From the NCBI GenBank assembly GCA_937625935.1, contig OW569368.1, positions 124,001 through 188,000 of the forward strand: a stretch of 64,000 nucleotides of DNA. The letters are read 5' to 3'. This DNA comes from Tetramitus jugosus. Taxonomy: Eukaryota > Heterolobosea > Eutetramitea > Acrasida > Vahlkampfiidae. Position 1 is the stretch's first letter. The number at the start of each line of letters is the position of its first letter. The notes beneath the pieces are model-generated. The model was not told the DNA's origin and ran no database searches. It worked only from the letters and a program-made list of their open reading frames with translations. This document shows, one piece after another, positions 1 through 64,000 of the stretch. Made by a program: the position numbers and the translations under genes.

Positions 1-2
1 TT

Positions 3-1387
3 TCAACCATACTTCCCTCATCCATAAAAAAAGTGGCTTGTAACAACTCTTTCACATGGTACTTGTGCGAGAATGGTCATGTATACTGTCGTGGTCACGT
101 GTCCAGAGTAATATTTGGCAAAACTACTCTGAATAATGCCATTTCTCAACAAGGTATCGAAGAGTTGAATCGAACATTCATTGTTCATGATGTAGTCTGT
201 GGAGAGAATCATACCTTTTTCGTCTGTCAAGCCAAGATATGTGGCAAAGCCATTATTTTAACGTTGGGATCACAGGAACTCTATAGCTCAGGTTTGGGGT
301 CATCGGCACCAGTGACTCGACCCATGGTTCATCCACAGTTAAATTGTGATAATTTCCCATCTGTTGTCAATGTGTTTTGTGGCCCACATACCTCTGCAGT
401 TCTGTGTGCAGACGGATCTGTGTGGTTTGCTGGATGCAGTCGAGGAGGCAATCTGGGTATGTCGTATGATGAGTCTGATATTCATGCTCGTTCTCGTCAA
501 CCACAGCAATTTCTGAAGGAGTTCAAACGATTTGAGTATATGAATTCGATACCTCATGCAATTAAGAGTATTGCTCTCGGTTACAACCACACCATATTTT
601 TGACCGTGACAGGTCAGTGTTATGGAATTGGGATGAATGACTCGTATCAGTTGGGATTGGAGAATACACCCGAGAGGAATCGGACGAGCCACATACCACA
701 CAAGATCAAGATACCATACGAATCTGTTATTGAAGATGTGAAATGTGGAAATAATCACACCATGTTTCTCGATTGTCAGAAGAGAGTATTCTTTTGCGGA
801 CATAATTTCCATGGCGAGTGTGGACTGGATCCTGAAGCAGATCTGCAATGCCAATCAGTCAAAGAATCGCCGCTTATTCAACAGTTGGTAGATATGACTT
901 CGAATCGAAAGGATGCACTGGATAGTATAGTAGATTCTGCTGACTCATGCTTGAAGGACACACCGAGTCGTATTCAGACAATTGCTGTTGGTTCGTGGCA
1001 TTCAATCTGCACCACCGATGACAATAGAATCATTGCATGTGGAAACAATTCTGAGAGTATGTACACTCAATGTTTTCATTGGGAAACAGCTAGTCCCTCA
1101 CTAACCTCTCGACAACAGATCAATTGTTTTTGGGTTTTCCTCGACTAGTGACTATTCAAAAAGCTTGTTTATTGAAATTATCGTTTGTTGAGGATAGGAT
1201 GAACATGTCCCGTGACTTGGAGATGAGGGTTGCATGTGGTCAACAACATTCTGTGCTATATTTCGTCAGAAGCAAAATGAAGTGTCAAGAATTCTGGAGG
1301 AATCTTCTGAAAGAGGTATCGAGAGGTAGTTTTTGCGACATGACAATTTGCTTTGGGTTCTTGGAAAATGAAAGTACTGCTCCATGA
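3..1387 (+). pseudogene. RCC1-repeat / BTB protein, partial and frameshifted
   Basis: The reading frame is open at the left edge, so the 5' end lies outside the window. Residues show four to five RCC1-type beta-propeller blades, for example HTIFLTVTGQCYGIGMNDSY followed by QLGL, and HTMFLDCQKRVFFCGHN. The frame stops at 1146-1148, but RCC1-like coding continues in another frame from about 1094 to 1387 with one more blade (VACGQQHSVLYF) and then GSFCDMTIC, which resembles the start of a BTB/POZ domain. Nothing convincing follows: BTB-like scraps continue in a third frame to about 1650. No GT-AG intron that I could place repairs the shift. RCC1-BTB proteins are usually regulatory scaffolds or Cullin-3 adaptors; this copy looks decayed. 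An unrecognised intron or a sequencing error at 1094-1148 is the alternative. Confidence 0.6.
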
Positions 1388-1687
1388 ATTCTGAAAAGTA
1401 TCGTCTCCGTTTGAGATTGCTCTCTCGTTGTATAGTCTTTGTTTTGACGTTTGATTCGACGCCACTCGTGGATGCTTTTCCATCCAGGTTTCTCTCAGAA
1501 TTTTGTGGCCACTTCCTTCCTGATAGCTGCCAGAAAGAGCCTAGAACTTTGATTCCCTTCGTTCAAAGTAAAGCGATCATGGACCACGACTTCCACCAAA
1601 TCTCCGTTCCACCAAAGCCTGGAAATTCAGACTCACCAAAAAGAACTTCATCAAAAACCAACCACTGAAATCGAAAAGAGAAGAACA
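1388..1687. other. intergenic, possible remnant of the BTB tail
   Basis: There is no convincing gene here. A 94-codon frame at 1384-1668 has Leu/Arg-rich content that could be the decayed continuation of the upstream BTB domain, but no diagnostic motif is left. The 3' part should hold the promoter and 5' UTR of the F-box gene that starts at 1688. Confidence 0.4.
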
Positions 1688-3196
1688 ATGGTTTGTGTCG
1701 GGTACGCATCCGCCATGCGCAGATTCTTTGAATGCACCCACAGACTGGATCCCACAAAAAAGGAAGATGATAGTGATAGTGATAGTGATAGCGATAGTGA
1801 GAGTGACGAAGAAGAAGAAGAAGCTCTTGAGGTCAAAGTTGAAGAAGAAGCTCTTGACGACGATGAAAACCAAAAGAACCTCTTGTTGACATCGGCTCAA
1901 GCTGAAGAAACTTCTCTGCTGCCCATTCTCAAATGTTGCAACTGTAGTGTTTCATTTGCAAGCAAAGACACTGTGATACGCATACCAAGTGCGTTTAGAG
2001 CTCACAAGGCATATGTCTCTGCTTCGCGTCCATTGATGACAAGTCAATTGGAGGGTCATGTTCCAAACTTGGTCAATGATATGCCTCGATGGAGAGATTT
2101 TTATGGTCCTGTCAAGTACGTTCACTTGGATTGTTGGCAATATTGGTACTTTAAGCCTTACAAGTCAATGTTTGATGGTGGTGGATCATTGAGCTACACG
2201 GATAGAAATGCCGTTTATGACAAGATTTCGACTTGGCAAACATTGTACAATCAACGAATTAAGCACATCCAGAAATTTGAGGCTCAGCAGCGAAAGAAGA
2301 GGGAACAGGAATTGAAAAAACAACAAAAGGAATTGGCAAGGATCGCACGCAGTCGAAAATCTTCTAGGATAAAGAAACAAAAGGCTAGAGCACAGGATGA
2401 TGAGGAAGCTGAAAAAGAGTTGCCCAAAACGAAACGAATGAAGCTCGAGCAAGAGACAGCTCAAGATGGTGACAATGATGCCGATCCATACATGCTGGGA
2501 CTATCCTCTGATGTTTGGAGTCATATATTGGGTTATTTGAGCGTTCCTGAAATTCTAAGATCGTTAGCACTGGTTTCCAAGGGCATGTATCAATATACGA
2601 TACTTGATTCGATATGGGAGGTTCTAGGAATTGTCAATCTTAGTTCTTCATTCACACAAATCAGAATGGAACACTGTCCAGAAATGACTTACAGAGAAGC
2701 TTACCGTGTTTGCATGAGTCATATCTGTGAGAGTTGTGGTGACTATTGCTCCAACAGGGAGTACAACTACTTTTATCCTCTGGATTGTGTAATTTGTGCT
2801 GTCAAGTGTCAAAAATTGCCTCAATACAAGCTGTTGAACAAGGGAGAAGCAACAAAGATTCATAAGCGTCTGGTGGGCCATGAATCTTTGCGAAGCATTC
2901 GAAAGAATAATCCGTTTCATCCATCTACAGCCATGTTCCAGTTCGTTGCATGTGAAATCAAATTCCTGAAAGAAATTTATCTCCAGGAGGAACTCGTGAA
3001 TCACATGGCGAGAAAGCTTTGTGAAAAGGATACCCAAAGGGACAATGGGAGAGACATTCAGAGATGGATCGATGAGGAACGAAGAAAAGGAGAGGGACTG
3101 TTGTACGACTTTATTTATCAAAACGAAACAAACACCTCTGTTTATGGTGCAGTCTCTGCTTATTTCCTCCAAACTGGTTTGGATGCAAAGAAATAA
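1688..3196 (+). CDS. F-box protein with acidic N-terminus and Cys-rich segments
   Basis: This 502-residue intronless gene has an F-box at about residues 268-315 (LSSDVWSHILGYLSVPEILR, then a Val/Ser/Lys segment and a Trp), the usual Skp1-binding module of SCF ubiquitin ligases. N-terminal to it lie a Ser-Asp/Glu tract (about 28-45), a CCNC motif near residue 82 and a Lys/Glu-rich coiled coil (about 195-250) containing a possible nuclear signal. After the F-box is a Cys cluster (CESCGDYC ... CVICAVKC, about 347-380) followed by LPQYKLLNKGEATK, an arrangement that looks like a small zinc-binding XPA-like knuckle. The likely role is a substrate adaptor for SCF-type ubiquitination; the substrate is unknown. 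The start ATG at 1688 is the first in frame. Confidence 0.8.
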   Translation: MVCVGYASAMRRFFECTHRLDPTKKEDDSDSDSDSDSESDEEEEEALEVKVEEEALDDDENQKNLLLTSAQAEETSLLPILKCCNCSVSFASKDTVIRIPSAFRAHKAYVSASRPLMTSQLEGHVPNLVNDMPRWRDFYGPVKYVHLDCWQYWYFKPYKSMFDGGGSLSYTDRNAVYDKISTWQTLYNQRIKHIQKFEAQQRKKREQELKKQQKELARIARSRKSSRIKKQKARAQDDEEAEKELPKTKRMKLEQETAQDGDNDADPYMLGLSSDVWSHILGYLSVPEILRSLALVSKGMYQYTILDSIWEVLGIVNLSSSFTQIRMEHCPEMTYREAYRVCMSHICESCGDYCSNREYNYFYPLDCVICAVKCQKLPQYKLLNKGEATKIHKRLVGHESLRSIRKNNPFHPSTAMFQFVACEIKFLKEIYLQEELVNHMARKLCEKDTQRDNGRDIQRWIDEERRKGEGLLYDFIYQNETNTSVYGAVSAYFLQTGLDAKK

Positions 3197-3269
3197 ATTC
3201 TTGTAGTACAACGGATTTTGTTTGTGTGTTGTTGAATAAATACATCAGTTTATTGGATGTTGTGCTCTG

Positions 3270-6200
3270 TCAGGAGGATCGTTGGTCTGCGTACATCACA
3301 GAGTTCTGTGATGAGGCATCATTGGGTGAGAAGAAAGCAGGGTCATTCACTCGAGTCAAATATACTTGTTCATCACTTCCTGCAGGCTCACCATATTGGA
3401 CTTGAACGCTGGCTGAGGATTGTTGCAACACTTGTGCTCCAGTTTGTTGTTGATTCTCAAAGAATGTTGCAATCGATGGAAGAACATTGGATGATAATTC
3501 TTCACCCATTTGACCAGCTCGCTTCATTGGCCTCTCATCAGGAACCTCCGTAGAGCTAAACAGTCGCTTCTTTGATGCCATTGGCACAGACATCATTGAC
3601 TGATTACTTCCACTACCAAACATGTCCACATTGTAGGGCAGAGGAGTTTGTTGTCTGATGGATGTGCCATAAGGCGGACTCTGATGCTGCGAGGAAGAGT
3701 AGCTTCCTTGTTGCTGTTGTAGTGGAATCTGAGTGTGATATTGCTGCTCCATGAGAGGCCTAGAATTTGCTTGATAGGAAATAGGCTGTAAGTTCGTATT
3801 GGATGATGGCTCAACGTTTGGAATGGATGGTGCATAGAGACCCGATTGAGATGAATATTGCTGTGAATGTGCTCCCGATTGCATTGTCGTTGCTCCGCTT
3901 GAGACTGTGCTTGTTGAACTTGGAGGATACTGTCGTTGCATCTGCTCTGCTTGACTTAAGATTCTCATTTGATGAGCTTGATGCAAGCTACGTTGTCCGT
4001 ACATGTCACTGCCTCCACCTCCTTGGTGGTGATGGTGACTCTGTGTTGCAGATGATGGCTGCTGGTACGTGTTGTACATGGTGGACATCATGGACGCAGT
4101 GTGACTTGTGTCGCCTCCCGTGGAAGAACCAGACGTGTCAGATGATAGGCCTTGTAACTGAGAAATGTATTGAGGAGGGGGTAAATGCTGTGGAGTCGTT
4201 GCTGATTGTCTCTGTTGTTGTTGTTGTTGCGAATGATGGGAGGTGTGTTGTTGTGGATACATGGCATTCATTGAACCATATTGTTGTTGTTGTTGTTGTT
4301 GCTGGTAGTAATTGTCTTGATTGGATCCTTGTTGCATCATTGTAAACGATGGCGGTGGTTGAGCTTGAGGCGGGTTCGAAGAATACAAGTGATGCTGTGG
4401 AGTTGACATGCCTGATTGTTGCTGTTGTTGGTGATGATGGCGCGAATGGTGACCGTACAGAGGTGACTGATGTTGCACGTGGTGATACTGGTTCAAATCA
4501 GCACCTCCAGCACCTCCACTACCACCACCACCACCGGCAGCCATATTCGATGCCGTGTTGGTTGTTGTGAACATTGGATTGGGAACAAATTCACTACCAC
4601 CACGGTTGGCATCCATAAGATCAACATGAGATGTTCTTCCTGCTGAGCCACCCATCAGTGAACTAGTACTCATGACCATCGCACCACTGGAACCAGCACT
4701 GCTACCATGACTAGCATTCGTTCCTGTTGTGATTGCAGTGGTTGTTGTTGAAGTCAGTGTAAAGTCTTCTCTGGTCTCCACTTGACTCTCAGGAATCAAT
4801 GGATGGTTGTGTGACCCTATACACAGCAACAACCGAGTATGATTGTTAGGATCCTTGGGTATATAAAAGTGCAGCTTCAACTTGCAACGCTCTTCGCTCT
4901 TCTTGAGAGCTACCTTGTGATGATCACATTGTTGAAATCGATACCGACATGGCTTGACTGTACACATGGGATTCACATGCTGTTGTTGCATCACTCCACC
5001 GACTTGAGAACGATTGGAATCGTCAATATCACGAATATGTGGACAATAGTACACTCCTTGACACGTCCGTTCATAGTGCATCACAGGACAACTCAAATAA
5101 CAGCAAAATACAGTCTTTTGTGTGGATGGAACTCCAAAACTGTACGCAATCTGATCATAGAACGCCATCTTATTGTCCCAGTCCTTGACATTGAACTCGT
5201 ACAGAATTCCACTCTCTGGAAAGTGCAACGGTTCTAATCGCTTCTCCACGCGACGTGCACGAATGTTACGAGTCACCTTTATATCACCAATACGGTTCTG
5301 CTTGGTATCACTTCTTGATTTTCCAGAGTGTGCACTGGTGGCTGTGGTGGTAGGAGTCGAAGCACTGGTGGGAGTCGCTGTGCCTGTTGCTGTTGCTGTT
5401 GAAGATGATGATGATGATGCAGTGGATGGAGTCAATGGAAGGGATGACCGTGGTGATATCGTTTCTCTTGAAGTACCCACTGGACTATGATTCTTGATGA
5501 CACCTCCGCGACTATTCTGAACACTTGTTGTCTTATTGTTATAGTGATGATGATGAGGTTGATGAGGTTGATTGTATGGAGTATTATTGTTCATTGTATG
5601 TTGTGGTTGAGGTTGTGAATAGTGATGAGCATGGTGGTGTGATGATGGTTGTGATTGAACATGATGGTGGTGATGAGCATGACCATGATGATTGTAATAA
5701 TTATTAGTATTCGTATTCGTATTCGTATTGTTATTGTTGTTGTTGTTGAGGTGATAGGGAGAAGCAGATGGTGAACTATGACTATCGGTGGTGGATAATG
5801 ACCTACTAGGCACTGAAGTACCTGTCGGGGTGGTGGTAGTCGCTGACGAAACAGAATGACTCATTCGAACGTTGATTGGAGATAACATGTTTCCGATGTG
5901 ATCACCACCACCATTATCATCATTCCTTTCTTCATATGTTGATCTCTCATTGCTATTATAGTTGTTGTTGTTGTTATGATAATAGGAGTTATTGTTGTTG
6001 CGAACTGTGTTGACGGTGGTGGTGGTTGAGTGATAGGATGGTGATGATGCTGATGATGATGATGATGAAGAGCTATTGTGATAATGTTGATGATAATTAT
6101 TCTTGTTGTTATTGTGATGATGATGAGTATACTCTCCCTTGATCATATTGTTGTTGTTGTTATTGCTTATACTGTTGTTATGTGCAGCAGCTACTCCTAT

Positions 6201-6416
6201 TGTTGACAAAGGCGTCTGAGATTGGGTATAAGGAGTATTGTCGGACTTTGTTGGATTTGGTTGAGTTCCTTGATTGCTGTTGTTGCCACTTCTATTGTGA
6301 TTTGCGGCAGTTGGTTGTGAAACCTCGGCATGTTGCTGTTGCTCCAGAGCTGCTGCGGTTGAATAGTTGTTGTGATGAGGTACTTGTTGCTGCATTGCGT
6401 GGTTGTGAGGTTCCAT
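3270..6416 (-). CDS. large low-complexity regulator with WRKY/GCM-like zinc-binding domain
   Basis: This is a minus-strand, intronless gene of 1048 residues from the ATG at 6416. The first 350 residues are Asn-, His- and Ser-rich. A conserved block at about 375-548 contains basic residues (VTRNIRARRVEKRLEPLHF), a paired-Cys segment (CCYLSCPVMHYERTC ... YYCPH), CTVKPCRYRFQQC and a final C-x-H-x-H type ending (LLLCIGSHNHP). That ending and the Cys spacing resemble the WRKY-GCM1/FLYWCH class of zinc-binding DNA-binding domains. The C-terminal half is Gln/His/Ser-rich and carries a basic patch (SKKRLFSSTEVPDERPMKR) that could be a nuclear signal. I infer a sequence-specific transcription factor. 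Family placement is by pattern only. The 1.3 kb region upstream is shared with the divergent actin-related gene. Confidence 0.7.
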   Translation of the reverse strand: MEPHNHAMQQQVPHHNNYSTAAALEQQQHAEVSQPTAANHNRSGNNSNQGTQPNPTKSDNTPYTQSQTPLSTIGVAAAHNNSISNNNNNNMIKGEYTHHHHNNNKNNYHQHYHNSSSSSSSSASSPSYHSTTTTVNTVRNNNNSYYHNNNNNYNSNERSTYEERNDDNGGGDHIGNMLSPINVRMSHSVSSATTTTPTGTSVPSRSLSTTDSHSSPSASPYHLNNNNNNNTNTNTNTNNYYNHHGHAHHHHHVQSQPSSHHHAHHYSQPQPQHTMNNNTPYNQPHQPHHHHYNNKTTSVQNSRGGVIKNHSPVGTSRETISPRSSLPLTPSTASSSSSSTATATGTATPTSASTPTTTATSAHSGKSRSDTKQNRIGDIKVTRNIRARRVEKRLEPLHFPESGILYEFNVKDWDNKMAFYDQIAYSFGVPSTQKTVFCCYLSCPVMHYERTCQGVYYCPHIRDIDDSNRSQVGGVMQQQHVNPMCTVKPCRYRFQQCDHHKVALKKSEERCKLKLHFYIPKDPNNHTRLLLCIGSHNHPLIPESQVETREDFTLTSTTTTAITTGTNASHGSSAGSSGAMVMSTSSLMGGSAGRTSHVDLMDANRGGSEFVPNPMFTTTNTASNMAAGGGGGSGGAGGADLNQYHHVQHQSPLYGHHSRHHHQQQQQSGMSTPQHHLYSSNPPQAQPPPSFTMMQQGSNQDNYYQQQQQQQQYGSMNAMYPQQHTSHHSQQQQQQRQSATTPQHLPPPQYISQLQGLSSDTSGSSTGGDTSHTASMMSTMYNTYQQPSSATQSHHHHQGGGGSDMYGQRSLHQAHQMRILSQAEQMQRQYPPSSTSTVSSGATTMQSGAHSQQYSSQSGLYAPSIPNVEPSSNTNLQPISYQANSRPLMEQQYHTQIPLQQQQGSYSSSQHQSPPYGTSIRQQTPLPYNVDMFGSGSNQSMMSVPMASKKRLFSSTEVPDERPMKRAGQMGEELSSNVLPSIATFFENQQQTGAQVLQQSSASVQVQYGEPAGSDEQVYLTRVNDPAFFSPNDASSQNSVMYADQRSS

Positions 6417-7748
6417 TTTCAAGGCCTCGTGTTTTCTGAAATGAGAGAATGAGTTCGAAAAAGAACGTTTGGTTGCTTCTTTCGATGAAGTGTTGCTATG
6501 TGAGACTCGTGGGGGTAGTGAAGGAATTGGGGATTGCAGAGTATGGAGGCAGTGGACCTTGTTTTTTTTGGGGATAAAATCTTCCTACGTTTTTGGAAGC
6601 GTTAAAAATCAAAAAAAATTATGGTGGAGGAAGCAGGGTAAATTGAAAAAACTTCTCACAAAACTAATATCGTCTTTTTTTTTGATGTTAGTTGTGTGAC
6701 TTTTGTTGTTGGTTATGGGATCTGTTTGTGCACTTTTACTTCCCGCGTTGTAATTTGGTTATTGCTAGGCAGTAAGTAGTGGGAAGTTAGTTGGTTGGTT
6801 TTTGGTTATTGGGTTGTGTGTTTTTTTTGTGTTTTCGTTTCAAAAGTTATTGATAATAAGTTCTGCTTGATTCAGGGAAGTTGATACCACGATGTGACTG
6901 TTAGTTGTGCACACGAGCAAAGAATACTGAGATTGTTTCGGTTTGAAAGAAAGAGAGTATTCGAATACCGAGGCCGCAAACATGGAGAGTTAAATTTGGG
7001 GTTAGGACAAGCGCGTTTCGGGAATACTTGCTGTTTTGGTTTTGACAGGGAAGCGAAATTTGATGCGTGTGATGGGACAAGGTCAGTTCGCGCTTTGAAT
7101 CTGATTGCGCAACAACTGTTCGTAACACCAATTTTACGGTTGAACAAGTATTACTTGTATGAATAGGGATTCAACCTGACATGTTGGTTGATAGCCTTCC
7201 TATCGTTGCATCAACCTCAGGTTCAACTGGTCAATTAGACCATAAATGAAGCTCTTAAACAAAAAATCCGTGTGCGGAGAAACCGGATGGGAGAAAGCAA
7301 CAAAAATAAATCCAAGGGTGGGTGCACGAGAATAAAAGGGTGGGGTCAAGATCTTGGTGCATGGGTCACTCACTGGCAGAATCCCTTCTCATGATTCTCA
7401 GTCGTCCAAGTATGGTGCGGTTCATTTCGCGTAATGGTGAAGAATTTTTTGTGTATTGCTCATGCGGAATGAGTGGAATGAAATATCTTTGTTCGGAGCT
7501 GGAAGTAACACTCACAAGAAAACAACCAGTTTCCTTCCATTGACCACAACCTTGTCCGAAGAAAGAAGAATGAAAGTAACCACCACTATCTCGTAGTTGT
7601 TTTTCAACGCTCCAAGCAATGGATTCACCCGTCGTCAACGGGGTATTGATTATTCCGGCCTATCATCTGTCAAAACAGGCAAAAAAACTCCCAAACACAA
7701 CAACAAAAAACCACTGAAAAAAAAACTTGCACAACAACAACAACAAAA
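6417..7748. other. 1.3 kb divergent intergenic region
   Basis: This region separates the minus-strand regulator (ATG at 6416) from the plus-strand actin-related gene (ATG at 7749), so it should hold both promoters and 5' UTRs. It has several T-runs (about 6560, 6677, 6820). Short open frames exist on both strands, including overlapping antisense frames at 6872-7166, but none shows a recognisable domain. It also holds the inverted repeats described separately at 7145-7223. Confidence 0.6.
7145..7223. other. palindrome plus interrupted hairpin in the divergent promoter region
   Basis: Positions 7145-7159 form a perfect palindrome, ACAAGTA-T-TACTTGT. Just downstream, AACCTGA (7173-7179) pairs with TCAGGTT (7217-7223) and GGTTGAT (7186-7192) pairs with ATCAACC (7210-7216), which makes a two-step stem with a 6-nt bulge. 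A competing 5-bp stem, GATAG/CTATC, lies in the loop. This could be an operator, a cruciform-prone site or part of a structured RNA; no known RNA family is recognised. Confidence 0.35.
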
Positions 7749-8951
7749 ATGAGTAATGTCGTTTGTATAGACAACGGTTCCAGCATCATCAAGGCTGGTT
7801 TTGGCGCCGAACATGAACCCCGACTCTTGCTCAATAATTGTGTCGGACAAACAAAGCACGCCTCCATGCTCGTCTCCGATTCGACTCACCATCCATCTTC
7901 ACAACAACAACAACAACAACAGCAGCAGCAGGATAGTCGTCGGTACTCCTCTGTCTTTATTGGTGACGAAGCACTTGCCAGAAAGAGTACTTGTCATTTG
8001 AGTCAACCCATGAACTATAGCACAGTCAACGATTGGGATCACATGGAAAAAGTGTGGATGCACATGTATCAAAAAGGGTTGCAAATCAATCCGGAGGAGC
8101 ACCCCGTACTGCTCACATATCATCAGAATCAAGTGACGAACAGCACGAGAACAATGGAACTATTTTTTGAGCAGTTTCAAGTGCCTGCACTGTACATTGG
8201 TCTCCAATCCATGTACACACTGTTGGCCAGTGGTAGAGTCAGTGGATTAGTCATTGATTGTGGTGATACAATGATGAATGCTGTTCCGTTCTTTGAAGGA
8301 CAATACTTGAGACATGCAAAGACTCAAATGGAGTTGGGTGGCAGACAAGTCACACAATACTTGGCACGATTGATCAAGGTGAGCGGAGAACGTGGTATCA
8401 ATCTGGATCCAACGGTTGTCGGAGATTTGGACTGTGTCACGAGAATGAAGCACAGACATGCGTTTGTTTCACAGGATTATGAAGCAGATAAGGTCAAGGC
8501 AAGAGAGAGCAGTTCATTGACAGTGTCTCACGAGTTGCCTGATGGAACTGTTATCGAGTTGAACGAAGAGAGATTCAAGTGTGCAGAAGTGTTGTTTGAT
8601 CCGTCAAAGATTGGTCTTGAGATTGATGGTATTCATGAGAATACTTGTCTTGCGATTCGAAGAAGTGATCTCGATTTGAGAAGAACAATGTATGAGAATA
8701 TTGTGCTTGTTGGTGGAAGTTCCTTGTTGGAGGGATTGGACACGAGATTGACTCAGGAGTTGATTCATTTGGCACCGGCAAACATGAAGATTCAAGTGGT
8801 GAAACCAGAGAAATCAGAATTGTTGCCATGGATTGGTATGAGTTTGTATGCTGCGTTCTATGGTCTCACGAGCTCTGATCATTGGATTTCGAGAGAAATG
8901 TACGATGAGTATGGAGCAGACGAGTTGGTTGAACAGAGATTGCATCTCTAA
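7749..8951 (+). CDS. actin-related protein
   Basis: This 400-residue intronless gene has the actin fold signature. The phosphate-1 loop is DNGSSIIKAGFGAEHEPR near the N-terminus; the phosphate-2 loop is GLVIDCGDTMMNAVPFFEG near residue 165; the adenosine-binding motif is IVLVGGSSLLEGLDTRL near 318; the C-terminus has LPWIGMSLYAA ... HWISREMYDEYG, matching the actin WIGGSILASL ... WISKEEYDE region. A poly-Gln insert lies at about residues 53-62. The phosphate-binding loops differ from actin (DCGDTMMN instead of DSGDGVTH), so it is a divergent ARP and nucleotide hydrolysis is uncertain. It does not fit cleanly into Arp1, Arp2 or Arp3 by eye; it could be a cytoplasmic or nuclear (chromatin-remodelling) ARP. 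Confidence 0.85.
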   Translation: MSNVVCIDNGSSIIKAGFGAEHEPRLLLNNCVGQTKHASMLVSDSTHHPSSQQQQQQQQQQDSRRYSSVFIGDEALARKSTCHLSQPMNYSTVNDWDHMEKVWMHMYQKGLQINPEEHPVLLTYHQNQVTNSTRTMELFFEQFQVPALYIGLQSMYTLLASGRVSGLVIDCGDTMMNAVPFFEGQYLRHAKTQMELGGRQVTQYLARLIKVSGERGINLDPTVVGDLDCVTRMKHRHAFVSQDYEADKVKARESSSLTVSHELPDGTVIELNEERFKCAEVLFDPSKIGLEIDGIHENTCLAIRRSDLDLRRTMYENIVLVGGSSLLEGLDTRLTQELIHLAPANMKIQVVKPEKSELLPWIGMSLYAAFYGLTSSDHWISREMYDEYGADELVEQRLHL

Positions 8952-9235
8952 ATTCTTCTCATCTGACAGTCAATTCAATTTCAGTGTGTGATTTGTTGTT
9001 TGAAGAAACAAAGGAAATGTCACACTAAGATACAATACGAAATATAATATTTACGTACGAATAAAAATCAGAACCAATGTACATTTATTTTTTTTCACGT
9101 GACCATTTGACTGTAAATGTTTTTGGTTTGTCTAACGGTGCGGATCAATTTTTCATGTTTTCCAATGGTCTTTTGAATTTTTAGCTCTGAGAGATCAACC
9201 ACACAAAAGATCAACAAACCACAACAACGTGTGTC

Positions 9236-10360
9236 ATGCTGCGAGCTCTTGTTCATCCCTCTTTCAAACCAAGTCATTTGCATCGAGTTGCAAATCATCC
9301 ACAGAAGCAACAGCTTTTTGTTGCCAATCTTTTGGTGGTTGAAAGACAACAAGCTTCATTACCAGTGAAGCAATGGTCTTGTTCTGTGGCTGTTCATCGA
9401 ACCTTCTCACATGGCAAACGCACTGTTTCTCAAGACTCTAAAAGCTTTGATGCTTTGGTTCGTCGGGGTATTTTCTCAGTTGACCACAAGTTAAGGACTT
9501 TTTCTTACAATTTCAAGAATGGACAAAAAAGAGAGTACAGCGATGATCAGTACAAGAAAGAATGGGAGAAGAATTGGAAGGGAAGACCTGGTGGTAAGCT
9601 CGTGAGGCTGAGAACACCAAATGCTGCCGAGATTTTAGTAGTTCTCAATGTACTCATCTACTTCTTGATGGGTGACTCGGATGCGATGAGACAGAGTTTT
9701 TCGACATCAATCAGGGCAATCTCAGAGGGCAAATTATTTACTCTGTTGTCTTCCATGTACGTACACATTTGACAATCCTTTGTTCTTATTCTCTGTTTTT
9801 GTGTGAAGGATTGGTCCTTGAGCATCAAGCATCATCAATGTGCACGGCTCGTTTATTTGTTATTTGATAACTGACATGTGTGTTGGCTCCAACTCAGGTT
9901 CACTCATGGAAGCTTGATGCATTTGGCTGTGAACAGTATTGCACTGTTCAGTTTCCGTTCGTTGGTGCCCGTGATTGGAAACCGCAGGTTCTTGACGATA
10001 TACTTTGTGTCTGGCCTGATAGGATCTCTCTTTTTCTTGATGCAATATGGTGTACAATATGTCAACTCCACTGACTGGATAGGAAAAGCTATGAATTATA
10101 ATCAAGCTTGTTGTGGTTCATCTGCTGCCATATGTGGTCTATTCAGCTTTTTGGCTCACCTTGCTCCTCAAGCAAAGGTAGGAGTGATGTTTGTTCTGCC
10201 CTTGCCTGCGATCAGGGCACTGCAATTAATGACAGTGTTTGAGCTTATTCGTTTGATATATGATATTGCGCCACAAGTGTCAGCATCAGGACACTTGGGA
10301 GGTATTATCGCTGGTCGACTGCTATTCCAAGTAATGAGGAAGAAATTTGTGCACATGTAA
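9236..10360 (+). CDS. rhomboid intramembrane serine protease, probably mitochondrial
   Basis: Two exons, 9236-9756 and 9898-10360, give 327 residues. The 141-nt intron starts GTACGT and ends CTCAG, and the join restores SSM-FTHGSLMHLAVNS, the classic rhomboid segment of His residues and an Asn in the oxyanion region. The catalytic Ser sits in CGSSAAICGLF (about residue 248) and the catalytic His in GHLGG (about 305). The motif is GxSxA rather than GxSG. The first 65 residues are rich in Arg, Gln, Ser and His with almost no acids, which fits a mitochondrial presequence, so the protein is probably a PARL/Pcp1-type inner-membrane protease. In that family substrates include dynamin-like GTPase and PINK1-type proteins; none can be inferred here. 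Several hydrophobic helices follow the presequence. Confidence 0.88.
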
Positions 10361-10415
10361 AATGAATCAAAGTGCAAAGCCGAAGAATTCTGGGTTATGT
10401 ATCTCCAAAGTTAAT

Positions 10416-13400
10416 TTATAAATTTATGTTATTGTAAACATAAGTTTGGTCCTTGATTTGTTTTACAATCCCGGAAATGTCATCATTTGGAGGAATTTGT
10501 TGCATAATAGATGTACCCTCTTGAGTCTCAGCATCATTTGATCGCCAAGTTTGGTAGTATTCTGAGAGCTTGAGGATATTAGTTATTGTCAATTGTTTAG
10601 GTGAGTTTGCATCGGTCTGATATTTCTCAATCGTAGACTCGGACAACTCCTGAATTGATTGCTGAGGTACAAATTGTTGCCAGCATCGCAAAAGCTCAAC
10701 CAAATATGAGAATGTACTCCTGTATAACCAATCTTGCTTATCATCCGAAGATTCAGTCAATAAAACTTGGAGCAGCTTCTGAATTGCCAACAATACAGAC
10801 TCCTGGATTTCGTGAATAGATGATTTCGATATGGAGGAATCTCCCGACTCAAAGGCCGATAGACTGCGTGCGAGTACCGCTTCTAAACCACCCCGAATCA
10901 TTTCCCATCCAGTCACATTCTTCAAGAAAACGTGTTGATTTTCTTGACCGTGCTGGAATAACCAGGATATCACACTCTGAAGAGCAAGTAACGACTTGCC
11001 ATATGCCAAGAACTTCTGTAAAATGACGGAGCAGAACTGTGGCGACTCTTTCCAAAATTCCCAGATACTTCTGACTATGATGTACTGAGTTGTGATACTG
11101 GTCCTCGAGTTGTCACTCTCTGCATCTGACATTTCTGTCTTTTCGGTGGATAAATCAATAATTACTGATCCATAGATATCAAGATAATTCTGAATTTGAG
11201 TAATTGATTTAGAGCTCATTAACAGCAAAGATTGCATGAGCATCTCTGTAATATCTGCACGACTCTTTCCACTCTCCAATAGATTAGCTACAATCTTTGA
11301 CATCTCATTAGCTGCAATGCTTTCCTTGAAGGCATTCAATATATCTTGAACATCCTTCTTGGTACTTGCTTCTATATTCGTGTTTTCCTCGGAGAACTTG
11401 AAAGATGGAACAGCATTAGGAGGAACCAAATCTCGTAAGAAATCATAAGGTTTCATGTCATTCGCATTTTCAGCTCCACCAGATTTGTTATGTATGCATC
11501 GGTTTACATCTGTTATGCTGGACATTCTATAAAGCTTATTTAAAGTTTGACGAACAAATGTGCGGCGAAGTTGCATTGGGTACGATAGAGTTGTAGATTC
11601 ATCTATCGATAGATACTGATTCCATGCCTCCCAGTCCCAAGTAAAGTTACTAATGAATAAATAGTATGCAAAGAATGCAGCAAATCTATTCGTCACACAC
11701 TCAATATCCATGCTAGGCAGAAGATCGAAACACTTTTGAATGAATAGATCAAATATTGTTTTGTTTCTTGTGCCAATAACATTATCCGTTTCTGTACTAA
11801 TTAACTCAGAAACAAGAGCGCAATAATATTGAATCTTTGTTGGTGATGATGGAAGAATGAACATATGGCCCAGAATGGAATCAGCTAGTAAACACACAGT
11901 TATTATCTGTGCTTTCTTTTGTACTTCGTCATCAGGAGTGTCGAGATTTTTAGATTTGATACATTTGACAATCAAATCCTGTACAACCTTTTGAACGTTC
12001 AAGCGTTGAGTACTCAAAATGTTCACATGTAAATGATCACTGACAAGTTCGTTAATAATGGTCCGATCTAAATATGATGGCAAATCTTCTCTCGTTATAT
12101 TGGCTGATGGAATATCTCCTGAGAGAGCAATCTGCTCAAAAACGCCCAAATGTCCACCATACACCTTTGAACAAGGCATCTCAGGCAAGCTATAGTCACA
12201 CTTGAACACTTGCAGTTGATTGTCTGACAATTGAGATTCAAACATCTTCGAATATGACGAATATGCAATAATATCGGGTATGGAGAAAGAGTCTTCTTCT
12301 TCATAGTTGCTCATTGAAATGTCTTCCTCTTCATCAATCTCGGGTAAAGTTTTTCCAGAGAGCGCCTCCCATATGATTTCCAGATAATCCTTTCTGTATT
12401 CGCTCGAGCTCATCTCCTCACTTGATAGCTGAGACTCATCCTCTTCCCAAAACACATGCGAGAAACATAGGTTGTTACGTTTGTACAAATATTTTGCCCT
12501 AATATACATATAGTTGCCAATCTTATTCAACATTTGAGTCACCTCTGATGCATGCGTGATGTTCAACTTTGTAAATCCATAAGGAATGGAACCAATAATA
12601 ACATGAACAAAATTGTCAGTGATCAAATCACACGAACTCGAATCTAATGCCTTTTGCACTTGAGTGATGAGTGGTTCATACAAATGAAAAATGTCGTCTG
12701 CCTCAATCACATTAGAATTCATGAGCTCACATGCAAATCTTGTCAACACTTTGCATCGTCTCCAATCGCACTTGGAAACTGCTTTTACATATCGATCGCG
12801 CAAATTTGTCAGCAGTAACTTCACAAATGACTTTCTGCGTGCTGCAATTAAGCCAGCCACAGTTCCATAGACTGACACCTTTCCAGGAATGTTGCACACG
12901 CAGTCCAAGATAACAGACACGATATCGGAAATGATTTGACCACTCGCTGGAGCAGCAATAGGTTGTTGTTCGTCCTTCATCATTGGTTCCTCACCATTTT
13001 CTGGCTGATCTACGGCTATATCATCGATCAATGCCTGTGATAGCTGAGTAATATGCTTTTCATATGCTCCCTTATCTCCAATACTCATAAACAACTGTCT
13101 AATACGTCCCATATATGTATTCTTCTCCTCAGAGTCAGAATTGGACTCGTCATTGTATCTGCCACGCTTCGATCCACTAAATGCTCCTCCTCTCCACTGA
13201 GATGAAGCACCACTACCTCTTCCTCTACCACCTCTACCACCACGGCCTCTATATCCACCTCCAGGAGACATCATGGAAGGTGGTCCACCTCTCCACGAGG
13301 ATGAAAAACCACCTCTGCCTCCTCGATAGGAAGGTCCGCCTCCTCGATAAGAACCACCACCTCTGCCTCCTCGATACGATGATGCTCCACTCTCATAATA

Positions 13401-13769
13401 TGGTTCATCATAATGATAAGGTGGGTATCCACCAATGGGTGCACCGTCTCTGCTTCTCTTGACAGGTGCAGTCGCGTGTGGATGTTGACCTCTGTGTTGC
13501 CAATGACCTTCTTGATGTGATGACGATGATGACAACGAAGAAGGAACAGCAGCAGTCGATGGTTGGTGTGATGATGATAATGATGATGAATGCTGCTGTT
13601 GTTGTTGTTGTTGATCTTGTAAATCTTTTTGACGTCTTCTGTTGCGAATATAGTCCAAATTGTCATCATCCTCAGAGCTATTTTCACCAGAGCTCTCTGA
13701 ATCAGCTTTTCTTCTTCTGCGAGAAAATTTGTCGTCTCCGCCACTGTCACTGTGTGAATCGTACATCAT
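10416..13769 (-). CDS. NCBP1: nuclear cap-binding protein subunit 1 (CBP80)
   Basis: This minus-strand, intronless gene of 1117 residues carries the CBP80 architecture. The N-terminal MIF4G domain begins at about residue 219 (MGRIRQLFMSIGDKGAYEKH) and includes VSVYGTVAGLIAARRKSF and the conserved SKCDWRRCKVLTRFACELMN segment. MIF4G-like helical domains 2 and 3 follow to the C-terminus. The large subunit binds the small cap-binding subunit CBP20 and together they hold the m7G cap of nascent transcripts for splicing, export and decay. The N-terminal 200 residues are an extra feature: Ser/Asp-rich, then an Arg-Gly-Gly region (about 130-195) typical of RNA-binding tails. The protein is longer than the usual 790-residue family size because of this extension. 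It is convergent with the rhomboid gene, leaving 55 bp between stops. Confidence 0.92.
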   Translation of the reverse strand: MMYDSHSDSGGDDKFSRRRRKADSESSGENSSEDDDNLDYIRNRRRQKDLQDQQQQQQQHSSSLSSSHQPSTAAVPSSLSSSSSHQEGHWQHRGQHPHATAPVKRSRDGAPIGGYPPYHYDEPYYESGASSYRGGRGGGSYRGGGPSYRGGRGGFSSSWRGGPPSMMSPGGGYRGRGGRGGRGRGSGASSQWRGGAFSGSKRGRYNDESNSDSEEKNTYMGRIRQLFMSIGDKGAYEKHITQLSQALIDDIAVDQPENGEEPMMKDEQQPIAAPASGQIISDIVSVILDCVCNIPGKVSVYGTVAGLIAARRKSFVKLLLTNLRDRYVKAVSKCDWRRCKVLTRFACELMNSNVIEADDIFHLYEPLITQVQKALDSSSCDLITDNFVHVIIGSIPYGFTKLNITHASEVTQMLNKIGNYMYIRAKYLYKRNNLCFSHVFWEEDESQLSSEEMSSSEYRKDYLEIIWEALSGKTLPEIDEEEDISMSNYEEEDSFSIPDIIAYSSYSKMFESQLSDNQLQVFKCDYSLPEMPCSKVYGGHLGVFEQIALSGDIPSANITREDLPSYLDRTIINELVSDHLHVNILSTQRLNVQKVVQDLIVKCIKSKNLDTPDDEVQKKAQIITVCLLADSILGHMFILPSSPTKIQYYCALVSELISTETDNVIGTRNKTIFDLFIQKCFDLLPSMDIECVTNRFAAFFAYYLFISNFTWDWEAWNQYLSIDESTTLSYPMQLRRTFVRQTLNKLYRMSSITDVNRCIHNKSGGAENANDMKPYDFLRDLVPPNAVPSFKFSEENTNIEASTKKDVQDILNAFKESIAANEMSKIVANLLESGKSRADITEMLMQSLLLMSSKSITQIQNYLDIYGSVIIDLSTEKTEMSDAESDNSRTSITTQYIIVRSIWEFWKESPQFCSVILQKFLAYGKSLLALQSVISWLFQHGQENQHVFLKNVTGWEMIRGGLEAVLARSLSAFESGDSSISKSSIHEIQESVLLAIQKLLQVLLTESSDDKQDWLYRSTFSYLVELLRCWQQFVPQQSIQELSESTIEKYQTDANSPKQLTITNILKLSEYYQTWRSNDAETQEGTSIMQQIPPNDDISGIVKQIKDQTYVYNNINL

Positions 13770-13928
13770 TTTGATTTTTGTGTTTAATTTTCACAGCACC
13801 GTGTTGAAGCTGTTTTTTTTTAGGTTTTATGCTGATTTTGTAAGTTGAAACGAATTTTTGCTTCAATCAATTGAGTGAAGCATGCACACACGAAACGAAA
13901 CAAAAATCAAATAACGTTTTCACAAATC

Positions 13929-15470
13929 ATGAGTGTGTTGATAGAGACGTCTCTGGGTGATATTGTTGTTGATCTGTACTATGAACAATGCCCCAAGGCC
14001 TACCAAAATTTTATCTCTCTATGTCGCATCAAATACTACAACAATTGTCTGTTTTTCAACATTCAAAAGAATTTTATCGCACAGACGGGCGATCCGACAA
14101 ATACGGGTCAAGGAGGACACTCCATCTTTCATTTACTGTCTTCTCAATCGAAATCGAGCAAACTTGGTACCAAAGAAGTTTACTTTGAAGATGAAATTCA
14201 TCTGAGTATGAAACATAACAGAAAAGGATTGTTGTGCATGGCAAATCAAGGACGACCCAACACCAATTCCTCTCAATTTTTCTTTACGACGACTGATAGA
14301 CATTTGGATTATTTGGATCAGAAGCATACGATATTTGGTGAAGTAGCAGAGGGAATGGATGTTTTAGAAGCGATAAATAATGCTTATACGGACAAGGATG
14401 GAAAACCGTATCAAGTCATTCGTATAAAGCACACGTATGTGTTGTATGATGCCGTGGAAGAAGAAGAAGATCAATCGTCACTGATTGATTTGTCACAATT
14501 GCGAAGATTGATACCTCCGCAGTCACCAGAGTTGACTCATCACTCTGTGTACGAACAAATGGGTTATTTGATACCGGAGGAGGGAACAGAAACGACTCAA
14601 GCTAAGAAAGAATCGAAAGAGGAGAGAACAAAAGAGGAAATTGACGAAGAAATTAAACAGAGAGAAGGAAAATCACGGGCACTTGTTCTAGAGATGATTG
14701 GCGATTTGCCAAGTGCAGAGATGAAACCGCCAGAGAATGTGCTATTTGTTTGTAAATTAAATCCGACGACAACAGACTCTGATCTAGCTGTGATATTCAG
14801 TCGATTCGGTGAGGTGCTGAGCTGTGAGATTATTAAGGATCATAAGACGGGCGAATCACTGTGCTACGGTTTTGTCGAGATGAGTGATGTAGAGGCATGT
14901 GAACGAGCGTTTGTCAAAATGCAAAACGTAGTCGTTGATGATCGAAGAATCCACGTAGATTTCAGTCAATCCGTTGCCAAGCTTTGGAACAAGCATTACA
15001 CAACGGGACACAAGAAGAAAAAGTCACACGACCATAGACCATCGAGAGATTATCGTGATAGCTCCTCAAGAGGATCACACGCACCATCGCACTACTCTCA
15101 TCCCGACAGACATCACAACCGATCCCAAGATAACAGAAGAGACTATAGTCACCGCAATGAAGATCGCTATCGCGACGAATCGAACCGCAGAAGTTATCAC
15201 AGAGAAGATCGCTCCAGAGAACATGGTTCAGATTATAGGAGAAGAGACTACGATAGACATGAAACAAGTCGCAGCAGGGATTACGATAGCAAGAAACGGC
15301 CAAGATCTGAATACGACGATCGACAAGACGGTGGATATCGAGACTCAAAGCGACATTATCCCTCCGACGATCGTCATCGACGGCATCCATCAGAGGATAA
15401 GCAACAAAGCCTAGATAGAGATAATCGTTCATATAACCACCGAAAGAACGAGAGAGATCAACACCGGTAA
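13929..15470 (+). CDS. PPIL4: peptidyl-prolyl isomerase with RRM (PPIL4 / cyclophilin-RNP type)
   Basis: From the ATG at 13929 the product is 513 residues; an in-frame ATG 18 codons upstream lacks support because MSVLIETSLGDIVVDL is the usual cyclophilin start. Residues 1-165 form a cyclophilin domain (FIAQTGDPTNTGQGG, GLLCMANQGRPNTNSSQFF). A charged linker follows. Residues 269-352 are an RRM with RNP2 VLFVCKLNP and RNP1-like CYGFVEM. The last 150 residues are rich in Arg, Asp, Ser, His and Tyr, an RS-like tail. This is exactly the order in PPIL4, a nuclear spliceosome-associated prolyl isomerase. In the active site, the usual F-x-R-x-x-x-x-F is changed: the Arg position reads as N (FFNIQKNFIAQTGD), as in PPIL4-like members with reduced catalysis. 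Confidence 0.93.
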   Translation: MSVLIETSLGDIVVDLYYEQCPKAYQNFISLCRIKYYNNCLFFNIQKNFIAQTGDPTNTGQGGHSIFHLLSSQSKSSKLGTKEVYFEDEIHLSMKHNRKGLLCMANQGRPNTNSSQFFFTTTDRHLDYLDQKHTIFGEVAEGMDVLEAINNAYTDKDGKPYQVIRIKHTYVLYDAVEEEEDQSSLIDLSQLRRLIPPQSPELTHHSVYEQMGYLIPEEGTETTQAKKESKEERTKEEIDEEIKQREGKSRALVLEMIGDLPSAEMKPPENVLFVCKLNPTTTDSDLAVIFSRFGEVLSCEIIKDHKTGESLCYGFVEMSDVEACERAFVKMQNVVVDDRRIHVDFSQSVAKLWNKHYTTGHKKKKSHDHRPSRDYRDSSSRGSHAPSHYSHPDRHHNRSQDNRRDYSHRNEDRYRDESNRRSYHREDRSREHGSDYRRRDYDRHETSRSRDYDSKKRPRSEYDDRQDGGYRDSKRHYPSDDRHRRHPSEDKQQSLDRDNRSYNHRKNERDQHR

Positions 15471-15786
15471 TATGACCACAATGCGCCATTTCCTATTGTT
15501 CTTCCTTTGTTGCGCTCATCCAGTAAGGTCGATCGACCAGCAAATGGATAAACTTTTTAGCTTTCGGGACATTTTCGCTCATAATAAACACGGGTGTGTG
15601 AACGCGGATTCCGTCAGCCAAAAAATGATCCTTTTTCACACAATTTTTGCCAGAATCCATGAAAGCAAGCAAAACAAACAACAAAAGCCACAGCAAGACA
15701 AAGAACATTATCGCGGTAATCCACACTCAATCACCAACTCAACCAACTCAACCAACTTCAACAACAACAAGAACAACGACAATAGA

Positions 15787-16959
15787 ATGGCTGTGATCAC
15801 CACTTCCACCACCACCACCACCAATCATACTGCGAGTGAACAAGTCTCCTTGGACCACTTTTCTTATTTAATCGAAGAAGAAACAAACACCACCACAAAT
15901 TCCACAAACACCAACAATCACAACAATATCACCAACAACAATAACAACAATCAAAAGACTAGACGGAAGACTTATCATCATCACAATGACAACAATCAAA
16001 AGACAATATTGGCCCATGGAATTGATGAATTGGGTGGTGCCACCAATGCCCACTTTTCTCACACTCAACACATGATTGCAGGTGCAGCAGCTGGAATGGT
16101 AGAACATTCGTTCATGTTCCCCGTGGACACAATCAAAACTCGAATGCAATCGAGTGCTCACACCGCAAGTGACGTTAAAATGTCACAAGTGTTCAAACAG
16201 ATTCGGTCAGAGGGTCCATTTCGATTGTACAGTGGACTTACTGCTGTGTTGGCTGGTGCTATACCCTCTCATGCACTGTACTTTGCCACCTATGAGTTTG
16301 CAAAGGATTGTTTGCATAATGGTAAGGTACCAGTAGCACCTGATCCAATCATTACCGGTGTTTCTGCCATTTTGGCCACCATGGTTCACGATGCCATCTC
16401 TACTCCGTTGGATGTTGTGAAACAGCGTATGCAACTCGATGCGAGCTATCGGAATATGTTTTCATGTTTTACAGATGTGACAAAGAGAGAGGGAATCAAG
16501 GCATTCTTTCTCTCGTATCCAACAACATTGATCATGAATATACCGTACGCACTTGTTCATTTCATTGGTTATGAAACGTTCAAATACATGTTGCACGATG
16601 ATGATCACGACGATCATGATCACCATGATCACTCGGAAGAAGAAGAGGAAAAGGAACGGATAGAGCACATGTGGAAGCATTTTGTAGCGGGAGGAGGTGC
16701 TGGAGCACTCGGTGCTGCAGTGAGCAACCCAGTGGACGTGATGAAAACAAGGTTGCAAACCGCTGGACCATTAGAGTACACGGGAGCACGTGATGTGCTC
16801 ATACGAACATTGAGAGAGGAGGGATTGAGAGGATTCATGCGTGGTTCTGTGCCTAGAATGCTGTACCATACTCCTAGTGCGGCCATCACTTGGACAACTT
16901 ATGAGTACATGAAAGTATTCTTCAAGGATTCAACAACAACATCATCCACTGCAAAATAA
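15787..16959 (+). CDS. mitochondrial carrier, mitoferrin-like
   Basis: Three Solcar repeats are visible, each with the signature PxDxxK[TQ]R: PVDTIKTRMQS, PLDVVKQRMQL and PVDVMKTRLQT. The first repeat opens HMIAGAAAGMVEHSFMFPVD, close to mitoferrin (SLC25A28/37, yeast Mrs3/4), which imports ferrous iron across the inner mitochondrial membrane for heme and Fe-S cluster synthesis. The frame is open upstream to 15472, but that start would leave 1 bp after the PPIL4 stop; the ATG at 15787 is preferred (390 residues, still with a 75-residue Thr/Asn-rich leader). Between repeats 2 and 3, near residue 270, is a run of alternating His and Asp followed by Glu, a possible metal-binding loop not usual in the family. 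Assignment to mitoferrin rather than another carrier is likely but by eye. Confidence 0.85.
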   Translation: MAVITTSTTTTTNHTASEQVSLDHFSYLIEEETNTTTNSTNTNNHNNITNNNNNNQKTRRKTYHHHNDNNQKTILAHGIDELGGATNAHFSHTQHMIAGAAAGMVEHSFMFPVDTIKTRMQSSAHTASDVKMSQVFKQIRSEGPFRLYSGLTAVLAGAIPSHALYFATYEFAKDCLHNGKVPVAPDPIITGVSAILATMVHDAISTPLDVVKQRMQLDASYRNMFSCFTDVTKREGIKAFFLSYPTTLIMNIPYALVHFIGYETFKYMLHDDDHDDHDHHDHSEEEEEKERIEHMWKHFVAGGGAGALGAAVSNPVDVMKTRLQTAGPLEYTGARDVLIRTLREEGLRGFMRGSVPRMLYHTPSAAITWTTYEYMKVFFKDSTTTSSTAK

Positions 16960-17337
16960 ATTAAAAAAAATAGAAGAGGCTTGGGTTCAATCATGAGAGA
17001 GTTGTATTGTTGAGAGAAGGAGGCTTTGAGTCCTTCATCAGAACGAGTCAGGCGGACAATTATTTTTCACACCATTTTCGTTCGCAAGATATTTTGCAAA
17101 TAGATGCAATGGAAGAATCTTGTTGAGATTTCTTGTCCGACGCATACATGTCTTCTGGCAACAAAAGTGGATTGTTCTTCTCTTCAAAGACAAAAGCACA
17201 AACTCGAACACACAAACAGTTGTGATTGATTAGAAAACTTGATATCACTCTAAGCGAAACAATATCATCAATCAATCAATACAACAACAACAACAACAAG
17301 CAAGACTATCCACATTCAATTTTTTTAGCTTTGAGAA
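16960..17337. other. intergenic, 5' region of the two-pore channel gene
   Basis: No gene is seen. The right end carries a CAA-repeat stretch (about 17281-17301) and a T-run just before the ATG at 17338, which look like a 5' UTR. Confidence 0.5.
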
Positions 17338-19933
17338 ATGTTTGAGTTTATCAATGTCGCAAAAGACAAATTTGTGTTAAAAACGACGACACAACAAGAC
17401 ATGTATTCAGCCTCAGAGGAGGCCATTCAGATGCACAATGATGCCAATGCAGGAGATGACGAAACGGAAGAGGAACAATTGAGAAAGTGGGACGAAGTTT
17501 TTGCAAAGAATGCCGCAGAAAGTATGTTGAAAATAGGAAGGAGCTAAAGCCAAAGCTTTTTTTTGTTGTATGAAAGCTTTTTGTGCGATTTGCTTGTTAT
17601 TGTAATTTTTTTTTTGTGTGTGCCAACATTTTGAATGAAAGTTAATCGTCATGTTTCTTGAACATTTACGCGGATCCTAAATGATAAAATGATATCATCT
17701 AATTTAATATAGATGACATGTTGACGCACTTGTCACGCATTCCATTGAATGAAAAGGATTTGAGCAATAGCATCAAGAGAGCTGCTGTTTTTATGGCAAA
17801 TTCAAGGCATGAACGTGATATTTATCATCACACTGACTCTACAGCAATCAAGCTCTATTGGATTTATTACAATCGATTTTTGAAATCGTTTTGTTTGCTA
17901 GTCATCCTATGTTTGATGGGATTGGCACTTTTTGAACAACCAGCCACGATTCATATACCTCACGGTATTACACAAGCTCTAGAAATTTTGTTCATTTTGA
18001 TCATTTTGGCCAGAATGTGTCTCTATTTTAGAGTGTATGGTTGGGAGAATTTTAAGATGAATGGTTGGAAGATTGTCAAATTTGTGCTGTTGATCGGTAC
18101 GTTGGTCGACGTTGGATTTCAAATCTTTTTCCCAAGCATGTTTAGAGTGACCAGAGTATTGAGGTGAGTGTCAATTTGTGTTTTTTTTTGCTTTGTTTCT
18201 TGTTCATTTTCTATTGTTTCTATTGGTATTATATTGATTAATGGGTTGAATGAATGGAAAATGACTTACATGTGAATAGACCCTTTTTCCTTGCTGAACA
18301 CATTACTGTTTTGAGAGCGAGAATCTCTCTCATTTTTAGAACCATTTCCAAGATGCCAGAATTCTTGTTTCTCATGATGTTCAACGTTGTGTTCCACTCG
18401 TTGATTGCATACACTGTGTTCTCCAACAATCCAAACGATGGCTACTTTGCCAATCTGTTTGATTCGTTTATTAATATTTTTGTGTTGCAAACAACTGCCA
18501 ATTATCCAGACGTGACGATTCCTGCGGTGACCAAGTGGCCCGTCTCATCTCTCTTTTTCGTTTGGTTCCTCTTGTTGCAACTGTACTTTGTGTTCAATTT
18601 GAACATTGCTACCGTTTTCAACAATTACAAGTCAGAGTTGGACAACAAGAAGGTTGCGAATTATATTCGAAAGAGAGTGGCACTGTTGTCTGCGTTCAGA
18701 ATGTTGGACAATGACAACAAGGGCTATATTGATCTGGAGTCATGGAAGGCATTGTTCAAGGTTTATAGACCAAGATCATCCGACCAGAAAGCACAGGTAA
18801 AGTTTGAACTGGAGGACACTGACGGAACTGGTAGAGTCGGTCTGTGTCAATTCTTCCGCTTGTGTGACGACATTGTTGCCAAGATTCACGCTGCACCAAA
18901 CGCCAGAAGAGCAGCCAAGAGATTCCAATATACACCATTGCTCAACATTGTGACTCACAAGATTTTCAAGACTGGTATCATGATTTTGATTGCTCTCAAT
19001 TGTATCCTCGTTGTACTGCAGTTGGCACTCGAAGATCCAAGAAAGCCAAAGAAGTGGACCAGAGGACTCGAAATTGTCTTTGTTATCCTCTTTACATTGG
19101 AATTGGTGCTCAAGTTGATTGCAAGGGGTCCAATCGGATTCGTGAAGAGAAAGTGGAACTTGTACGACACGTTTGTTGTCGTCATTTCTATCATTGGTTT
19201 AATTCTTCAAGTCACTCAGGTGCCATCATTGAGACCAACCATGCTGATTGCTGGCATGCGATTGTTCCGTATGCTCAAATTCATTCGTTACTTCTCCATT
19301 TCGGATCGATTGAGAATCATTTTGGATACGTTGTTTGAAGTTTTGCCTGCTGCCTCTGCTCAAATTGCTATTGTGTTGATTTGGTACTATTCATATGGTA
19401 TTATTGGAATGGATCTGTATGCTGGTAAGTTGAGCCGTGACAATCCTGCCTTGGCCAACACTGACTACAATGCCCTCAACTTTTACAAGGTGGCAAACTT
19501 TGACAATATTTTGAACGTGTTCCTCACTCAGTATCATTTGACTGTTGTCAATAATTGGCATGTTACCATGAGAGGAGCCATTGCTGTGACGACCAAGTGG
19601 GCCTGCGTCTACTTTATCATCTTTTGGCTCTTTACAGTCATTATTTTCATGAACTTGGTCGTGGCTACCGTTTTGGACATTTTCTCCAATCAGTTCGTTG
19701 CCAAGCAAAAGAAGATGCAAAAGGAGAGATTGCAAAAAGCAGAGGAGGAGAAGCTCAAAGTGCAAGAAGAAAGCGTCAAGAGTAGTCCGTTGACCCAGAG
19801 ACATGACCATGATCAAGACACTCAAGATATTGTTGTTGAATTGAGTGATATCGATTATGCCATGACACTCAGTGAGACTTCCAATATTGCATCGAGTCAC
19901 AGTCAAGACTTCATGCTGTCTCCCGAGGAGTAA
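17338..19933 (+). CDS. two-pore channel with EF-hands in the linker (TPC1-like)
   Basis: Three exons are inferred: 17338-17521, 17713-18163 and 18280-19933, giving 762 residues. Intron 1 (191 nt) has GTATGT/ATAG ends and joins a short acidic N-terminal exon in frame; intron 2 (116 nt, GTGAGT/ATAG) joins VLR to PFFLAEH. The protein has two six-helix cation-channel domains. The linker between them has one canonical EF-hand (DNDNKGYIDLE, about residue 352) and one degenerate (DTDGTGRVG, about 390), as in plant vacuolar TPC1, where calcium tunes gating. The domain II S4 helix carries spaced Arg/Lys residues (MRLFRMLKFIRYF). The second pore loop is near LTQYHLTVVNNWH. Family members work in vacuole or endolysosome membranes. 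A coiled coil and Asp/Ser-rich tail end the protein. The first exon is the least certain part. Confidence 0.85.
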
Positions 19934-20126
19934 CTCTTGGGCTTTCGAAGAGTTCTGGATGGCTTTCTTTAGCATTACTCCGAGAATCAATCTCTCAAAC
20001 AGGAAGGAACTGCCAATAAACCGATACCAAAATACAACGAATTCGCTTTTTCAAAAATAAATCACGAGAGTGTGAGATAAATGGGTTTCGTTTCGAGGAG
20101 AATGGACAGCAATTGAGCTAGAAAAC

Positions 20127-20747
20127 ATGGATAAGAACACTTCAACAACACCCAGCCAATCTAGCTGTGATGACATCTCGAACCAAGACACCTATAGCTT
20201 TATGCTCAACTTGAATTACAGTGATGAAGAACTTCTAAACTATCAGCAGGTACAATTGGATTCCCTTCATGAACTACCGACCCCAGAGCCATTTTCATTT
20301 CTTTCGCTACTGACTTCGGATGGAGCTGGTTTTCCATCGAGAACAACAAGTACTCAAGATGGTCGAGGGATTGATTTCAACCCTAGTGTGCCAATGATAC
20401 ACCATCATTTTCACCCTAGTAGACCTCCTGCTGTCCATACTCCAGATGGGGATGGGTTCTCTTCTTCTCCCAGTACACCCACTGATTCTTCGAGGTGTTC
20501 AGGGGAAAACACAAATCAGAGTCCAGTACATCAGTCAAGCTCCAGGAGAGGATGGGTTTGGCATCGACAGTCAGAGTACGAGCTCACTCGAAGGGGGTCT
20601 CAACAACAAGATGAACCAAACCAACAGGAGGATAGCGTTGTGCAGAGGAGACTTGTAGAGTCTCGAGAGGTCAGGAAGAAGAAGAACAGACCATATGATA
20701 ACTTGATGACCGTACTAACACCAATAAAGAAATCCAAGCCATCGTAA
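20127..20747 (+). CDS. hypothetical Ser/Pro-rich protein with basic C-terminus
   Basis: This 206-residue intronless frame follows a plausible 5' UTR and has its own ATG in an A-rich context (GAAAACATGG). No domain is recognised. The N-terminal 70 residues are acidic with short hydrophobic clusters (YSFMLNLNYSDEELLNYQQV; PFSFLSLL), which could be an activation region. The middle is Ser/Pro/His/Gln-rich. The last 35 residues are basic (EVRKKKNRPYDNL ... PIKKSKPS) and look like a bipartite nuclear signal. I infer a small nuclear regulatory protein, without assigning a function. It ends 31 bp before the convergent SWIM-finger gene. Confidence 0.55.
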   Translation: MDKNTSTTPSQSSCDDISNQDTYSFMLNLNYSDEELLNYQQVQLDSLHELPTPEPFSFLSLLTSDGAGFPSRTTSTQDGRGIDFNPSVPMIHHHFHPSRPPAVHTPDGDGFSSSPSTPTDSSRCSGENTNQSPVHQSSSRRGWVWHRQSEYELTRRGSQQQDEPNQQEDSVVQRRLVESREVRKKKNRPYDNLMTVLTPIKKSKPS

Positions 20748-20778
20748 GATAACCACCGTAACTCTTTACAAGCCTCTA

Positions 20779-23696
20779 TTATTGCGAACTGAACTGAGAT
20801 AACAGATTACGTAATGACACCTTCTTTTGCTGACTGTCTGTCTCTTGTTTTTGGGTCATGACATTCGAAGATGATGATGCAAGTGCTGTTGTTTTCCTCT
20901 TCTTCTGTTGGTGGAGTACCGTGTCTTTTTGTGAGGAATCAGGCTCATAGATTTTCCGTTTGGATGTATTCTCGTTATTTGTGATCGAGGTTCTGTTGTC
21001 TCGGCTCTTGCTGCGAGCACCAAAGAAGATATCTTCCAAACAATCCTCCTGACTCTTCTCAACAATAGTATTCTTCTCACTCTTTGGTTCTTTTGTAGAT
21101 GAGAAAAAGATATTTTCTAAGGTAGCTGAACGATTGGATGACACCTTGTTTTCTTCTGCTCTGGGAGGTGGATCTACCATTGGTCTGGGACTTTCATTCT
21201 TCTTGACTGGTGCAGCTGCAAAGAAAATATCTGCAAAATCCAGACTGTCATTCGCTTGATTCTTTGACTGGACTTTAGGCGAATTCACAATACATCGATC
21301 TGTTTTAGTGTATGTATCTTGAGAGCCAGTGTCATTCCAAGTGTTTGTAATTTCGATGCTCTGCGGCGGTTCGTAAGAGTCAGCGCTGTAAAATTCATGC
21401 TTTAGAGGTGTATGATGTCCCTCTGAGGTTGGCTTGATTGTGTGCTCGTGTTGCACAGTTAAATTGCCTTGTTTCTGCATGTGGACACTCGGCCGGGCTG
21501 TACTGGATTGTACTTGTTCAGTTGTTGGGAAAAATATATCCATAAGCTCATCTCTTGCGGCAGGTGGTTGCTGATCGCCGTTGATTTGATGGCGCTTCGG
21601 CTCTGTGTCAACTGTAGAATTGGAAATAGTAATCTTCTTATCCTCCTCTTTTGGACTCGATGCCTTTCCTGAATTTGTCAATTCTGTGTGCTTCTCTTTC
21701 ATCTCGAACCGCATCCATGCTGGTAGACTCTTTTCTGAATTCAAAGTCCTCGTACTAATGACTTTATATGCTTGATCAATGTGTTCGCTTTTTATGGTAT
21801 GCCTTGTTTTCCCATCGTAGTGCAGAACACTAGCTGCACTGTGCTTACACCTTCCGTCTTTACCATCTGGGCATGTGCACACTGATTTGATGATATGACC
21901 ATTCTTGAAAAGGCTTTCTTGTCGGTAATTGGCACCTGACGCTTCTTTTGTCGAATAGCATCGACTGTACAACTTAAAGTATTTGTCACGAACAGGTTTG
22001 ACCCGAATTTCAAAAACGCTATCAATAAGTGATTGTCCGCTATATGTCATGTAATTAGTGTTAATGTATGACTACTTGCTGGATCATAAAATGAATATAC
22101 TTACTTTTCGTACGATTTATATCCAAAGTAATCAACAAATCCGGACTTGGTGTCAGTGACAAGATGGGAAGACTCCTCTGGGTGTATATTTGTTGAGGAG
22201 CTATCAATCAGAGCTGGTTCAACATCAGTTAGTGGAGGTTGTTCCGAAGCTATTCCTTTCTTATGCAATTGTTGATAACCTAATTGTGCATAACCACTTA
22301 CATTCTTTTCAAAACTGTTCTGATCCACAAAATTGTCAATAAATTGTGAGTCTAATACTATTCCATGGACTCTATTCAAAGTACCACACTGTTCCACACA
22401 ATAAAAACCCGATTGTTTAAGTTTTTGGAGTAGTGGGAACTTGTCAATTGATTGTGTCCGTTTCTCTGTTTCAGCGAGAGATATCTGCAAATTAGTGACA
22501 AACGAAGGAGCGTTCATACACGAAATAGAAAGTATAGTCACTTGTTGCATGATCTCCATATCATTCTTCTTTGATAGATCCAGTTTGGAGTACTGGATAA
22601 CACTTACACCTACTCTGTCGGTAATTGAGCAGTCCTCAAACGAAAAGGGAATCTGGCTGTCAATTGGTGTTTTCTCAGAAACATAAAGTGAATTACCAAT
22701 ATCCAAGGAGTGAATGTATTGACAATAAGCGATCATTCCACTGTTCGGTGTAGCAAAAAAGTTGTTTGTAGAACAGTCTCCTTGATTGTATCCACATATG
22801 TAATAGATCGGAAAAGGCATGCGCAACATCGCAATGCTCTTACGAACCAACTTTGTAAGTAGTTTCTTCTTTGCAATCAATTCGTTTGCATCGTTCGGTG
22901 ATGTAACTCCCAATAAATCGAGCAGTCTATTGTGATCAATAACCACAATAATCCTACTGTGTATCTTTGTGTTTGTCCAAGCACGAAGAAGAACTTTTAT
23001 CTTACTTCTCACTTTCAACTGCTCAGGCAATGAATCACTATCGTGTTGCTTCAGATTGAGAAATGCATGGGCATCAATAAATAAAGCGTGATGGTTGAAA
23101 TGAGAAAGATTGGTTCTGTACTTGACAGTAGAGTAATCCATTGTCACTTCGCGAAGTTCATCCAATGCCTCTTTCCCCTCGTCTGGCTGCCAACTTCTCG
23201 ACACTGTAGCGCTACTAGAGAAGTAATCCAAAGTGACTTGCATCCAATTAATGGACCGTGTTTCGCTGCTGTTCATCTTGACATCTGAACTCGCCACATC
23301 ACCACTTCCTTGGATCACATAATCATCTGCAGCAATATTTAGCTCATTTTGCCACATGCATTGAATCAAGCTCGGTCGAAACCAAACGAGGCAAACCCTA
23401 AGTCCAGTCACACTCTGTTTCAGCTTTTGAATCATGGATGCTCTAGTGGCAGAACTGTAGTTATCATCACCTGAGAGAAACACCAATCGAACAATTGGTT
23501 TTTCATTCAATTTAGCAATCAACCGCTTACAGACAATATGTAAACTCATTTCCGATTTTTTCACTTTGGCCTTACTGTTGGACAACCAATGATCCCGAAC
23601 AGATACGAGTTCGTGAGTGGAACCATAGTGCACATGGAAGTAGTGCAAGGCGTTAGAACAGGGTGGGCCAACAAACAGAACAACCTCTTTGAGCAT
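20779..23696 (-). CDS. SWIM zinc-finger protein with degenerate PNKP-like N-terminus
   Basis: Two exons, 23696-22105 and 22039-20779, are joined across a 65-nt intron (GTAAGT ... ATATAG); the join reads SYEN-GQSLIDSV in frame and gives 950 residues. The first ATG is at 23696. Residues 1-120 follow the layout of a polynucleotide-kinase P-loop domain (VVLFVGPPCSNAL, then LVFLSGDDNYSSATRASMI, then VCLVWFRP), but the Walker A lacks the Gly-Lys-Ser/Thr. The next part resembles a PNKP HAD phosphatase (ALFIDAHAFLNL in place of DxDGT; IVVVIDHNR; FFATPNSGMIAYC; SLYVSE) with the second catalytic Asp missing. A SWIM finger (CTCPDGKDGRCKHSAA) lies near residue 575. The C-terminal third is charged and disordered, with three repeats of a short motif D[IL]FF. 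Function is unknown; a DNA-end or nucleic-acid binding scaffold is inferred. Confidence 0.72.
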
Positions 23697-23766
23697 TGAT
23701 TGTTTTTTTGGCGCCAAATGTGCTGTGTTATTTTATGTTCAAGTTTTTTCTGGCATTCTTTACTGA

Positions 23767-24459
23767 CTACACAGTAGTCCTCCTTTTCTTGGCGGGAGGT
23801 TCCACGTCACTTGGTCCTTCCATTTTCTTCGCTTTCAACATGGCCACATGTTTTTGGCATGTGCGACAAGCTTCATCACTAGCTCCAATTTGACTGACAG
23901 AACTCTCTCTCTTATCCTTGTGGAGATTCCCCTTCAACTGTTGATAGAACTGGAGGTCGCGGCCGATCTTTTTTACCAGAGTCTCTTTTTCTATGGGCTT
24001 TTCACAAACTGGACAGTCTTCCTGTTGTTGGCACTCTCCCAGTCGTATTAGGCATCTATCCTTGCTCTTTCTTGGCTTGGACTTCCATTCTTCCTTGGCA
24101 GAACTACTTGCTTTTTCCACCTGCTTAATTGGCTTGGGAGTCAGTTCCTTACTTGGTTCCTTGTTTTCAGCCCCCGCAAAAGAACCTCTGAGAAGCTGGA
24201 GAAACCCTGGATATCGAGTTAGAGTCCTCTCTCCATCGCGGATCGACTCTAGGACGCTCGAGAGGTGGGAGATGTCCCCAGAACATCCCCTACACACCTT
24301 GTAGACTGATTGACGAGGTGCTTCCTTGTGACACGGATGTTGTTCCAAGAACATATATTCGATCAACTCCAGAAATGTACAGTCCTTTGGGTAGGAGTGA
24401 TTTTCGTCGTTGGGGAGAGAATGTTCACACACGTAACAAGTCGGAAGAGTGCTCTTCAT
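23767..24459 (-). CDS. Cys-rich putative zinc-binding nuclear protein
   Basis: This 230-residue minus-strand frame has a dense set of Cys pairs: CYVC, PCHKE, CRGC in the first 75 residues and CLIRLGEC, CPVC, CRTC-x2-H in the last 90. The N-terminal spacing (C-x2-C, about 60 residues, C-x2-C) is similar to a ZAD-type or treble-clef zinc module, but I do not recognise a known family. The middle is Lys/Ser-rich, and the C-terminus ends PPAKKRRTTV, a good monopartite nuclear signal. It lies 70 bp upstream of the SWIM gene in the same direction, so the two could share a local transcription environment. No catalytic motif is seen. Confidence 0.6.
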   Translation of the reverse strand: MKSTLPTCYVCEHSLPNDENHSYPKDCTFLELIEYMFLEQHPCHKEAPRQSVYKVCRGCSGDISHLSSVLESIRDGERTLTRYPGFLQLLRGSFAGAENKEPSKELTPKPIKQVEKASSSAKEEWKSKPRKSKDRCLIRLGECQQQEDCPVCEKPIEKETLVKKIGRDLQFYQQLKGNLHKDKRESSVSQIGASDEACRTCQKHVAMLKAKKMEGPSDVEPPAKKRRTTV

Positions 24460-25252
24460 CTGATTAGAGGTTGGTGTTGGTTGTGCTTATGTTGTACAGA
24501 TCGGAGCAAAACCAAAAAATGAGGTTGACCACGTCGAAAATAGTGTCGGTGCTTCTTTTCTGCAGGAATCGGAGTAATAATGCCCTCCTGCAATGGACCA
24601 TTTGTTTAGAAGGAGTGTCAGCAGAAGTAAATGTATTTCTATTTAATGGTCATAGAAGCTGTAGGGGAATAGTAGTTCGGGAGCTTCTTTGGAGAAGGTT
24701 TGCTTCATTTGTCGATCCGACCTCCAGAGTATCTACACTGATGAAATTGATGTTGAGACTGATTCTAAATCATTTATCATCTTTCTGTCTCAGAACATTG
24801 GATTCTTTGATAAACCATGACTGAATGGAACAACATTCACATAACTCTGGGCATATATGTCCGCTTTTAGAGACCGGATTCGTGTGTTTGTTGGTATTTC
24901 TGACTTGCTCAATCAATTGTAGTTCTTCGTGCTGTCAACAGCAAGATCGTTAATGTCACAAGAGACATGATTCAACATCAGATACTCTTATCTTCATTCG
25001 AATCCACCCTTCAATCAAGTGGTCAACGAGGCGGAACGAAAAGGCGAAAAGCCCCATTTACTCCGATGTAAACGTCAATGTCGCATGAAAAAGTCGAATC
25101 GAACAATCGCATTCCCCTACTGCAACTTCAACTGTCGAGAGTTAATAGCCATCAACGTGGGTGATCCTCCACGACGACTCATCTTTTTTTCACGTCGTCA
25201 TTATTCAAAAAAACATATCCACTTTCCTCACACACAAAACGTAAACAACAAC
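24460..25252. other. intergenic, no recognised gene
   Basis: This interval separates the Cys-rich gene from the DD3-3-like gene. A 117-codon frame at 24471-24824 on the plus strand has no ATG context, domain or compositional support. The right end (about 25190-25252) has a T-run and A-rich leader typical of a promoter and 5' UTR. Confidence 0.5.
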
Positions 25253-27198
25253 ATGATGAACTCTCAAAAGGTCTCCCTCTGCCTGTTGGTGCTGGCCTTT
25301 TTGGCTGCCGCTGTCTTGGCTGATGTGTATATGCACAATCCAAGGTAAGTCAAACAAATTGCACATTTTTCTTGCTCAGCAGTCCAATATTGACTCCCAG
25401 ATTCTCCCCTTTTTTTTTCAATGTTACCATCATCATCTTTACCATCGACCCAAATCATCACAGAGGCTCCAACGATCGTAACTGTGAAAAAAATGAAAAC
25501 AGAAATACGGGTAATCGTCTCTTCGATTCCCAAAACAACGCCAAGGGTGGCTATGCTTGTCCACGTGGTCTAAAGACTGACACACCTACCATGTACTACT
25601 ATCAGGGCAGTATCCTTCCTGTGCAATGGACATCTCAACACAGTTGTGGTATTGACAACAACTATTGTCACATTATTCTTCAATACATGTGCTCTTCTGA
25701 GAATCCAACTCTGAGAGACGGTACACCAACTGAGGCTGATCCAACTGCTACTAACCGTCCAGACGAGAACACCAAGGATGATGCCAATGTCGGACAACAT
25801 GAAACATTTGAATATTACAAGAAGTGTGCCACACGTACTCGTCAAAACGGCTTGTACATTGCTGATCAAAATATTGGTACCACCTCTCCTGCTACTCGAA
25901 CTAGACAGAACCCTAATGGTGACAGAAACGGTTGGGAATGTGCCGAAGAGAGAGATTACTATCCATATTGGCATCCAACTCCATGGAGAGATATCGCCAT
26001 CTTCACCAATGATATGACTCAATGTGAAATGTACAGATCAGAGTCCCAGAACGTCAAGGACAAGGGCGAATGTTGGAGTATCCCAGCTGACTCTACCTCT
26101 GCTAGTGTCTACCTGTCCTACAACAACTACTTTGACTGTGTCAACAGTGGAAAGGGAGAGTGGAAGGAGTCTGGCAAGTTTGATATCCCTGCACCACAGT
26201 GCTTGTCCACTGATTTGATTGCCGCTAGAGACAACCATTTGGGTACGACTCTTTCTGGTAAGCCAGCTCAGTACAACTGGGTGTTGCCATTCAACATTGT
26301 GTCCGATGCCTGTGTTCTCAGAATTCGTTACAACATCTCCACTGATGACGTCAAGTTTGATTTGGACTACAAGAGCAATGCTGAAGAGTCTGCCATCAAG
26401 CAAGACCCTCTTGGAAGCTATGGTATGGCATCTACATTGAGCATGGCTGTGAACACTAACCAATTCGGTAGAACTTTCCAAGATCGTTCCTACGTGTTTG
26501 CCATCAAGAAGAGAGAAGGTATTTCTTCCTCTGCCAAGATTTACAACGTGAATGTCATTGGTAAGCGTGGTAACATTGTTCAAACATATCCTGCTCTCGA
26601 GTACAGATTTGTTCCTGAACATTTGTCCATTTCTGCTGATGACTATGTTCACTTCCAATGGACTGGTAGTGACTACAATCCAAACAGAAATCCAAATGAT
26701 GGTGAAGGTGGTCCAAGAGATCCAGATGGTGGTCTCAGAGCTGATCGTTCCAACGTTGTCCAAATGGATTATCCTGGATTGAGTATTCCTAGACCTGCTC
26801 AGTACAACACCATGTTCGTCAAGAGCAACGGTAAGCCAGACATGGACTTGATCAACAAACTAGCTTTCATTAATCAAGACATTACAAATGCCACCGCTTG
26901 CTATTCTCAAGCTCAAATTGAGGCTGAATTGGAAAAGGATCAGAATTTTGAGTTTGATATTCGCAACTGCGCAAAGTTGAACGGTGCCAAGACTCCATAC
27001 TTTGATGCTAAGCCAATCAAGCTTCGCAGCACTGGTACCTTCTGGTATTTTAGCACTAGAAACAACAACTTCTCCAACAGAGGTCAAAAGGCTTCCATTA
27101 CCGTTTCCGGAGGACAATTCTCTTCCGCAAACAGAATGGACAGCTCTATCGTTGTTGCTTTGGTGACTTTGGTGTTGAGTGTCTTCTTCATGCTATAA
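25253..27198 (+). CDS. DD3-3-like secreted or surface protein
   Basis: Two exons, 25253-25344 and 25464-27198, are joined over a 119-nt intron (GTAAGT ... CACAG) to read YMHNPR-GSNDRNC; total 608 residues. The N-terminus is a signal peptide (VSLCLLVLAFLAAAVLA) ending just before DVYMHNPRGSN. The mature start, with GNRLFDSQNNAKGGYACPR, WTSQHSCG and CHIILQYMCS, matches the Dictyostelium protein DD3-3, a developmentally expressed secreted protein of unknown biochemical role. Many Cys residues suggest disulfides. The C-terminus ends in a Ser-containing site and a hydrophobic stretch (VVALVTLVLSVFFML) with no cytoplasmic tail, consistent with GPI anchoring. Function is not known; an extracellular or surface location is well supported. 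Confidence 0.85.
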
Positions 27199-27507
27199 AC
27201 GGTTGATTGAACATTTCAATGACATCTACTTTGTTTTATTCCTTTTGTTATCCGTAGATGGAATCTTCTTCCTTTGTCGTTGTTATGCATCTTTGGATCA
27301 ATTTTGGACAACTTTCGCATTTTCTCTTGTGTGGAGAATAAAATCTTGATGGATCACGAACCTGAGATCCTTTGATTCAAAGTTCAAATTCAACACACAA
27401 GTCAAATACCACCACGCAACAAACACAAAAAAAAACAAATAACTAACAAGTTTTGGTTTGGAGGGTTGAAATCGATCAACAAACACTCACAATATATATA
27501 TAAAACA
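27199..27507. other. intergenic between the DD3-3-like and subtilase genes
   Basis: No gene is seen. An alternating AT stretch ending at about 27502 lies directly before the subtilase ATG at 27508 and could be a TATA-like promoter element. Confidence 0.5.
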
Positions 27508-30500
27508 ATGACACAATCTATCCACCGTTTGTTGATTGGATTTCTCATCTCCTTAATTGCAATCACAATGATGATGATGAGCACTACCGTAACAGCAACA
27601 GCAGTAGCAGTAAAGCCTCTTCCTCAATTCAGAAATAGGCACATCTCAGCAGAGCTCGATCATGACTCCATTTTGCAAGCAAAGCAGTTTCACAAGAAGG
27701 CATCTCTTCTGTTCAAAACAACAAGTCATGAGAACGTTGTTGATCATGACGATGATGCAATCATTCAACTGCTTGTTCAATTCTCAGACAACAAGCATGA
27801 TTTTTCAACTCAATCATCAGCTATTGTAGGTCATTTGCAGAGTTATTTAGGAAGAAATACATACACACTCAAGACTACCATTTCACAAATCGAAAGGTAA
27901 GAAGCAATACAATCTTTTTCTTTTTTTGTGCACAGCTTTGCGGTTGACTACAACAAAAACCTTTTCCTTTTTTTGGCGCGCACAGAATCCGCAAAGCTCC
28001 TCATGTAGCTTGGGTTGGTCATTACAAGCCACAGCTCAAGTTTTTGGAGAGACACATGACTGTGGAGCCACAGAGAGTGAGTGATTCCATTGCACAACTC
28101 GGTGGTGATTCATTGAGTCGCATGATGCACACTCAAGCTCAACTCTTCAAGAGCAGTGAACGAACGAAGAAGAGTGATCCTAGGTTCACCTTCAAGAGAG
28201 AATCCACGGGAGACAAGATGATTGCCTTGAGTGTCATGCTCGAAGCTCAACCATCCACTGTTTATCGTTCCATCAATGCCCTCCAGGCTGTCAAGAGAGT
28301 CCAGAGTCAATTGAGTTCTTTGCTCTTGTCAAATGACATTTCCATGGAGTCATTGTTGATTGCATCGGACAAGAAACTGGTCATTACGGTGCCAGAGTCT
28401 CAAATCCTTCATGCAGCTCAAGTTCTCGCTAGCCATTATGATGTTCACTGGGTAGAACCAATGGCAGCAACAACAACAACAAACAAGTGGAGCAGATGGA
28501 TCACACAGACTGGAAACTCCAACAGTGAACCACTCACAAAATCAGAGTTGCGCGGTCAAGGACAAATTGTCGGTATTGGTGACTCTGGATTGGACTACAA
28601 CAGTTGTTATTTCCAAGATCCTGATCATGGAGTTTCAATTGTCACGAATGTGAATCAACCAAAAAAGTCAGTGCCTCATAGAAAGATTCATGAAATCTGG
28701 GCTCTGGTTGATGATATCGCTGAAGGCAGAGCTCATGGAACTCATGTGGCTGGCTCTGTTCTCGGAAGTCCCATCAAGACATTAAACTCGACTCAGTACA
28801 ACAAGTTTAATGAACACTCTGGCATGGCCCCTGAAGCAAAGGTGTTGTTCACTGATATTGGATGCTTGAACGAAGATGGTTGCCAATGCCATGGTGTTCC
28901 TTGTGTCTGTGATTTATTTGCTGAAAAGAGGTGTAGGCCATCCGAGAGAGCCGTGTATCCACCACTCGATTTAAATAGCGGTCTATTTCCATACTCTTAT
29001 GAATCTGGAGCCAGAATCCACACTAACTCTTGGGGAGGCGGTAGTGGCTGGGGCTACGGTATCAGTTCAATGGAGATTGATCAATTCTCATGGGAACACA
29101 AGGACTTTTTGATTTTGTTTGCTGCCGGAAATTCCGGTGACACTGATGGCTATGGCAGTCTGGGTATTGAGGCAGAGTCAAAGAATGCAATTGCTGTTGG
29201 TGCCACAATGAACCATCTCAGCATGTTCCAGTTTGCAGCAGAAAATGACGATTATGAGAAGAGAGCCAAGTACATCTCTTCACTTGTTCTAGACGCATTG
29301 CAATGTGATTTTACTGAATGTAACAATTTCACACAAGAACATCAAGATGCTTGTAACTTTTGGAGAAATTTCACTGCTGCCCAATGCTGTAGTACTGAAG
29401 GTCAATGTGCATCGCAAGGTTCCTGTGGATGCAGTTTGTACAATGTTGGCTCTTTCTGTTGCAAAACCTGTGTTGTTCGTAATCTGAAGAACAATATCTT
29501 TGCAGAGTTTGAGTACTCTCCTGAAAATGCTGCCTACTTTAGTTCAAGAGGACCTACGACAGATCTGAGAATTAAGCCTGATATCTGTGCTCCTGGTCAC
29601 TCTGTAATATCTGCACGTTCTTTTGACACAAAGACAAATCCTCGTGTCTGTTCCTCCAACAGTCAATTTAGTTCATCGGATGATGTTGTCAGCATGGGAG
29701 GTACTTCTATGGCTACTCCAATCACGGCCGGTGGAGCCGCTCTGGTTCGCCAGTACTATGTTGACGGATACCATGCAACTGGTGTAAAGGATGAGAAGAA
29801 GGGATTCAATCCTTCGAGTGCACTGGTCAAGGCCACACTCATAAATTCTGGAAGACCATTGGAGGGATTCATTGAGATGGCTGATACACTAGTCCCTATG
29901 AGACCAGGAGTGGGCAATTCTGAAGTTGTTGTTAATCCAAAGCTAATTGAGGGACATGGTAGAGTTACACTAATGGACACTTTGTCTTTCTCTTCTCCAA
30001 CGCTGAAAACCACTCAAAATCTTCTGATTGGAAGAGTTGATCACATGAGAAGCACAAACAGTTCCTTGGAGGAAGAATTTGGAGATCCATTAATCCATGA
30101 TGGTGATGCTCACGATTATTGCTTTACTGTGGGAAAGCAATCTGGATCAATCAGATTGAAGGCAACACTTGTCTGGACGGATTATCCTTCATCCCCAGTC
30201 AGTCAGATGCACCTTGTGAATAATTTGGATTTGCAGCTCAAGGATTCCAAGGGACAAACATGGAATGGCAACATGCCATTTGGTTCAAAGGGCCGCGATG
30301 CCTTGAACAATGTTGAACAGGTCACTATTGAAGAGCCTGTTGAAGGTGATTACATGATTAGAATTGAGGGATCAGTTTCGAAGGGTCCTCAACCATATGC
30401 GCTCGTTATATCGGGTGAGAAGATTGCTTTTAGGACTTGCCAATCATCGGACGTCTTCTCATCCTCCTCCTCTATCGCTGCTAACTCCATGATGAACACA

Positions 30501-30659
30501 GTGCTTATTGGTGGAGGAATGATCATAGCAATTCTTGTTGCTGCTATTGCAGTTCTTGGTGTAGCTCTGTATCGCACGTACAAGAAGACTCAAGACTTTT
30601 CATCAAAGGGTGTGCGCTTGGAAGATGCACAGGAAATGCCTACCACTTCGAACGAATAA
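27508..30659 (+). CDS. subtilisin-like serine protease with C-terminal membrane anchor
   Basis: Two exons, 27508-27896 and 27986-30659, are joined over an 89-nt intron (GTAAGA ... CACAG) to read QIER-IRKAPHVAW; total 1020 residues. An upstream in-frame ATG at 27466 is less likely because it precedes the AT-rich promoter-like stretch. A signal peptide is followed by a prodomain. The catalytic triad is visible: Asp in GIGDSGLDYNS (about 326), His in AHGTHVAGS (about 380) and Ser in GGTSMATPITAGGAALVRQY (about 702); the oxyanion Asn is in FAAGNSGD. A Cys-rich insert of about 55 residues sits between His and Ser (570-627). A jelly-roll-like P-domain follows, then one transmembrane helix (IIAILVAAIAVLGVALY, about 970) and a short basic tail. 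The arrangement is close to KP-43/TagB-type subtilases. It probably acts at the surface or in lysosomes. Confidence 0.92.
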
Positions 30660-30821
30660 TCGAATGAATGTTATTTATTATCTTTTGCTTGTCCATTCTT
30701 GTTGGCTCTGGAACGAATCATAGCGAGTCGTAATGCAACATTGCGCCATCGTTGTGAAGACCCATTTTCTTCAGCTCGATGGCAACTTCCTTCACTAACA
30801 TCTTTCAGGCGTGATACACCC

Positions 30822-30832
30822 CCAAATCCAAA
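30822..30832. repeat. target-site duplication, left copy
   Basis: CCAAATCCAAA here is repeated exactly at 31195-31205. The two copies bound the LINE fragment between them, at the poly(A) end here and at the 5' truncation point there. Confidence 0.75.
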
Positions 30833-31194
30833 TTTTTTTTTTTAAATACAACCATTGGTTGCTCATTTTACTTCTTTGTTGATTCTCTGTATCGGTTTCG
30901 TGACGGCAGAATGCCGTCACTATTGACTTAAGTAGTTGCAAATGCTCGTAGAGCATTAGAAACCAGCAATCTCCTTTGAACTCGTGAAGAGGCGTCGCAT
31001 CACCTCCACGCACCTCCTCTTTGTATGATAGACAAATTGTTGGGCCTTCTCACTTGCCTTCTTCTTCTCCATCCCACTCTTCATCAGTCCTTTGATCACC
31101 TGTTTCAGCGCCCTTGTTTCAATACCCAGCATACCAAGCATGTATTCCTTGCTTGTTTTCCTCCGCTTATTGACTAGGAACGCACCGCCGTCGT
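30833..31194 (-). mobile_element. 5'-truncated LINE, 362 bp, upstream of tRNA-Thr
   Basis: On the minus strand this is the last quarter-kilobase of ORF2 coding, then a short 3' UTR, a terminal hairpin and a poly(A) run (T-run at 30833-30843). It has 11-bp direct repeats on both sides. The 3' UTR holds two perfect hairpins, at 30900-30920 and 30941-30957, like those in the copies at 49-59 kb. The element points away from the tRNA-Thr gene, which begins 53 bp to the right of the element end. Confidence 0.88.
30956..31194 (-). pseudogene. LINE ORF2 C-terminal fragment
   Basis: About 80 residues align with the extreme C-termini of the ORF2 proteins at 50.6 and 55.9 kb: RKTSKEYMLGMLGIETRALK here against SSKEFLLGMMGVEKVAVDQ and TSREFLMGMMGVETEAVS there, and ending RRLFTSSKEIAGF against HQLYTSYKEATKQ. 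The frame runs on past the 5' junction through the duplication and toward the tRNA gene, but that part is flanking sequence. No catalytic motif is left, so it is a dead fragment. Confidence 0.85.
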
Positions 31195-31205
31195 CCAAAT
31201 CCAAA
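31195..31205. repeat. target-site duplication, right copy
   Basis: This is an exact match to 30822-30832. Its right end is 42 nt before the first base of the tRNA-Thr gene. Confidence 0.75.
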
Positions 31206-31247
31206 AATAGAAATTTCCTCCACTGATGGAGAAATTCGATAGAAAAG

Positions 31248-31320
31248 GGCTCCTTAGCACAGGTGGCAGTGCGCTGTCCTAGTAAGACAGAGGTCACGAG
31301 TTCGAGTCTCGTAGGAGCCT
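31248..31320 (+). tRNA. tRNA-Thr (anticodon AGT)
   Basis: The 73 nt fold into a full cloverleaf: acceptor GGCTCCT/AGGAGCC, D stem GCAC/GTGC with a GG-containing loop, anticodon stem CTGTC/GACAG around CTAGTAA, T stem ACGAG/CTCGT around TTCGAGT, and discriminator T at 31320. No intron is present. The anticodon AGT (AGU, probably modified to inosine) reads Thr codons. It lies 26 bp before the ATG of the RCC1 gene. Confidence 0.95.
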
Positions 31321-31346
31321 ACTCACTTTTTGTTGTTTCAGAAAGC

Positions 31347-32740
31347 ATGCTTTTGGATCACTATGCAGGCATCCTCCAGAGGAAATTGGATTATGTCCAG
31401 GTTTACAGGTTGGACCTTGGATCACCAAACAGACGCATTGTGCAGATGGTAGGCGGCACCCGTCATCTCCTTATTCTGACAAATGACAATCAGTTGTTCA
31501 CCTGGGGTGAGAACAGTGACTCAATCGTGCCCAAAAACGTGAGCAACTCAACGACCCCCGATGGATGGTACAAGCTGAAAACTCCAGGTACAAATTCTTG
31601 GAACGCAATTGATATGATCGACTGTGGTGGCTACTACTGTCTAGCGCTGGTGAATCATGGCAGAGAGTTGTGGGGAGGTGGGAATAACTCGTTGGGCGAG
31701 CTTGGTTTGAAGAGTAGTGGTTACAGTGGTTGGGAATTGTTGCTCGCTGTGGGCAATCTCGTGAACCAATGTAAGGAACACAACATTGACTTTCCCTTGC
31801 GAAGGCCAATTGACTTCTTGGCCAACAACCCGAATGAAGGATTAGAAAACCAGAGGCCGCACAGGATCACTCATATCAGTGCTGGTTATTACTTTTGGCT
31901 TGTCGTGCTCGACAATCGCTATGTGTTTACATGTGGAGAAGACGAAGGAAGCCAATTGTGTCGCGATAATCCGAACAATGTCCCTAATAGATATCAACTC
32001 ATTAACGAGCAAGGAATGCTCAATGGAAAGAATATCAAAGAAATACGTGCTGGATTTAGATATTGGATGGCACTAACAACTGATAATCAATTGTATGGTT
32101 GTGGTACAAATTCTGACAATCGTAAGTAGTGATATGTTACTCATAATCTAGCAGTTTAATACTCATCGTTTTCTGTCATGTCATTGTAGAGTTGGGTTTT
32201 TCTGGTGAGTGCCCCCGATTGACTCTTATTGACATGACACAAGCAATACCGCGTGATTCTCCTGTGCCCACAATTCAATCTCTCCTCATCAGCCAAAATA
32301 ACTATTATGGCTCTGCGTTCCTGAGCACCGATGCAAAAGTTTACAGTTCAAATCTCTCTGAGATGAGTCATGCAGGTGACTCGTTCTTCAATCCCACAAA
32401 GGAATCATTTATTACCTCTGGCGATACGATTCAATATGCTAATAGCCATACCTTATCATGCTTTGTTCTTAATGGAATGGAAGCCTATACATACCAAAGA
32501 AATGAAGGTACCCTCTCTCCGATGGACTTATCCCAATTCAAACTTGAACGAGGCCACAGGGAAATTCTGGCGATAAGCTGTGGATATTATGGACATATGA
32601 GTTTTATTGTCGGACAGCCCGTTTCATGCCTTAATCGTCACTTTTGTCTCATGCCAAGAGCCAGAAAGTCCTTCACAGATGTTGAGATCATCACTCCGCA
32701 TCACCATTTGCAAGCTCAAAGCCTTTTTAGTCAGAAGTGA
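31347..32740 (+). CDS. RCC1-repeat protein, C-terminal BTB domain broken
   Basis: Two exons, 31347-32121 and 32190-32740, are joined over a 68-nt intron (GTAAGT ... TGTAG) to read TNSDN-QLGFSGE, which restores a canonical RCC1 blade; total 441 residues. RCC1 blades include LFTWGENSD, LWGGGNNSLGELGL, VFTCGEDEGSQL and LYGCGTNSDN. The C-terminus reads SFTDVEIITPHHHLQA, the start of a BTB domain, then runs into a stop at 32738. The expected continuation (KAFLVRSESF) is present in another frame, so a 1-bp loss near 32715 truncates the protein before the BTB core. A pyrimidine tract ending CAG directly before the ATG (31340) looks like a splice acceptor, so an upstream exon is possible. The role of the shortened protein is unknown. 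Confidence 0.75.
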
Positions 32741-32882
32741 GAGTTTCAGCGAGGATGATTTTTTGTGCCTGGGGTGTTGTATTGTAAATATCCTTCGCAA
32801 CTTCCTAATCCGGGAGGAGTTTTATACTCAACTGTCTTCGCTAGCTCCGCTCCGGACCACCATCCATCCTCTGTCTAGATAG
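32709..32882 (+). pseudogene. out-of-frame BTB remnant of the RCC1 gene
   Basis: The frame contains KAFLVRSESFSEDDF, matching the conserved HKAFLxRSxxF stretch of BTB/POZ domains. It overlaps the last codons of the preceding RCC1 gene in a different frame. The rest of the domain is not recognisable before the stop, so more than one disabling change is likely. Confidence 0.55.
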
Positions 32883-33165
32883 ACTATCGCTCGAGGTTTG
32901 TTTTGCATCTTAGACCTCGAATTCGAGCAAAGTGGCTTCGCAAATTATTGTCTGCTTACTTTCTTCTTTACAAACCAACAACAAATTCCATATTATCATT
33001 GAGAAACAATAGACGTATTTCATTAGGCTCATTCACACTGAGAGAAGAATCGCATCAAAACTCGCACACACCGCACCACCCACAAAAGGCACTTTTTTTG
33101 TTCCAAACCAAAACGTAAAAAAATCTCAACCCTAGGCTATCCACACACTTCCTCACACACGAGTC

Positions 33166-36100
33166 ATGGAACCCACCAATTCATCGCTTCTCAATGTTGT
33201 TGCATCGACATCTTCGTCATCTTCACCAACATCCACAGGTAACAACAACCACAACACCCTAACAACGACAGCCACACAACATCAAGCAGTTGCCGCTCCC
33301 CACATGATCCTGCCGGGTAACAACAATTTTTCAACGTCACCATCGTTGATCATCAACACAACAACTGCCGTGGCTACTCCTGACTATATCCATCAACAAC
33401 AACAACACCAACAACATTTATTTACACACCACTCACCACATCAACAACACTCTCCCTCACTGTTCAACCTACAACAACCGACAACAACAACAACAATAAC
33501 CAGTAGTTATCACCATCATCCACAACAACAACAACAACAACAGTACCAACAACAGTTTTCTCATCATCTTCAGCCGTTTATCAGAGCTACGACCAACAAC
33601 AATGCCCCTCATTCAACAACCACAACAACAACAACGATACCTACAGCAGTCACTGCGATCGCGTCATCCGTAGCAACAACAACGACATCAACAACGATAC
33701 CCGCGGGTCCATCTACAACAATAACATCAGACATGTCACCTCAAATGACAACAGCACATCACCTCCAACAACAGCATACTACAACAGATCAATTTAATTT
33801 TCTCGATGTGTCGCCATACAATGTCGTAGCTTCAATACAACAACAACAGCATTATATCCTAAATAATCATAATCATAATAATAGTAATAATAATAATAAT
33901 AATAGCTTTGGCAATGAAACATCAACGACACCCATGTTGAATACAATAACAACATCTTCTCATCATCATCAACAACAACCTCCATCGTATCATACTGCCA
34001 TTCGACCACCACCACCACAATATCATCATGCATCATCACATAACAACAACAATAACATGTTTATTCAAACGACGACGACACCACCACAATATGCATCCCT
34101 CTCAACAACAACAACAACAATATCAGAACCACAACATCATACACCAACGAATACAATATCAGTGTCAAACAATGGCAATGTCACTCCAACAACAACGATA
34201 AGTAACAATCATACGAATAATAATAATAATAGTAGTAGTAGTAGTAGTATTTCACCATTATCATCTCCATTGTCACCATTGATGATTAAACAAGAGAGTC
34301 ACTTGATTCATTCACGTCACAATAGTAACAACAACAATAGTAACAGAAGATTGAAGCGATCGTTTGATGACTTGAACAGTGCATCATCCGTGTCCCATTC
34401 ACCACTACTGACCACTGCAACAACAACAGCAGCAGCAGCAGCCACAACACCATCATCACCCTTACCACTTGTTGTTAGTCCCATTCATTCTCTATCATCA
34501 TCATCATCAAGTGGACAACAGCAACAACAATCTCCTACCACTACCACCACCACTACACTATATACACTCTATCAATCACAAGCTCATCCACCACTACCAC
34601 CACCTACTGTGGAACAACAACAACAACAACAACAAACGACAAGCAACACGAATACGGGAACCACTACTGCTCTGTCCTATAGTGATTACTATGCAGCTAG
34701 TAGTAACAACTCAAATGTACTTCATCATCAACCACTGCATCATCATCACAATAGTACGCAACAACAACAGCAACAACATCATCCATATCAACAACAACAA
34801 GCATCGAGTTATGAACCCATGTCACCACACTCGATTCATCATCATTCCTCTCCATCATCCTCTGCTTCATCTCCACCCTTTTCTCATCATCATCATCATC
34901 ATCTTTCTCTTCATCAGCACAATACAAGTACCAACAACAATAATAATAATAGTAGTGGTAGTAGTGGTCAACAATCATTTGCATCACCTACGACCACTAG
35001 TCCCCCTGTATTGAACTTTATGTATTCACCACCTCCACACCACTCTCATTCCTCTTCCTTTCATCAACAACAACAACATCGTCACGTTGACTACCATGTA
35101 CAACAGCAGCAGCAACAACAGCAACAACAACAATGGCAAGGTAACTTGCGTCTACAACAACAACAACAACATCCTCACGTGTCCTCCTCCTCTCAATATC
35201 ACATTGGTCTCGGAACGAACAGTAACATGAGTGGCAATCTTGATCAAGGTAGTAATGTTGGTAGTGGTGGTGTGATTCATCCGAGTGACACAAATGAGAA
35301 CAGCAGTAGTTCTTATTTGGAGTCGCTTGGACCACAACCCTCTCCCCCTACATTGCTCCACCAACATCAACAACAGCATCATCAGCAGCAACAGTACTCT
35401 ACTAGTAGCTTATTGTCGTCTCCTGTGACTGCAACCGGTGGTCTAACTCTCTCTGAGCTATTTATTTCTCCAACCAACAACAACAATAATAATAATAATC
35501 AGCATATTGGATATTCTATTATGGATGGCAATAGCTCCAACACATCAAACTTTATGAATCATAATATGATGATGGGAGTTCAGGACTCGACTGCAAATAA
35601 TAGCATGACACCAACCAATACTACGATAACAACAACAACAACAACAAGCGGTAGTAGTAATAATAGTAGCGTGATGGATGACTCTGATGACAATCCAATC
35701 AAGAGACAAGCAAAGAAACAAAAACAATCACGATTGACTCCCATTAACACGACCAGTGTCTCAGCAGTATCCAGTTCATCATCATCATCCTCCTCCTCCT
35801 CGTCATCACAATCATCCTCCAGTTCATCATCGACATCCTCTATACAACGTCAACAGCATCATCACATGCATAGCTCTGTTGGAACAAGTTCTCCCATTGG
35901 TGGCAATTGTGCATCACCTTCATCTGCATCCAAGGATCTCGTATTCAAAGATTTTAGTTTTACACCAGAAGACAACAAGATTCGTTTCGTGAACAGTGAT
36001 CATCAAAAGGATGGTATCAATGATGGAACGTGGAGTGAATTGGAACATAATTCCTTCCTCAGAGGACTGACACAGTGCGGCAGAGGTAGATGGAAAGATA

Positions 36101-36363
36101 TTGCTGACAAGTATGTCAAGACGAGAACGAGAACTCAGGTGGCCAGTCATGCACAAAAGTATTTCAATAGACAAAGAAAGGCAATGCAAGTGAAGAGTGG
36201 AGCAGCCACCACAGGTGCCGAAATCAACAGAAATGGAGACGCTGGATTTGGTGATCCTTTCACTTCCGTATACCATAACGATTTATTCGCCGTTCCGGCC
36301 CCTGAAACAGAAAATGCTCCGGTTTCCCTTGACGAGTTGGGAAATTCCCGGAATCAGACATAG
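33166..36363 (+). CDS. SHAQKYF-type Myb transcription factor
   Basis: This 1065-residue intronless gene has a single Myb/SANT repeat at about 952-1006: DGTWSELEHNSFLRGLTQCG, RGRWKDIADKYVKTRT and the diagnostic VASHAQKYFNRQRK ending. SHAQKYF-class Mybs are one-repeat factors common in plants and amoebae that bind TATCC-like elements. The 900 residues before it are extreme low complexity: runs of Gln, Asn, Ser, Thr and His encoded largely by CAA, AAC and TCA repeats. A basic patch (IKRQAKKQKQSRL, near 845) may be a nuclear signal. The large repeat content makes slippage and length variation likely. The Myb part is intact, so the gene is probably functional. Confidence 0.9.
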   Translation: MEPTNSSLLNVVASTSSSSSPTSTGNNNHNTLTTTATQHQAVAAPHMILPGNNNFSTSPSLIINTTTAVATPDYIHQQQQHQQHLFTHHSPHQQHSPSLFNLQQPTTTTTITSSYHHHPQQQQQQQYQQQFSHHLQPFIRATTNNNAPHSTTTTTTTIPTAVTAIASSVATTTTSTTIPAGPSTTITSDMSPQMTTAHHLQQQHTTTDQFNFLDVSPYNVVASIQQQQHYILNNHNHNNSNNNNNNSFGNETSTTPMLNTITTSSHHHQQQPPSYHTAIRPPPPQYHHASSHNNNNNMFIQTTTTPPQYASLSTTTTTISEPQHHTPTNTISVSNNGNVTPTTTISNNHTNNNNNSSSSSSISPLSSPLSPLMIKQESHLIHSRHNSNNNNSNRRLKRSFDDLNSASSVSHSPLLTTATTTAAAAATTPSSPLPLVVSPIHSLSSSSSSGQQQQQSPTTTTTTTLYTLYQSQAHPPLPPPTVEQQQQQQQTTSNTNTGTTTALSYSDYYAASSNNSNVLHHQPLHHHHNSTQQQQQQHHPYQQQQASSYEPMSPHSIHHHSSPSSSASSPPFSHHHHHHLSLHQHNTSTNNNNNNSSGSSGQQSFASPTTTSPPVLNFMYSPPPHHSHSSSFHQQQQHRHVDYHVQQQQQQQQQQQWQGNLRLQQQQQHPHVSSSSQYHIGLGTNSNMSGNLDQGSNVGSGGVIHPSDTNENSSSSYLESLGPQPSPPTLLHQHQQQHHQQQQYSTSSLLSSPVTATGGLTLSELFISPTNNNNNNNNQHIGYSIMDGNSSNTSNFMNHNMMMGVQDSTANNSMTPTNTTITTTTTTSGSSNNSSVMDDSDDNPIKRQAKKQKQSRLTPINTTSVSAVSSSSSSSSSSSSSQSSSSSSSTSSIQRQQHHHMHSSVGTSSPIGGNCASPSSASKDLVFKDFSFTPEDNKIRFVNSDHQKDGINDGTWSELEHNSFLRGLTQCGRGRWKDIADKYVKTRTRTQVASHAQKYFNRQRKAMQVKSGAATTGAEINRNGDAGFGDPFTSVYHNDLFAVPAPETENAPVSLDELGNSRNQT

Positions 36364-36779
36364 GAATTTCGGGGTAACGATTATACGATCGCCCCATGCA
36401 CCTCACACTGTCAACAAAGTTCTCCTTCTCGGAGTTTTATCGGATAGGCTTCCACCAGTATCATGAAGTTCTTTGCAATAATTATGAGGGCACTGAACTC
36501 TGTTGGAATATCTTCTTGAGCCTTTTGCTCGGTTCACGGAGTGCACAAGAGGATTAAAAAGCTCACCAAACATTCCCAAAAAAACTGAGCACAAGGAATT
36601 CTGAAACCATAAACTGAGCACAGTTCACTTTTTCACTTTTCGCTTCATCAAAGCACGAAACGCTTCCCATCGAAAATCTTTTTGGAAAAGGACACAAAAC
36701 TGTGATCATCAAAGAATCACCGAAAGGTTGACAGCACCGCATGATAATAATAAGATAGAGCACAAACAACCAAACAACC
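36364..36779. other. intergenic between two regulator genes
   Basis: No gene is recognised. The right end is AC-rich and leads into the ATG at 36780. Short frames on the minus strand have no domain. Confidence 0.5.
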
Positions 36780-38707
36780 ATGCCGAAAGAAACATCCACC
36801 ACCAAAAAACGTAGGAATACGAAAAACAACAGCTCAAGTGATTCTCTGGATGAGGCACAACCAACAAAGACTCAGAGTAAAAGCAACGGCAGTAAGAAAA
36901 AGAAATCAAGTTCAACCGTGGTGCTTGAAAGAAAAGGTATGATGGTTAAATCTGCTCACAAATTTTGAGCTGCTCCTTGATTTTTTGTGGTGTGTGTTCG
37001 TTCTGCTTGCTCACAAGGCCAGCCGTTTTTTTGCTTTTCCTGTTTTTGGAAACACGTGGTATCCTGATGTACGTAGGCCCAAGTTGTCATCACTGTCGCT
37101 CTAGTCATATACGATGCGATGGTCGAAGGCCATGTGATAACTGTGTGAAGAGAGGCAAGGAGTGCTTCGATTATGACAAGACTCTGCTCTATCAACAACA
37201 TGTTCTTGACTTGTTGAACATTAGCCATCACACGAACAGTATCAACAGTACTGTTGGAGATGATGTAGTGGTGATGCCGAACCAAAGTGCAAGTAATTTA
37301 AATAATTTAAACATTGGCCATTCGCTCATGTCGATGCCAAAGGAGCAGTTATCCTCGTTGCTCATGACCATCAATCAACGACTCTTGTCGAATGCACCAA
37401 AGAGCAGCGGTAATATTGTGCCAAGTGTTATGGAAGATGTGAGTCATGATGGTGATGACGATGAAGCACAAGAGTATCTCTCGAACAAGAGGACATTGCC
37501 CGAAGCCGATGCTGATTCCGAGGATGACAAGCAAAGAATTCAACGAAGAATTTTTGAGGAGGTTGATACGAATGTAATGTTTGGTAGTGGTAGTGGTGAT
37601 CAAGCTTCGTCGGTAGGTTATCATCAAAATTCGGATTTGAATGGCAGTAACAACAGTCAAATGAATGCAAATTCAAATCAATACTTTACTTCATTGCTTC
37701 AGTCACATTTGAGTAGTTTGCTTGATATGTATGATGAAGATGCTTGTTCATCTGCGTCAGTGTCTGATGATGCTTTGACGATTCAAGGTCTGAAGAATGA
37801 GTCACCGTTGGATGGTCCAATCAATGACAATAAGAATGGTGGTAGCAGTAGTGGTACTTCAGGTGTGAATGGAGAAAAATCATCATATACAGTTGCCGAA
37901 GCAGCATACTTGAGGAGGGAGTTGAGCGAGTCTCGAGCCCTTGTGATGAATACACGGTCTGAGTTAATACGGCTTCAAAACGAAAATGCACTATTGAAAC
38001 AGAGACTGAACCAGTTGGAGGGCAGTGGTGTATCTGACAATTCGATGGATCGAGGCCTTCACATGTGGGATTTACCCAACGAACTGTATAAGCCAGTTTT
38101 TGTTGTCAATATGAGTAACTTTAGGATTATGGGCTGTAACAATTATTTTAGAACCCTCTCACGATATTCTCTGAGCGATTTCAAGGACACACCATTCTCT
38201 GTATTTCAGTTATTACCCAGTCGATCGATACCAATATGGCGGCTCGTAATCCAATGGCTAGGCTCGTCTGCCAAAGTAAAATACTTGGAGAACATTGGTT
38301 TTATTGTCACAAGAGATCAACAAGAGATTTGCTTGCGGTTGAAACGAAGGTTCGAAGAAGGCTACTGCTGGGTAGAATGTGAACCGACTCCAATGTACAC
38401 TGATGAATTTAAAGTCGATGATATTTACATACCTAGCACAATGCAGATCCCGTGTGACATTTCGCTGATGAAACTGATGCATCAACCTCCTCCTAGCCAC
38501 AATTATCAAAAGCTGTTGGACATTTTGTTCCAGAGAAAAGTGAGCCAACCAACCATAATTGACTACACGACGCAACAAATTCAAGCTCCAGATGTACAAC
38601 AACAGCAGCAAGGTGGTGTGCTCACTCAACAGTCTCTCTTCAAACCAATACAGCTGGATACGAACGAGGCAGAAGAATTATTAAGCCGGTACTCAAATGT
38701 CAAGTAA
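36780..38707 (+). CDS. Zn2Cys6 transcription factor with coiled coil and PAS-like domain
   Basis: Two exons, 36780-36936 and 37077-38707, are joined over a 140-nt intron (GTATGA ... CGTAG) and read ERKG-PSCHHC; total 595 residues. The first exon supplies a basic, Lys/Ser-rich arm. The Zn2Cys6 cluster is exact, C-x2-C-x6-C-x5-C-x2-C-x6-C, in CHHCRSSHIRC and CDNCVKRGKEC (about 55-81). An acidic, Ser-rich middle is followed by a leucine-zipper-like coiled coil (about 326-370) and a PAS-like domain (about 383-492; YKPVFVVNMSNFRIMGCNNY). Zn2Cys6 plus PAS is the layout of fungal Ert1/AcuK-type regulators of carbon metabolism. The C-terminus is Gln-rich. A nuclear DNA-binding homodimer is inferred; target genes are unknown. 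Confidence 0.85.
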
Positions 38708-38874
38708 TTGAACCGCAAGATAGGACAGTGATATTAATTTATTTCATACAACATAGATTATCGTTGTCCACAGCTTCAGCGCAATCACACTGCAACACAG
38801 TCCCAGCTCGTCAAACCATATCGATATGGTTCGATGTAAATTTTTTCACACGACAAAATCTCAACAAGAAAATG

Positions 38875-39744
38875 TCACGATGGACTTCTATTGCCTCTTC
38901 TGCTGGATTGGTCATAGGGTCTATAGCGATACGAAGAATTGCTCCTCCTACTGGAGCCACTACCATGAGACGAATAATAGCCACTAGAACGACTCTTCTC
39001 CCACCTTTTCTGCTCTGCCAACTCCTTGACTCTTTGACTCAATTTTGTGTTCCATTCATTGTCCTCTCTCTCAATGAGCCAATACACATTGCTTGTCCTA
39101 TGCTTCAACCGCAGTTGATTAAACTGGTAAACAGAGAGATACTTTGGAAACTGGTCTGGAGCATTCTTGTGCAAATCTTGAAAATGATCCCTTAGTTGAC
39201 CATTGTTTAGCACTTGAACTCTTGGATCAACTTCCTTGTTGCTTTGTTGTTCAGTTGCTATTGTTACATCAGCATCCTCTGTAGGAGCAGAAGACGACAG
39301 CTGACCTCCAATTGTGGAGCTCAAGCGTTTGGTTACCTCTGTTTTGTGTGATGTCGATACAGAGCTATTGCTTCTGTTGTCCTTGTGTGATACGACAGTT
39401 GTCAAGCTTACCATCTCATCCACGAGCCAATACACAAAATCCGTACTGCTGCACTTGGCGCCAAAATTTTTTTGATCGTTGCGGCGCGCAAAAAATGGTT
39501 GAAGTTCCACAGCAATGTCATACATGGAACGTTGATTCACTAAGAGCGTGTAGACATATTGAGCGAGTAAATGGCAGTGCGAATCAATGGTTTGATCGTT
39601 CTTATCGCATGGAGGCGAGATATTGTCATCAACAACTACAGTTCTTGCAAATATTTGAGAAATTTTGAGCACTATGCGCTCAAGCAGTATCCTTGATTGG
39701 TGGTCATCCAGTTTGACCTGAACCTTATCGTGTGTATCCGCCAT
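38875..39744 (-). CDS. putative Nab2/ZC3H14-like N-terminal domain protein, RS-rich tail
   Basis: This is a minus-strand frame of 289 residues. Residues about 55-115 (LLAQYVYTLLVNQRSMYDIA ... FVYWLVDEMVSL) resemble the PWI-like helical bundle at the N-terminus of Nab2/ZC3H14, where the pattern is a helix with Leu-Leu-x-Asn, an acidic-Leu helix, and W-L near the end. That domain anchors poly(A)-binding proteins to the export machinery. No CCCH zinc fingers follow. The second half has another helical segment (QFPKYLSVYQFNQLRLKHR ... YWLIERED) and an Arg/Lys-rich coiled coil. It ends in a Ser/Arg/Tyr/Gly-rich tail typical of RNA-processing factors. An RNA-related nuclear role is inferred; confidence in the family is low. 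Confidence 0.55.
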   Translation of the reverse strand: MADTHDKVQVKLDDHQSRILLERIVLKISQIFARTVVVDDNISPPCDKNDQTIDSHCHLLAQYVYTLLVNQRSMYDIAVELQPFFARRNDQKNFGAKCSSTDFVYWLVDEMVSLTTVVSHKDNRSNSSVSTSHKTEVTKRLSSTIGGQLSSSAPTEDADVTIATEQQSNKEVDPRVQVLNNGQLRDHFQDLHKNAPDQFPKYLSVYQFNQLRLKHRTSNVYWLIEREDNEWNTKLSQRVKELAEQKRWEKSRSSGYYSSHGSGSSRRSNSSYRYRPYDQSSRRGNRSPS

Positions 39745-40318
39745 GTTTTCTGTTATTTTTCTCCGCTTTCTCGAAGTTGCTGAACATTCTACGATAAAAA
39801 TCAGGCACCGCGCGTTGTAAACCTATCGGGACAATGAACGGATAATTACCTCATATTACAAAAGTTTTTAGTCAACCAAATTTCATAGCAGTCTCTCATT
39901 GTTCCAACGTCAACATCCCAGTGATACATTCATTGGAGTGAGTATAGTACGACATTACACCACTGACCAAAAAGTTGTGCCTGCTCTCAAACCCAATTCA
40001 CCTGCTTGCCCCATTTTCATTGTAAGCTTTTACCGCCAAGGGATCTTTTACCATTTCTTACGATTGAAAAGGCGTCAGCAAAACAAATCAAGAACAGCAA
40101 GCCACAGACAACCAGCGAGCTAAATCACACAAACCTGACACGATTGAACAACATCACTGCTCCTCTCCACCCAAAAGCTACTAACGAAAAATTTGAAATA
40201 ATTGTTGTAGTAGTCTGAAGACAATCATCAATTCACACGACTCTTTGCCACGCATATATCAGATAACAGACCTACTCTAACAACAACAACAACAATCTAA
40301 CAATCAATCAAAAGAGAC
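39745..40318. other. divergent intergenic region
   Basis: No gene is recognised. Short frames on the plus strand at 39899-40218 have no domain. The right end holds a CAA repeat (about 40280-40295) and repeated CAATC, probably the 5' UTR of the ARID gene. Confidence 0.5.
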
Positions 40319-42742
40319 ATGAGCAACGAACTACCCAAACCAAACACACTCCCACCTCCACAACAACTACACCCATTTCCACTGCAGCACCAGAGTGTAA
40401 CACCTATTCCACCACCACCGAGATCTATTGCCAGTAATACCGCAATCAATGTTGGTTCTTCATCCGACTCGCATGCCATTCCATCTGCTGTGGACGATGA
40501 CAGCACAATGACTATACCAGAGTCGATTACCGACCCAGAAGAGTACAATTTTTTGAATGCGCTTGTCGAGTTTCACGCTGATAATGATTCACTATCACGA
40601 CTCAAAAAATATCCAATCATCAATGGTCAACCATTGGATCTGTACCTTTTGTTTAAGTTGGTGACTGAGAAGGGAGGCTACACGAAAACAGTGAGGAATG
40701 GACCATCGGAAACGAAGCATAATTGGATTGAAATTTACAAGAAGTTGACCAGAAATTATGATCCGAATCAAACCGAGGCAACAATCGTTCAACTAAAGGA
40801 AATTTACTCAAAATTCTTGTTGGAGTATGAAGCAGAGCATTTTGGTCCTTTACAGGTAGCCGCCACAGCAGCAACAACCACGGCAACACCAACTACAGCT
40901 ACAGGCAATGGATCTTCATCAACAAATACGACTCAATCGAACGCATCTTCCAACGGCTCTCCATCACCATCATCAGCAGTTGGTCCAACGAACAATGGTA
41001 CATCATCGTCGGTATCACCCATGCCTGTTGTTCCAGCACTCAAAGTTGAGAATGCCAGTGGAGCACCTGCAAAGGGCAGTGAGATTGTGTTTAGATTCTA
41101 TATTACGAAGAATTGGCTCACGGGAAAGAAACAATTTTTGCACGAGAAACCAAAACCAGTGTTTGATATTCGTGTGGAGCTTGATAATAGTCCAATTGCG
41201 CACGCAATCACACAAAGACTGCCAATATTGGAACATTGTAACAAGTTTGGTGAGCAATTAGTGTATTTTACTTGCCCAAGCATTCCTCCTACACCTGAAT
41301 TCTCAGAGCAGGAAGACAGATTGTCCAATGAGGTAATGCCTATTGGTTCATTGGCTTATTGGAGGGCAGGTTCCTCGTTAGTTCTTGGTTGGGGATCGAC
41401 CCCTGCAGCCAAGAATGGAGAATGCAGACTGTTGGAGCCATGTGTGGCGATCGGTAGATGGGTCAATAGTGGTGACAAGTATTTTTCGCAATCACTTACG
41501 CAAGCATTATCCAGGGTCACTCACACAACTACGCAGCTCCAATTGAAGAGAAGAATCGACAGGACTGCCGATAAACTGCGCGATCTGGATTATATCATTG
41601 TTGAGGTTCAGCCAGCTGAATACTTTTCTGCAAATGATCCAAATGAGCAGGCAAGAACTCTCGCTAAGCAAGTATACATGCCGACATCAGGAGTACCGTC
41701 AATTAAGTCTCCTGCTACTCCGACTGGTCCACCAGGGAGAGGCATTCGACCCTCTACAGCACCTGTTCTGACCACTCTGAACAGCATTACGAATAATATG
41801 AATAGAACACCCACGATATCACCAATGTCGCCTGGTATTGACAAGCAGTTGCCTCATCCCGTACACAATGGGCCACCTCCTCCAATGATGCGACCTCCAT
41901 ACCCATTCAATCAACAAGCACAAAGGGATAATGAGTCGTTTTATGATCATAAGCGGAAAGAAATGCCCAAACAAGACTCTATCAGATCAAATGAGTCACC
42001 TTCTCAATATCCAGGAAGACCAGGCTCACCACAAAATAAGCCTGGCGCAAGTAGGTATCCAACCCAACCTAATATGGCTTCGAGAAGTTCTATTCAACCA
42101 TCCTATATTCAACCTTTGCCTTATGGTCAGTCTCAGAATCAAAGATCAATGCCAACGAGACCTGGCAGTCAGAAGAGATTAGCCGAACCAGACCTGAATC
42201 TTGACGCTAAAATGGCCAAGAGAGCCAGACTGGTGAAGAAGGTGCCTATTGCATCCTCGTTGCCTTCTTGGCTGACTGAAGCTGGAAAAGACGAGCTGGA
42301 CAAACAAGTGCATCACGTTATCATTAGGTACAAGTACAAGGGTGAGAGTGACAATGATTGCCGGATGATCAAGAAATCCCTCGTGTTCACTCCGAAACCA
42401 CATTCCACTGTGGATGATGAAGCCGCCCCAGCAAAACCTGAGAGTACTGAGGAAGAGGAAGCTACCTTAACTGGCTCCAACATCGTATACTTATTGCAAC
42501 AAGATAATGTAGATATTCAAGATCTCGAAGAAGTTCGTCATTTCGAAAAGGGAGTAGATCTGGAAAGCAGTGGTTGGGTACTGTTGGAGAGTGATTACAA
42601 GTGTGCATTGAACCAGCAAGAGTCACCACCAGATCTCAACTTGGCATCATCCACCACCACAACACAACCAGAGACCAATGGAAATCACGCACCAGAGAAA
42701 TCATCCAGCAAGACGATCATCAAGTTGCTGCTCAAAAAATAA
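40319..42742 (+). CDS. ARID protein with TM1367-like cyclophilin-fold domain
   Basis: This 807-residue intronless gene has an ARID/BRIGHT DNA-binding domain at about 73-177 (FLNALVEFHADNDSLSRLKK ... LYLLFKLVTEKGGYTKTV ... WIEIYKKL). After a Ser/Thr/Asn linker, residues about 254-385 show a pattern typical of the small bacterial/archaeal cyclophilin-like TM1367 family: a beta-rich start, LPILEHCNKFGEQLVYFTCP, then GSLAYWRAGSSLVLGWGSTP and CVAIGRWV. The middle is Pro/Ser/Gln-rich. A C-terminal block (about 640-790) has a basic nuclear-signal-like stretch (KMAKRARLVKKVP), a beta-rich segment (HHVIIRYKYKG) and an acidic helix region. ARID proteins are often subunits of SWI/SNF-type remodellers; here that is inferred. 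The fused cyclophilin-like part is unusual. Confidence 0.8.
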   Translation: MSNELPKPNTLPPPQQLHPFPLQHQSVTPIPPPPRSIASNTAINVGSSSDSHAIPSAVDDDSTMTIPESITDPEEYNFLNALVEFHADNDSLSRLKKYPIINGQPLDLYLLFKLVTEKGGYTKTVRNGPSETKHNWIEIYKKLTRNYDPNQTEATIVQLKEIYSKFLLEYEAEHFGPLQVAATAATTTATPTTATGNGSSSTNTTQSNASSNGSPSPSSAVGPTNNGTSSSVSPMPVVPALKVENASGAPAKGSEIVFRFYITKNWLTGKKQFLHEKPKPVFDIRVELDNSPIAHAITQRLPILEHCNKFGEQLVYFTCPSIPPTPEFSEQEDRLSNEVMPIGSLAYWRAGSSLVLGWGSTPAAKNGECRLLEPCVAIGRWVNSGDKYFSQSLTQALSRVTHTTTQLQLKRRIDRTADKLRDLDYIIVEVQPAEYFSANDPNEQARTLAKQVYMPTSGVPSIKSPATPTGPPGRGIRPSTAPVLTTLNSITNNMNRTPTISPMSPGIDKQLPHPVHNGPPPPMMRPPYPFNQQAQRDNESFYDHKRKEMPKQDSIRSNESPSQYPGRPGSPQNKPGASRYPTQPNMASRSSIQPSYIQPLPYGQSQNQRSMPTRPGSQKRLAEPDLNLDAKMAKRARLVKKVPIASSLPSWLTEAGKDELDKQVHHVIIRYKYKGESDNDCRMIKKSLVFTPKPHSTVDDEAAPAKPESTEEEEATLTGSNIVYLLQQDNVDIQDLEEVRHFEKGVDLESSGWVLLESDYKCALNQQESPPDLNLASSTTTTQPETNGNHAPEKSSSKTIIKLLLKK

Positions 42743-42816
42743 AAGAGAGAACTTCCTCTGCTACTTCCGGAGAAACACAATTTTGTGAAAGGAAGGAGAC
42801 ACAAACATCACAAAAA

Positions 42817-44220
42817 ATGTCATCAACACCAACAACACCAACAACGACTAGGACTCCACCACCAGTGATCCACCCTTCAAAAGATCAATCACCATCACCA
42901 CCATCACCATCAGAAGAAGAGGTCGCAGAACTGACAGAGCACCAAGTGAGAACAATTGTCTCAGAGGTGTTGGAGGAAGAAGCTCAACAGGGTAAAATAA
43001 CACCACGTACCTCAAGTAATACTCACAAAACTGTTGATCGCCCAACAGCAAGAATCAAGCATAGTGGTGTTACCAAGAATGTAGTGTACTCTGTAGCTAC
43101 AGAGAAGAAGCAGCCTCATCGTGAGCATCATCAACAGCAGCAGCAGCAACAGCAACAACCACCACTAATCTTTATTCTGTTGTGTCTCTTTCTCATGTAC
43201 TTGTGTTTTGAACCATTTAAGAGTGTATTTATGTTGGCCGTTCACTTGTTTCAAAGTTGCTTGACCATTGGTGTCGTGTCGTATGTTTATGCGAACGCAC
43301 CAAAGCTCTTGAACATGTTTAATGCGCCATCATCATCATCATCATCAAAAGAAGTTTCTCCTTCCACTTCTTCTTCGTCTTCTGTTGTTGTTGCCGCTGC
43401 CGCCGCAGCTTCAACCATGGGCAACAACTACGATGAGAACAAGAGAATGAGCACCAACACGCTCAATAGGAAAATTGTTCAGAGCGCACGCCGCATCGAG
43501 CTTACAATTTTTAGTTTTATTGTATGTGTCGGAGTCATTTGGGGCGGTTTTGGATTGGCGTTTGAGCTCTTGCTGGTTCTTGGCGCCATTCACTCATTTT
43601 ACGATTCTAGATATGCTCTGTTTGAGCCAGCTCTCATTGTTTCCACTGCAATCACCACTTTTTTGCATGTTGTGTTGAGTGTATTGGGAAAGACAAGTCT
43701 TGTCCTGTTGTTGGTGGCATTGATTGTGACTCTGGTGAAAACGAAACCAACAGAGGAGCAAGTACGATCAGAGATGATCGCAAAGCTTGATGCGTATCGA
43801 CAAGAGGCACGTGCCAAGGCAGCACCAGTGTCTAGCACATACCGTTTTGCGATCACTAGGATCTCTTCGTTTGTGAAGCAGGTGGTAGCTTCGGCCAAGG
43901 TGAGCGTTCAGTTCGAGTCCAGAGATTGGATTATTGGCATTGTTGGCACAACTCCTTCACTTCCACAAATCGTTGCTATTGGAGCACTGGGATGCGTGTT
44001 TATCGTTCCGCTGTACGAGAGAAGATCAGGCAAAGAAACCGAGTTTGGTTTCAGTCTGTTTTGTCGAGAACAGATCAGTGCTCTCCTGCAAACCACATCC
44101 GATCTCAATCTTGAGGAATTGGTGAAGCAGTTGAGTGGCGAATGGAGCCAAATGGATGCCAGTGAGAAGTATGCCTACCTATTGCAGGCAAAAGATGCCA
44201 TTGTAGATTATGTACAATAA
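42817..44220 (+). CDS. hypothetical multi-pass membrane protein
   Basis: The open frame extends upstream into the ARID gene to 42601, but the ATG at 42817, after the ARID stop and an A-rich leader, is the natural start (467 residues). The first 110 residues are Thr/Ser/Pro-rich with a Glu/Gln coiled coil and a short poly-Gln. Hydrophobic helices follow at about 113-155 (PLIFILLCLFLMYLCFEPFK and the next), and at about 228-310 (three to four spans in IELTIFSFIVCVGVIWGGF ... SVLGKTSLVLLLVALIVTLV), with one more near 388. A poly-Ser/Ala linker separates the two groups. No family is recognised. The layout (cytosolic tail, clustered helices) would fit an ER or endosomal membrane-shaping protein, but this is a guess. 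Confidence 0.6.
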   Translation: MSSTPTTPTTTRTPPPVIHPSKDQSPSPPSPSEEEVAELTEHQVRTIVSEVLEEEAQQGKITPRTSSNTHKTVDRPTARIKHSGVTKNVVYSVATEKKQPHREHHQQQQQQQQQPPLIFILLCLFLMYLCFEPFKSVFMLAVHLFQSCLTIGVVSYVYANAPKLLNMFNAPSSSSSSKEVSPSTSSSSSVVVAAAAAASTMGNNYDENKRMSTNTLNRKIVQSARRIELTIFSFIVCVGVIWGGFGLAFELLLVLGAIHSFYDSRYALFEPALIVSTAITTFLHVVLSVLGKTSLVLLLVALIVTLVKTKPTEEQVRSEMIAKLDAYRQEARAKAAPVSSTYRFAITRISSFVKQVVASAKVSVQFESRDWIIGIVGTTPSLPQIVAIGALGCVFIVPLYERRSGKETEFGFSLFCREQISALLQTTSDLNLEELVKQLSGEWSQMDASEKYAYLLQAKDAIVDYVQ

Positions 44221-44230
44221 AACGTAATGT

Positions 44231-47200
44231 TTATTTACTGAAGAATTCCTCGGCATCAACAACTTCAAGAGTGATGCCTTGCTCCTCCTTCATACTCTTT
44301 ACAATATCGTCAATCTTGGAAGGATTTGTGACAATGACAACGTTGCTGTAGTTGATGTCGAACAATTTGATCATCAACTCATTCAAACACAGCTCCAAGT
44401 CCTCGACTGTAACTGCTGAAATGCGATCGAGTAGAGCACGGTTCGCTTCAGGGTGACATCCTCTAAGATATTGAGTGAATCGATTGGACGCAGCCATGTG
44501 CATTGTCTCTTCTGCTCCAATGACGAGAGAAATGACAGCAGAGCGGGCGGCCTCAACAATCACTTCCTCAAATTGTTCAGTCTTGTCCTGATACTTGCCC
44601 AAAATGGATTTTGCTTCATTGTAAGCCTTAACAACACTTCCTGATTGGCCAAGAATAAAGTACAAGAGCCCTTCTTCAATATTCTGATGAATAGAGTAGT
44701 TGTAGCTGAGACCCTTGCCTCTAATTTGCTTCCAGAATGGTCCTTCAAGAGCTGTAAAGTACTCAATCAGGACGAGCAATGGGGCTCTCATCTTGTGATC
44801 AAAATCTGTGATACCAAAGCAACTCTGATTCAAGTATCCAGAATCGGTGGAGGCCAATGGGAAAATGTAACCCTTCTTCTCAGGGTTCATTCCCAAGGCT
44901 CTCTCAGTCAGTAAGTGCTTTGAACTTTCAAAAGCAGGAGGCACATGGTTACTAGTCAGAGGTGCCACAGGGAGATCCTTTGGTAAAAAGTCTTCGATGA
45001 AGGCGCTCTTTGGTCTTGACACCTTGTACATGTTACCAGTGAAATGAATACGCATTGTTCTTGGATCAGTTACGATTCTTCTGAATTCATTGAGCTCGCT
45101 AATGACAGATTCTGGATCGGAATCCAATCGCTCCACTATAGAGGTGAGGAACTTGTGTTGTTTGATACTATTTGTCTCAATGTGGTTGCTTCTTTCCGGT
45201 TTGAAGTTCAAGAAGTGCAATCCTGAACGACTGATGTAATTTGGTGATCTCTTTGTTCTTGCAACGTCACTAATCAACTTTTTAGCAGAAATCTTGAGTC
45301 TTTCGGTAGCGAAGATCGATCTCCATAGCACATCAGACATCCATTGCACACAACTTTCAAACTCTTTTCTCTCAAACTTCAAATTGAGCCACATGAGTTG
45401 ACCAAAGCTACCCACTGTAAAGTTTCCACCAGATTGGCCACATCCGTTGCTGTGGTCCACAGATTGATCATCAAGTTGATAGACAACTTCTTCATGAGGA
45501 ATGATCACACCATTTTTGTTCAGCGGACTATCAAAGATAACTTCCAGATAGAGCTCAATGTACTTACGGAGATCACTAGACAAGTTTCCAGTGTCCAATG
45601 ATACATTAATTGACACAAATTCACTCGAAATGTGATCGTACTGCACAAAGAATGGGAATGGCTTGTTGTTTTCTTGTTCTAAATAGTTGGCAAGCTCGGC
45701 TGATTCTTCAGTAGTTGGTTTCTCATCTGTTCTATATGTTGTGATAGGGATGAACGAGATTGAACTCACGTCTGGCACCTTGAAGCTCTTCAAAAATTCT
45801 TCACTGACAGGAGGATTGTTAAGCTCTTCTGCTCTCTGCAGATCCTTTTCCAATTGTGCCAACTTTTCTTCACCCAATTCCTCTGCCTGCTTCTTCAATC
45901 GCTCAGATTCCTCTTGTGCAATCTTTTCTCCTAGGGAGACAGAAGGCTGACCAAGAATCGTGCATGATGGCTTATCAATCAACTGTGTTTGAATCATATC
46001 GACCCAAAATTGACTGTCCTTTGTTTCTAAAATTTCCAAGTGCTTAATCTCGTTCAAAGATTCCAATAGCTGGTTCTCATTGGTTGCATAAATGAAATCG
46101 CTAATCATTTCCATGGAGAATGAGTTATGAGGGTCTTCCTCAATTCCACTCAGGAATTTCACTCGCTTTTGCTTGATCACACTCTTCATTCGCTTCATAT
46201 CAATTCCTTCCTTGACAATCTCATTCAACAACTCAAAGAGTTGTGGCTTAATATCGTCCATATCCTCTGTTTCCACATTCTTGAACATGAGATAGACGCA
46301 GCATTCAACTCCCTCAGAAGTAGAGAAGGAAAGATCACCACAAACAGCATCTTCACTCTCCACAAACTCCTTTTGCAGAGGTGCCACTGCAGAATCAGTC
46401 AAGTAGCTCATGAGCACATACAGGGCGTTTCGTTGCAAAAAATCACTCCATGCGCAAGATCTCCAACTAATGGACACAATGGCACCACCATCTTCCTCAT
46501 CCGATGGAAACTCTACTCTCTTCTCTTGATCTTGTGTAAAGGCAGGAACAACAGAAGCCCATGGTCTCTCACTCTCATACTCAATATTCTTTTGAATAAT
46601 CTTTGTTTCAATTTCACTCAATGCACTCAACACTTCATCTTCATTGACCTTTCCCGTCACAATCACTCGCATATTATCCGGTCTATAGTACTTTCGATGA
46701 TAATTTCTCACCTTTTCCACTGTTAGTTCACGCAGATTCTTCACACGTCCACCAGTATTGTAACCGTAGCCACATCCTTCGTACAGTGTCTCCATCATCG
46801 TATGATACACCAGACTAGATCCACTATTCTCTGATGATTGCATCTCACAGTACACTACACCTGCATCTTTTCCCTCACCGTCGACGTGATGAACCTCCGT
46901 GTGGAACCCGGTGTCTGTCACCGTAGGATACAGAATGTGATCCATGTAGACGGGCAACAGTCGATTAAAGCCCTCTGATCCAGCTGTTGTCAGTGTATAG
47001 CAAGTGTGATCGACATCGGTCCATGCATTGGTACCTTGAGCGAGACATCGATTGGCCAACTGATCCAAAATTCCCTTGTAAGGGTATTTCTCCGATCCGA
47101 GGAAAATCATGTGTTCGAGAACGTGTGGACAGCCATCGTGATCGTTTGCTTCGGTGGCCACTGCAACGTAGCAGTTGACGAGTGGACCTTCGATTTGAGC

Positions 47201-47332
47201 AAATGAGACTGAGAGATTGGTCTGAGTGGATGTGTACTTTGAGATGGGAACATTTGCAAAATTGAGTTGTTGAACGAGTTGGAATCCGTGAGGAGTAGGT
47301 GTTGTTTTTGTTGTTTGTGGATTGGGAGTCAT
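44231..47332 (-). CDS. M16 (insulinase-family) zinc metallopeptidase
   Basis: This minus-strand, intronless gene of 1033 residues has the inverted zinc motif HxxEH (H70-V-L-E-H74, in GCPHVLEHMIFLGSEKYP) near the N-terminus, and the downstream Glu in the VVYCEMQSSENSGSSL region that completes zinc binding in M16 enzymes. AQGTNAWTDVDHTCYTL is the conserved substrate-strand segment. Four M16 half-domains are implied by length; the second half (SYNYSIHQNIEEGLLYFILG) has no active site, as usual. The sequence is nearest to the cytosolic M16C group of yeast YOL098C and S. pombe relatives rather than to mitochondrial presequence protease, since no targeting presequence is seen. A short Glu/Lys coiled coil lies in the linker. 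The role is degradation of small peptides. Its stop lies 10 bp from the convergent membrane-protein gene. Confidence 0.9.
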   Translation of the reverse strand: MTPNPQTTKTTPTPHGFQLVQQLNFANVPISKYTSTQTNLSVSFAQIEGPLVNCYVAVATEANDHDGCPHVLEHMIFLGSEKYPYKGILDQLANRCLAQGTNAWTDVDHTCYTLTTAGSEGFNRLLPVYMDHILYPTVTDTGFHTEVHHVDGEGKDAGVVYCEMQSSENSGSSLVYHTMMETLYEGCGYGYNTGGRVKNLRELTVEKVRNYHRKYYRPDNMRVIVTGKVNEDEVLSALSEIETKIIQKNIEYESERPWASVVPAFTQDQEKRVEFPSDEEDGGAIVSISWRSCAWSDFLQRNALYVLMSYLTDSAVAPLQKEFVESEDAVCGDLSFSTSEGVECCVYLMFKNVETEDMDDIKPQLFELLNEIVKEGIDMKRMKSVIKQKRVKFLSGIEEDPHNSFSMEMISDFIYATNENQLLESLNEIKHLEILETKDSQFWVDMIQTQLIDKPSCTILGQPSVSLGEKIAQEESERLKKQAEELGEEKLAQLEKDLQRAEELNNPPVSEEFLKSFKVPDVSSISFIPITTYRTDEKPTTEESAELANYLEQENNKPFPFFVQYDHISSEFVSINVSLDTGNLSSDLRKYIELYLEVIFDSPLNKNGVIIPHEEVVYQLDDQSVDHSNGCGQSGGNFTVGSFGQLMWLNLKFERKEFESCVQWMSDVLWRSIFATERLKISAKKLISDVARTKRSPNYISRSGLHFLNFKPERSNHIETNSIKQHKFLTSIVERLDSDPESVISELNEFRRIVTDPRTMRIHFTGNMYKVSRPKSAFIEDFLPKDLPVAPLTSNHVPPAFESSKHLLTERALGMNPEKKGYIFPLASTDSGYLNQSCFGITDFDHKMRAPLLVLIEYFTALEGPFWKQIRGKGLSYNYSIHQNIEEGLLYFILGQSGSVVKAYNEAKSILGKYQDKTEQFEEVIVEAARSAVISLVIGAEETMHMAASNRFTQYLRGCHPEANRALLDRISAVTVEDLELCLNELMIKLFDINYSNVVIVTNPSKIDDIVKSMKEEQGITLEVVDAEEFFSK

Positions 47333-47570
47333 GATGTTGTTATTTGTATATGTTAATTTTGTTGGTTTGTTTTGATTTTTTGAGAATTTTGGAAATGATT
47401 TTGTTGCGCTTGGAGATTGATGCAGAATCTCTCTACTGTGGAGCGGAGAAAGTGTTCACGATTGTATGTGAATACCAAGAGTTTACAATATTTTAGAGGA
47501 GATGCGATAGATCATTGCAATAGTACCATTGCCCATGATTGATCACAGAAAGGAGAGTTGGTGGTAGTGT

Positions 47571-48468
47571 TCATGCACTTTCGTTGCAGGCTCTCACAAT
47601 TTCCACTAGATCAATGAGATCATGGATGACGAAATCTGGCTCGTATTCAATGACACACTTGTCATGTTTTTCATCCCAATGATCCATTCGTGTGAACAAG
47701 CAACTTTGAACGAATCCAGTCTTCTTTGCACTGTCAATATCATGGAAAGAATCACCAACCATCAAGCAATTCTGTGGTGGAATATTCAATTGGCGTGCAA
47801 TGTGCAACAAGGGCTCCGGGGATGGCTTATAAGGCCGGAAATCTCTACTGAGCTTGACACTGAACAGATCAATAAATGGACGATCAGCCAACTTGTCCAA
47901 AAAGAACTGTAGGCTCTCCTGAGAGTTTCTCGTGACTATCGCTGCATATTCGAGTTGACTCTGGCAATGTTCTTGCTTCTCTCGGAGAGATAGCTTGTGC
48001 AACTCGGTCAAACAATGTTCCATGTTTGGTTGGAATTGCAGGCGGTCATTTGCTTCTCGCTCCACTTGATCAATAATGTCCAACAATCGATGTCTCTCGG
48101 ATTCATCACCCACAGCATAAATCGTGTCCAACAGATCACCTGTAGTGATTCCTGTTCTCGATCTCATTGCATGAAAGTCAATCACTGGCACTGTCAGAGT
48201 ACCATCCATGTCAAACTACAAACAAAAACAACAACAATTCACATGAGCATTCAAGGTCTATCCGATCAGATCTGTCATCATGATGACAATCACAAACAGT
48301 TCTCTCCTCACTAGAAAAGCAAAAACATACGATTACACATCGAATAGGGTTACACGTGGCCTTCTTGTGCACAAATATCTGCTTCCCTGATTGGACCAGT
48401 GGTTTGTAGAAGCCTCTAGTCAGGAACGAAGCTGTCATTTTGTTTTTGATTTCGGCTTGTGTTTCCAT
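47571..48468 (-). CDS. HAD-superfamily phosphatase
   Basis: Two exons, 48468-48331 and 48215-47571, are joined over a 115-nt intron (GTATGT ... TTGTAG). The join completes the catalytic motif I, CVI-FDMDGTLTVP, in frame; total 260 residues. Motif III/IV is KPSPEPLLHIA ... CLMVGDSFHDIDSAKKTGF. The nucleophile and acid-base Asp residues (FDMDGT) and the metal-binding GDS-x2-D are present, so the enzyme should be active. The class I cap lies between the motifs. The nearest relatives by pattern are phosphoglycolate phosphatase-like or beta-phosphoglucomutase-like HADs; the substrate is not predictable. The first 40 residues (MTASFLTRGFYKPLVQSGKQ) are basic and could be a mitochondrial presequence. 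Without the intron the product would lose its catalytic Asp, so the splice model is well supported. Confidence 0.87.
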
Positions 48469-48636
48469 GGGGAAAAATGAAAACCCTCATTTTTCGTCCG
48501 AGCAATTTTTGATTGGTTGAATTACAATGGAACAAAACCCGTGTTTCTTCTTTTTTCCATAGCTCTCCAACAGTTGGAGCTAATTGCTGCCCTATCATCA
48601 TTTTTAAAAAACATCTAACATACCCCATCATCTAAC

Positions 48637-49107
48637 ATGAGATTCTCTTTGGTTCTTGCTGTTCTGTTGCTCGTTGTGACTTTTGTTTCTGCTTACTCTG
48701 TTCGTCGTGTTTCAATGAAGCACATCGCTATGAGTGATATGCCAGCATTGACTTTCAGATGCTATGCGCTTACTCCTGGATGCATGGGACAAGAAGCTTA
48801 TGATTTGTACATGGCAAAGCACAATATTCTGAGCGAAGCTATGATCAGATTCCCAGCCGAGATTAGATGTAGAGCTCTCATTCCAGAGTGCATCGGAGAA
48901 AAGGCTTACACTCACTACAAGATGTTGAGCGACATTAGAGCACCAGATTTTCCAATCAAGAACGACAGAATAAGATATTTGATGGCTGATGTTCCTGTTC
49001 CAAACAGTCTTAAGAAGGGTGCCCGATTCTGCAAAGCTTTGACTCCTTCATGCATGGGCAGAGAAGCCTATGAGAAGTACATTCAACGCCTCATCAACCA
49101 ATTGTAA
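48637..49107 (+). CDS. small secreted protein with three Cys-repeat units
   Basis: This 156-residue intronless gene has a strong signal peptide (FSLVLAVLLLVVTFVSAYS). The mature part carries three copies of a unit with consensus C-x-A-L-x-P-x-C-x-G-x-x-A-Y-x-x-Y: CYALTPGCMGQEAYDLYMAK, CRALIPECIGEKAYTHYKML and CKALTPSCMGREAYEKYIQR. Each unit has two Cys seven residues apart, suggesting one internal disulfide per repeat. Spacers of 30-40 residues separate the units. No known family is recognised. The protein is probably exported or stored in a secretory compartment; it could be an enzyme inhibitor, matrix or signalling peptide precursor. Basic residues before unit 1 (SVRRVSMK) may be a processing site. 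The half-LINE starts 240 bp downstream. Confidence 0.75.
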   Translation: MRFSLVLAVLLLVVTFVSAYSVRRVSMKHIAMSDMPALTFRCYALTPGCMGQEAYDLYMAKHNILSEAMIRFPAEIRCRALIPECIGEKAYTHYKMLSDIRAPDFPIKNDRIRYLMADVPVPNSLKKGARFCKALTPSCMGREAYEKYIQRLINQL

Positions 49108-49335
49108 AGTGTGGCAATAAATGCTTTCTCAATTTTCTCCTGATCACTATTTTTTAAGACTACATTTCGTCCACTTTCTTGTTGTTTCCTTGTGTGTTTT
49201 ACGACAATGTCCGGTATTGTAATACAATTGTAAAATATCTTCACTGAAATAGAAGATGAACAATAGTGTAATCTTCCTCTCGTGGTCCACATTGCATACC
49301 AATTTTGGTGAACCTGTCACCCAATTCCATTTTTC

Positions 49336-49349
49336 TGCGCTTTTTGAGT
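49336..49349. repeat. target-site duplication, distal copy of the LINE array
   Basis: TGCGCTTTTTGAGT here matches TGCGTTTTTTGAGT at 59316-59329 at 13 of 14 positions. The two copies flank the entire LINE array, at the outermost poly(A) here and at the outermost 5' junction there. Confidence 0.65.
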
Positions 49350-49350
49350 A

Positions 49351-50420
49351 TTTTTTTTTTTTTTGTTCCATACAACCAAGTGTGCGCAAGCACACGATTG
49401 CTCATTTATTGACTTGTTTTGTGAGTGACGACCCGTAAGGCGTCATTCACTCTTCTTCTCTTGTTGTCCCCTACGGTGCACCTACAGGTTGGAAGAATCA
49501 CTCAGGTGAGTGTTTTGGTTGATGCCCTTCATCAAAGAGCGTAACCTTGTAGTAGGACCGTCGATGGACACAGAGCCATCTGTTGTTTTTTTCTTGTCTT
49601 GGGCCTTGTTGCTCCTCAGATCACCCAGTGTGATCCTGGCACTCCTCTTCTTGTTGTCATTGAGTTGTGGACTCTGAATCTCCTTTTCGGAGTCATCATC
49701 CACATCCACAATGACTGGTTCGTCCTCTGTCAAACCATACCTTTTGCGTGCAGCAGCAAGTGCCAATGCAGCAATTTCTTTCTTCACTCTGGCAAACACT
49801 GGAGAAGTGGCATTCACTTGCTCCTGAATTAGCCGATTTTCAGTGCTGAGCCGTGCAACAGGCAATGATGGCAGTGGTGTTGTACTCCTTTGTTCTTCTG
49901 CCTCCATTAGATCTGGAGCAGTTCTTTGTGCAACTTCTAGTTCCCGTATCGGAACCGGTTTGTTGCTCTCTTGACCCTTTGTCTTTGCCAATTCCTTGGT
50001 GAGTTCTGTGACCTGTCGACGCAGTGCGTCAACCACCGTCAGCAGCTCCTCGTACATCTTCGTCAACCTCTTGTTGACAGCCTTGAGGGGATCATGTGGC
50101 CTCTCGACGTATCGAGTGACTGTGGCCTTTACCTTGTTCTCTCCATTGAGCACTGCTCGTACATAAAAGTCATAGATGCGGTCACCCTTGACCGTCATCC
50201 ATGCCATAAAGCGTAGCTGGTCTTTCCTCTTGATGACTTGGACTCGGTTGAGCCAGTCACCAAACTCCTCTCCTATCTATCTTGCCATGACTGAGAGACA
50301 CCAATACCGTTGCCAGTAATGACGACCTCCTTCATTTGCGGCGACTTTCCGTGCAGTGTCCCACAATGCATACCTGCTCTAGCCGTACGCCACCAATTTT
50401 GTTGAAGCACCATGAAAAAC
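49351..50420 (-). mobile_element. copy 4: ORF1-only half-LINE
   Basis: This 1.07 kb element has an ORF1 that begins about 8 nt from its 5' junction and a complete 3' end with hairpins and poly(A) (T-run at 49351-49364), but no endonuclease or reverse transcriptase. The 3' end includes a stem-loop at about 49422-49452 and a nested stem GTGTGC/GCACAC (49380-49395) inside the terminal hairpin. It is a candidate non-autonomous derivative that would use the proteins of a full-length copy. Confidence 0.75.
49482..50413 (-). pseudogene. half-LINE ORF1, one frameshift and one stop
   Basis: The frame opens at the ATG at 50413 with residues homologous to the ORF1 of copy 2 (MKEVVITG here, KKEVVIKG there). 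A 1-bp loss and a TAG near 50275 break it; the frame then continues IGEEFGDWLNRVQVIKRKDQ, FMAWMTVKGDRIYDFYVR, matching IGSRYKEWVTRVHVRRWEKG, FIAWVNVKDDKLYEFAEM of copy 2. About 70 central residues of copy 2 are missing. A Leu-rich coiled coil follows (NKRLTKMYEELLTVVDALRR), typical of LINE ORF1 trimerisation. The C-terminus is charged and unlike copy 2, so this is a related but separate subfamily. As an RNA-binding chaperone ORF1 packages the element RNA; this copy cannot make the full protein unless the two lesions are recent. Confidence 0.75.
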
Positions 50421-50424
50421 TGCG

Positions 50425-50513
50425 TTTTTTTTAAAATACAACCGTTTCGGTTGCTCACTTTATTGTCTTTTGTTTTCTTCAACCATCGCTCTTTGAGCGA
50501 TGGCCCTTGAAAA
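50425..50513 (-). mobile_element. copy 3: 89-bp LINE 3' end
   Basis: Only the 3' UTR remains: a perfect 9-bp hairpin CCATCGCTC/GAGCGATGG (50483-50503), the terminal hairpin ACAACC/GGTTGC and a poly(A) run (T-run at 50425-50432). It has the same 5' junction bases as the other copies. It is the shortest example of severe 5' truncation in the array and shows that the junction motif is not part of the internal element sequence. Confidence 0.8.
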
Positions 50514-50648
50514 ATTGCGTTTTTTTTTTTTTTTAATACAACCAACTGGTTGCTCTGTTTTATTTTCTGGGTATTTACAATGGATAACGCTCGAAGAGCG
50601 TTATCTCCTCCATTACTTCTTAATTCTAACAATGGTGCCCGTAGGGCG

Positions 50649-53600
50649 TCATTGTTTTGTTGCTTCCTTATAGGAGGTGTACAATTGGTGAAGGGTTTCG
50701 ACGCACCGCCTTTTCACCTTGTTCACAAATGTTCTGGCTCTCTTTTCCGCCATTTCTTTTTTGATTCCGTTCTTCCTCATTCCTCTCATAATTTGATCCA
50801 CTGCTACCTTCTCTACACCCATCATACCTAGGAGGAACTCTTTGCTTGATTTTCGGTTTGGTTGCACTGTCAGCTTACCGCCTTTCCAACAGACGGAGTC
50901 GAACCATAGGTCAATCTGGTGTTTTGGGTGGATTCCCAGACCACTCAGCTCATCACCCACCGACATAGCCAGTCTTCTTCGAGTCAATATGGCCCTCGGA
51001 CAGCGAATGAGACAATGTAGTATAGTCTCTGACTCCTTGTGGCATCTTTCGCACACTGTTGGAGCTTCATTCTTTCCATACAATACCCTCATGACTTCTC
51101 GGGTGTGCAAGGTACCACTCCGCACTTGTGCATAAAACCACTCCAGCTTTCTGTCAATCTTGTGTGGGTACTTTAGAAAACTAAAGTCCACCCCACCGCA
51201 CATAGCTTCAATTTGTAACCACCATAGACCACCAATATCTTTAATCCTGACAAGTCTCTCATGATCCATCCGCAACTGTATTTGCTCTCTGCTCTCGACA
51301 GGGATTTGACCTATCATCAAAGTTTGCACTACAGAGACTCTTGAGTTAGGCTCTAACGTCGGAGCACACTCGCATTCATTCATTTGTGACACCATTATTT
51401 TTAACAGCTCATGAGACCTTGGTCCAATCTTGCATCCAGGGAACTTGTTTTTGATCTCTTTTAAACTCATGACCCTCACACCAACCATCAGCTGACTTCT
51501 GTTAGTGATTCCACTCTTGAACAGCTTCTTGAGAATAGTAGTTGGAACATATCGGGCAATGTTACAATCGTCACAATTGCGGTGGATGCTCTCATTATTG
51601 AGTGTAATACCATGAATGTGCATCCGTTGTGCGCACCACTTAAGGTAAGTGTTTTTGACGTACTCGAGGCGGTTGCTTGACTGGAAGACATTCTCACGTT
51701 GGAATGTTTGTGTGTGCTTGATTTCCTCAAGCGTGTCAAGCAGCAACTGCTTCGCCTCCGTGTCCCTCTTACCCGACATCATTGAGCCAATAAACCAGGC
51801 GGTCTGTACTGTTATTGTTTCCTCTATGTCATTGAGACCCACTGATCCACGATCGCTGCTTACCGACAGTAACTCGGAAGGAAACTGTGACATCGCTCTT
51901 GAGCCATGTTTGACCAGCATCCTTCCCAGTCTGTTCACTCTGAGAAGTCCCCCAGCCGTCCAGTCTGTGAATTCGGACGAGTACTTGAAGATAGGGTGTA
52001 TACAAGTGTTAACGACCCTTGCCACCTGTCGCGGAGTCAGTTTCATCATCTTCAGTCGGTTCGCTACTCTTTGTGATTTGTTCCAAGCTTGAGCCACTTG
52101 TTGTTTCGTGTCACTTCAGGTTGGTGAAGAGACCCAGTGCTCTGAACCCATGACCACTGTTTCGGGCCCTGACAACTGTACCATCCACCTCTATATCGTG
52201 GGCTCCATCCTCATCAAATTGCCGAACGTAGAGCTCAAGTTTATCGGGGTGCATCGACATGCGAAGCAACGATAGCACCTCTGACATCGCCTTGGCTGCT
52301 CGTTCAATGTCTGCTCGGGATTCAGAGAACAGATTACAATCGTCAACATACGACGCGTTCCACAATTGTTGGGACATAGCCTTGTACCCTTCCATCCGTT
52401 TTTCAACATACATTAACACAGTTTGGTGTACGAGAATGTATGTTGTGGGTGATAGAGAATCACCCTGTCTTGTTCCTTTTCCGATAGGGAAGCTTCTTGA
52501 TAAGGACTTCGTCAACACACTTGCGAAATTGTCCTCAACCATACCACTCACCAGCCTCACGATGTTGTCCGGGAACTCAAAAAATTCATAGACAGACCGG
52601 ATTGCGTTGTGAGGTACCGAGTCGAAGGCCTTTGATATATCCGTAAGCAACAGAAACAGTTGTTTTTTGTTCCGATTGGCGTGGTCAATGACACCTCTGA
52701 TTACAGAAAGCTTTTCTCTAATGTCCCTGAACCTTCTGCCTCCGCCTTGCACGTTTGAGAAGATTCCACCCGTCTCTGCCGCCTTGGAGATTCTGCAGTT
52801 GATTAACTTGGTGTACAGCTTTGATACGGTACTCAACAAACAGATTGGTCTGTAGTTGGCAGGATTAGAAGTGTCTCCCTTCTTGAAAGCTGGGATAATT
52901 ATCCCCTCCTTCCACATTTTGGGAAAAATCCCTTGTTTGGTGATGTTGTTGAAGAAATCAGCAAGGATTTCTGACAGATCATACCTGTAGTCACGCTCTT
53001 TAGTGATGGGGACTTTCAGCATTTCGTTATGTATTTTGTCGACACCGGGACATTTACGGTTTCTCAGCCAACCAATGGCTTTGCTAACTTCCTCTGTAGT
53101 GATTGGAGTGAACGCTTCGTGTATTGTTGCTCTGTGCCCATCACTTTTTAAAGCTCTTAGGTAATCCATGTTGGCAACTTCAGGGGAAAATGCACCTTCA
53201 AAGTACTCCGCGGCCAAATTACCCACTGTGATCTCATCTGTGTACTCTATTCCATTCTTCTTCACTCTAGAAAGTCTTACTCGAGAGCTCTTCTTCGCGG
53301 TTGATGCTGAGAAGAAGGTGGACGGGTCAATGAACTCGGATGTCCTGGCCTTCCATTCCCACTTTCTAAACTTTTGATTGGCTTTGCGTACCCTCTCTCT
53401 GTGCAAGGACTCGCTAGTAAGTTTCAGCGCTTCCCATGCTCTGTCATTGCGAGATCCGACAATTTCCCAACCACACACTGCTTCCAATGCACTGCTCCAT
53501 CTTCGATCTGACAGGTAACGAATCAACGCTTCTCTGTTTTTCAACAACCTCTTGACCTTTCGATTGTTGCTCCACATCTTCACTGTTCTCTCCACTTCAA

Positions 53601-54477
53601 ACACTTTAGCATGTTTGATGATAGCGGATGTTATAATTTGACACTGCTCATTTACATCTTCTATTGCAGTTACACTACTCTCCTCTAGCTCCCTGATGAG
53701 CTCCTTACCATAATGGACCCATCTAAGGTCTTTCTTGTCCTTGGGGAACTTAAACATCGTTCCACTATATCCAGTATTTGTGCCAGTTCTGGCTTTTATC
53801 GTGACTAAAGTAGGTACATGATCGCTATGTACACCATTGGATGTGAACATTTCTACCTTATCAATTGCATCTATTATTGCTTGGTTGCACCATACTGAAT
53901 CTATTCTCGACGACGACTTCCTGCGAAAGAATGTATGGAATCTTTCTACTCCCACTACCTCATTGGTGTCACACAGGTTGTTCTCCTTCAACACTTGCAG
54001 TAGTAATGGCGTGTTCTCGTCTACTCTGTTCGAGGATCGGTCAGTAGCAGCTGTAACGGCATTATGATCACCACCTAAAATGAACTTTCCTTGGACAGCG
54101 TATTTGCTAATCGTTGCTTCAATTGATTTGTAATGTTCACGGTTCTTTTTGTGAGGTCCATAGTGATTAGCTATCGTGATCGACTCATCTACCGTAGAAA
54201 CCTTGATTACTTGCAACCTGGATTCACTGTGCATCACCCCATATGATGGCACTGTGGTGGTTCTGACTATTGCTGCCAAGTGTTGATTGGGAAGATCACA
54301 AACCAGAACACACTTAATTCTCTCTAACTTCCTGCTGAGTACCTTACACCATGCTTCGTCAATGTTAGTTGCCTCCTGTATCAGCAACACATCTATTTGC
54401 TCTGACTCCAAAAAGTCCACGACATCATTGGCTTTGCCCTTGATGCCGTTGATGTTGTACCACATCACTTTCAACAT
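50649..54477 (-). pseudogene. LINE ORF2: APE endonuclease, reverse transcriptase, CCHC (one frameshift)
   Basis: From the ATG at 54477 the N-terminal 230 residues form an APE-type endonuclease: MWYNINGIKGK, LLIQEA, ILGGDHNA, SSRIDSVWC and SDHVP, all catalytic positions kept. The reverse transcriptase follows: FKKGDTSNPANYRPICLLS, LLLTDISKAFDSVPH, GTRQGDSLSP and the catalytic YVDD in ASYVDDCNLFSE. The C-terminus has CERC-x7-H-x4-C, the knuckle usual in LINEs. The reading frame stops at 52111 (after LGLFTNLK) and the remaining 480 residues continue in another frame from about 52107 to 50649, so a single 1-bp indel is the only lesion seen. Copy 1 crosses this point without a break. The protein would nick the target DNA and prime reverse transcription from the nick. 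The start overlaps the upstream ORF by 7 nt. Confidence 0.88.
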
Positions 54478-54920
54478 AATGGAGATGTGTGGTCCGACTG
54501 GGGTTGAGATACCTCATTATCGTGTATCACATGGCTTGTCACTGCAAGCGCTACTTCCTTACTGGCTTGAACAATATCAATCATATTGGCCAGCCGAACC
54601 GGGGTCTTCAACAAAGCTCTTTTTCTTGAGTTTTCTGAGAGGACCGAATTCGGACCTCTCTTTCCACTCTCCTTTATAGGGGTATCTTCGCGAGGCACAG
54701 TGAACTTGGAGATGAGTGCTTGGCTATCTGATAGGGCGCGCTCCCGTCTCTTCTCTCTTCTCGCTCTCACTAGCATTTTCCTTCTTTCCTCAAGCAGCTG
54801 GCCTTCAGTGTTCTCATTTTCACCCGTAGGTAGTGGATCATTACCGATCGTAGTGCTCTCCACTACCAGTTCAACACTTGGCTCTATCTCCGGAGTTGTG
54901 AGTACCATTGGCGTCAACAT
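54471..54920 (-). CDS. LINE middle ORF (ORF1b), 149 residues
   Basis: This frame overlaps the end of ORF1 by 50 nt in another frame and its TGA overlaps the ORF2 ATG in ATGTTGA. It could be a separate small protein, a C-terminal extension of ORF1 made by frameshifting, or the result of an indel in ORF1. Its sequence is charged, with an Arg/Lys-rich stretch (ERRKMLVRARREKRRERAL) that suits RNA binding. No counterpart is visible in copy 4, and copy 1 lacks this region. The close ATG/TGA overlap fits translation of ORF2 by termination-reinitiation. Confidence 0.55.
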   Translation of the reverse strand: MLTPMVLTTPEIEPSVELVVESTTIGNDPLPTGENENTEGQLLEERRKMLVRARREKRRERALSDSQALISKFTVPREDTPIKESGKRGPNSVLSENSRKRALLKTPVRLANMIDIVQASKEVALAVTSHVIHDNEVSQPQSDHTSPLC

Positions 54921-55773
54921 TCATCTCTTCTACCATCTCAGTTGGTTCAACGTCTGTTGTTTGTTCTCCAGCCTCCGTGACATCTATTTCAGAGATTGTT
55001 TCATCTCCTTGCATTGAAATGTCGTTGTCAATAGGGATAGACACACCGGGTATTTCACCTACTCTTTGGGGTTCTTCTCTCATTGATTTATGTGTTTTCC
55101 CGTTCCTCTTCTTGTTCAAAGCCTTCTTTAGGCTCGCTTCCAGTTGTGCCACTCTTCTCTTTAGCTCTTCCATCTGCTTGTTTAAGGATTCATTGATCCT
55201 TTGCATCTTCTTGGACATTAGTTTCATTGGATCTTGATTTCTTATGACATGGCTAATCTCAGCTCCAATGTGCTTGTCCCCAATAACAGCATGAGCATAT
55301 GACTGGGATGTCATTGTGACAAATGCTGTGCTGCCCTTGACTTCTACTTGACGTACTCTGTCCTCCCCAATGAGTTTAGCGATGTCGTCTCTTGACCTAC
55401 CGAGAACCTTGTGAACCACAAGTTTTTTCTCCGAGTCAAGACCTCTCTTGATGGATGCATGGGTGTTTGCGATTCTTCTTGACTCATTGAACATCTCAGC
55501 AAACTCATAGAGTTTATCGTCCTTCACGTTCACCCACGCAATAAACTGGCCTTTCTCCCATCTTCTGACATGTACACGAGTCACCCACTCTTTGTACCTT
55601 GAGCCAATCATTCTTGCAATTGTTGGTGCTGTGTTATGGCACTGTGTACCTTTGATCACGACTTCTTTTTTGTTGATGCTACTTCCAATGTTCTGGACTG
55701 TCCATACCGCGTACCCGTCACGCGAGTACTCCCTTGCCCCCGGAGAGGATGGAATGTTTGCGTTTGTTTCCAT
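54871..55773 (-). CDS. LINE ORF1 protein
   Basis: This 300-residue frame starts at the ATG at 55773, very near the element 5' end. The N-terminal part (KKEVVIKG, then IARMIGSRYKEWVTRVHVRR, FIAWVNVKDDKLYEFAEMF) is shared with the half-LINE. The middle has an RRM-like beta-alpha pattern (RQVEVKGSTAFVTMTSQSYA) and a coiled coil follows (MSKKMQRINESLNKQMEELK). The C-terminus is acidic. ORF1 proteins of LINEs bind the element RNA as trimers; in Dictyostelium TRE5-A the ORF1 protein also contacts TFIIIB, which guides insertion near tRNA genes. A similar role here is a hypothesis. The frame is intact. Confidence 0.75.
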   Translation of the reverse strand: METNANIPSSPGAREYSRDGYAVWTVQNIGSSINKKEVVIKGTQCHNTAPTIARMIGSRYKEWVTRVHVRRWEKGQFIAWVNVKDDKLYEFAEMFNESRRIANTHASIKRGLDSEKKLVVHKVLGRSRDDIAKLIGEDRVRQVEVKGSTAFVTMTSQSYAHAVIGDKHIGAEISHVIRNQDPMKLMSKKMQRINESLNKQMEELKRRVAQLEASLKKALNKKRNGKTHKSMREEPQRVGEIPGVSIPIDNDISMQGDETISEIDVTEAGEQTTDVEPTEMVEEMNVDANGTHNSGDRAKC

Positions 55774-55794
55774 GGTTTTTTTTTAAAAATTGCG

Positions 55795-58700
55795 TTTTTT
55801 TTTTTTTTTTTTTTTTTAATACAACCATATCGGTTGCTCACTTTATTGTCTGTTATATTCATTAGCCATCGCTCGCAGAGCGGTGGCTCTTGGTCACCAT
55901 TTTGATTCCCCAATGACGCTCGGAGAGCGTCATTGCTGTTGTTTCTCTTTCGTTGTAGTGAATAGGTGGAGGAGAGTCGTGAGACACTATTCACGTAAGT
56001 TTTAGCTATCTTATCTGCTGTTGCTGTCTTTACTCCATTTGCTATCAGACCTTCCGCGATGTCGCTGACGGCCTCTGTCTCAACACCCATCATTCCCATC
56101 AGGAACTCCCGGCTCGTTCTTCTCAACGGTCTCCTGACCACTTCTCCGCCTACTATCCTCACATTGTCGAACCATATATTGATACAGCTGGTATCAGCAA
56201 CCCCCATCTTGATAATTTCTGCTGCCACCGTCATCGCGAGGCATCTTCTGGCACGAACCGCTCTAGGGCACCGAATTAGACAGTGGAGCACACTTTCGGG
56301 CTCCTGACTGCACCACACACATTTGGTGGGATCGTTGTCTGAGTTGTAGAGGACTCTTACAACTTCTGCGGTATGGAGCGTCCCACTGAGGACTTGCATC
56401 TGAAACCACACAAGCTGCCTGTCTATACTGTGGGGATTTTTGAGGAAGCTGAAGTCCGCTTCACTTCTACTAACGGCCTTTTGTAACCACCACCTCTCAC
56501 ATTCTTCCACTCTTCTGTTCCTTTCCTGGTCAAATAGTGACTGCAGATGCTTCCTGTTTTCTACGTGAAACATCCCTTTGTAGAGTGCGGGTTCTTTTTC
56601 TACCCTATTGATTAGCTGGGAACACATGCATTCCTTCATTTGGCCAATCATTATATTCAGCACTTGGTGGGACGTGACTCCAACTTTGCACTTAGGGAAC
56701 AGGAGCTTGAATTCTTTGAGACACAGCGGCTGTCCATCAACAACTAATTGGTCACGGCTGTTTATGCCTGCTTGGAAAAGCTTCTTGAGCGTAGTAGATG
56801 GTACGTATCTAGCGAGGCAGCAATCGTCACATTGCCTTCTTTTGTTGGTACTTAGGATGATGTCGTGCGTGTGCATCCTCTCTGCACACCATTTGTGATA
56901 GGAATGTTTGACAAACTCCAGCCTGTTCCTTGACTGATACACATTCTCTTCTTGGAATGTTTGTTGTTGCTTGATATCCTCAAGCGTATCAATGAACAGC
57001 TTTCGAGCCTCTGTGTCTTTTTTCCCGTTGACCATGGACATCACGAACCATGCCGTCTGAACAGTAACTGATTCCTCTATATCCTTGAGTCCTACCAATC
57101 CCAGCTCACTACTGACGGACAGTAGTTCTGTTGGGAACCTTTTCATGGCTTTTGATCCGTACTTCACCAATGAGCGACCCAGCTCATTGACCTTATCAAA
57201 CCACATAGTCGTCCAGTCTGTGAATTCCGCCGCATATGTGAAGATTGGGTGGATGCATGTGTTTACAACACGACTCACTTGCCTGGCCGTGAGTCTCATC
57301 AGTTTCAGCCTAACCACCACCCGTTGTGCCTTGAGCCAGGCTTGCTCTTTCTGCATCTTCGTAGTGCCCCTGAGATTGGTGTATAGCCCCAATGCCCTGA
57401 ACACTTGTTTGTTGTTTCTCGCGGGAACTAATGCCCCATCAACAGTGATGTCGTTGGCTGTATTGCTATTGAGCTTCCTGACATACAACTCCAGCTTATC
57501 TGGATGCATAGTCATACGTAGCCATCGCAATACAGTAGACATTGCCTTCGCGGCCCTTTCGATGTCCTCACGTGACTCTGCGAACAGGTTACAGTCATCA
57601 ACATACGCTGCGTTCCATAGTCGTTGTGAAATTGTGTGCACTCCCTTCATTCTTTGGTCCACATACAAGAGAACAACCTGATGGACAAGTATGTAGGTAG
57701 TCGGGGACAGTGAATCTCCTTGTCGAGTGCCCTTGCCTATTCGGAATCTCCGTGATAGCGAGGAAGTTAAAACCCGCGCGTGATTATCTCGTACCATTCC
57801 GCTAACTAGTCTTACAATCCCCTCAGGGAATCCGAAGAACCTGTAAACAGCCTCAATGGCGTTATGAGGGACTGAGTCAAATGCCTTGGAGATATCCGTA
57901 AGCAGTAAGAAGAGCTGCTTATCATGCCGGTTGGCATGGTCCACAACTCCTCTGATTAGGGAGAGCTTCTCTCGTATATCGCGAAATCTCCTTCCCCCAC
58001 CTTGGGCCTTCGTGAATACATTTCCATCTTCAGCAGCTTTTGAGACACGTTGGTTCAGCAACTTGGTGTATAGTTTTGATAAAGAACTTAATAGACAGAT
58101 AGGCCGATAGTTCTCAGGCATTGTGACATCCCCCTTTTTGAAAGCTGGAATGATAATGCATTCCTTCCATGCCCTTGGGAAGTATCCCGTTCGCGTGATG
58201 AGGTTGAAAAGCCCACAGAGTGTCTCTGCCAATTCCCACCTGTAATCCCTTTTCCTGGTGCAAGGGAGCTTGATCATTTCATTGTGTATCCCATCTACCC
58301 CTGGGCATTTCCTATTCCTTAACCATCTCATTGCCTCTGCTACTTCCTCTGTCTTGAAAGGTGTGAAGGCCTTTCTTAATTCGTACTTGTTGCTGCGACA
58401 TTCCAAGAGCGACAGGAATCCCATACTCGCCTCTTCCTTCTTGAATGCTTCTTCGAAGTAGTCCGCGGCTGCGTCTCCAACCGTCTGTGCATCTGTGTAC
58501 TGCATTCCTTGTTTTGTCACTCTAGATAATCTCACCCGACCGCTCTTCTTGGCTGATGCAGCTGAGAAGAACTTGGACGGATCGCTAAACTCAGCAGTTC
58601 TTGCTGCCCATTCCCACTTCCTATACTTCTGAGCATTCTTCTTTGCTCGAGCTTGGTGCAATCTTCCATTGATATGCTTAAGTGTTTCCAATACCCTGCC

Positions 58701-59315
58701 AATCCTCGTGATATTCCTCTCTGTTCTGCCACATATCCGCTCTAGACTAGGGCTCCACTGGCGTTGTTGCATGTATTCCATCAGCGTTGCTCTATGTTTG
58801 AGCATCCTTCTGACTGCTCTGTTTTGTCTCCATATCTTAGACTCGTTTATCACTTGGAATGACTGGGCATGCTTGAGGATGGCATTAGTGATAGTCTCAC
58901 ATTGGACATCCACATCGTCCACATCCTGTATCTTGCACCGTTCCAATTCAGTAACAACGTTATGGGCATACTGCACCCATCTTACATCATCCTTTTTCTT
59001 TGGAAAGGCGTAGGACACTCGCTTGTTTGGTGTTGGGGGTTGCTTCTCCATCTTCAATGTTAGTTGTGTTGGAACGTGGTCGCTTCCTACACCGTTCCTG
59101 GTGTACATCACGATAGCTACGCACTCTTCAAGTGCAGCTCTGTTACACCACACGGTGTCAATGCGAGATGATGATCCTTTTCTATAGTACGTGTGAAACC
59201 TCTCAGCTCCCAAAAGCTCGTTAACGTCGAATAGGTTGTTGTCTTTCATTGTCTCCACCAGAGCATTAGTGTTGCAATCGATTCTGCTCGCCGTTCTGTC
59301 AGAGGCTATAAAAAT
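55795..59315 (-). mobile_element. copy 1: 5'-truncated LINE nearest the tRNA
   Basis: This 3.5 kb element starts inside the endonuclease domain and runs through ORF2 and the 3' UTR to a 23-nt poly(A) (T-run at 55795-55817). Its 3' UTR has an 11-bp perfect hairpin CAATGACGCTC/GAGCGTCATTG (55911-55935), a second hairpin AGCCATCGCTC/GAGCGGTGGCT (55864-55888) and the terminal hairpin (55821-55838). It is the least damaged ORF2 and has the longest poly(A), consistent with being the youngest copy. Confidence 0.85.
55930..59310 (-). pseudogene. LINE ORF2 of copy 1, N-terminally truncated
   Basis: The coding part begins IASDRTASRIDCNTNALVET, homologous to the mid-endonuclease of copy 2, and keeps SSRIDTVWC and SDHVP. 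All reverse-transcriptase motifs are intact (FKKGDVTMPENYRPICLLSS, LLLTDISKAFDSVPH, GTRQGDSLSP, AAYVDDCNLFAE), as is the C-terminal CVWC-x7-H-x4-C knuckle. Near 55985 a 1-bp shift moves the last residues out of frame: the normal end would read HLFTTTKEKQQQ and stop at 55930-55932. The frame instead runs through the 3' UTR, the poly(A) (read as Lys) and into the next copy down to 55656, so the apparent 1200-residue product is an artefact. No start codon and no endonuclease N-terminus means no autonomous function. Confidence 0.85.
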
Positions 59316-59329
59316 TGCGTTTTTTGAGT
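59316..59329. repeat. target-site duplication, tRNA-proximal copy
   Basis: TGCGTTTTTTGAGT, the partner of 49336-49349. Its right edge is 34 nt before the tRNA-Gln gene. Confidence 0.65.
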
Positions 59330-59363
59330 TTTTATGAAATATATCGATTTGTTGTAATATCTC

Positions 59364-59434
59364 TCTCCTATGGTCTAGTGGTATGATAGCGGACTTTGAA
59401 TCCGTTGACGGTGGTTCGATTCCACCTAGGAGAA
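59364..59434 (+). tRNA. tRNA-Gln (anticodon TTG)
   Basis: The 71 nt fold into a cloverleaf: acceptor TCTCCTA/TAGGAGA, D stem GTC/GAT with TAGTGGTAT loop, anticodon stem GCGGA/TCCGT around CTTTGAA, T stem GGTGG/CCACC around TTCGATT, and discriminator A at 59434. There is no intron. The A and B box promoter elements (TGGTCTAGTGG and GGTTCGATTCC) are good. The anticodon TTG reads CAA. A T-run for polymerase III termination begins within a few bases (ACTTTTGG). Confidence 0.95.
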
Positions 59435-59656
59435 CTTTTGGTTCATACGGTTTTGTTTTTCACTACTCAACACAAACAAAAAGGTAGATAACGGGTACAA
59501 GGACCGGGGTTGACAAGTCATGATTCTCGCATAATGCACCCTATTAGCCTAAATCTTGGACCAATATCAACCGCTTTTTTTTTGGGAGACAAACAAAACA
59601 CTTTTTCAAATAAAACAACATAAAAGAGCATCCAAGTCACTACTGAAACAAAGATC

Positions 59657-61204
59657 ATGAACTCACTCTCCCCTGTGCTTGAATCCAGAGAAACAACCTT
59701 AAATTATTGGCAGAGATTCACATTTACTGCCAACTCAATTTTTTCTCCTTCGTTTCTTTCCGTCACAGGCGCCGTTCTCAACATTACAAAAATTATGATG
59801 AATGCCTCATTTCTCAGCATTCCGTTTGCCATGCTCAAGGGAGGATTTTTTTACACGTTGCTTCTGTTGCTTCTCAATGGTGTTCTGAATGGCTATACTG
59901 CTGAGGTGCTGACTCGTTCTTGTGCCTTGGAATACACAAGAATGATGGACTCCACTGAGGACGGAGAGACTAATGAAGTTCCTTTGGAGCAAGTTGTCCA
60001 TCATGCTGCCTCAAGCTTGGAAAAGCTGTCGTCCTCCGCTTTGCCGCCTGTTTCTGAAGCTCAATCTGAAACTATCACGGCAAATGAAAGCGATGAGGAC
60101 AATCCAACCAGTATTTCCCAAGTTGCTCCCTCTGAGATGATATCAGAGTTGGACAACAATGAGAATGTCCAACAAGATTCGGACCAAGAGCTACAGCAAC
60201 CAAAGTTAGTAGCGACAAAGCAATTTCTATCATACTTAGAAGCGAGTCGCAAGAGCTTTGGAAGAATTGGTGAACTCATTTGCTCCTTGACCATCCTATT
60301 GACAGATATTGGTGCTTGCGCAGCTTACATTCTCGTAGCTGCCAATAGTTTGCATTTGGTTTATGACAAGTTGAGTCCTGTTCACTACATGTTGCTGTCA
60401 ACATTGATCATACTTCCGTTCGTATACTTGAAAGATGTTCAGAAATTAAGTGTGATGGGTAGTGTTGGTGTACTCACTTTTCTGGGATTGATCATTGTTG
60501 TAGTTGTGTATGGCTTTGCCATTGACGGTTCTCATCGAATACACAGTACGTCTCAACTGTCAATCATCAACTGGAGAACTTTCTTTGTCTCGTTTGGTAT
60601 TTGCAAGTTTAGCTTTTGCGGACACGAAGTGTTTTGCACGATTAGAGCTGGGATGCCTACTCAGAAACACTTTACATACGCAATGGTAATCTCCTGTGTC
60701 TTCATTACTGCGGCAGCTGTAATGATGGGGTGTGCAGGATATTTCATGTTTACGGATGTTACACCAGAATACATTATGGAAAACTTTCCTGAGGGAACAG
60801 TGTTCAGTAACATTGTTCGAGTCACAGTTTCTCTCATGCTTCTTGCCTCGATCCCCATCACTATCTTTGCGGCATGTGAGTTGGTTGAGCACTATCTGAA
60901 ACATTTGAAGAACTTCAAATATTACAAGTTTATTGACACTGAGAAGATCATACCAAGAATTATGATTCGCACACCTTTGATGTTCAGCTCCATTGGACTC
61001 GCTATTCTCGTGCCAAACTTTACAAAACAAGTGTCTCTTGTTGGTGGTGTGGGAGACTCATGTCTGGGTCTCATTTTCCCAATCTTGATCTACACAAAGC
61101 TTCACTGGAAGAACATTACTTGGTTACAGCTCGCTATGCATTCGTTCACTGTTGGATTTGGCATTTTCGGTATTGTTTGTGCCTTTCTTGTTTTCATTCT
61201 TTAG
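59657..61204 (+). CDS. amino acid transporter (AAAP / SLC38 type)
   Basis: This 515-residue intronless gene has about 11 hydrophobic helices and the AAAP opening SFLSVTGAVLNITKIMMNAS followed by FLSIPFAMLKGGFF, which corresponds to the family's first helix with its substrate-binding break. Helices follow at about 185-300 and 320-515. A long acidic loop (about 90-180) separates helices 2 and 3, longer than in most relatives. Such proteins are proton- or sodium-coupled symporters of amino acids at the plasma membrane or vacuole/lysosome. The exact substrate cannot be read from the sequence. The gene follows the tRNA-Gln gene by 220 bp on the same strand. Confidence 0.88.
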   Translation: MNSLSPVLESRETTLNYWQRFTFTANSIFSPSFLSVTGAVLNITKIMMNASFLSIPFAMLKGGFFYTLLLLLLNGVLNGYTAEVLTRSCALEYTRMMDSTEDGETNEVPLEQVVHHAASSLEKLSSSALPPVSEAQSETITANESDEDNPTSISQVAPSEMISELDNNENVQQDSDQELQQPKLVATKQFLSYLEASRKSFGRIGELICSLTILLTDIGACAAYILVAANSLHLVYDKLSPVHYMLLSTLIILPFVYLKDVQKLSVMGSVGVLTFLGLIIVVVVYGFAIDGSHRIHSTSQLSIINWRTFFVSFGICKFSFCGHEVFCTIRAGMPTQKHFTYAMVISCVFITAAAVMMGCAGYFMFTDVTPEYIMENFPEGTVFSNIVRVTVSLMLLASIPITIFAACELVEHYLKHLKNFKYYKFIDTEKIIPRIMIRTPLMFSSIGLAILVPNFTKQVSLVGGVGDSCLGLIFPILIYTKLHWKNITWLQLAMHSFTVGFGIFGIVCAFLVFIL

Positions 61205-61723
61205 GAGGAAATTCATGTCTCCTCAGCTTGATAGTGGTCGAACAACTGTTGACCAGTCTAATTGGTGCTACATTTGTTCGCAGGAGAAGGATCATCCAGA
61301 CAAATGTCCATAAAAAAGTGAGTTCGAGATACGAAGAGGAAGTGTAAACTTAAACTAAAACTCTGAAGGAATCATGTCAGGCCTCTCACAACTCTTTGAT
61401 TCGTTCTTTCGAAAGTAGTGAAACTATGGAATAAATGAAATTTGTCTTGAGATCAATCATTCTTGCCCACTTTGTCTAACACAATACACTTGTCATTGTT
61501 CTTCTCCGAGATCAAATGAAACCTCAACAACACACAATGAATGAAAGAAAATGAACAAACAAATCATCCGGGTGATTGATGAAAGAATGGACAAGAATTC
61601 ATCACCGTTTGTGACTTCTTTGGTTTTCGACAACTTGTTTTGTTAGGAAATGTTCTACTGTTCGCCGTGCAGGTAATTGCATTTTTACAACACTTTCTCC
61701 CTTTATTGAGAAATACGATATAA
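61205..61723. other. convergent intergenic region
   Basis: The interval lies between the stop codons of the transporter and the F-box/ApaG gene. No gene, tRNA or repeat is recognised; a 68-codon minus-strand frame at 61564-61770 has no domain. Confidence 0.5.
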
Positions 61724-63274
61724 CTAACAGTGATTTTTAACATTGAGCTCAAAAGGGTCAATCTTGGCATTAAATACTTCTCCAGTGCTCAAATTCTCCA
61801 TGGTAAAATATCCTTCCATGCTACCGGTTGGAGTAGAGCTGTTAGTGGAGCTGCAATATGAGAAAGTGGACCCAGGTTCGATCACAGGATGCAAACCAAT
61901 GACACCGGGTCCGTTAACTGAATCTGTTACACCATTCGCGTCCTTAATAACCCAACATCGACTCCTCAGTTGGCACTTGAGATTCTTTGGGGCATTCTCA
62001 TCCATTGAAATCTTGATTCGATAGGAAAAGAAGTAATATGGCTCTACATTGTCTATATCTGAACTTTCTGGTCTGAATAGAGCATTACATTGTATTCGAA
62101 CCCCATTGGTTGTAGTGTCTGAACCAATACTGCCATCCAGCGGGAACCGCTCAATGTATCCATCATTGAATTCGTACAAGTTCCTCTGTGTCAAATCAAT
62201 TACGTATTTCTCGAACCATTCAATAAAGGAACCACTAAGAACAAACGGAGTTCCTCGACCTGAGATCTGAATCACCATACCACGACGATAAATTGTATTC
62301 ATGAAAGTAAAGTCTTTCATAGCGATCGCGATCAACATACGGCCACCTCTGATAATGGGCAAACAATTCGTCATCCACTTCAGATTCTGACGAAAAAATT
62401 GGTTCTCAAAGACAACACTGTCTAGCTTGAGAAACGTGAGGAAACTGAGCTCGTCATACACTATATACCCTCCGAACAAGGGCGAGGGTGCCTCATCTTG
62501 AGTCGATTGACCGTTGTGCATTCTATAAAAACACTCGAGTTCTTTTGGAATTGAGCAAGCTTCATCAATCTGACAATCAGCCAAAAACTGCTGCATTTCC
62601 TCACGAGAAGCACCATCTAACAGAGACTCAAACACTGAAGGGCAATTCTTGTGCAAGTAAGAATCCAACTGGTCGCTCAGAGTTTTAACTTTGCGGAACA
62701 CGGAAGCCAACCCACCATACTGCAATTGATACTCTCTGTAGCAGAGCTTGTTCATTTTGGCTGCAAGAAGTTCATATTGATCATTCACAGGTTCACTATG
62801 ATTATGCAACAATCCACGAGAGGGACTTGAGTTCAACTGTGCCCATACTTGATCGTCATTCACAATCTTTTGAACAAGTGCATAAAAGCCTCGATACGAA
62901 GCAACATCACAACGTTCTTCACCCACGCGAGCCATCTTTGTCACAGAGGGAGACAAAGCATCACCTGTTCGAGTATCATCACCTTCCTCGTCCAGGTCGT
63001 CGTCCCTCTTCTCCGACAAACGTCGCAACACGTGGGCATCGGACAAGCCATGAGGAACGTCCAACAACCATACATACTTGCACAACCACTTCCACAAAGA
63101 AGCATGACCAGACAATTGATAAAATCTGTAGCTCACACTGGAACAGGCACACAAATCTACGGGACCGAGGAATGACAAGAGCGCGATGATCGTGTCATCC
63201 GGTAAATCTTTGGTGAAATCTTCTGTCATCAAAACTTGCGATGTCATTTTCGGAATGTGCTCGGACTTGTTCAT
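61724..63274 (-). CDS. F-box, SUKH and ApaG domain protein (FBXO3-like)
   Basis: This 516-residue intronless minus-strand gene has three domains in the order of FBXO3. An F-box lies at about 22-70 (LPDDTIIALLSFLGPVDLCA ... FYQLSGHASLWKWL). A SUKH (SMI1/KNR4-like) domain lies at about 190-350 (PKELECFYRMHNGQ ... FGGYIVYDELSFLTF). An ApaG/DUF525 domain lies at about 375-505 (YFFSYRIKISMDENAP, VNGPGVIGLHPVIEPGSTFS, GSMEGYFTMEN). In FBXO3 the F-box binds Skp1 and the ApaG domain recognises substrates or ligands, giving an SCF ubiquitin ligase. A disordered acidic insert (about 90-120) follows the F-box. All three domains look complete. Confidence 0.92.
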   Translation of the reverse strand: MNKSEHIPKMTSQVLMTEDFTKDLPDDTIIALLSFLGPVDLCACSSVSYRFYQLSGHASLWKWLCKYVWLLDVPHGLSDAHVLRRLSEKRDDDLDEEGDDTRTGDALSPSVTKMARVGEERCDVASYRGFYALVQKIVNDDQVWAQLNSSPSRGLLHNHSEPVNDQYELLAAKMNKLCYREYQLQYGGLASVFRKVKTLSDQLDSYLHKNCPSVFESLLDGASREEMQQFLADCQIDEACSIPKELECFYRMHNGQSTQDEAPSPLFGGYIVYDELSFLTFLKLDSVVFENQFFRQNLKWMTNCLPIIRGGRMLIAIAMKDFTFMNTIYRRGMVIQISGRGTPFVLSGSFIEWFEKYVIDLTQRNLYEFNDGYIERFPLDGSIGSDTTTNGVRIQCNALFRPESSDIDNVEPYYFFSYRIKISMDENAPKNLKCQLRSRCWVIKDANGVTDSVNGPGVIGLHPVIEPGSTFSYCSSTNSSTPTGSMEGYFTMENLSTGEVFNAKIDPFELNVKNHC

Positions 63275-64000
63275 ATTTAAACTTGATTATGATTTTTCGC
63301 TGACTCAACTCTCTGTGATGAGATGCGATGAGATTTTTGTTGTGGCGTCGATTAATACACACGTCCTCATTGCCATGTCAAAACAAAGATCAAGTCCCAG
63401 TTAGGAAAAAGATTTCTCCGCCTCGGGAGAAACAGGAAATATTTTCCTGAAAGAAATAGTCCCTGGGTGAAATTGAGAAGGATTGATTAATAACAACGCA
63501 CAAGGAGCTGTTCGTGACACTGACATGACTGTTGTTGCATTCCACACACAACTTTCACTCCAACGACCAAGGTATGCTTCATCTCGACTCTCTTCGTATT
63601 TGGTCAATGAAGAGAGAGAGCAAGGGGTGAAGTGCACTGTGTACGGCACGTTGGATCCTTTCCACAAGGGATTGGACAACCCCGCATTTAATATTTGGAC
63701 TTTCCTGTATCAGAAAGAAAACCAAACAACCAACTCCAGAAAAATCGCAACAAGCCAGTATGAAGAGAAACAAGAACGGAGTTTTTTATAGTCTAACAAC
63801 AGGGTCAATTCGGATGAGATGATGAGGAAGTCGTGCTCGTGAGTATGTAAGCTACCAACGGCAGTGAAAAATGAGGTGGTTTCATTTTCTCGCGCACGAT
63901 TGGCCTCGTCATCTCTTCCAACAATTTGATCTCGTTGTTTGGATTCAAGTAAGAGAGAGCTGAAGGTCGAAGATCAGGAAGATGAAAGGCAACCAAACCA
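63275..64000. other. right end of window, no recognised gene
   Basis: The left part should hold the promoter of the F-box/ApaG gene. Overlapping short frames on both strands (plus 63483-63791, minus 63401-63679, minus 63805-63996) show no domain or repeat. A gene edge beyond 64000 cannot be excluded. Confidence 0.45.

Follow-up and report, generated by a model that had tools for sequence, protein, structure and literature searches.

To our knowledge, LINE targeting upstream of tRNA genes is known from dictyostelids only. Yeast Ty3, which is linked to TFIIIB, and DGLT-A likewise insert upstream of Pol III genes, and both are LTR elements with an integrase. According to extracts of three reports, TRE5-A of Dictyostelium discoideum inserts 44-54 bp upstream of tRNA genes, with 80% of tagged insertions within 47+/-3 bp, is strictly antisense with its 5' end toward the tRNA, forms TRE-TRE tandems and also inserts at 5S genes (PMC5911963, PMC5391098, PMC5006619). 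The same extracts describe an element whose two ORFs carry APE, RT and a zinc finger, TRE5-A.2 as a non-autonomous form that integrates in the same way, and some TRE at 61% of the D. discoideum tRNA genes. A TRE5-like position, 39-64 bp upstream, is also given for NLTR-B of Polysphondylium pallidum (PMC5911963, in extract), while elements of the TRE3 group, which are tRNA-targeted non-LTR elements as well, lie downstream and in the same orientation.

The window analysed here is a stretch of 64,000 nucleotides from a host that, unlike that of TRE5, is probably outside Amoebozoa. A search with the cap-binding protein returned three matches: a contig with 99% identity, one with 42%, and a weak one from Mortierella. 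At one of its tRNA genes a truncated LINE copy lies antisense and upstream, as follows:

31247-31322, plus strand: tRNA-Thr (AGT), the target gene (ARAGORN, Rfam)
31195-31205: target-site duplication CCAAATCCAAA, tRNA side, read from the sequence
30833-31194, minus strand: 5'-truncated LINE copy, a 362 bp 3' end with A-tail, 5' end toward tRNA-Thr
30847-30862: terminal hairpin of this copy
30822-30832: target-site duplication CCAAATCCAAA, distal copy, read from the sequence

The sequence-only reading had recognized this arrangement, and its spacing of 42 nt is corrected to 41 nt between duplication and gene. It had also described one antisense LINE locus with its 5' end toward tRNA-Gln at a spacing of 34 nt. 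There the orientation stands, the spacing is 38 nt, and the locus is really a stack of four insertions (E1-E4) with the apparent 5' end of a fifth (E5):

59364-59435, plus strand: tRNA-Gln (TTG), the target gene (ARAGORN, Rfam)
59310-59325: target-site duplication AAAAATTGCGTTTTTT nearest tRNA-Gln, 38 nt before the gene (duplication score 16)
55801-59309, minus strand: E1, 5'-truncated LINE copy nearest tRNA-Gln, ORF2 frame open (P0001)
55820-55837: 3' hairpin of E1
55785-55800: AAAAATTGCGTTTTTT target sequence again, between the E1 tail and the E2 5' end
50526-55784, minus strand: E2, near-complete two-ORF LINE
54871-55773, minus strand: ORF1 of E2 (P0002, 300 aa)
50649-54477, minus strand: ORF2 of E2 (APE-RT), split by a frame break into the open frames 52111-54477 and 50649-52049
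50510-50525: AAAAATTGCGTTTTTT target sequence again, between the E2 tail and E3
50431-50509, minus strand: E3, 79-bp 3'-end stub with hairpin at 50437-50454
50415-50430: AAAAATTGCGTTTTTT target sequence between E3 and E4, here with one mismatch
49350-50414, minus strand: E4, copy of family B (ORF1-only) whose 3' end is B-type, has a hairpin at 49368-49403 and terminates in TATGG; its open frame begins within ORF1
49200-49345, minus strand: E5, apparent 5' end of another B-like copy behind E4, delimited by eye, lower edge approximate

E1 lies nearest to tRNA-Gln and is therefore read as the youngest of the stack. Its ORF2 carries the RT motif YVDD and a CX2CX8HX4C motif, and truncated siblings at tRNA-Arg (L034) and tRNA-Ser (L063) are identical to it in 97.1% and 96.7% of residues.

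The elements are APE-type non-LTR retrotransposons (LINEs). Pfam scans place an RVT_1 reverse transcriptase in E1 (E 3.5e-27) and E2 (E 1e-27) and an APE-like endonuclease at the N-terminus of ORF2, with PF03372 in L014 (E 1.9e-5, 25.0 bits, cut-off 24.5) and PF14529 over its cut-off in E2 (E 1.2e-6); the endonuclease match in L021 is below cut-off. In contrast to Ty3 and DGLT-A, the copies combine APE-RT with A-tails, 5' truncation and variable target-site duplications; a Ty3-like LTR element was rejected on account of the A-tails and the Pfam scans of ORF1 and ORF2, in which no integrase family was found. An R2/RLE-type LINE, which would have an RLE endonuclease and a target inside the rRNA gene, was likewise dismissed, as APE is present and the insertions lie outside the target genes. 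RNase H was not detected by Pfam in the ORF2 frames scanned, whereas NLTR-B has such a domain (PMC5006619, in extract). The single-sequence AlphaFold model of ORF1 (P0002) is of low confidence (pLDDT 57), and its best Foldseek matches, a mix of aspartate-kinase regulatory (ACT-type) and tandem-RRM proteins, only suggest that ORF1 may hold two ferredoxin-like repeats.

The placement of LINEs upstream of tRNA genes is confirmed genome-wide. Among 136 LINE clusters in the 26.35-Mb genome, 106 have a Pol III gene on their 5' side (97 tRNA, 9 5S rRNA), and this gene is antisense to the LINE in 106/106 clusters, including 9/9 of the 5S rRNA subset. The targeting with fixed spacing and one orientation that had been proposed from the two window loci thus holds, and extends to 5S rRNA genes. 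ARAGORN found a tRNA in the 5' flank of 93/136 clusters (82.2 kb of flank in all), antisense in 93/93, where 1.3 would be expected if the genome holds about 428 tRNA genes (654 B-box pattern matches minus 226 matches of the reversed control pattern). Other LINE sequence is present in the flank of 25 of the remaining 30 clusters; the last five have little or none, with LINE matches over 0-24% of the flank, and yielded no Pol III gene. Extension of four flanks led to a tRNA in two and to more LINE in two. A tRNA-Trp-like relic was seen by eye at one of the five clusters (#46).

The association is also seen from the side of the genes. An antisense LINE edge lies at most 1,200 nt upstream in 16/17 tRNAs near clusters and at 1,795 nt in the 17th; for 16 of the other 36 tRNAs, LINE sequence begins no further than 450 nt upstream (one of them weak, L190; a 25-bp match at L169 was left out), giving 32/53 for both groups. 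Sense-upstream or downstream cluster matches within 1,200 nt were found for 0/53 tRNAs, which sets these elements apart from TRE3 and rules out placement in that group. The targets comprise 19 tRNA isotypes (ARAGORN) and 5S genes, with differing flanks. Among the 5S genes listed, 2/47 have an antisense LINE edge no more than 1,200 nt away, versus 16/53 tRNAs, and 5S genes are therefore the weaker target.

Relative to the gene, the target-site duplications (13-21 bp) have fixed positions. A score of at least 13 was reached by 16/18 true pairs versus 4/306 mismatched pairs, counted after three of 21 rows (two from L029 and one for a second 3' end of L024) had been dropped because they were taken to come from other stack members; the high-scoring mismatched pairs may in part share the element-derived AAAACGCAG. 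The duplications fall into two registers about 9 bp apart according to ORF2 clade, 13/13 at -37 to -41 and 5/5 at -26 to -32, the latter represented by five copies and two family-B duplications, of which one is weak (score 10, with two mismatches). The clade labels of L025, L026, L023 and L008 stand for similarity to P0001, not for a position in the tree.

The "one family" of the sequence-only reading was too simple, as four ORF2 clades and two ORF1-only families (B and C) take part. The 5' end of family B lies at a median of 49 nt from the gene (10-62, n=32) and that of family C at 60 nt (50-67, n=24), so that a single register shared by both is ruled out. Family B has the TATGG terminus at 4/4 of the 3' ends found, although the search pattern itself contained TATGG (L029, the only further B copy checked, stops before its end), as have 5/5 clade-4 loci and 0/12 clade 1-3 loci. 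Its ORF1, in contrast, shares 23-32% identity with clade 4 and 34-47% with clades 1-3. Family B joins a clade-4 3' end and register with the ORF1 of another lineage, a hint that the register depends on ORF2p or the RNA end and not on ORF1p. The family-B register is common to clade 3 as well as clade 4. Family C, whose ORF1 groups near that of family B, uses the long register, and its 3' end, read once (L075), is GTTGTTTT, which is not TATGG and not exactly the usual clade 1-3 end TATT either. HAL1 (half-LINE) is an ORF1-only passenger of a LINE. Family B resembles it in this respect, but inserts at a fixed site and draws its ORF1 and 3' end from different LINE lineages.

Coincidence at the two window loci could appeal to nothing beyond the small initial sample, and the genome count (93 tRNAs against 1.3) refutes it, its probability being practically nil. 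Survivorship, by which LINEs would insert all over a compact genome but persist only in the harmless space beside tRNA genes, would suit a window with 30 ORFs of at least 200 aa in 64 kb, and TRE-type targeting is usually explained as damage avoidance (PMC5006619, in extract). It is nevertheless extremely improbable, as it cannot explain why 106/106 clusters have one orientation, why 5' ends fall within a few nt, why one 16-bp site was used repeatedly, or why there are two registers that follow clade. A sequence-specific endonuclease, reading a DNA motif that happens to sit upstream of tRNA and 5S genes, would account for the precise insertion, and several duplications do contain the AAAACGCAG-like sequence that older elements bring as their 5' end. 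However, information around the nick is at most 0.48 bit per position (18 duplications), and gene positions -6 to -45 hold at most 0.3 bit, except for 0.39 at -7 and 0.32 at -8. With targets as varied as 19 tRNA isotypes and 5S genes, we regard such an enzyme as very unlikely.

We posit instead, with good confidence, that APE-type LINEs and their ORF1-only passengers use target-primed reverse transcription to integrate at the upstream boundary of the transcription complex on tRNA and 5S genes. From the position, orientation, duplications, stacking and registers that are directly observed, we infer the docking and the order of nicks. The element ribonucleoprotein would dock on a protein shared by tRNA and 5S genes, TFIIIB being the most likely one. 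The endonuclease would nick the coding strand of the gene first, at the edge of the duplication that faces the gene (about -37 to -41, in the second group -26 to -32), and the other strand would then be cut 13-21 bp further out. Each new copy would insert between the gene and the older copies, so that stack order would be age order. The clade-4 enzyme probably mobilizes family B in trans, in which case ORF2p, or the RNA 3' end read by ORF2p, would set the register, and not ORF1p. We extend this only tentatively, at slightly less than even chances, to the view that ORF2p and the RNA 3' terminus set the register and perhaps target choice, family B being a natural chimera whose clade-4-type 3' end recruits the clade-4 enzyme and lands about one helical turn closer, and family C, with its other 3' end, keeping the long register.

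TFIIIB would fit as the tether because tRNA and 5S genes both have it, the position is as in TRE5, and the targets hold no strong motif. TFIIIB is, however, also expected at U6 genes, and the finding of no LINE match among two U6 and three SRP RNA genes thus counts against a TFIIIB-based explanation. TFIIIC, which serves tRNA and 5S genes and not U6, Pol III itself or a nucleosome-free region might take its place; the two U6 genes without LINE would agree with TFIIIC. Ty1 integrase contacts Pol III (PMC10050235, in extract). Against this, the U6 and SRP sample amounts to five genes, a nucleosome-free region is too loose for one orientation and a window of few nt, and TFIIIB subunits are bound in vitro by the ORF1 protein of TRE5-A (PMC5911963, PMC5006619, in extract), so that a tether other than TFIIIB appears unlikely.

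The system resembles TRE5-A in position, orientation, tandems, 5S targeting and ORF1-only partners, a likeness in behaviour, set beside TRE5 by descriptions. The placement of the TRE5 group, about 50 bp upstream and antisense, is found here, the short register beginning at -26 to -32. Two registers by ORF2 clade go beyond TRE5 as described in the extracts, and the two ORF1-only families, unlike TRE5, have their own ORF1 lineages. A protein search with the ORF2 alignment returned nine proteins, eight of them distant; no dictyostelid protein is named among the matches listed, most of which are nameless. The suggested new LINE lineage holds only insofar as P0003 (682 aa) is the sole close relative among these matches. 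In a tree with 30 retrieved references, none of them a TRE, the stem of the LINE clade is long (2.05) and support for the backbone is weak (37/85).

This tRNA-targeting system is rich and apparently recent, since truncated siblings are about 97% alike in residues. The same landing site in a probable heterolobosean would mean that it was adopted twice or is very old. If our reading is true and the system is also independent of TRE5, targeting of the TRE5 kind would have arisen a second time, in another eukaryotic supergroup. Work on TRE5, in the extracts cited, goes as far as ORF1p contacts with TFIIIB (PMC5911963, PMC5006619); age-ordered stacks and two registers in one genome provide natural experiments that bear on which protein of the element recognizes the Pol III complex.

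The sequence-only reading had posited, from two loci, a LINE family that inserts at a fixed distance upstream of tRNA genes and on the opposite strand, and the genome-wide count bears this out. The assembly (26.35 Mb, 56 contigs, with the window at 124001-188000 on contig C25) was searched for ORF2 (at least 42 matches), a 211-bp 3' end (at least 41) and ORF1 (at least 132), counts that are lower bounds because the search scores the best candidates only. Matches merged by strand gave 136 clusters (at least 136 in the genome), and the 5' flank was examined for every one (short stretches for 124, the other 12 coming from further loci or from the window itself). ARAGORN called a tRNA in 93 of these flanks, against about 1.3 expected by chance in the 82.2 kb of flank; all 93 lie opposite the LINE strand, and 19 isotypes are represented. 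An ORF1 match forms the cluster edge in 70 of the 93, with the tRNA start at most 121 nt away in 68 of these; the remaining 23 are bounded by an ORF2 or 3'-end match instead, and such an edge does not necessarily coincide with the 5' end of the copy. An Rfam scan of 20 loci from the remainder, and a few others, added a 5S rRNA gene in nine flanks, each on the opposite strand, and a degenerate tRNA in two; the Rfam tRNA at locus L102 was already in the count, and that at L019, on the 3' side, was left out. Extending the flank of four clusters yielded a tRNA in two, again on the opposite strand, so that 106 of 136 clusters have a Pol III gene at their 5' side, all 106 on the opposite strand. Among the remaining 30, LINE matches span about one third or more of the flank in 25, which may hold either a further copy in front or the continuation of the same copy, and cover 0-24% in five (#5, #28, #33, #46 and #92). 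Upstream of cluster #46 (L071) a tRNA-Trp-like relic was recognized by eye, and the sequence upstream of it resembles, likewise by eye, that of intact tRNA-Trp genes.

The window holds two tRNA genes, both on the plus strand according to ARAGORN and Rfam, each preceded by LINE sequence.

tRNA genes and stacked LINE copies in the window (window coordinates)
31247-31322, plus strand: tRNA-Thr (ARAGORN, Rfam)
59364-59435, plus strand: tRNA-Gln (ARAGORN, Rfam)
55801-59309, minus strand: E1, the copy nearest tRNA-Gln, truncated ORF2
50526-55784, minus strand: E2, ORF1 and ORF2 with a frame break
between E2 and E4: E3, a 79-bp stub in the Gln stack
about 49350-50414, minus strand: E4, an ORF1-only copy
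apparent 5' end, identified by eye: E5, a putative fifth copy of the Gln stack

Upstream of tRNA-Thr lies a 5'-truncated, 362-bp LINE 3' end on the minus strand, with CCAAATCCAAA duplicated on both its sides, 41 nt ahead of the gene. The 16-bp target AAAAATTGCGTTTTTT of the Gln stack stands between E1 and the tRNA, again where E1 meets E2 and where E2 meets E3, and, with a single mismatch, between E3 and E4. One spot, 38 nt ahead of tRNA-Gln, was therefore used repeatedly, and we read the order of the copies as their order of arrival. A fungal-type Zn2Cys6 domain (PF00172, E = 2.5e-9) also occurs in a protein that the window encodes at 37067-38707, in a host that is probably not a fungus.

Viewed from the genes, the best 53 nuclear Rfam tRNAs were considered (63 listed minus 10 mitochondrial). 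Seventeen lie near clusters; for 16 of these the edge of an antisense LINE is no more than 1,200 nt upstream, and for the other the nearest such edge is 1,795 nt away. LINE sequence also occurs in the 450 nt upstream of 16 of the 36 others (the weak L190 included, a 25-bp match at L169 excluded); the ORF match is antisense in 15, and L174 is a nucleotide match alone. Altogether 32 of 53 (60%) are LINE-associated, close to the 61% given for TREs of any kind in Dictyostelium discoideum in excerpts of PMC5006619. As a control, none of the 53 had a sense-upstream or downstream cluster match within 1,200 nt. Occupied 5S genes number two among the 47 listed (at least 47 in the genome), and two of those listed have downstream cluster matches; these genes are dispersed on many contigs (e.g., L060, L080 and L106) and form no single array. 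The two U6 and three SRP RNA genes found showed no LINE-query match within about 1.5 kb on either side, a sample of five being too small for a decision. At L118 (155-210) and L152 (165-221), tRNA genes fit the tRNA model from position 9 onward only, each with a copy of the ORF1-only family B at about the usual spacing; decay of the tRNA gene after insertion is possible.

The mitochondrial tRNAs come from contigs C54 and C56, which have five listed each at identical coordinates, so that one contig may be a second record of the other. The mitochondrial contig (49,460 bp; about 22% GC over the 4 kb measured) carries a NADH dehydrogenase piece, atp6 and cox11, the last being mtDNA-encoded in heteroloboseans. 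Published heterolobosean mtDNAs are AT-rich and of 49.5-51.5 kb, according to an excerpt of PMC4202320. The host is thus probably a heterolobosean amoeba.

The 18 copies with both ends have target-site duplications of 13-21 bp; 16 of 18 true pairs score at least 13, against 4 of 306 mismatched pairings, the lowest being L009 (10) and L003 (11). In ORF2 clades 1 and 2, all 13 copies have their gene-proximal duplication edge between -37 and -41 and the distal one between -51 and -61; in clades 3 and 4, sisters in the RT tree (support 87/81), the corresponding edges are -26 to -32 in all five copies and -43 to -48. The register follows the ORF2 clade, which is suggestive rather than proven because the clades are few, although the copies sit at different genes. 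Sequence information near the cut does not exceed 0.48 bit, which argues against an endonuclease that reads DNA.

ORF2 contains APE and RT domains, and most frames extending that far carry a CX2CX8HX4C motif. ORF1 matched no Pfam family above cut-off; in its alignment the N-terminal region is conserved and a heptad-like helix comes after it. A single-sequence model (pLDDT 57) hints at a long helix and at a pair of beta-alpha-beta-beta-alpha-like repeats. Families B and C are stacked in several clusters at intervals of 1.05-1.46 kb, leaving no space for the 3.9-kb ORF2. A whole B copy in L006 (1,312 bp) has a single ORF1-homologous ORF with a 405-codon open frame, its own 3' hairpin with an A-tail, and no ORF2. 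For C, the copy of L013 overlaps L189 (91% over 163 nt), which overlaps L075 (96% over 261 nt), where a short 3' UTR, the terminus GCAACG...GTTGTTTT and an A-tail come after the end of ORF1, without ORF2. In dozens of B and C copies the frame is still open over about 390-480 codons, a sign that they were active recently or that ORF1 is under selection.

The 5' end lies at a median of 49 nt from the gene in B (n = 32, four of them 5S) and 60 nt in C (n = 24, one 5S). B duplications start at -31 in L006 (15-nt exact match to -45) and at -30 in L002 (to -45, score 10, two mismatches). All four B 3' ends found terminate in TATGG, a motif that the search pattern itself contained (the L029 copy is interrupted ahead of its 3' end), as do all five clade-4 loci; clade 1-3 loci end in TATT (11 of 12) or TATA (one). 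The identity of B ORF1 is 34-47% with clades 1-3 and 23-32% with clade 4. In the ORF1 tree, clade 4 stands apart from B, C (on a long branch) and clades 1-3 (100/100). Judged by the terminus, the duplications and the ORF1 comparison, B shares its 3' end and register with clade 4, while its ORF1 belongs to a different lineage. The simplest reading of these sequences is that the clade-4 enzyme would mobilize B in trans, with ORF2p or the RNA end setting the register. Clade 3 has the clade-4 register and a different 3' end. Family C has the long register and a terminus other than TATGG (one end, L075); this terminus could have contradicted a role of ORF2p or the RNA end in the register and did not, which makes such a role slightly more likely. 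We posit, at somewhat less than even confidence, that ORF2p and the RNA 3' terminus, not ORF1p, set the register and perhaps target choice, and that B is a chimera.

Among the matches listed from the open-access literature, tRNA-targeted non-LTR elements were recognized only in dictyostelids. As described in excerpts of PMC5911963, PMC5391098 and PMC5006619, TRE5-A of D. discoideum shares the insertion position upstream of tRNA genes, antisense orientation, tandem copies, 5S-gene insertions and the existence of a non-autonomous form. In behaviour, if not necessarily by descent, the LINEs of this genome closely resemble TRE5.
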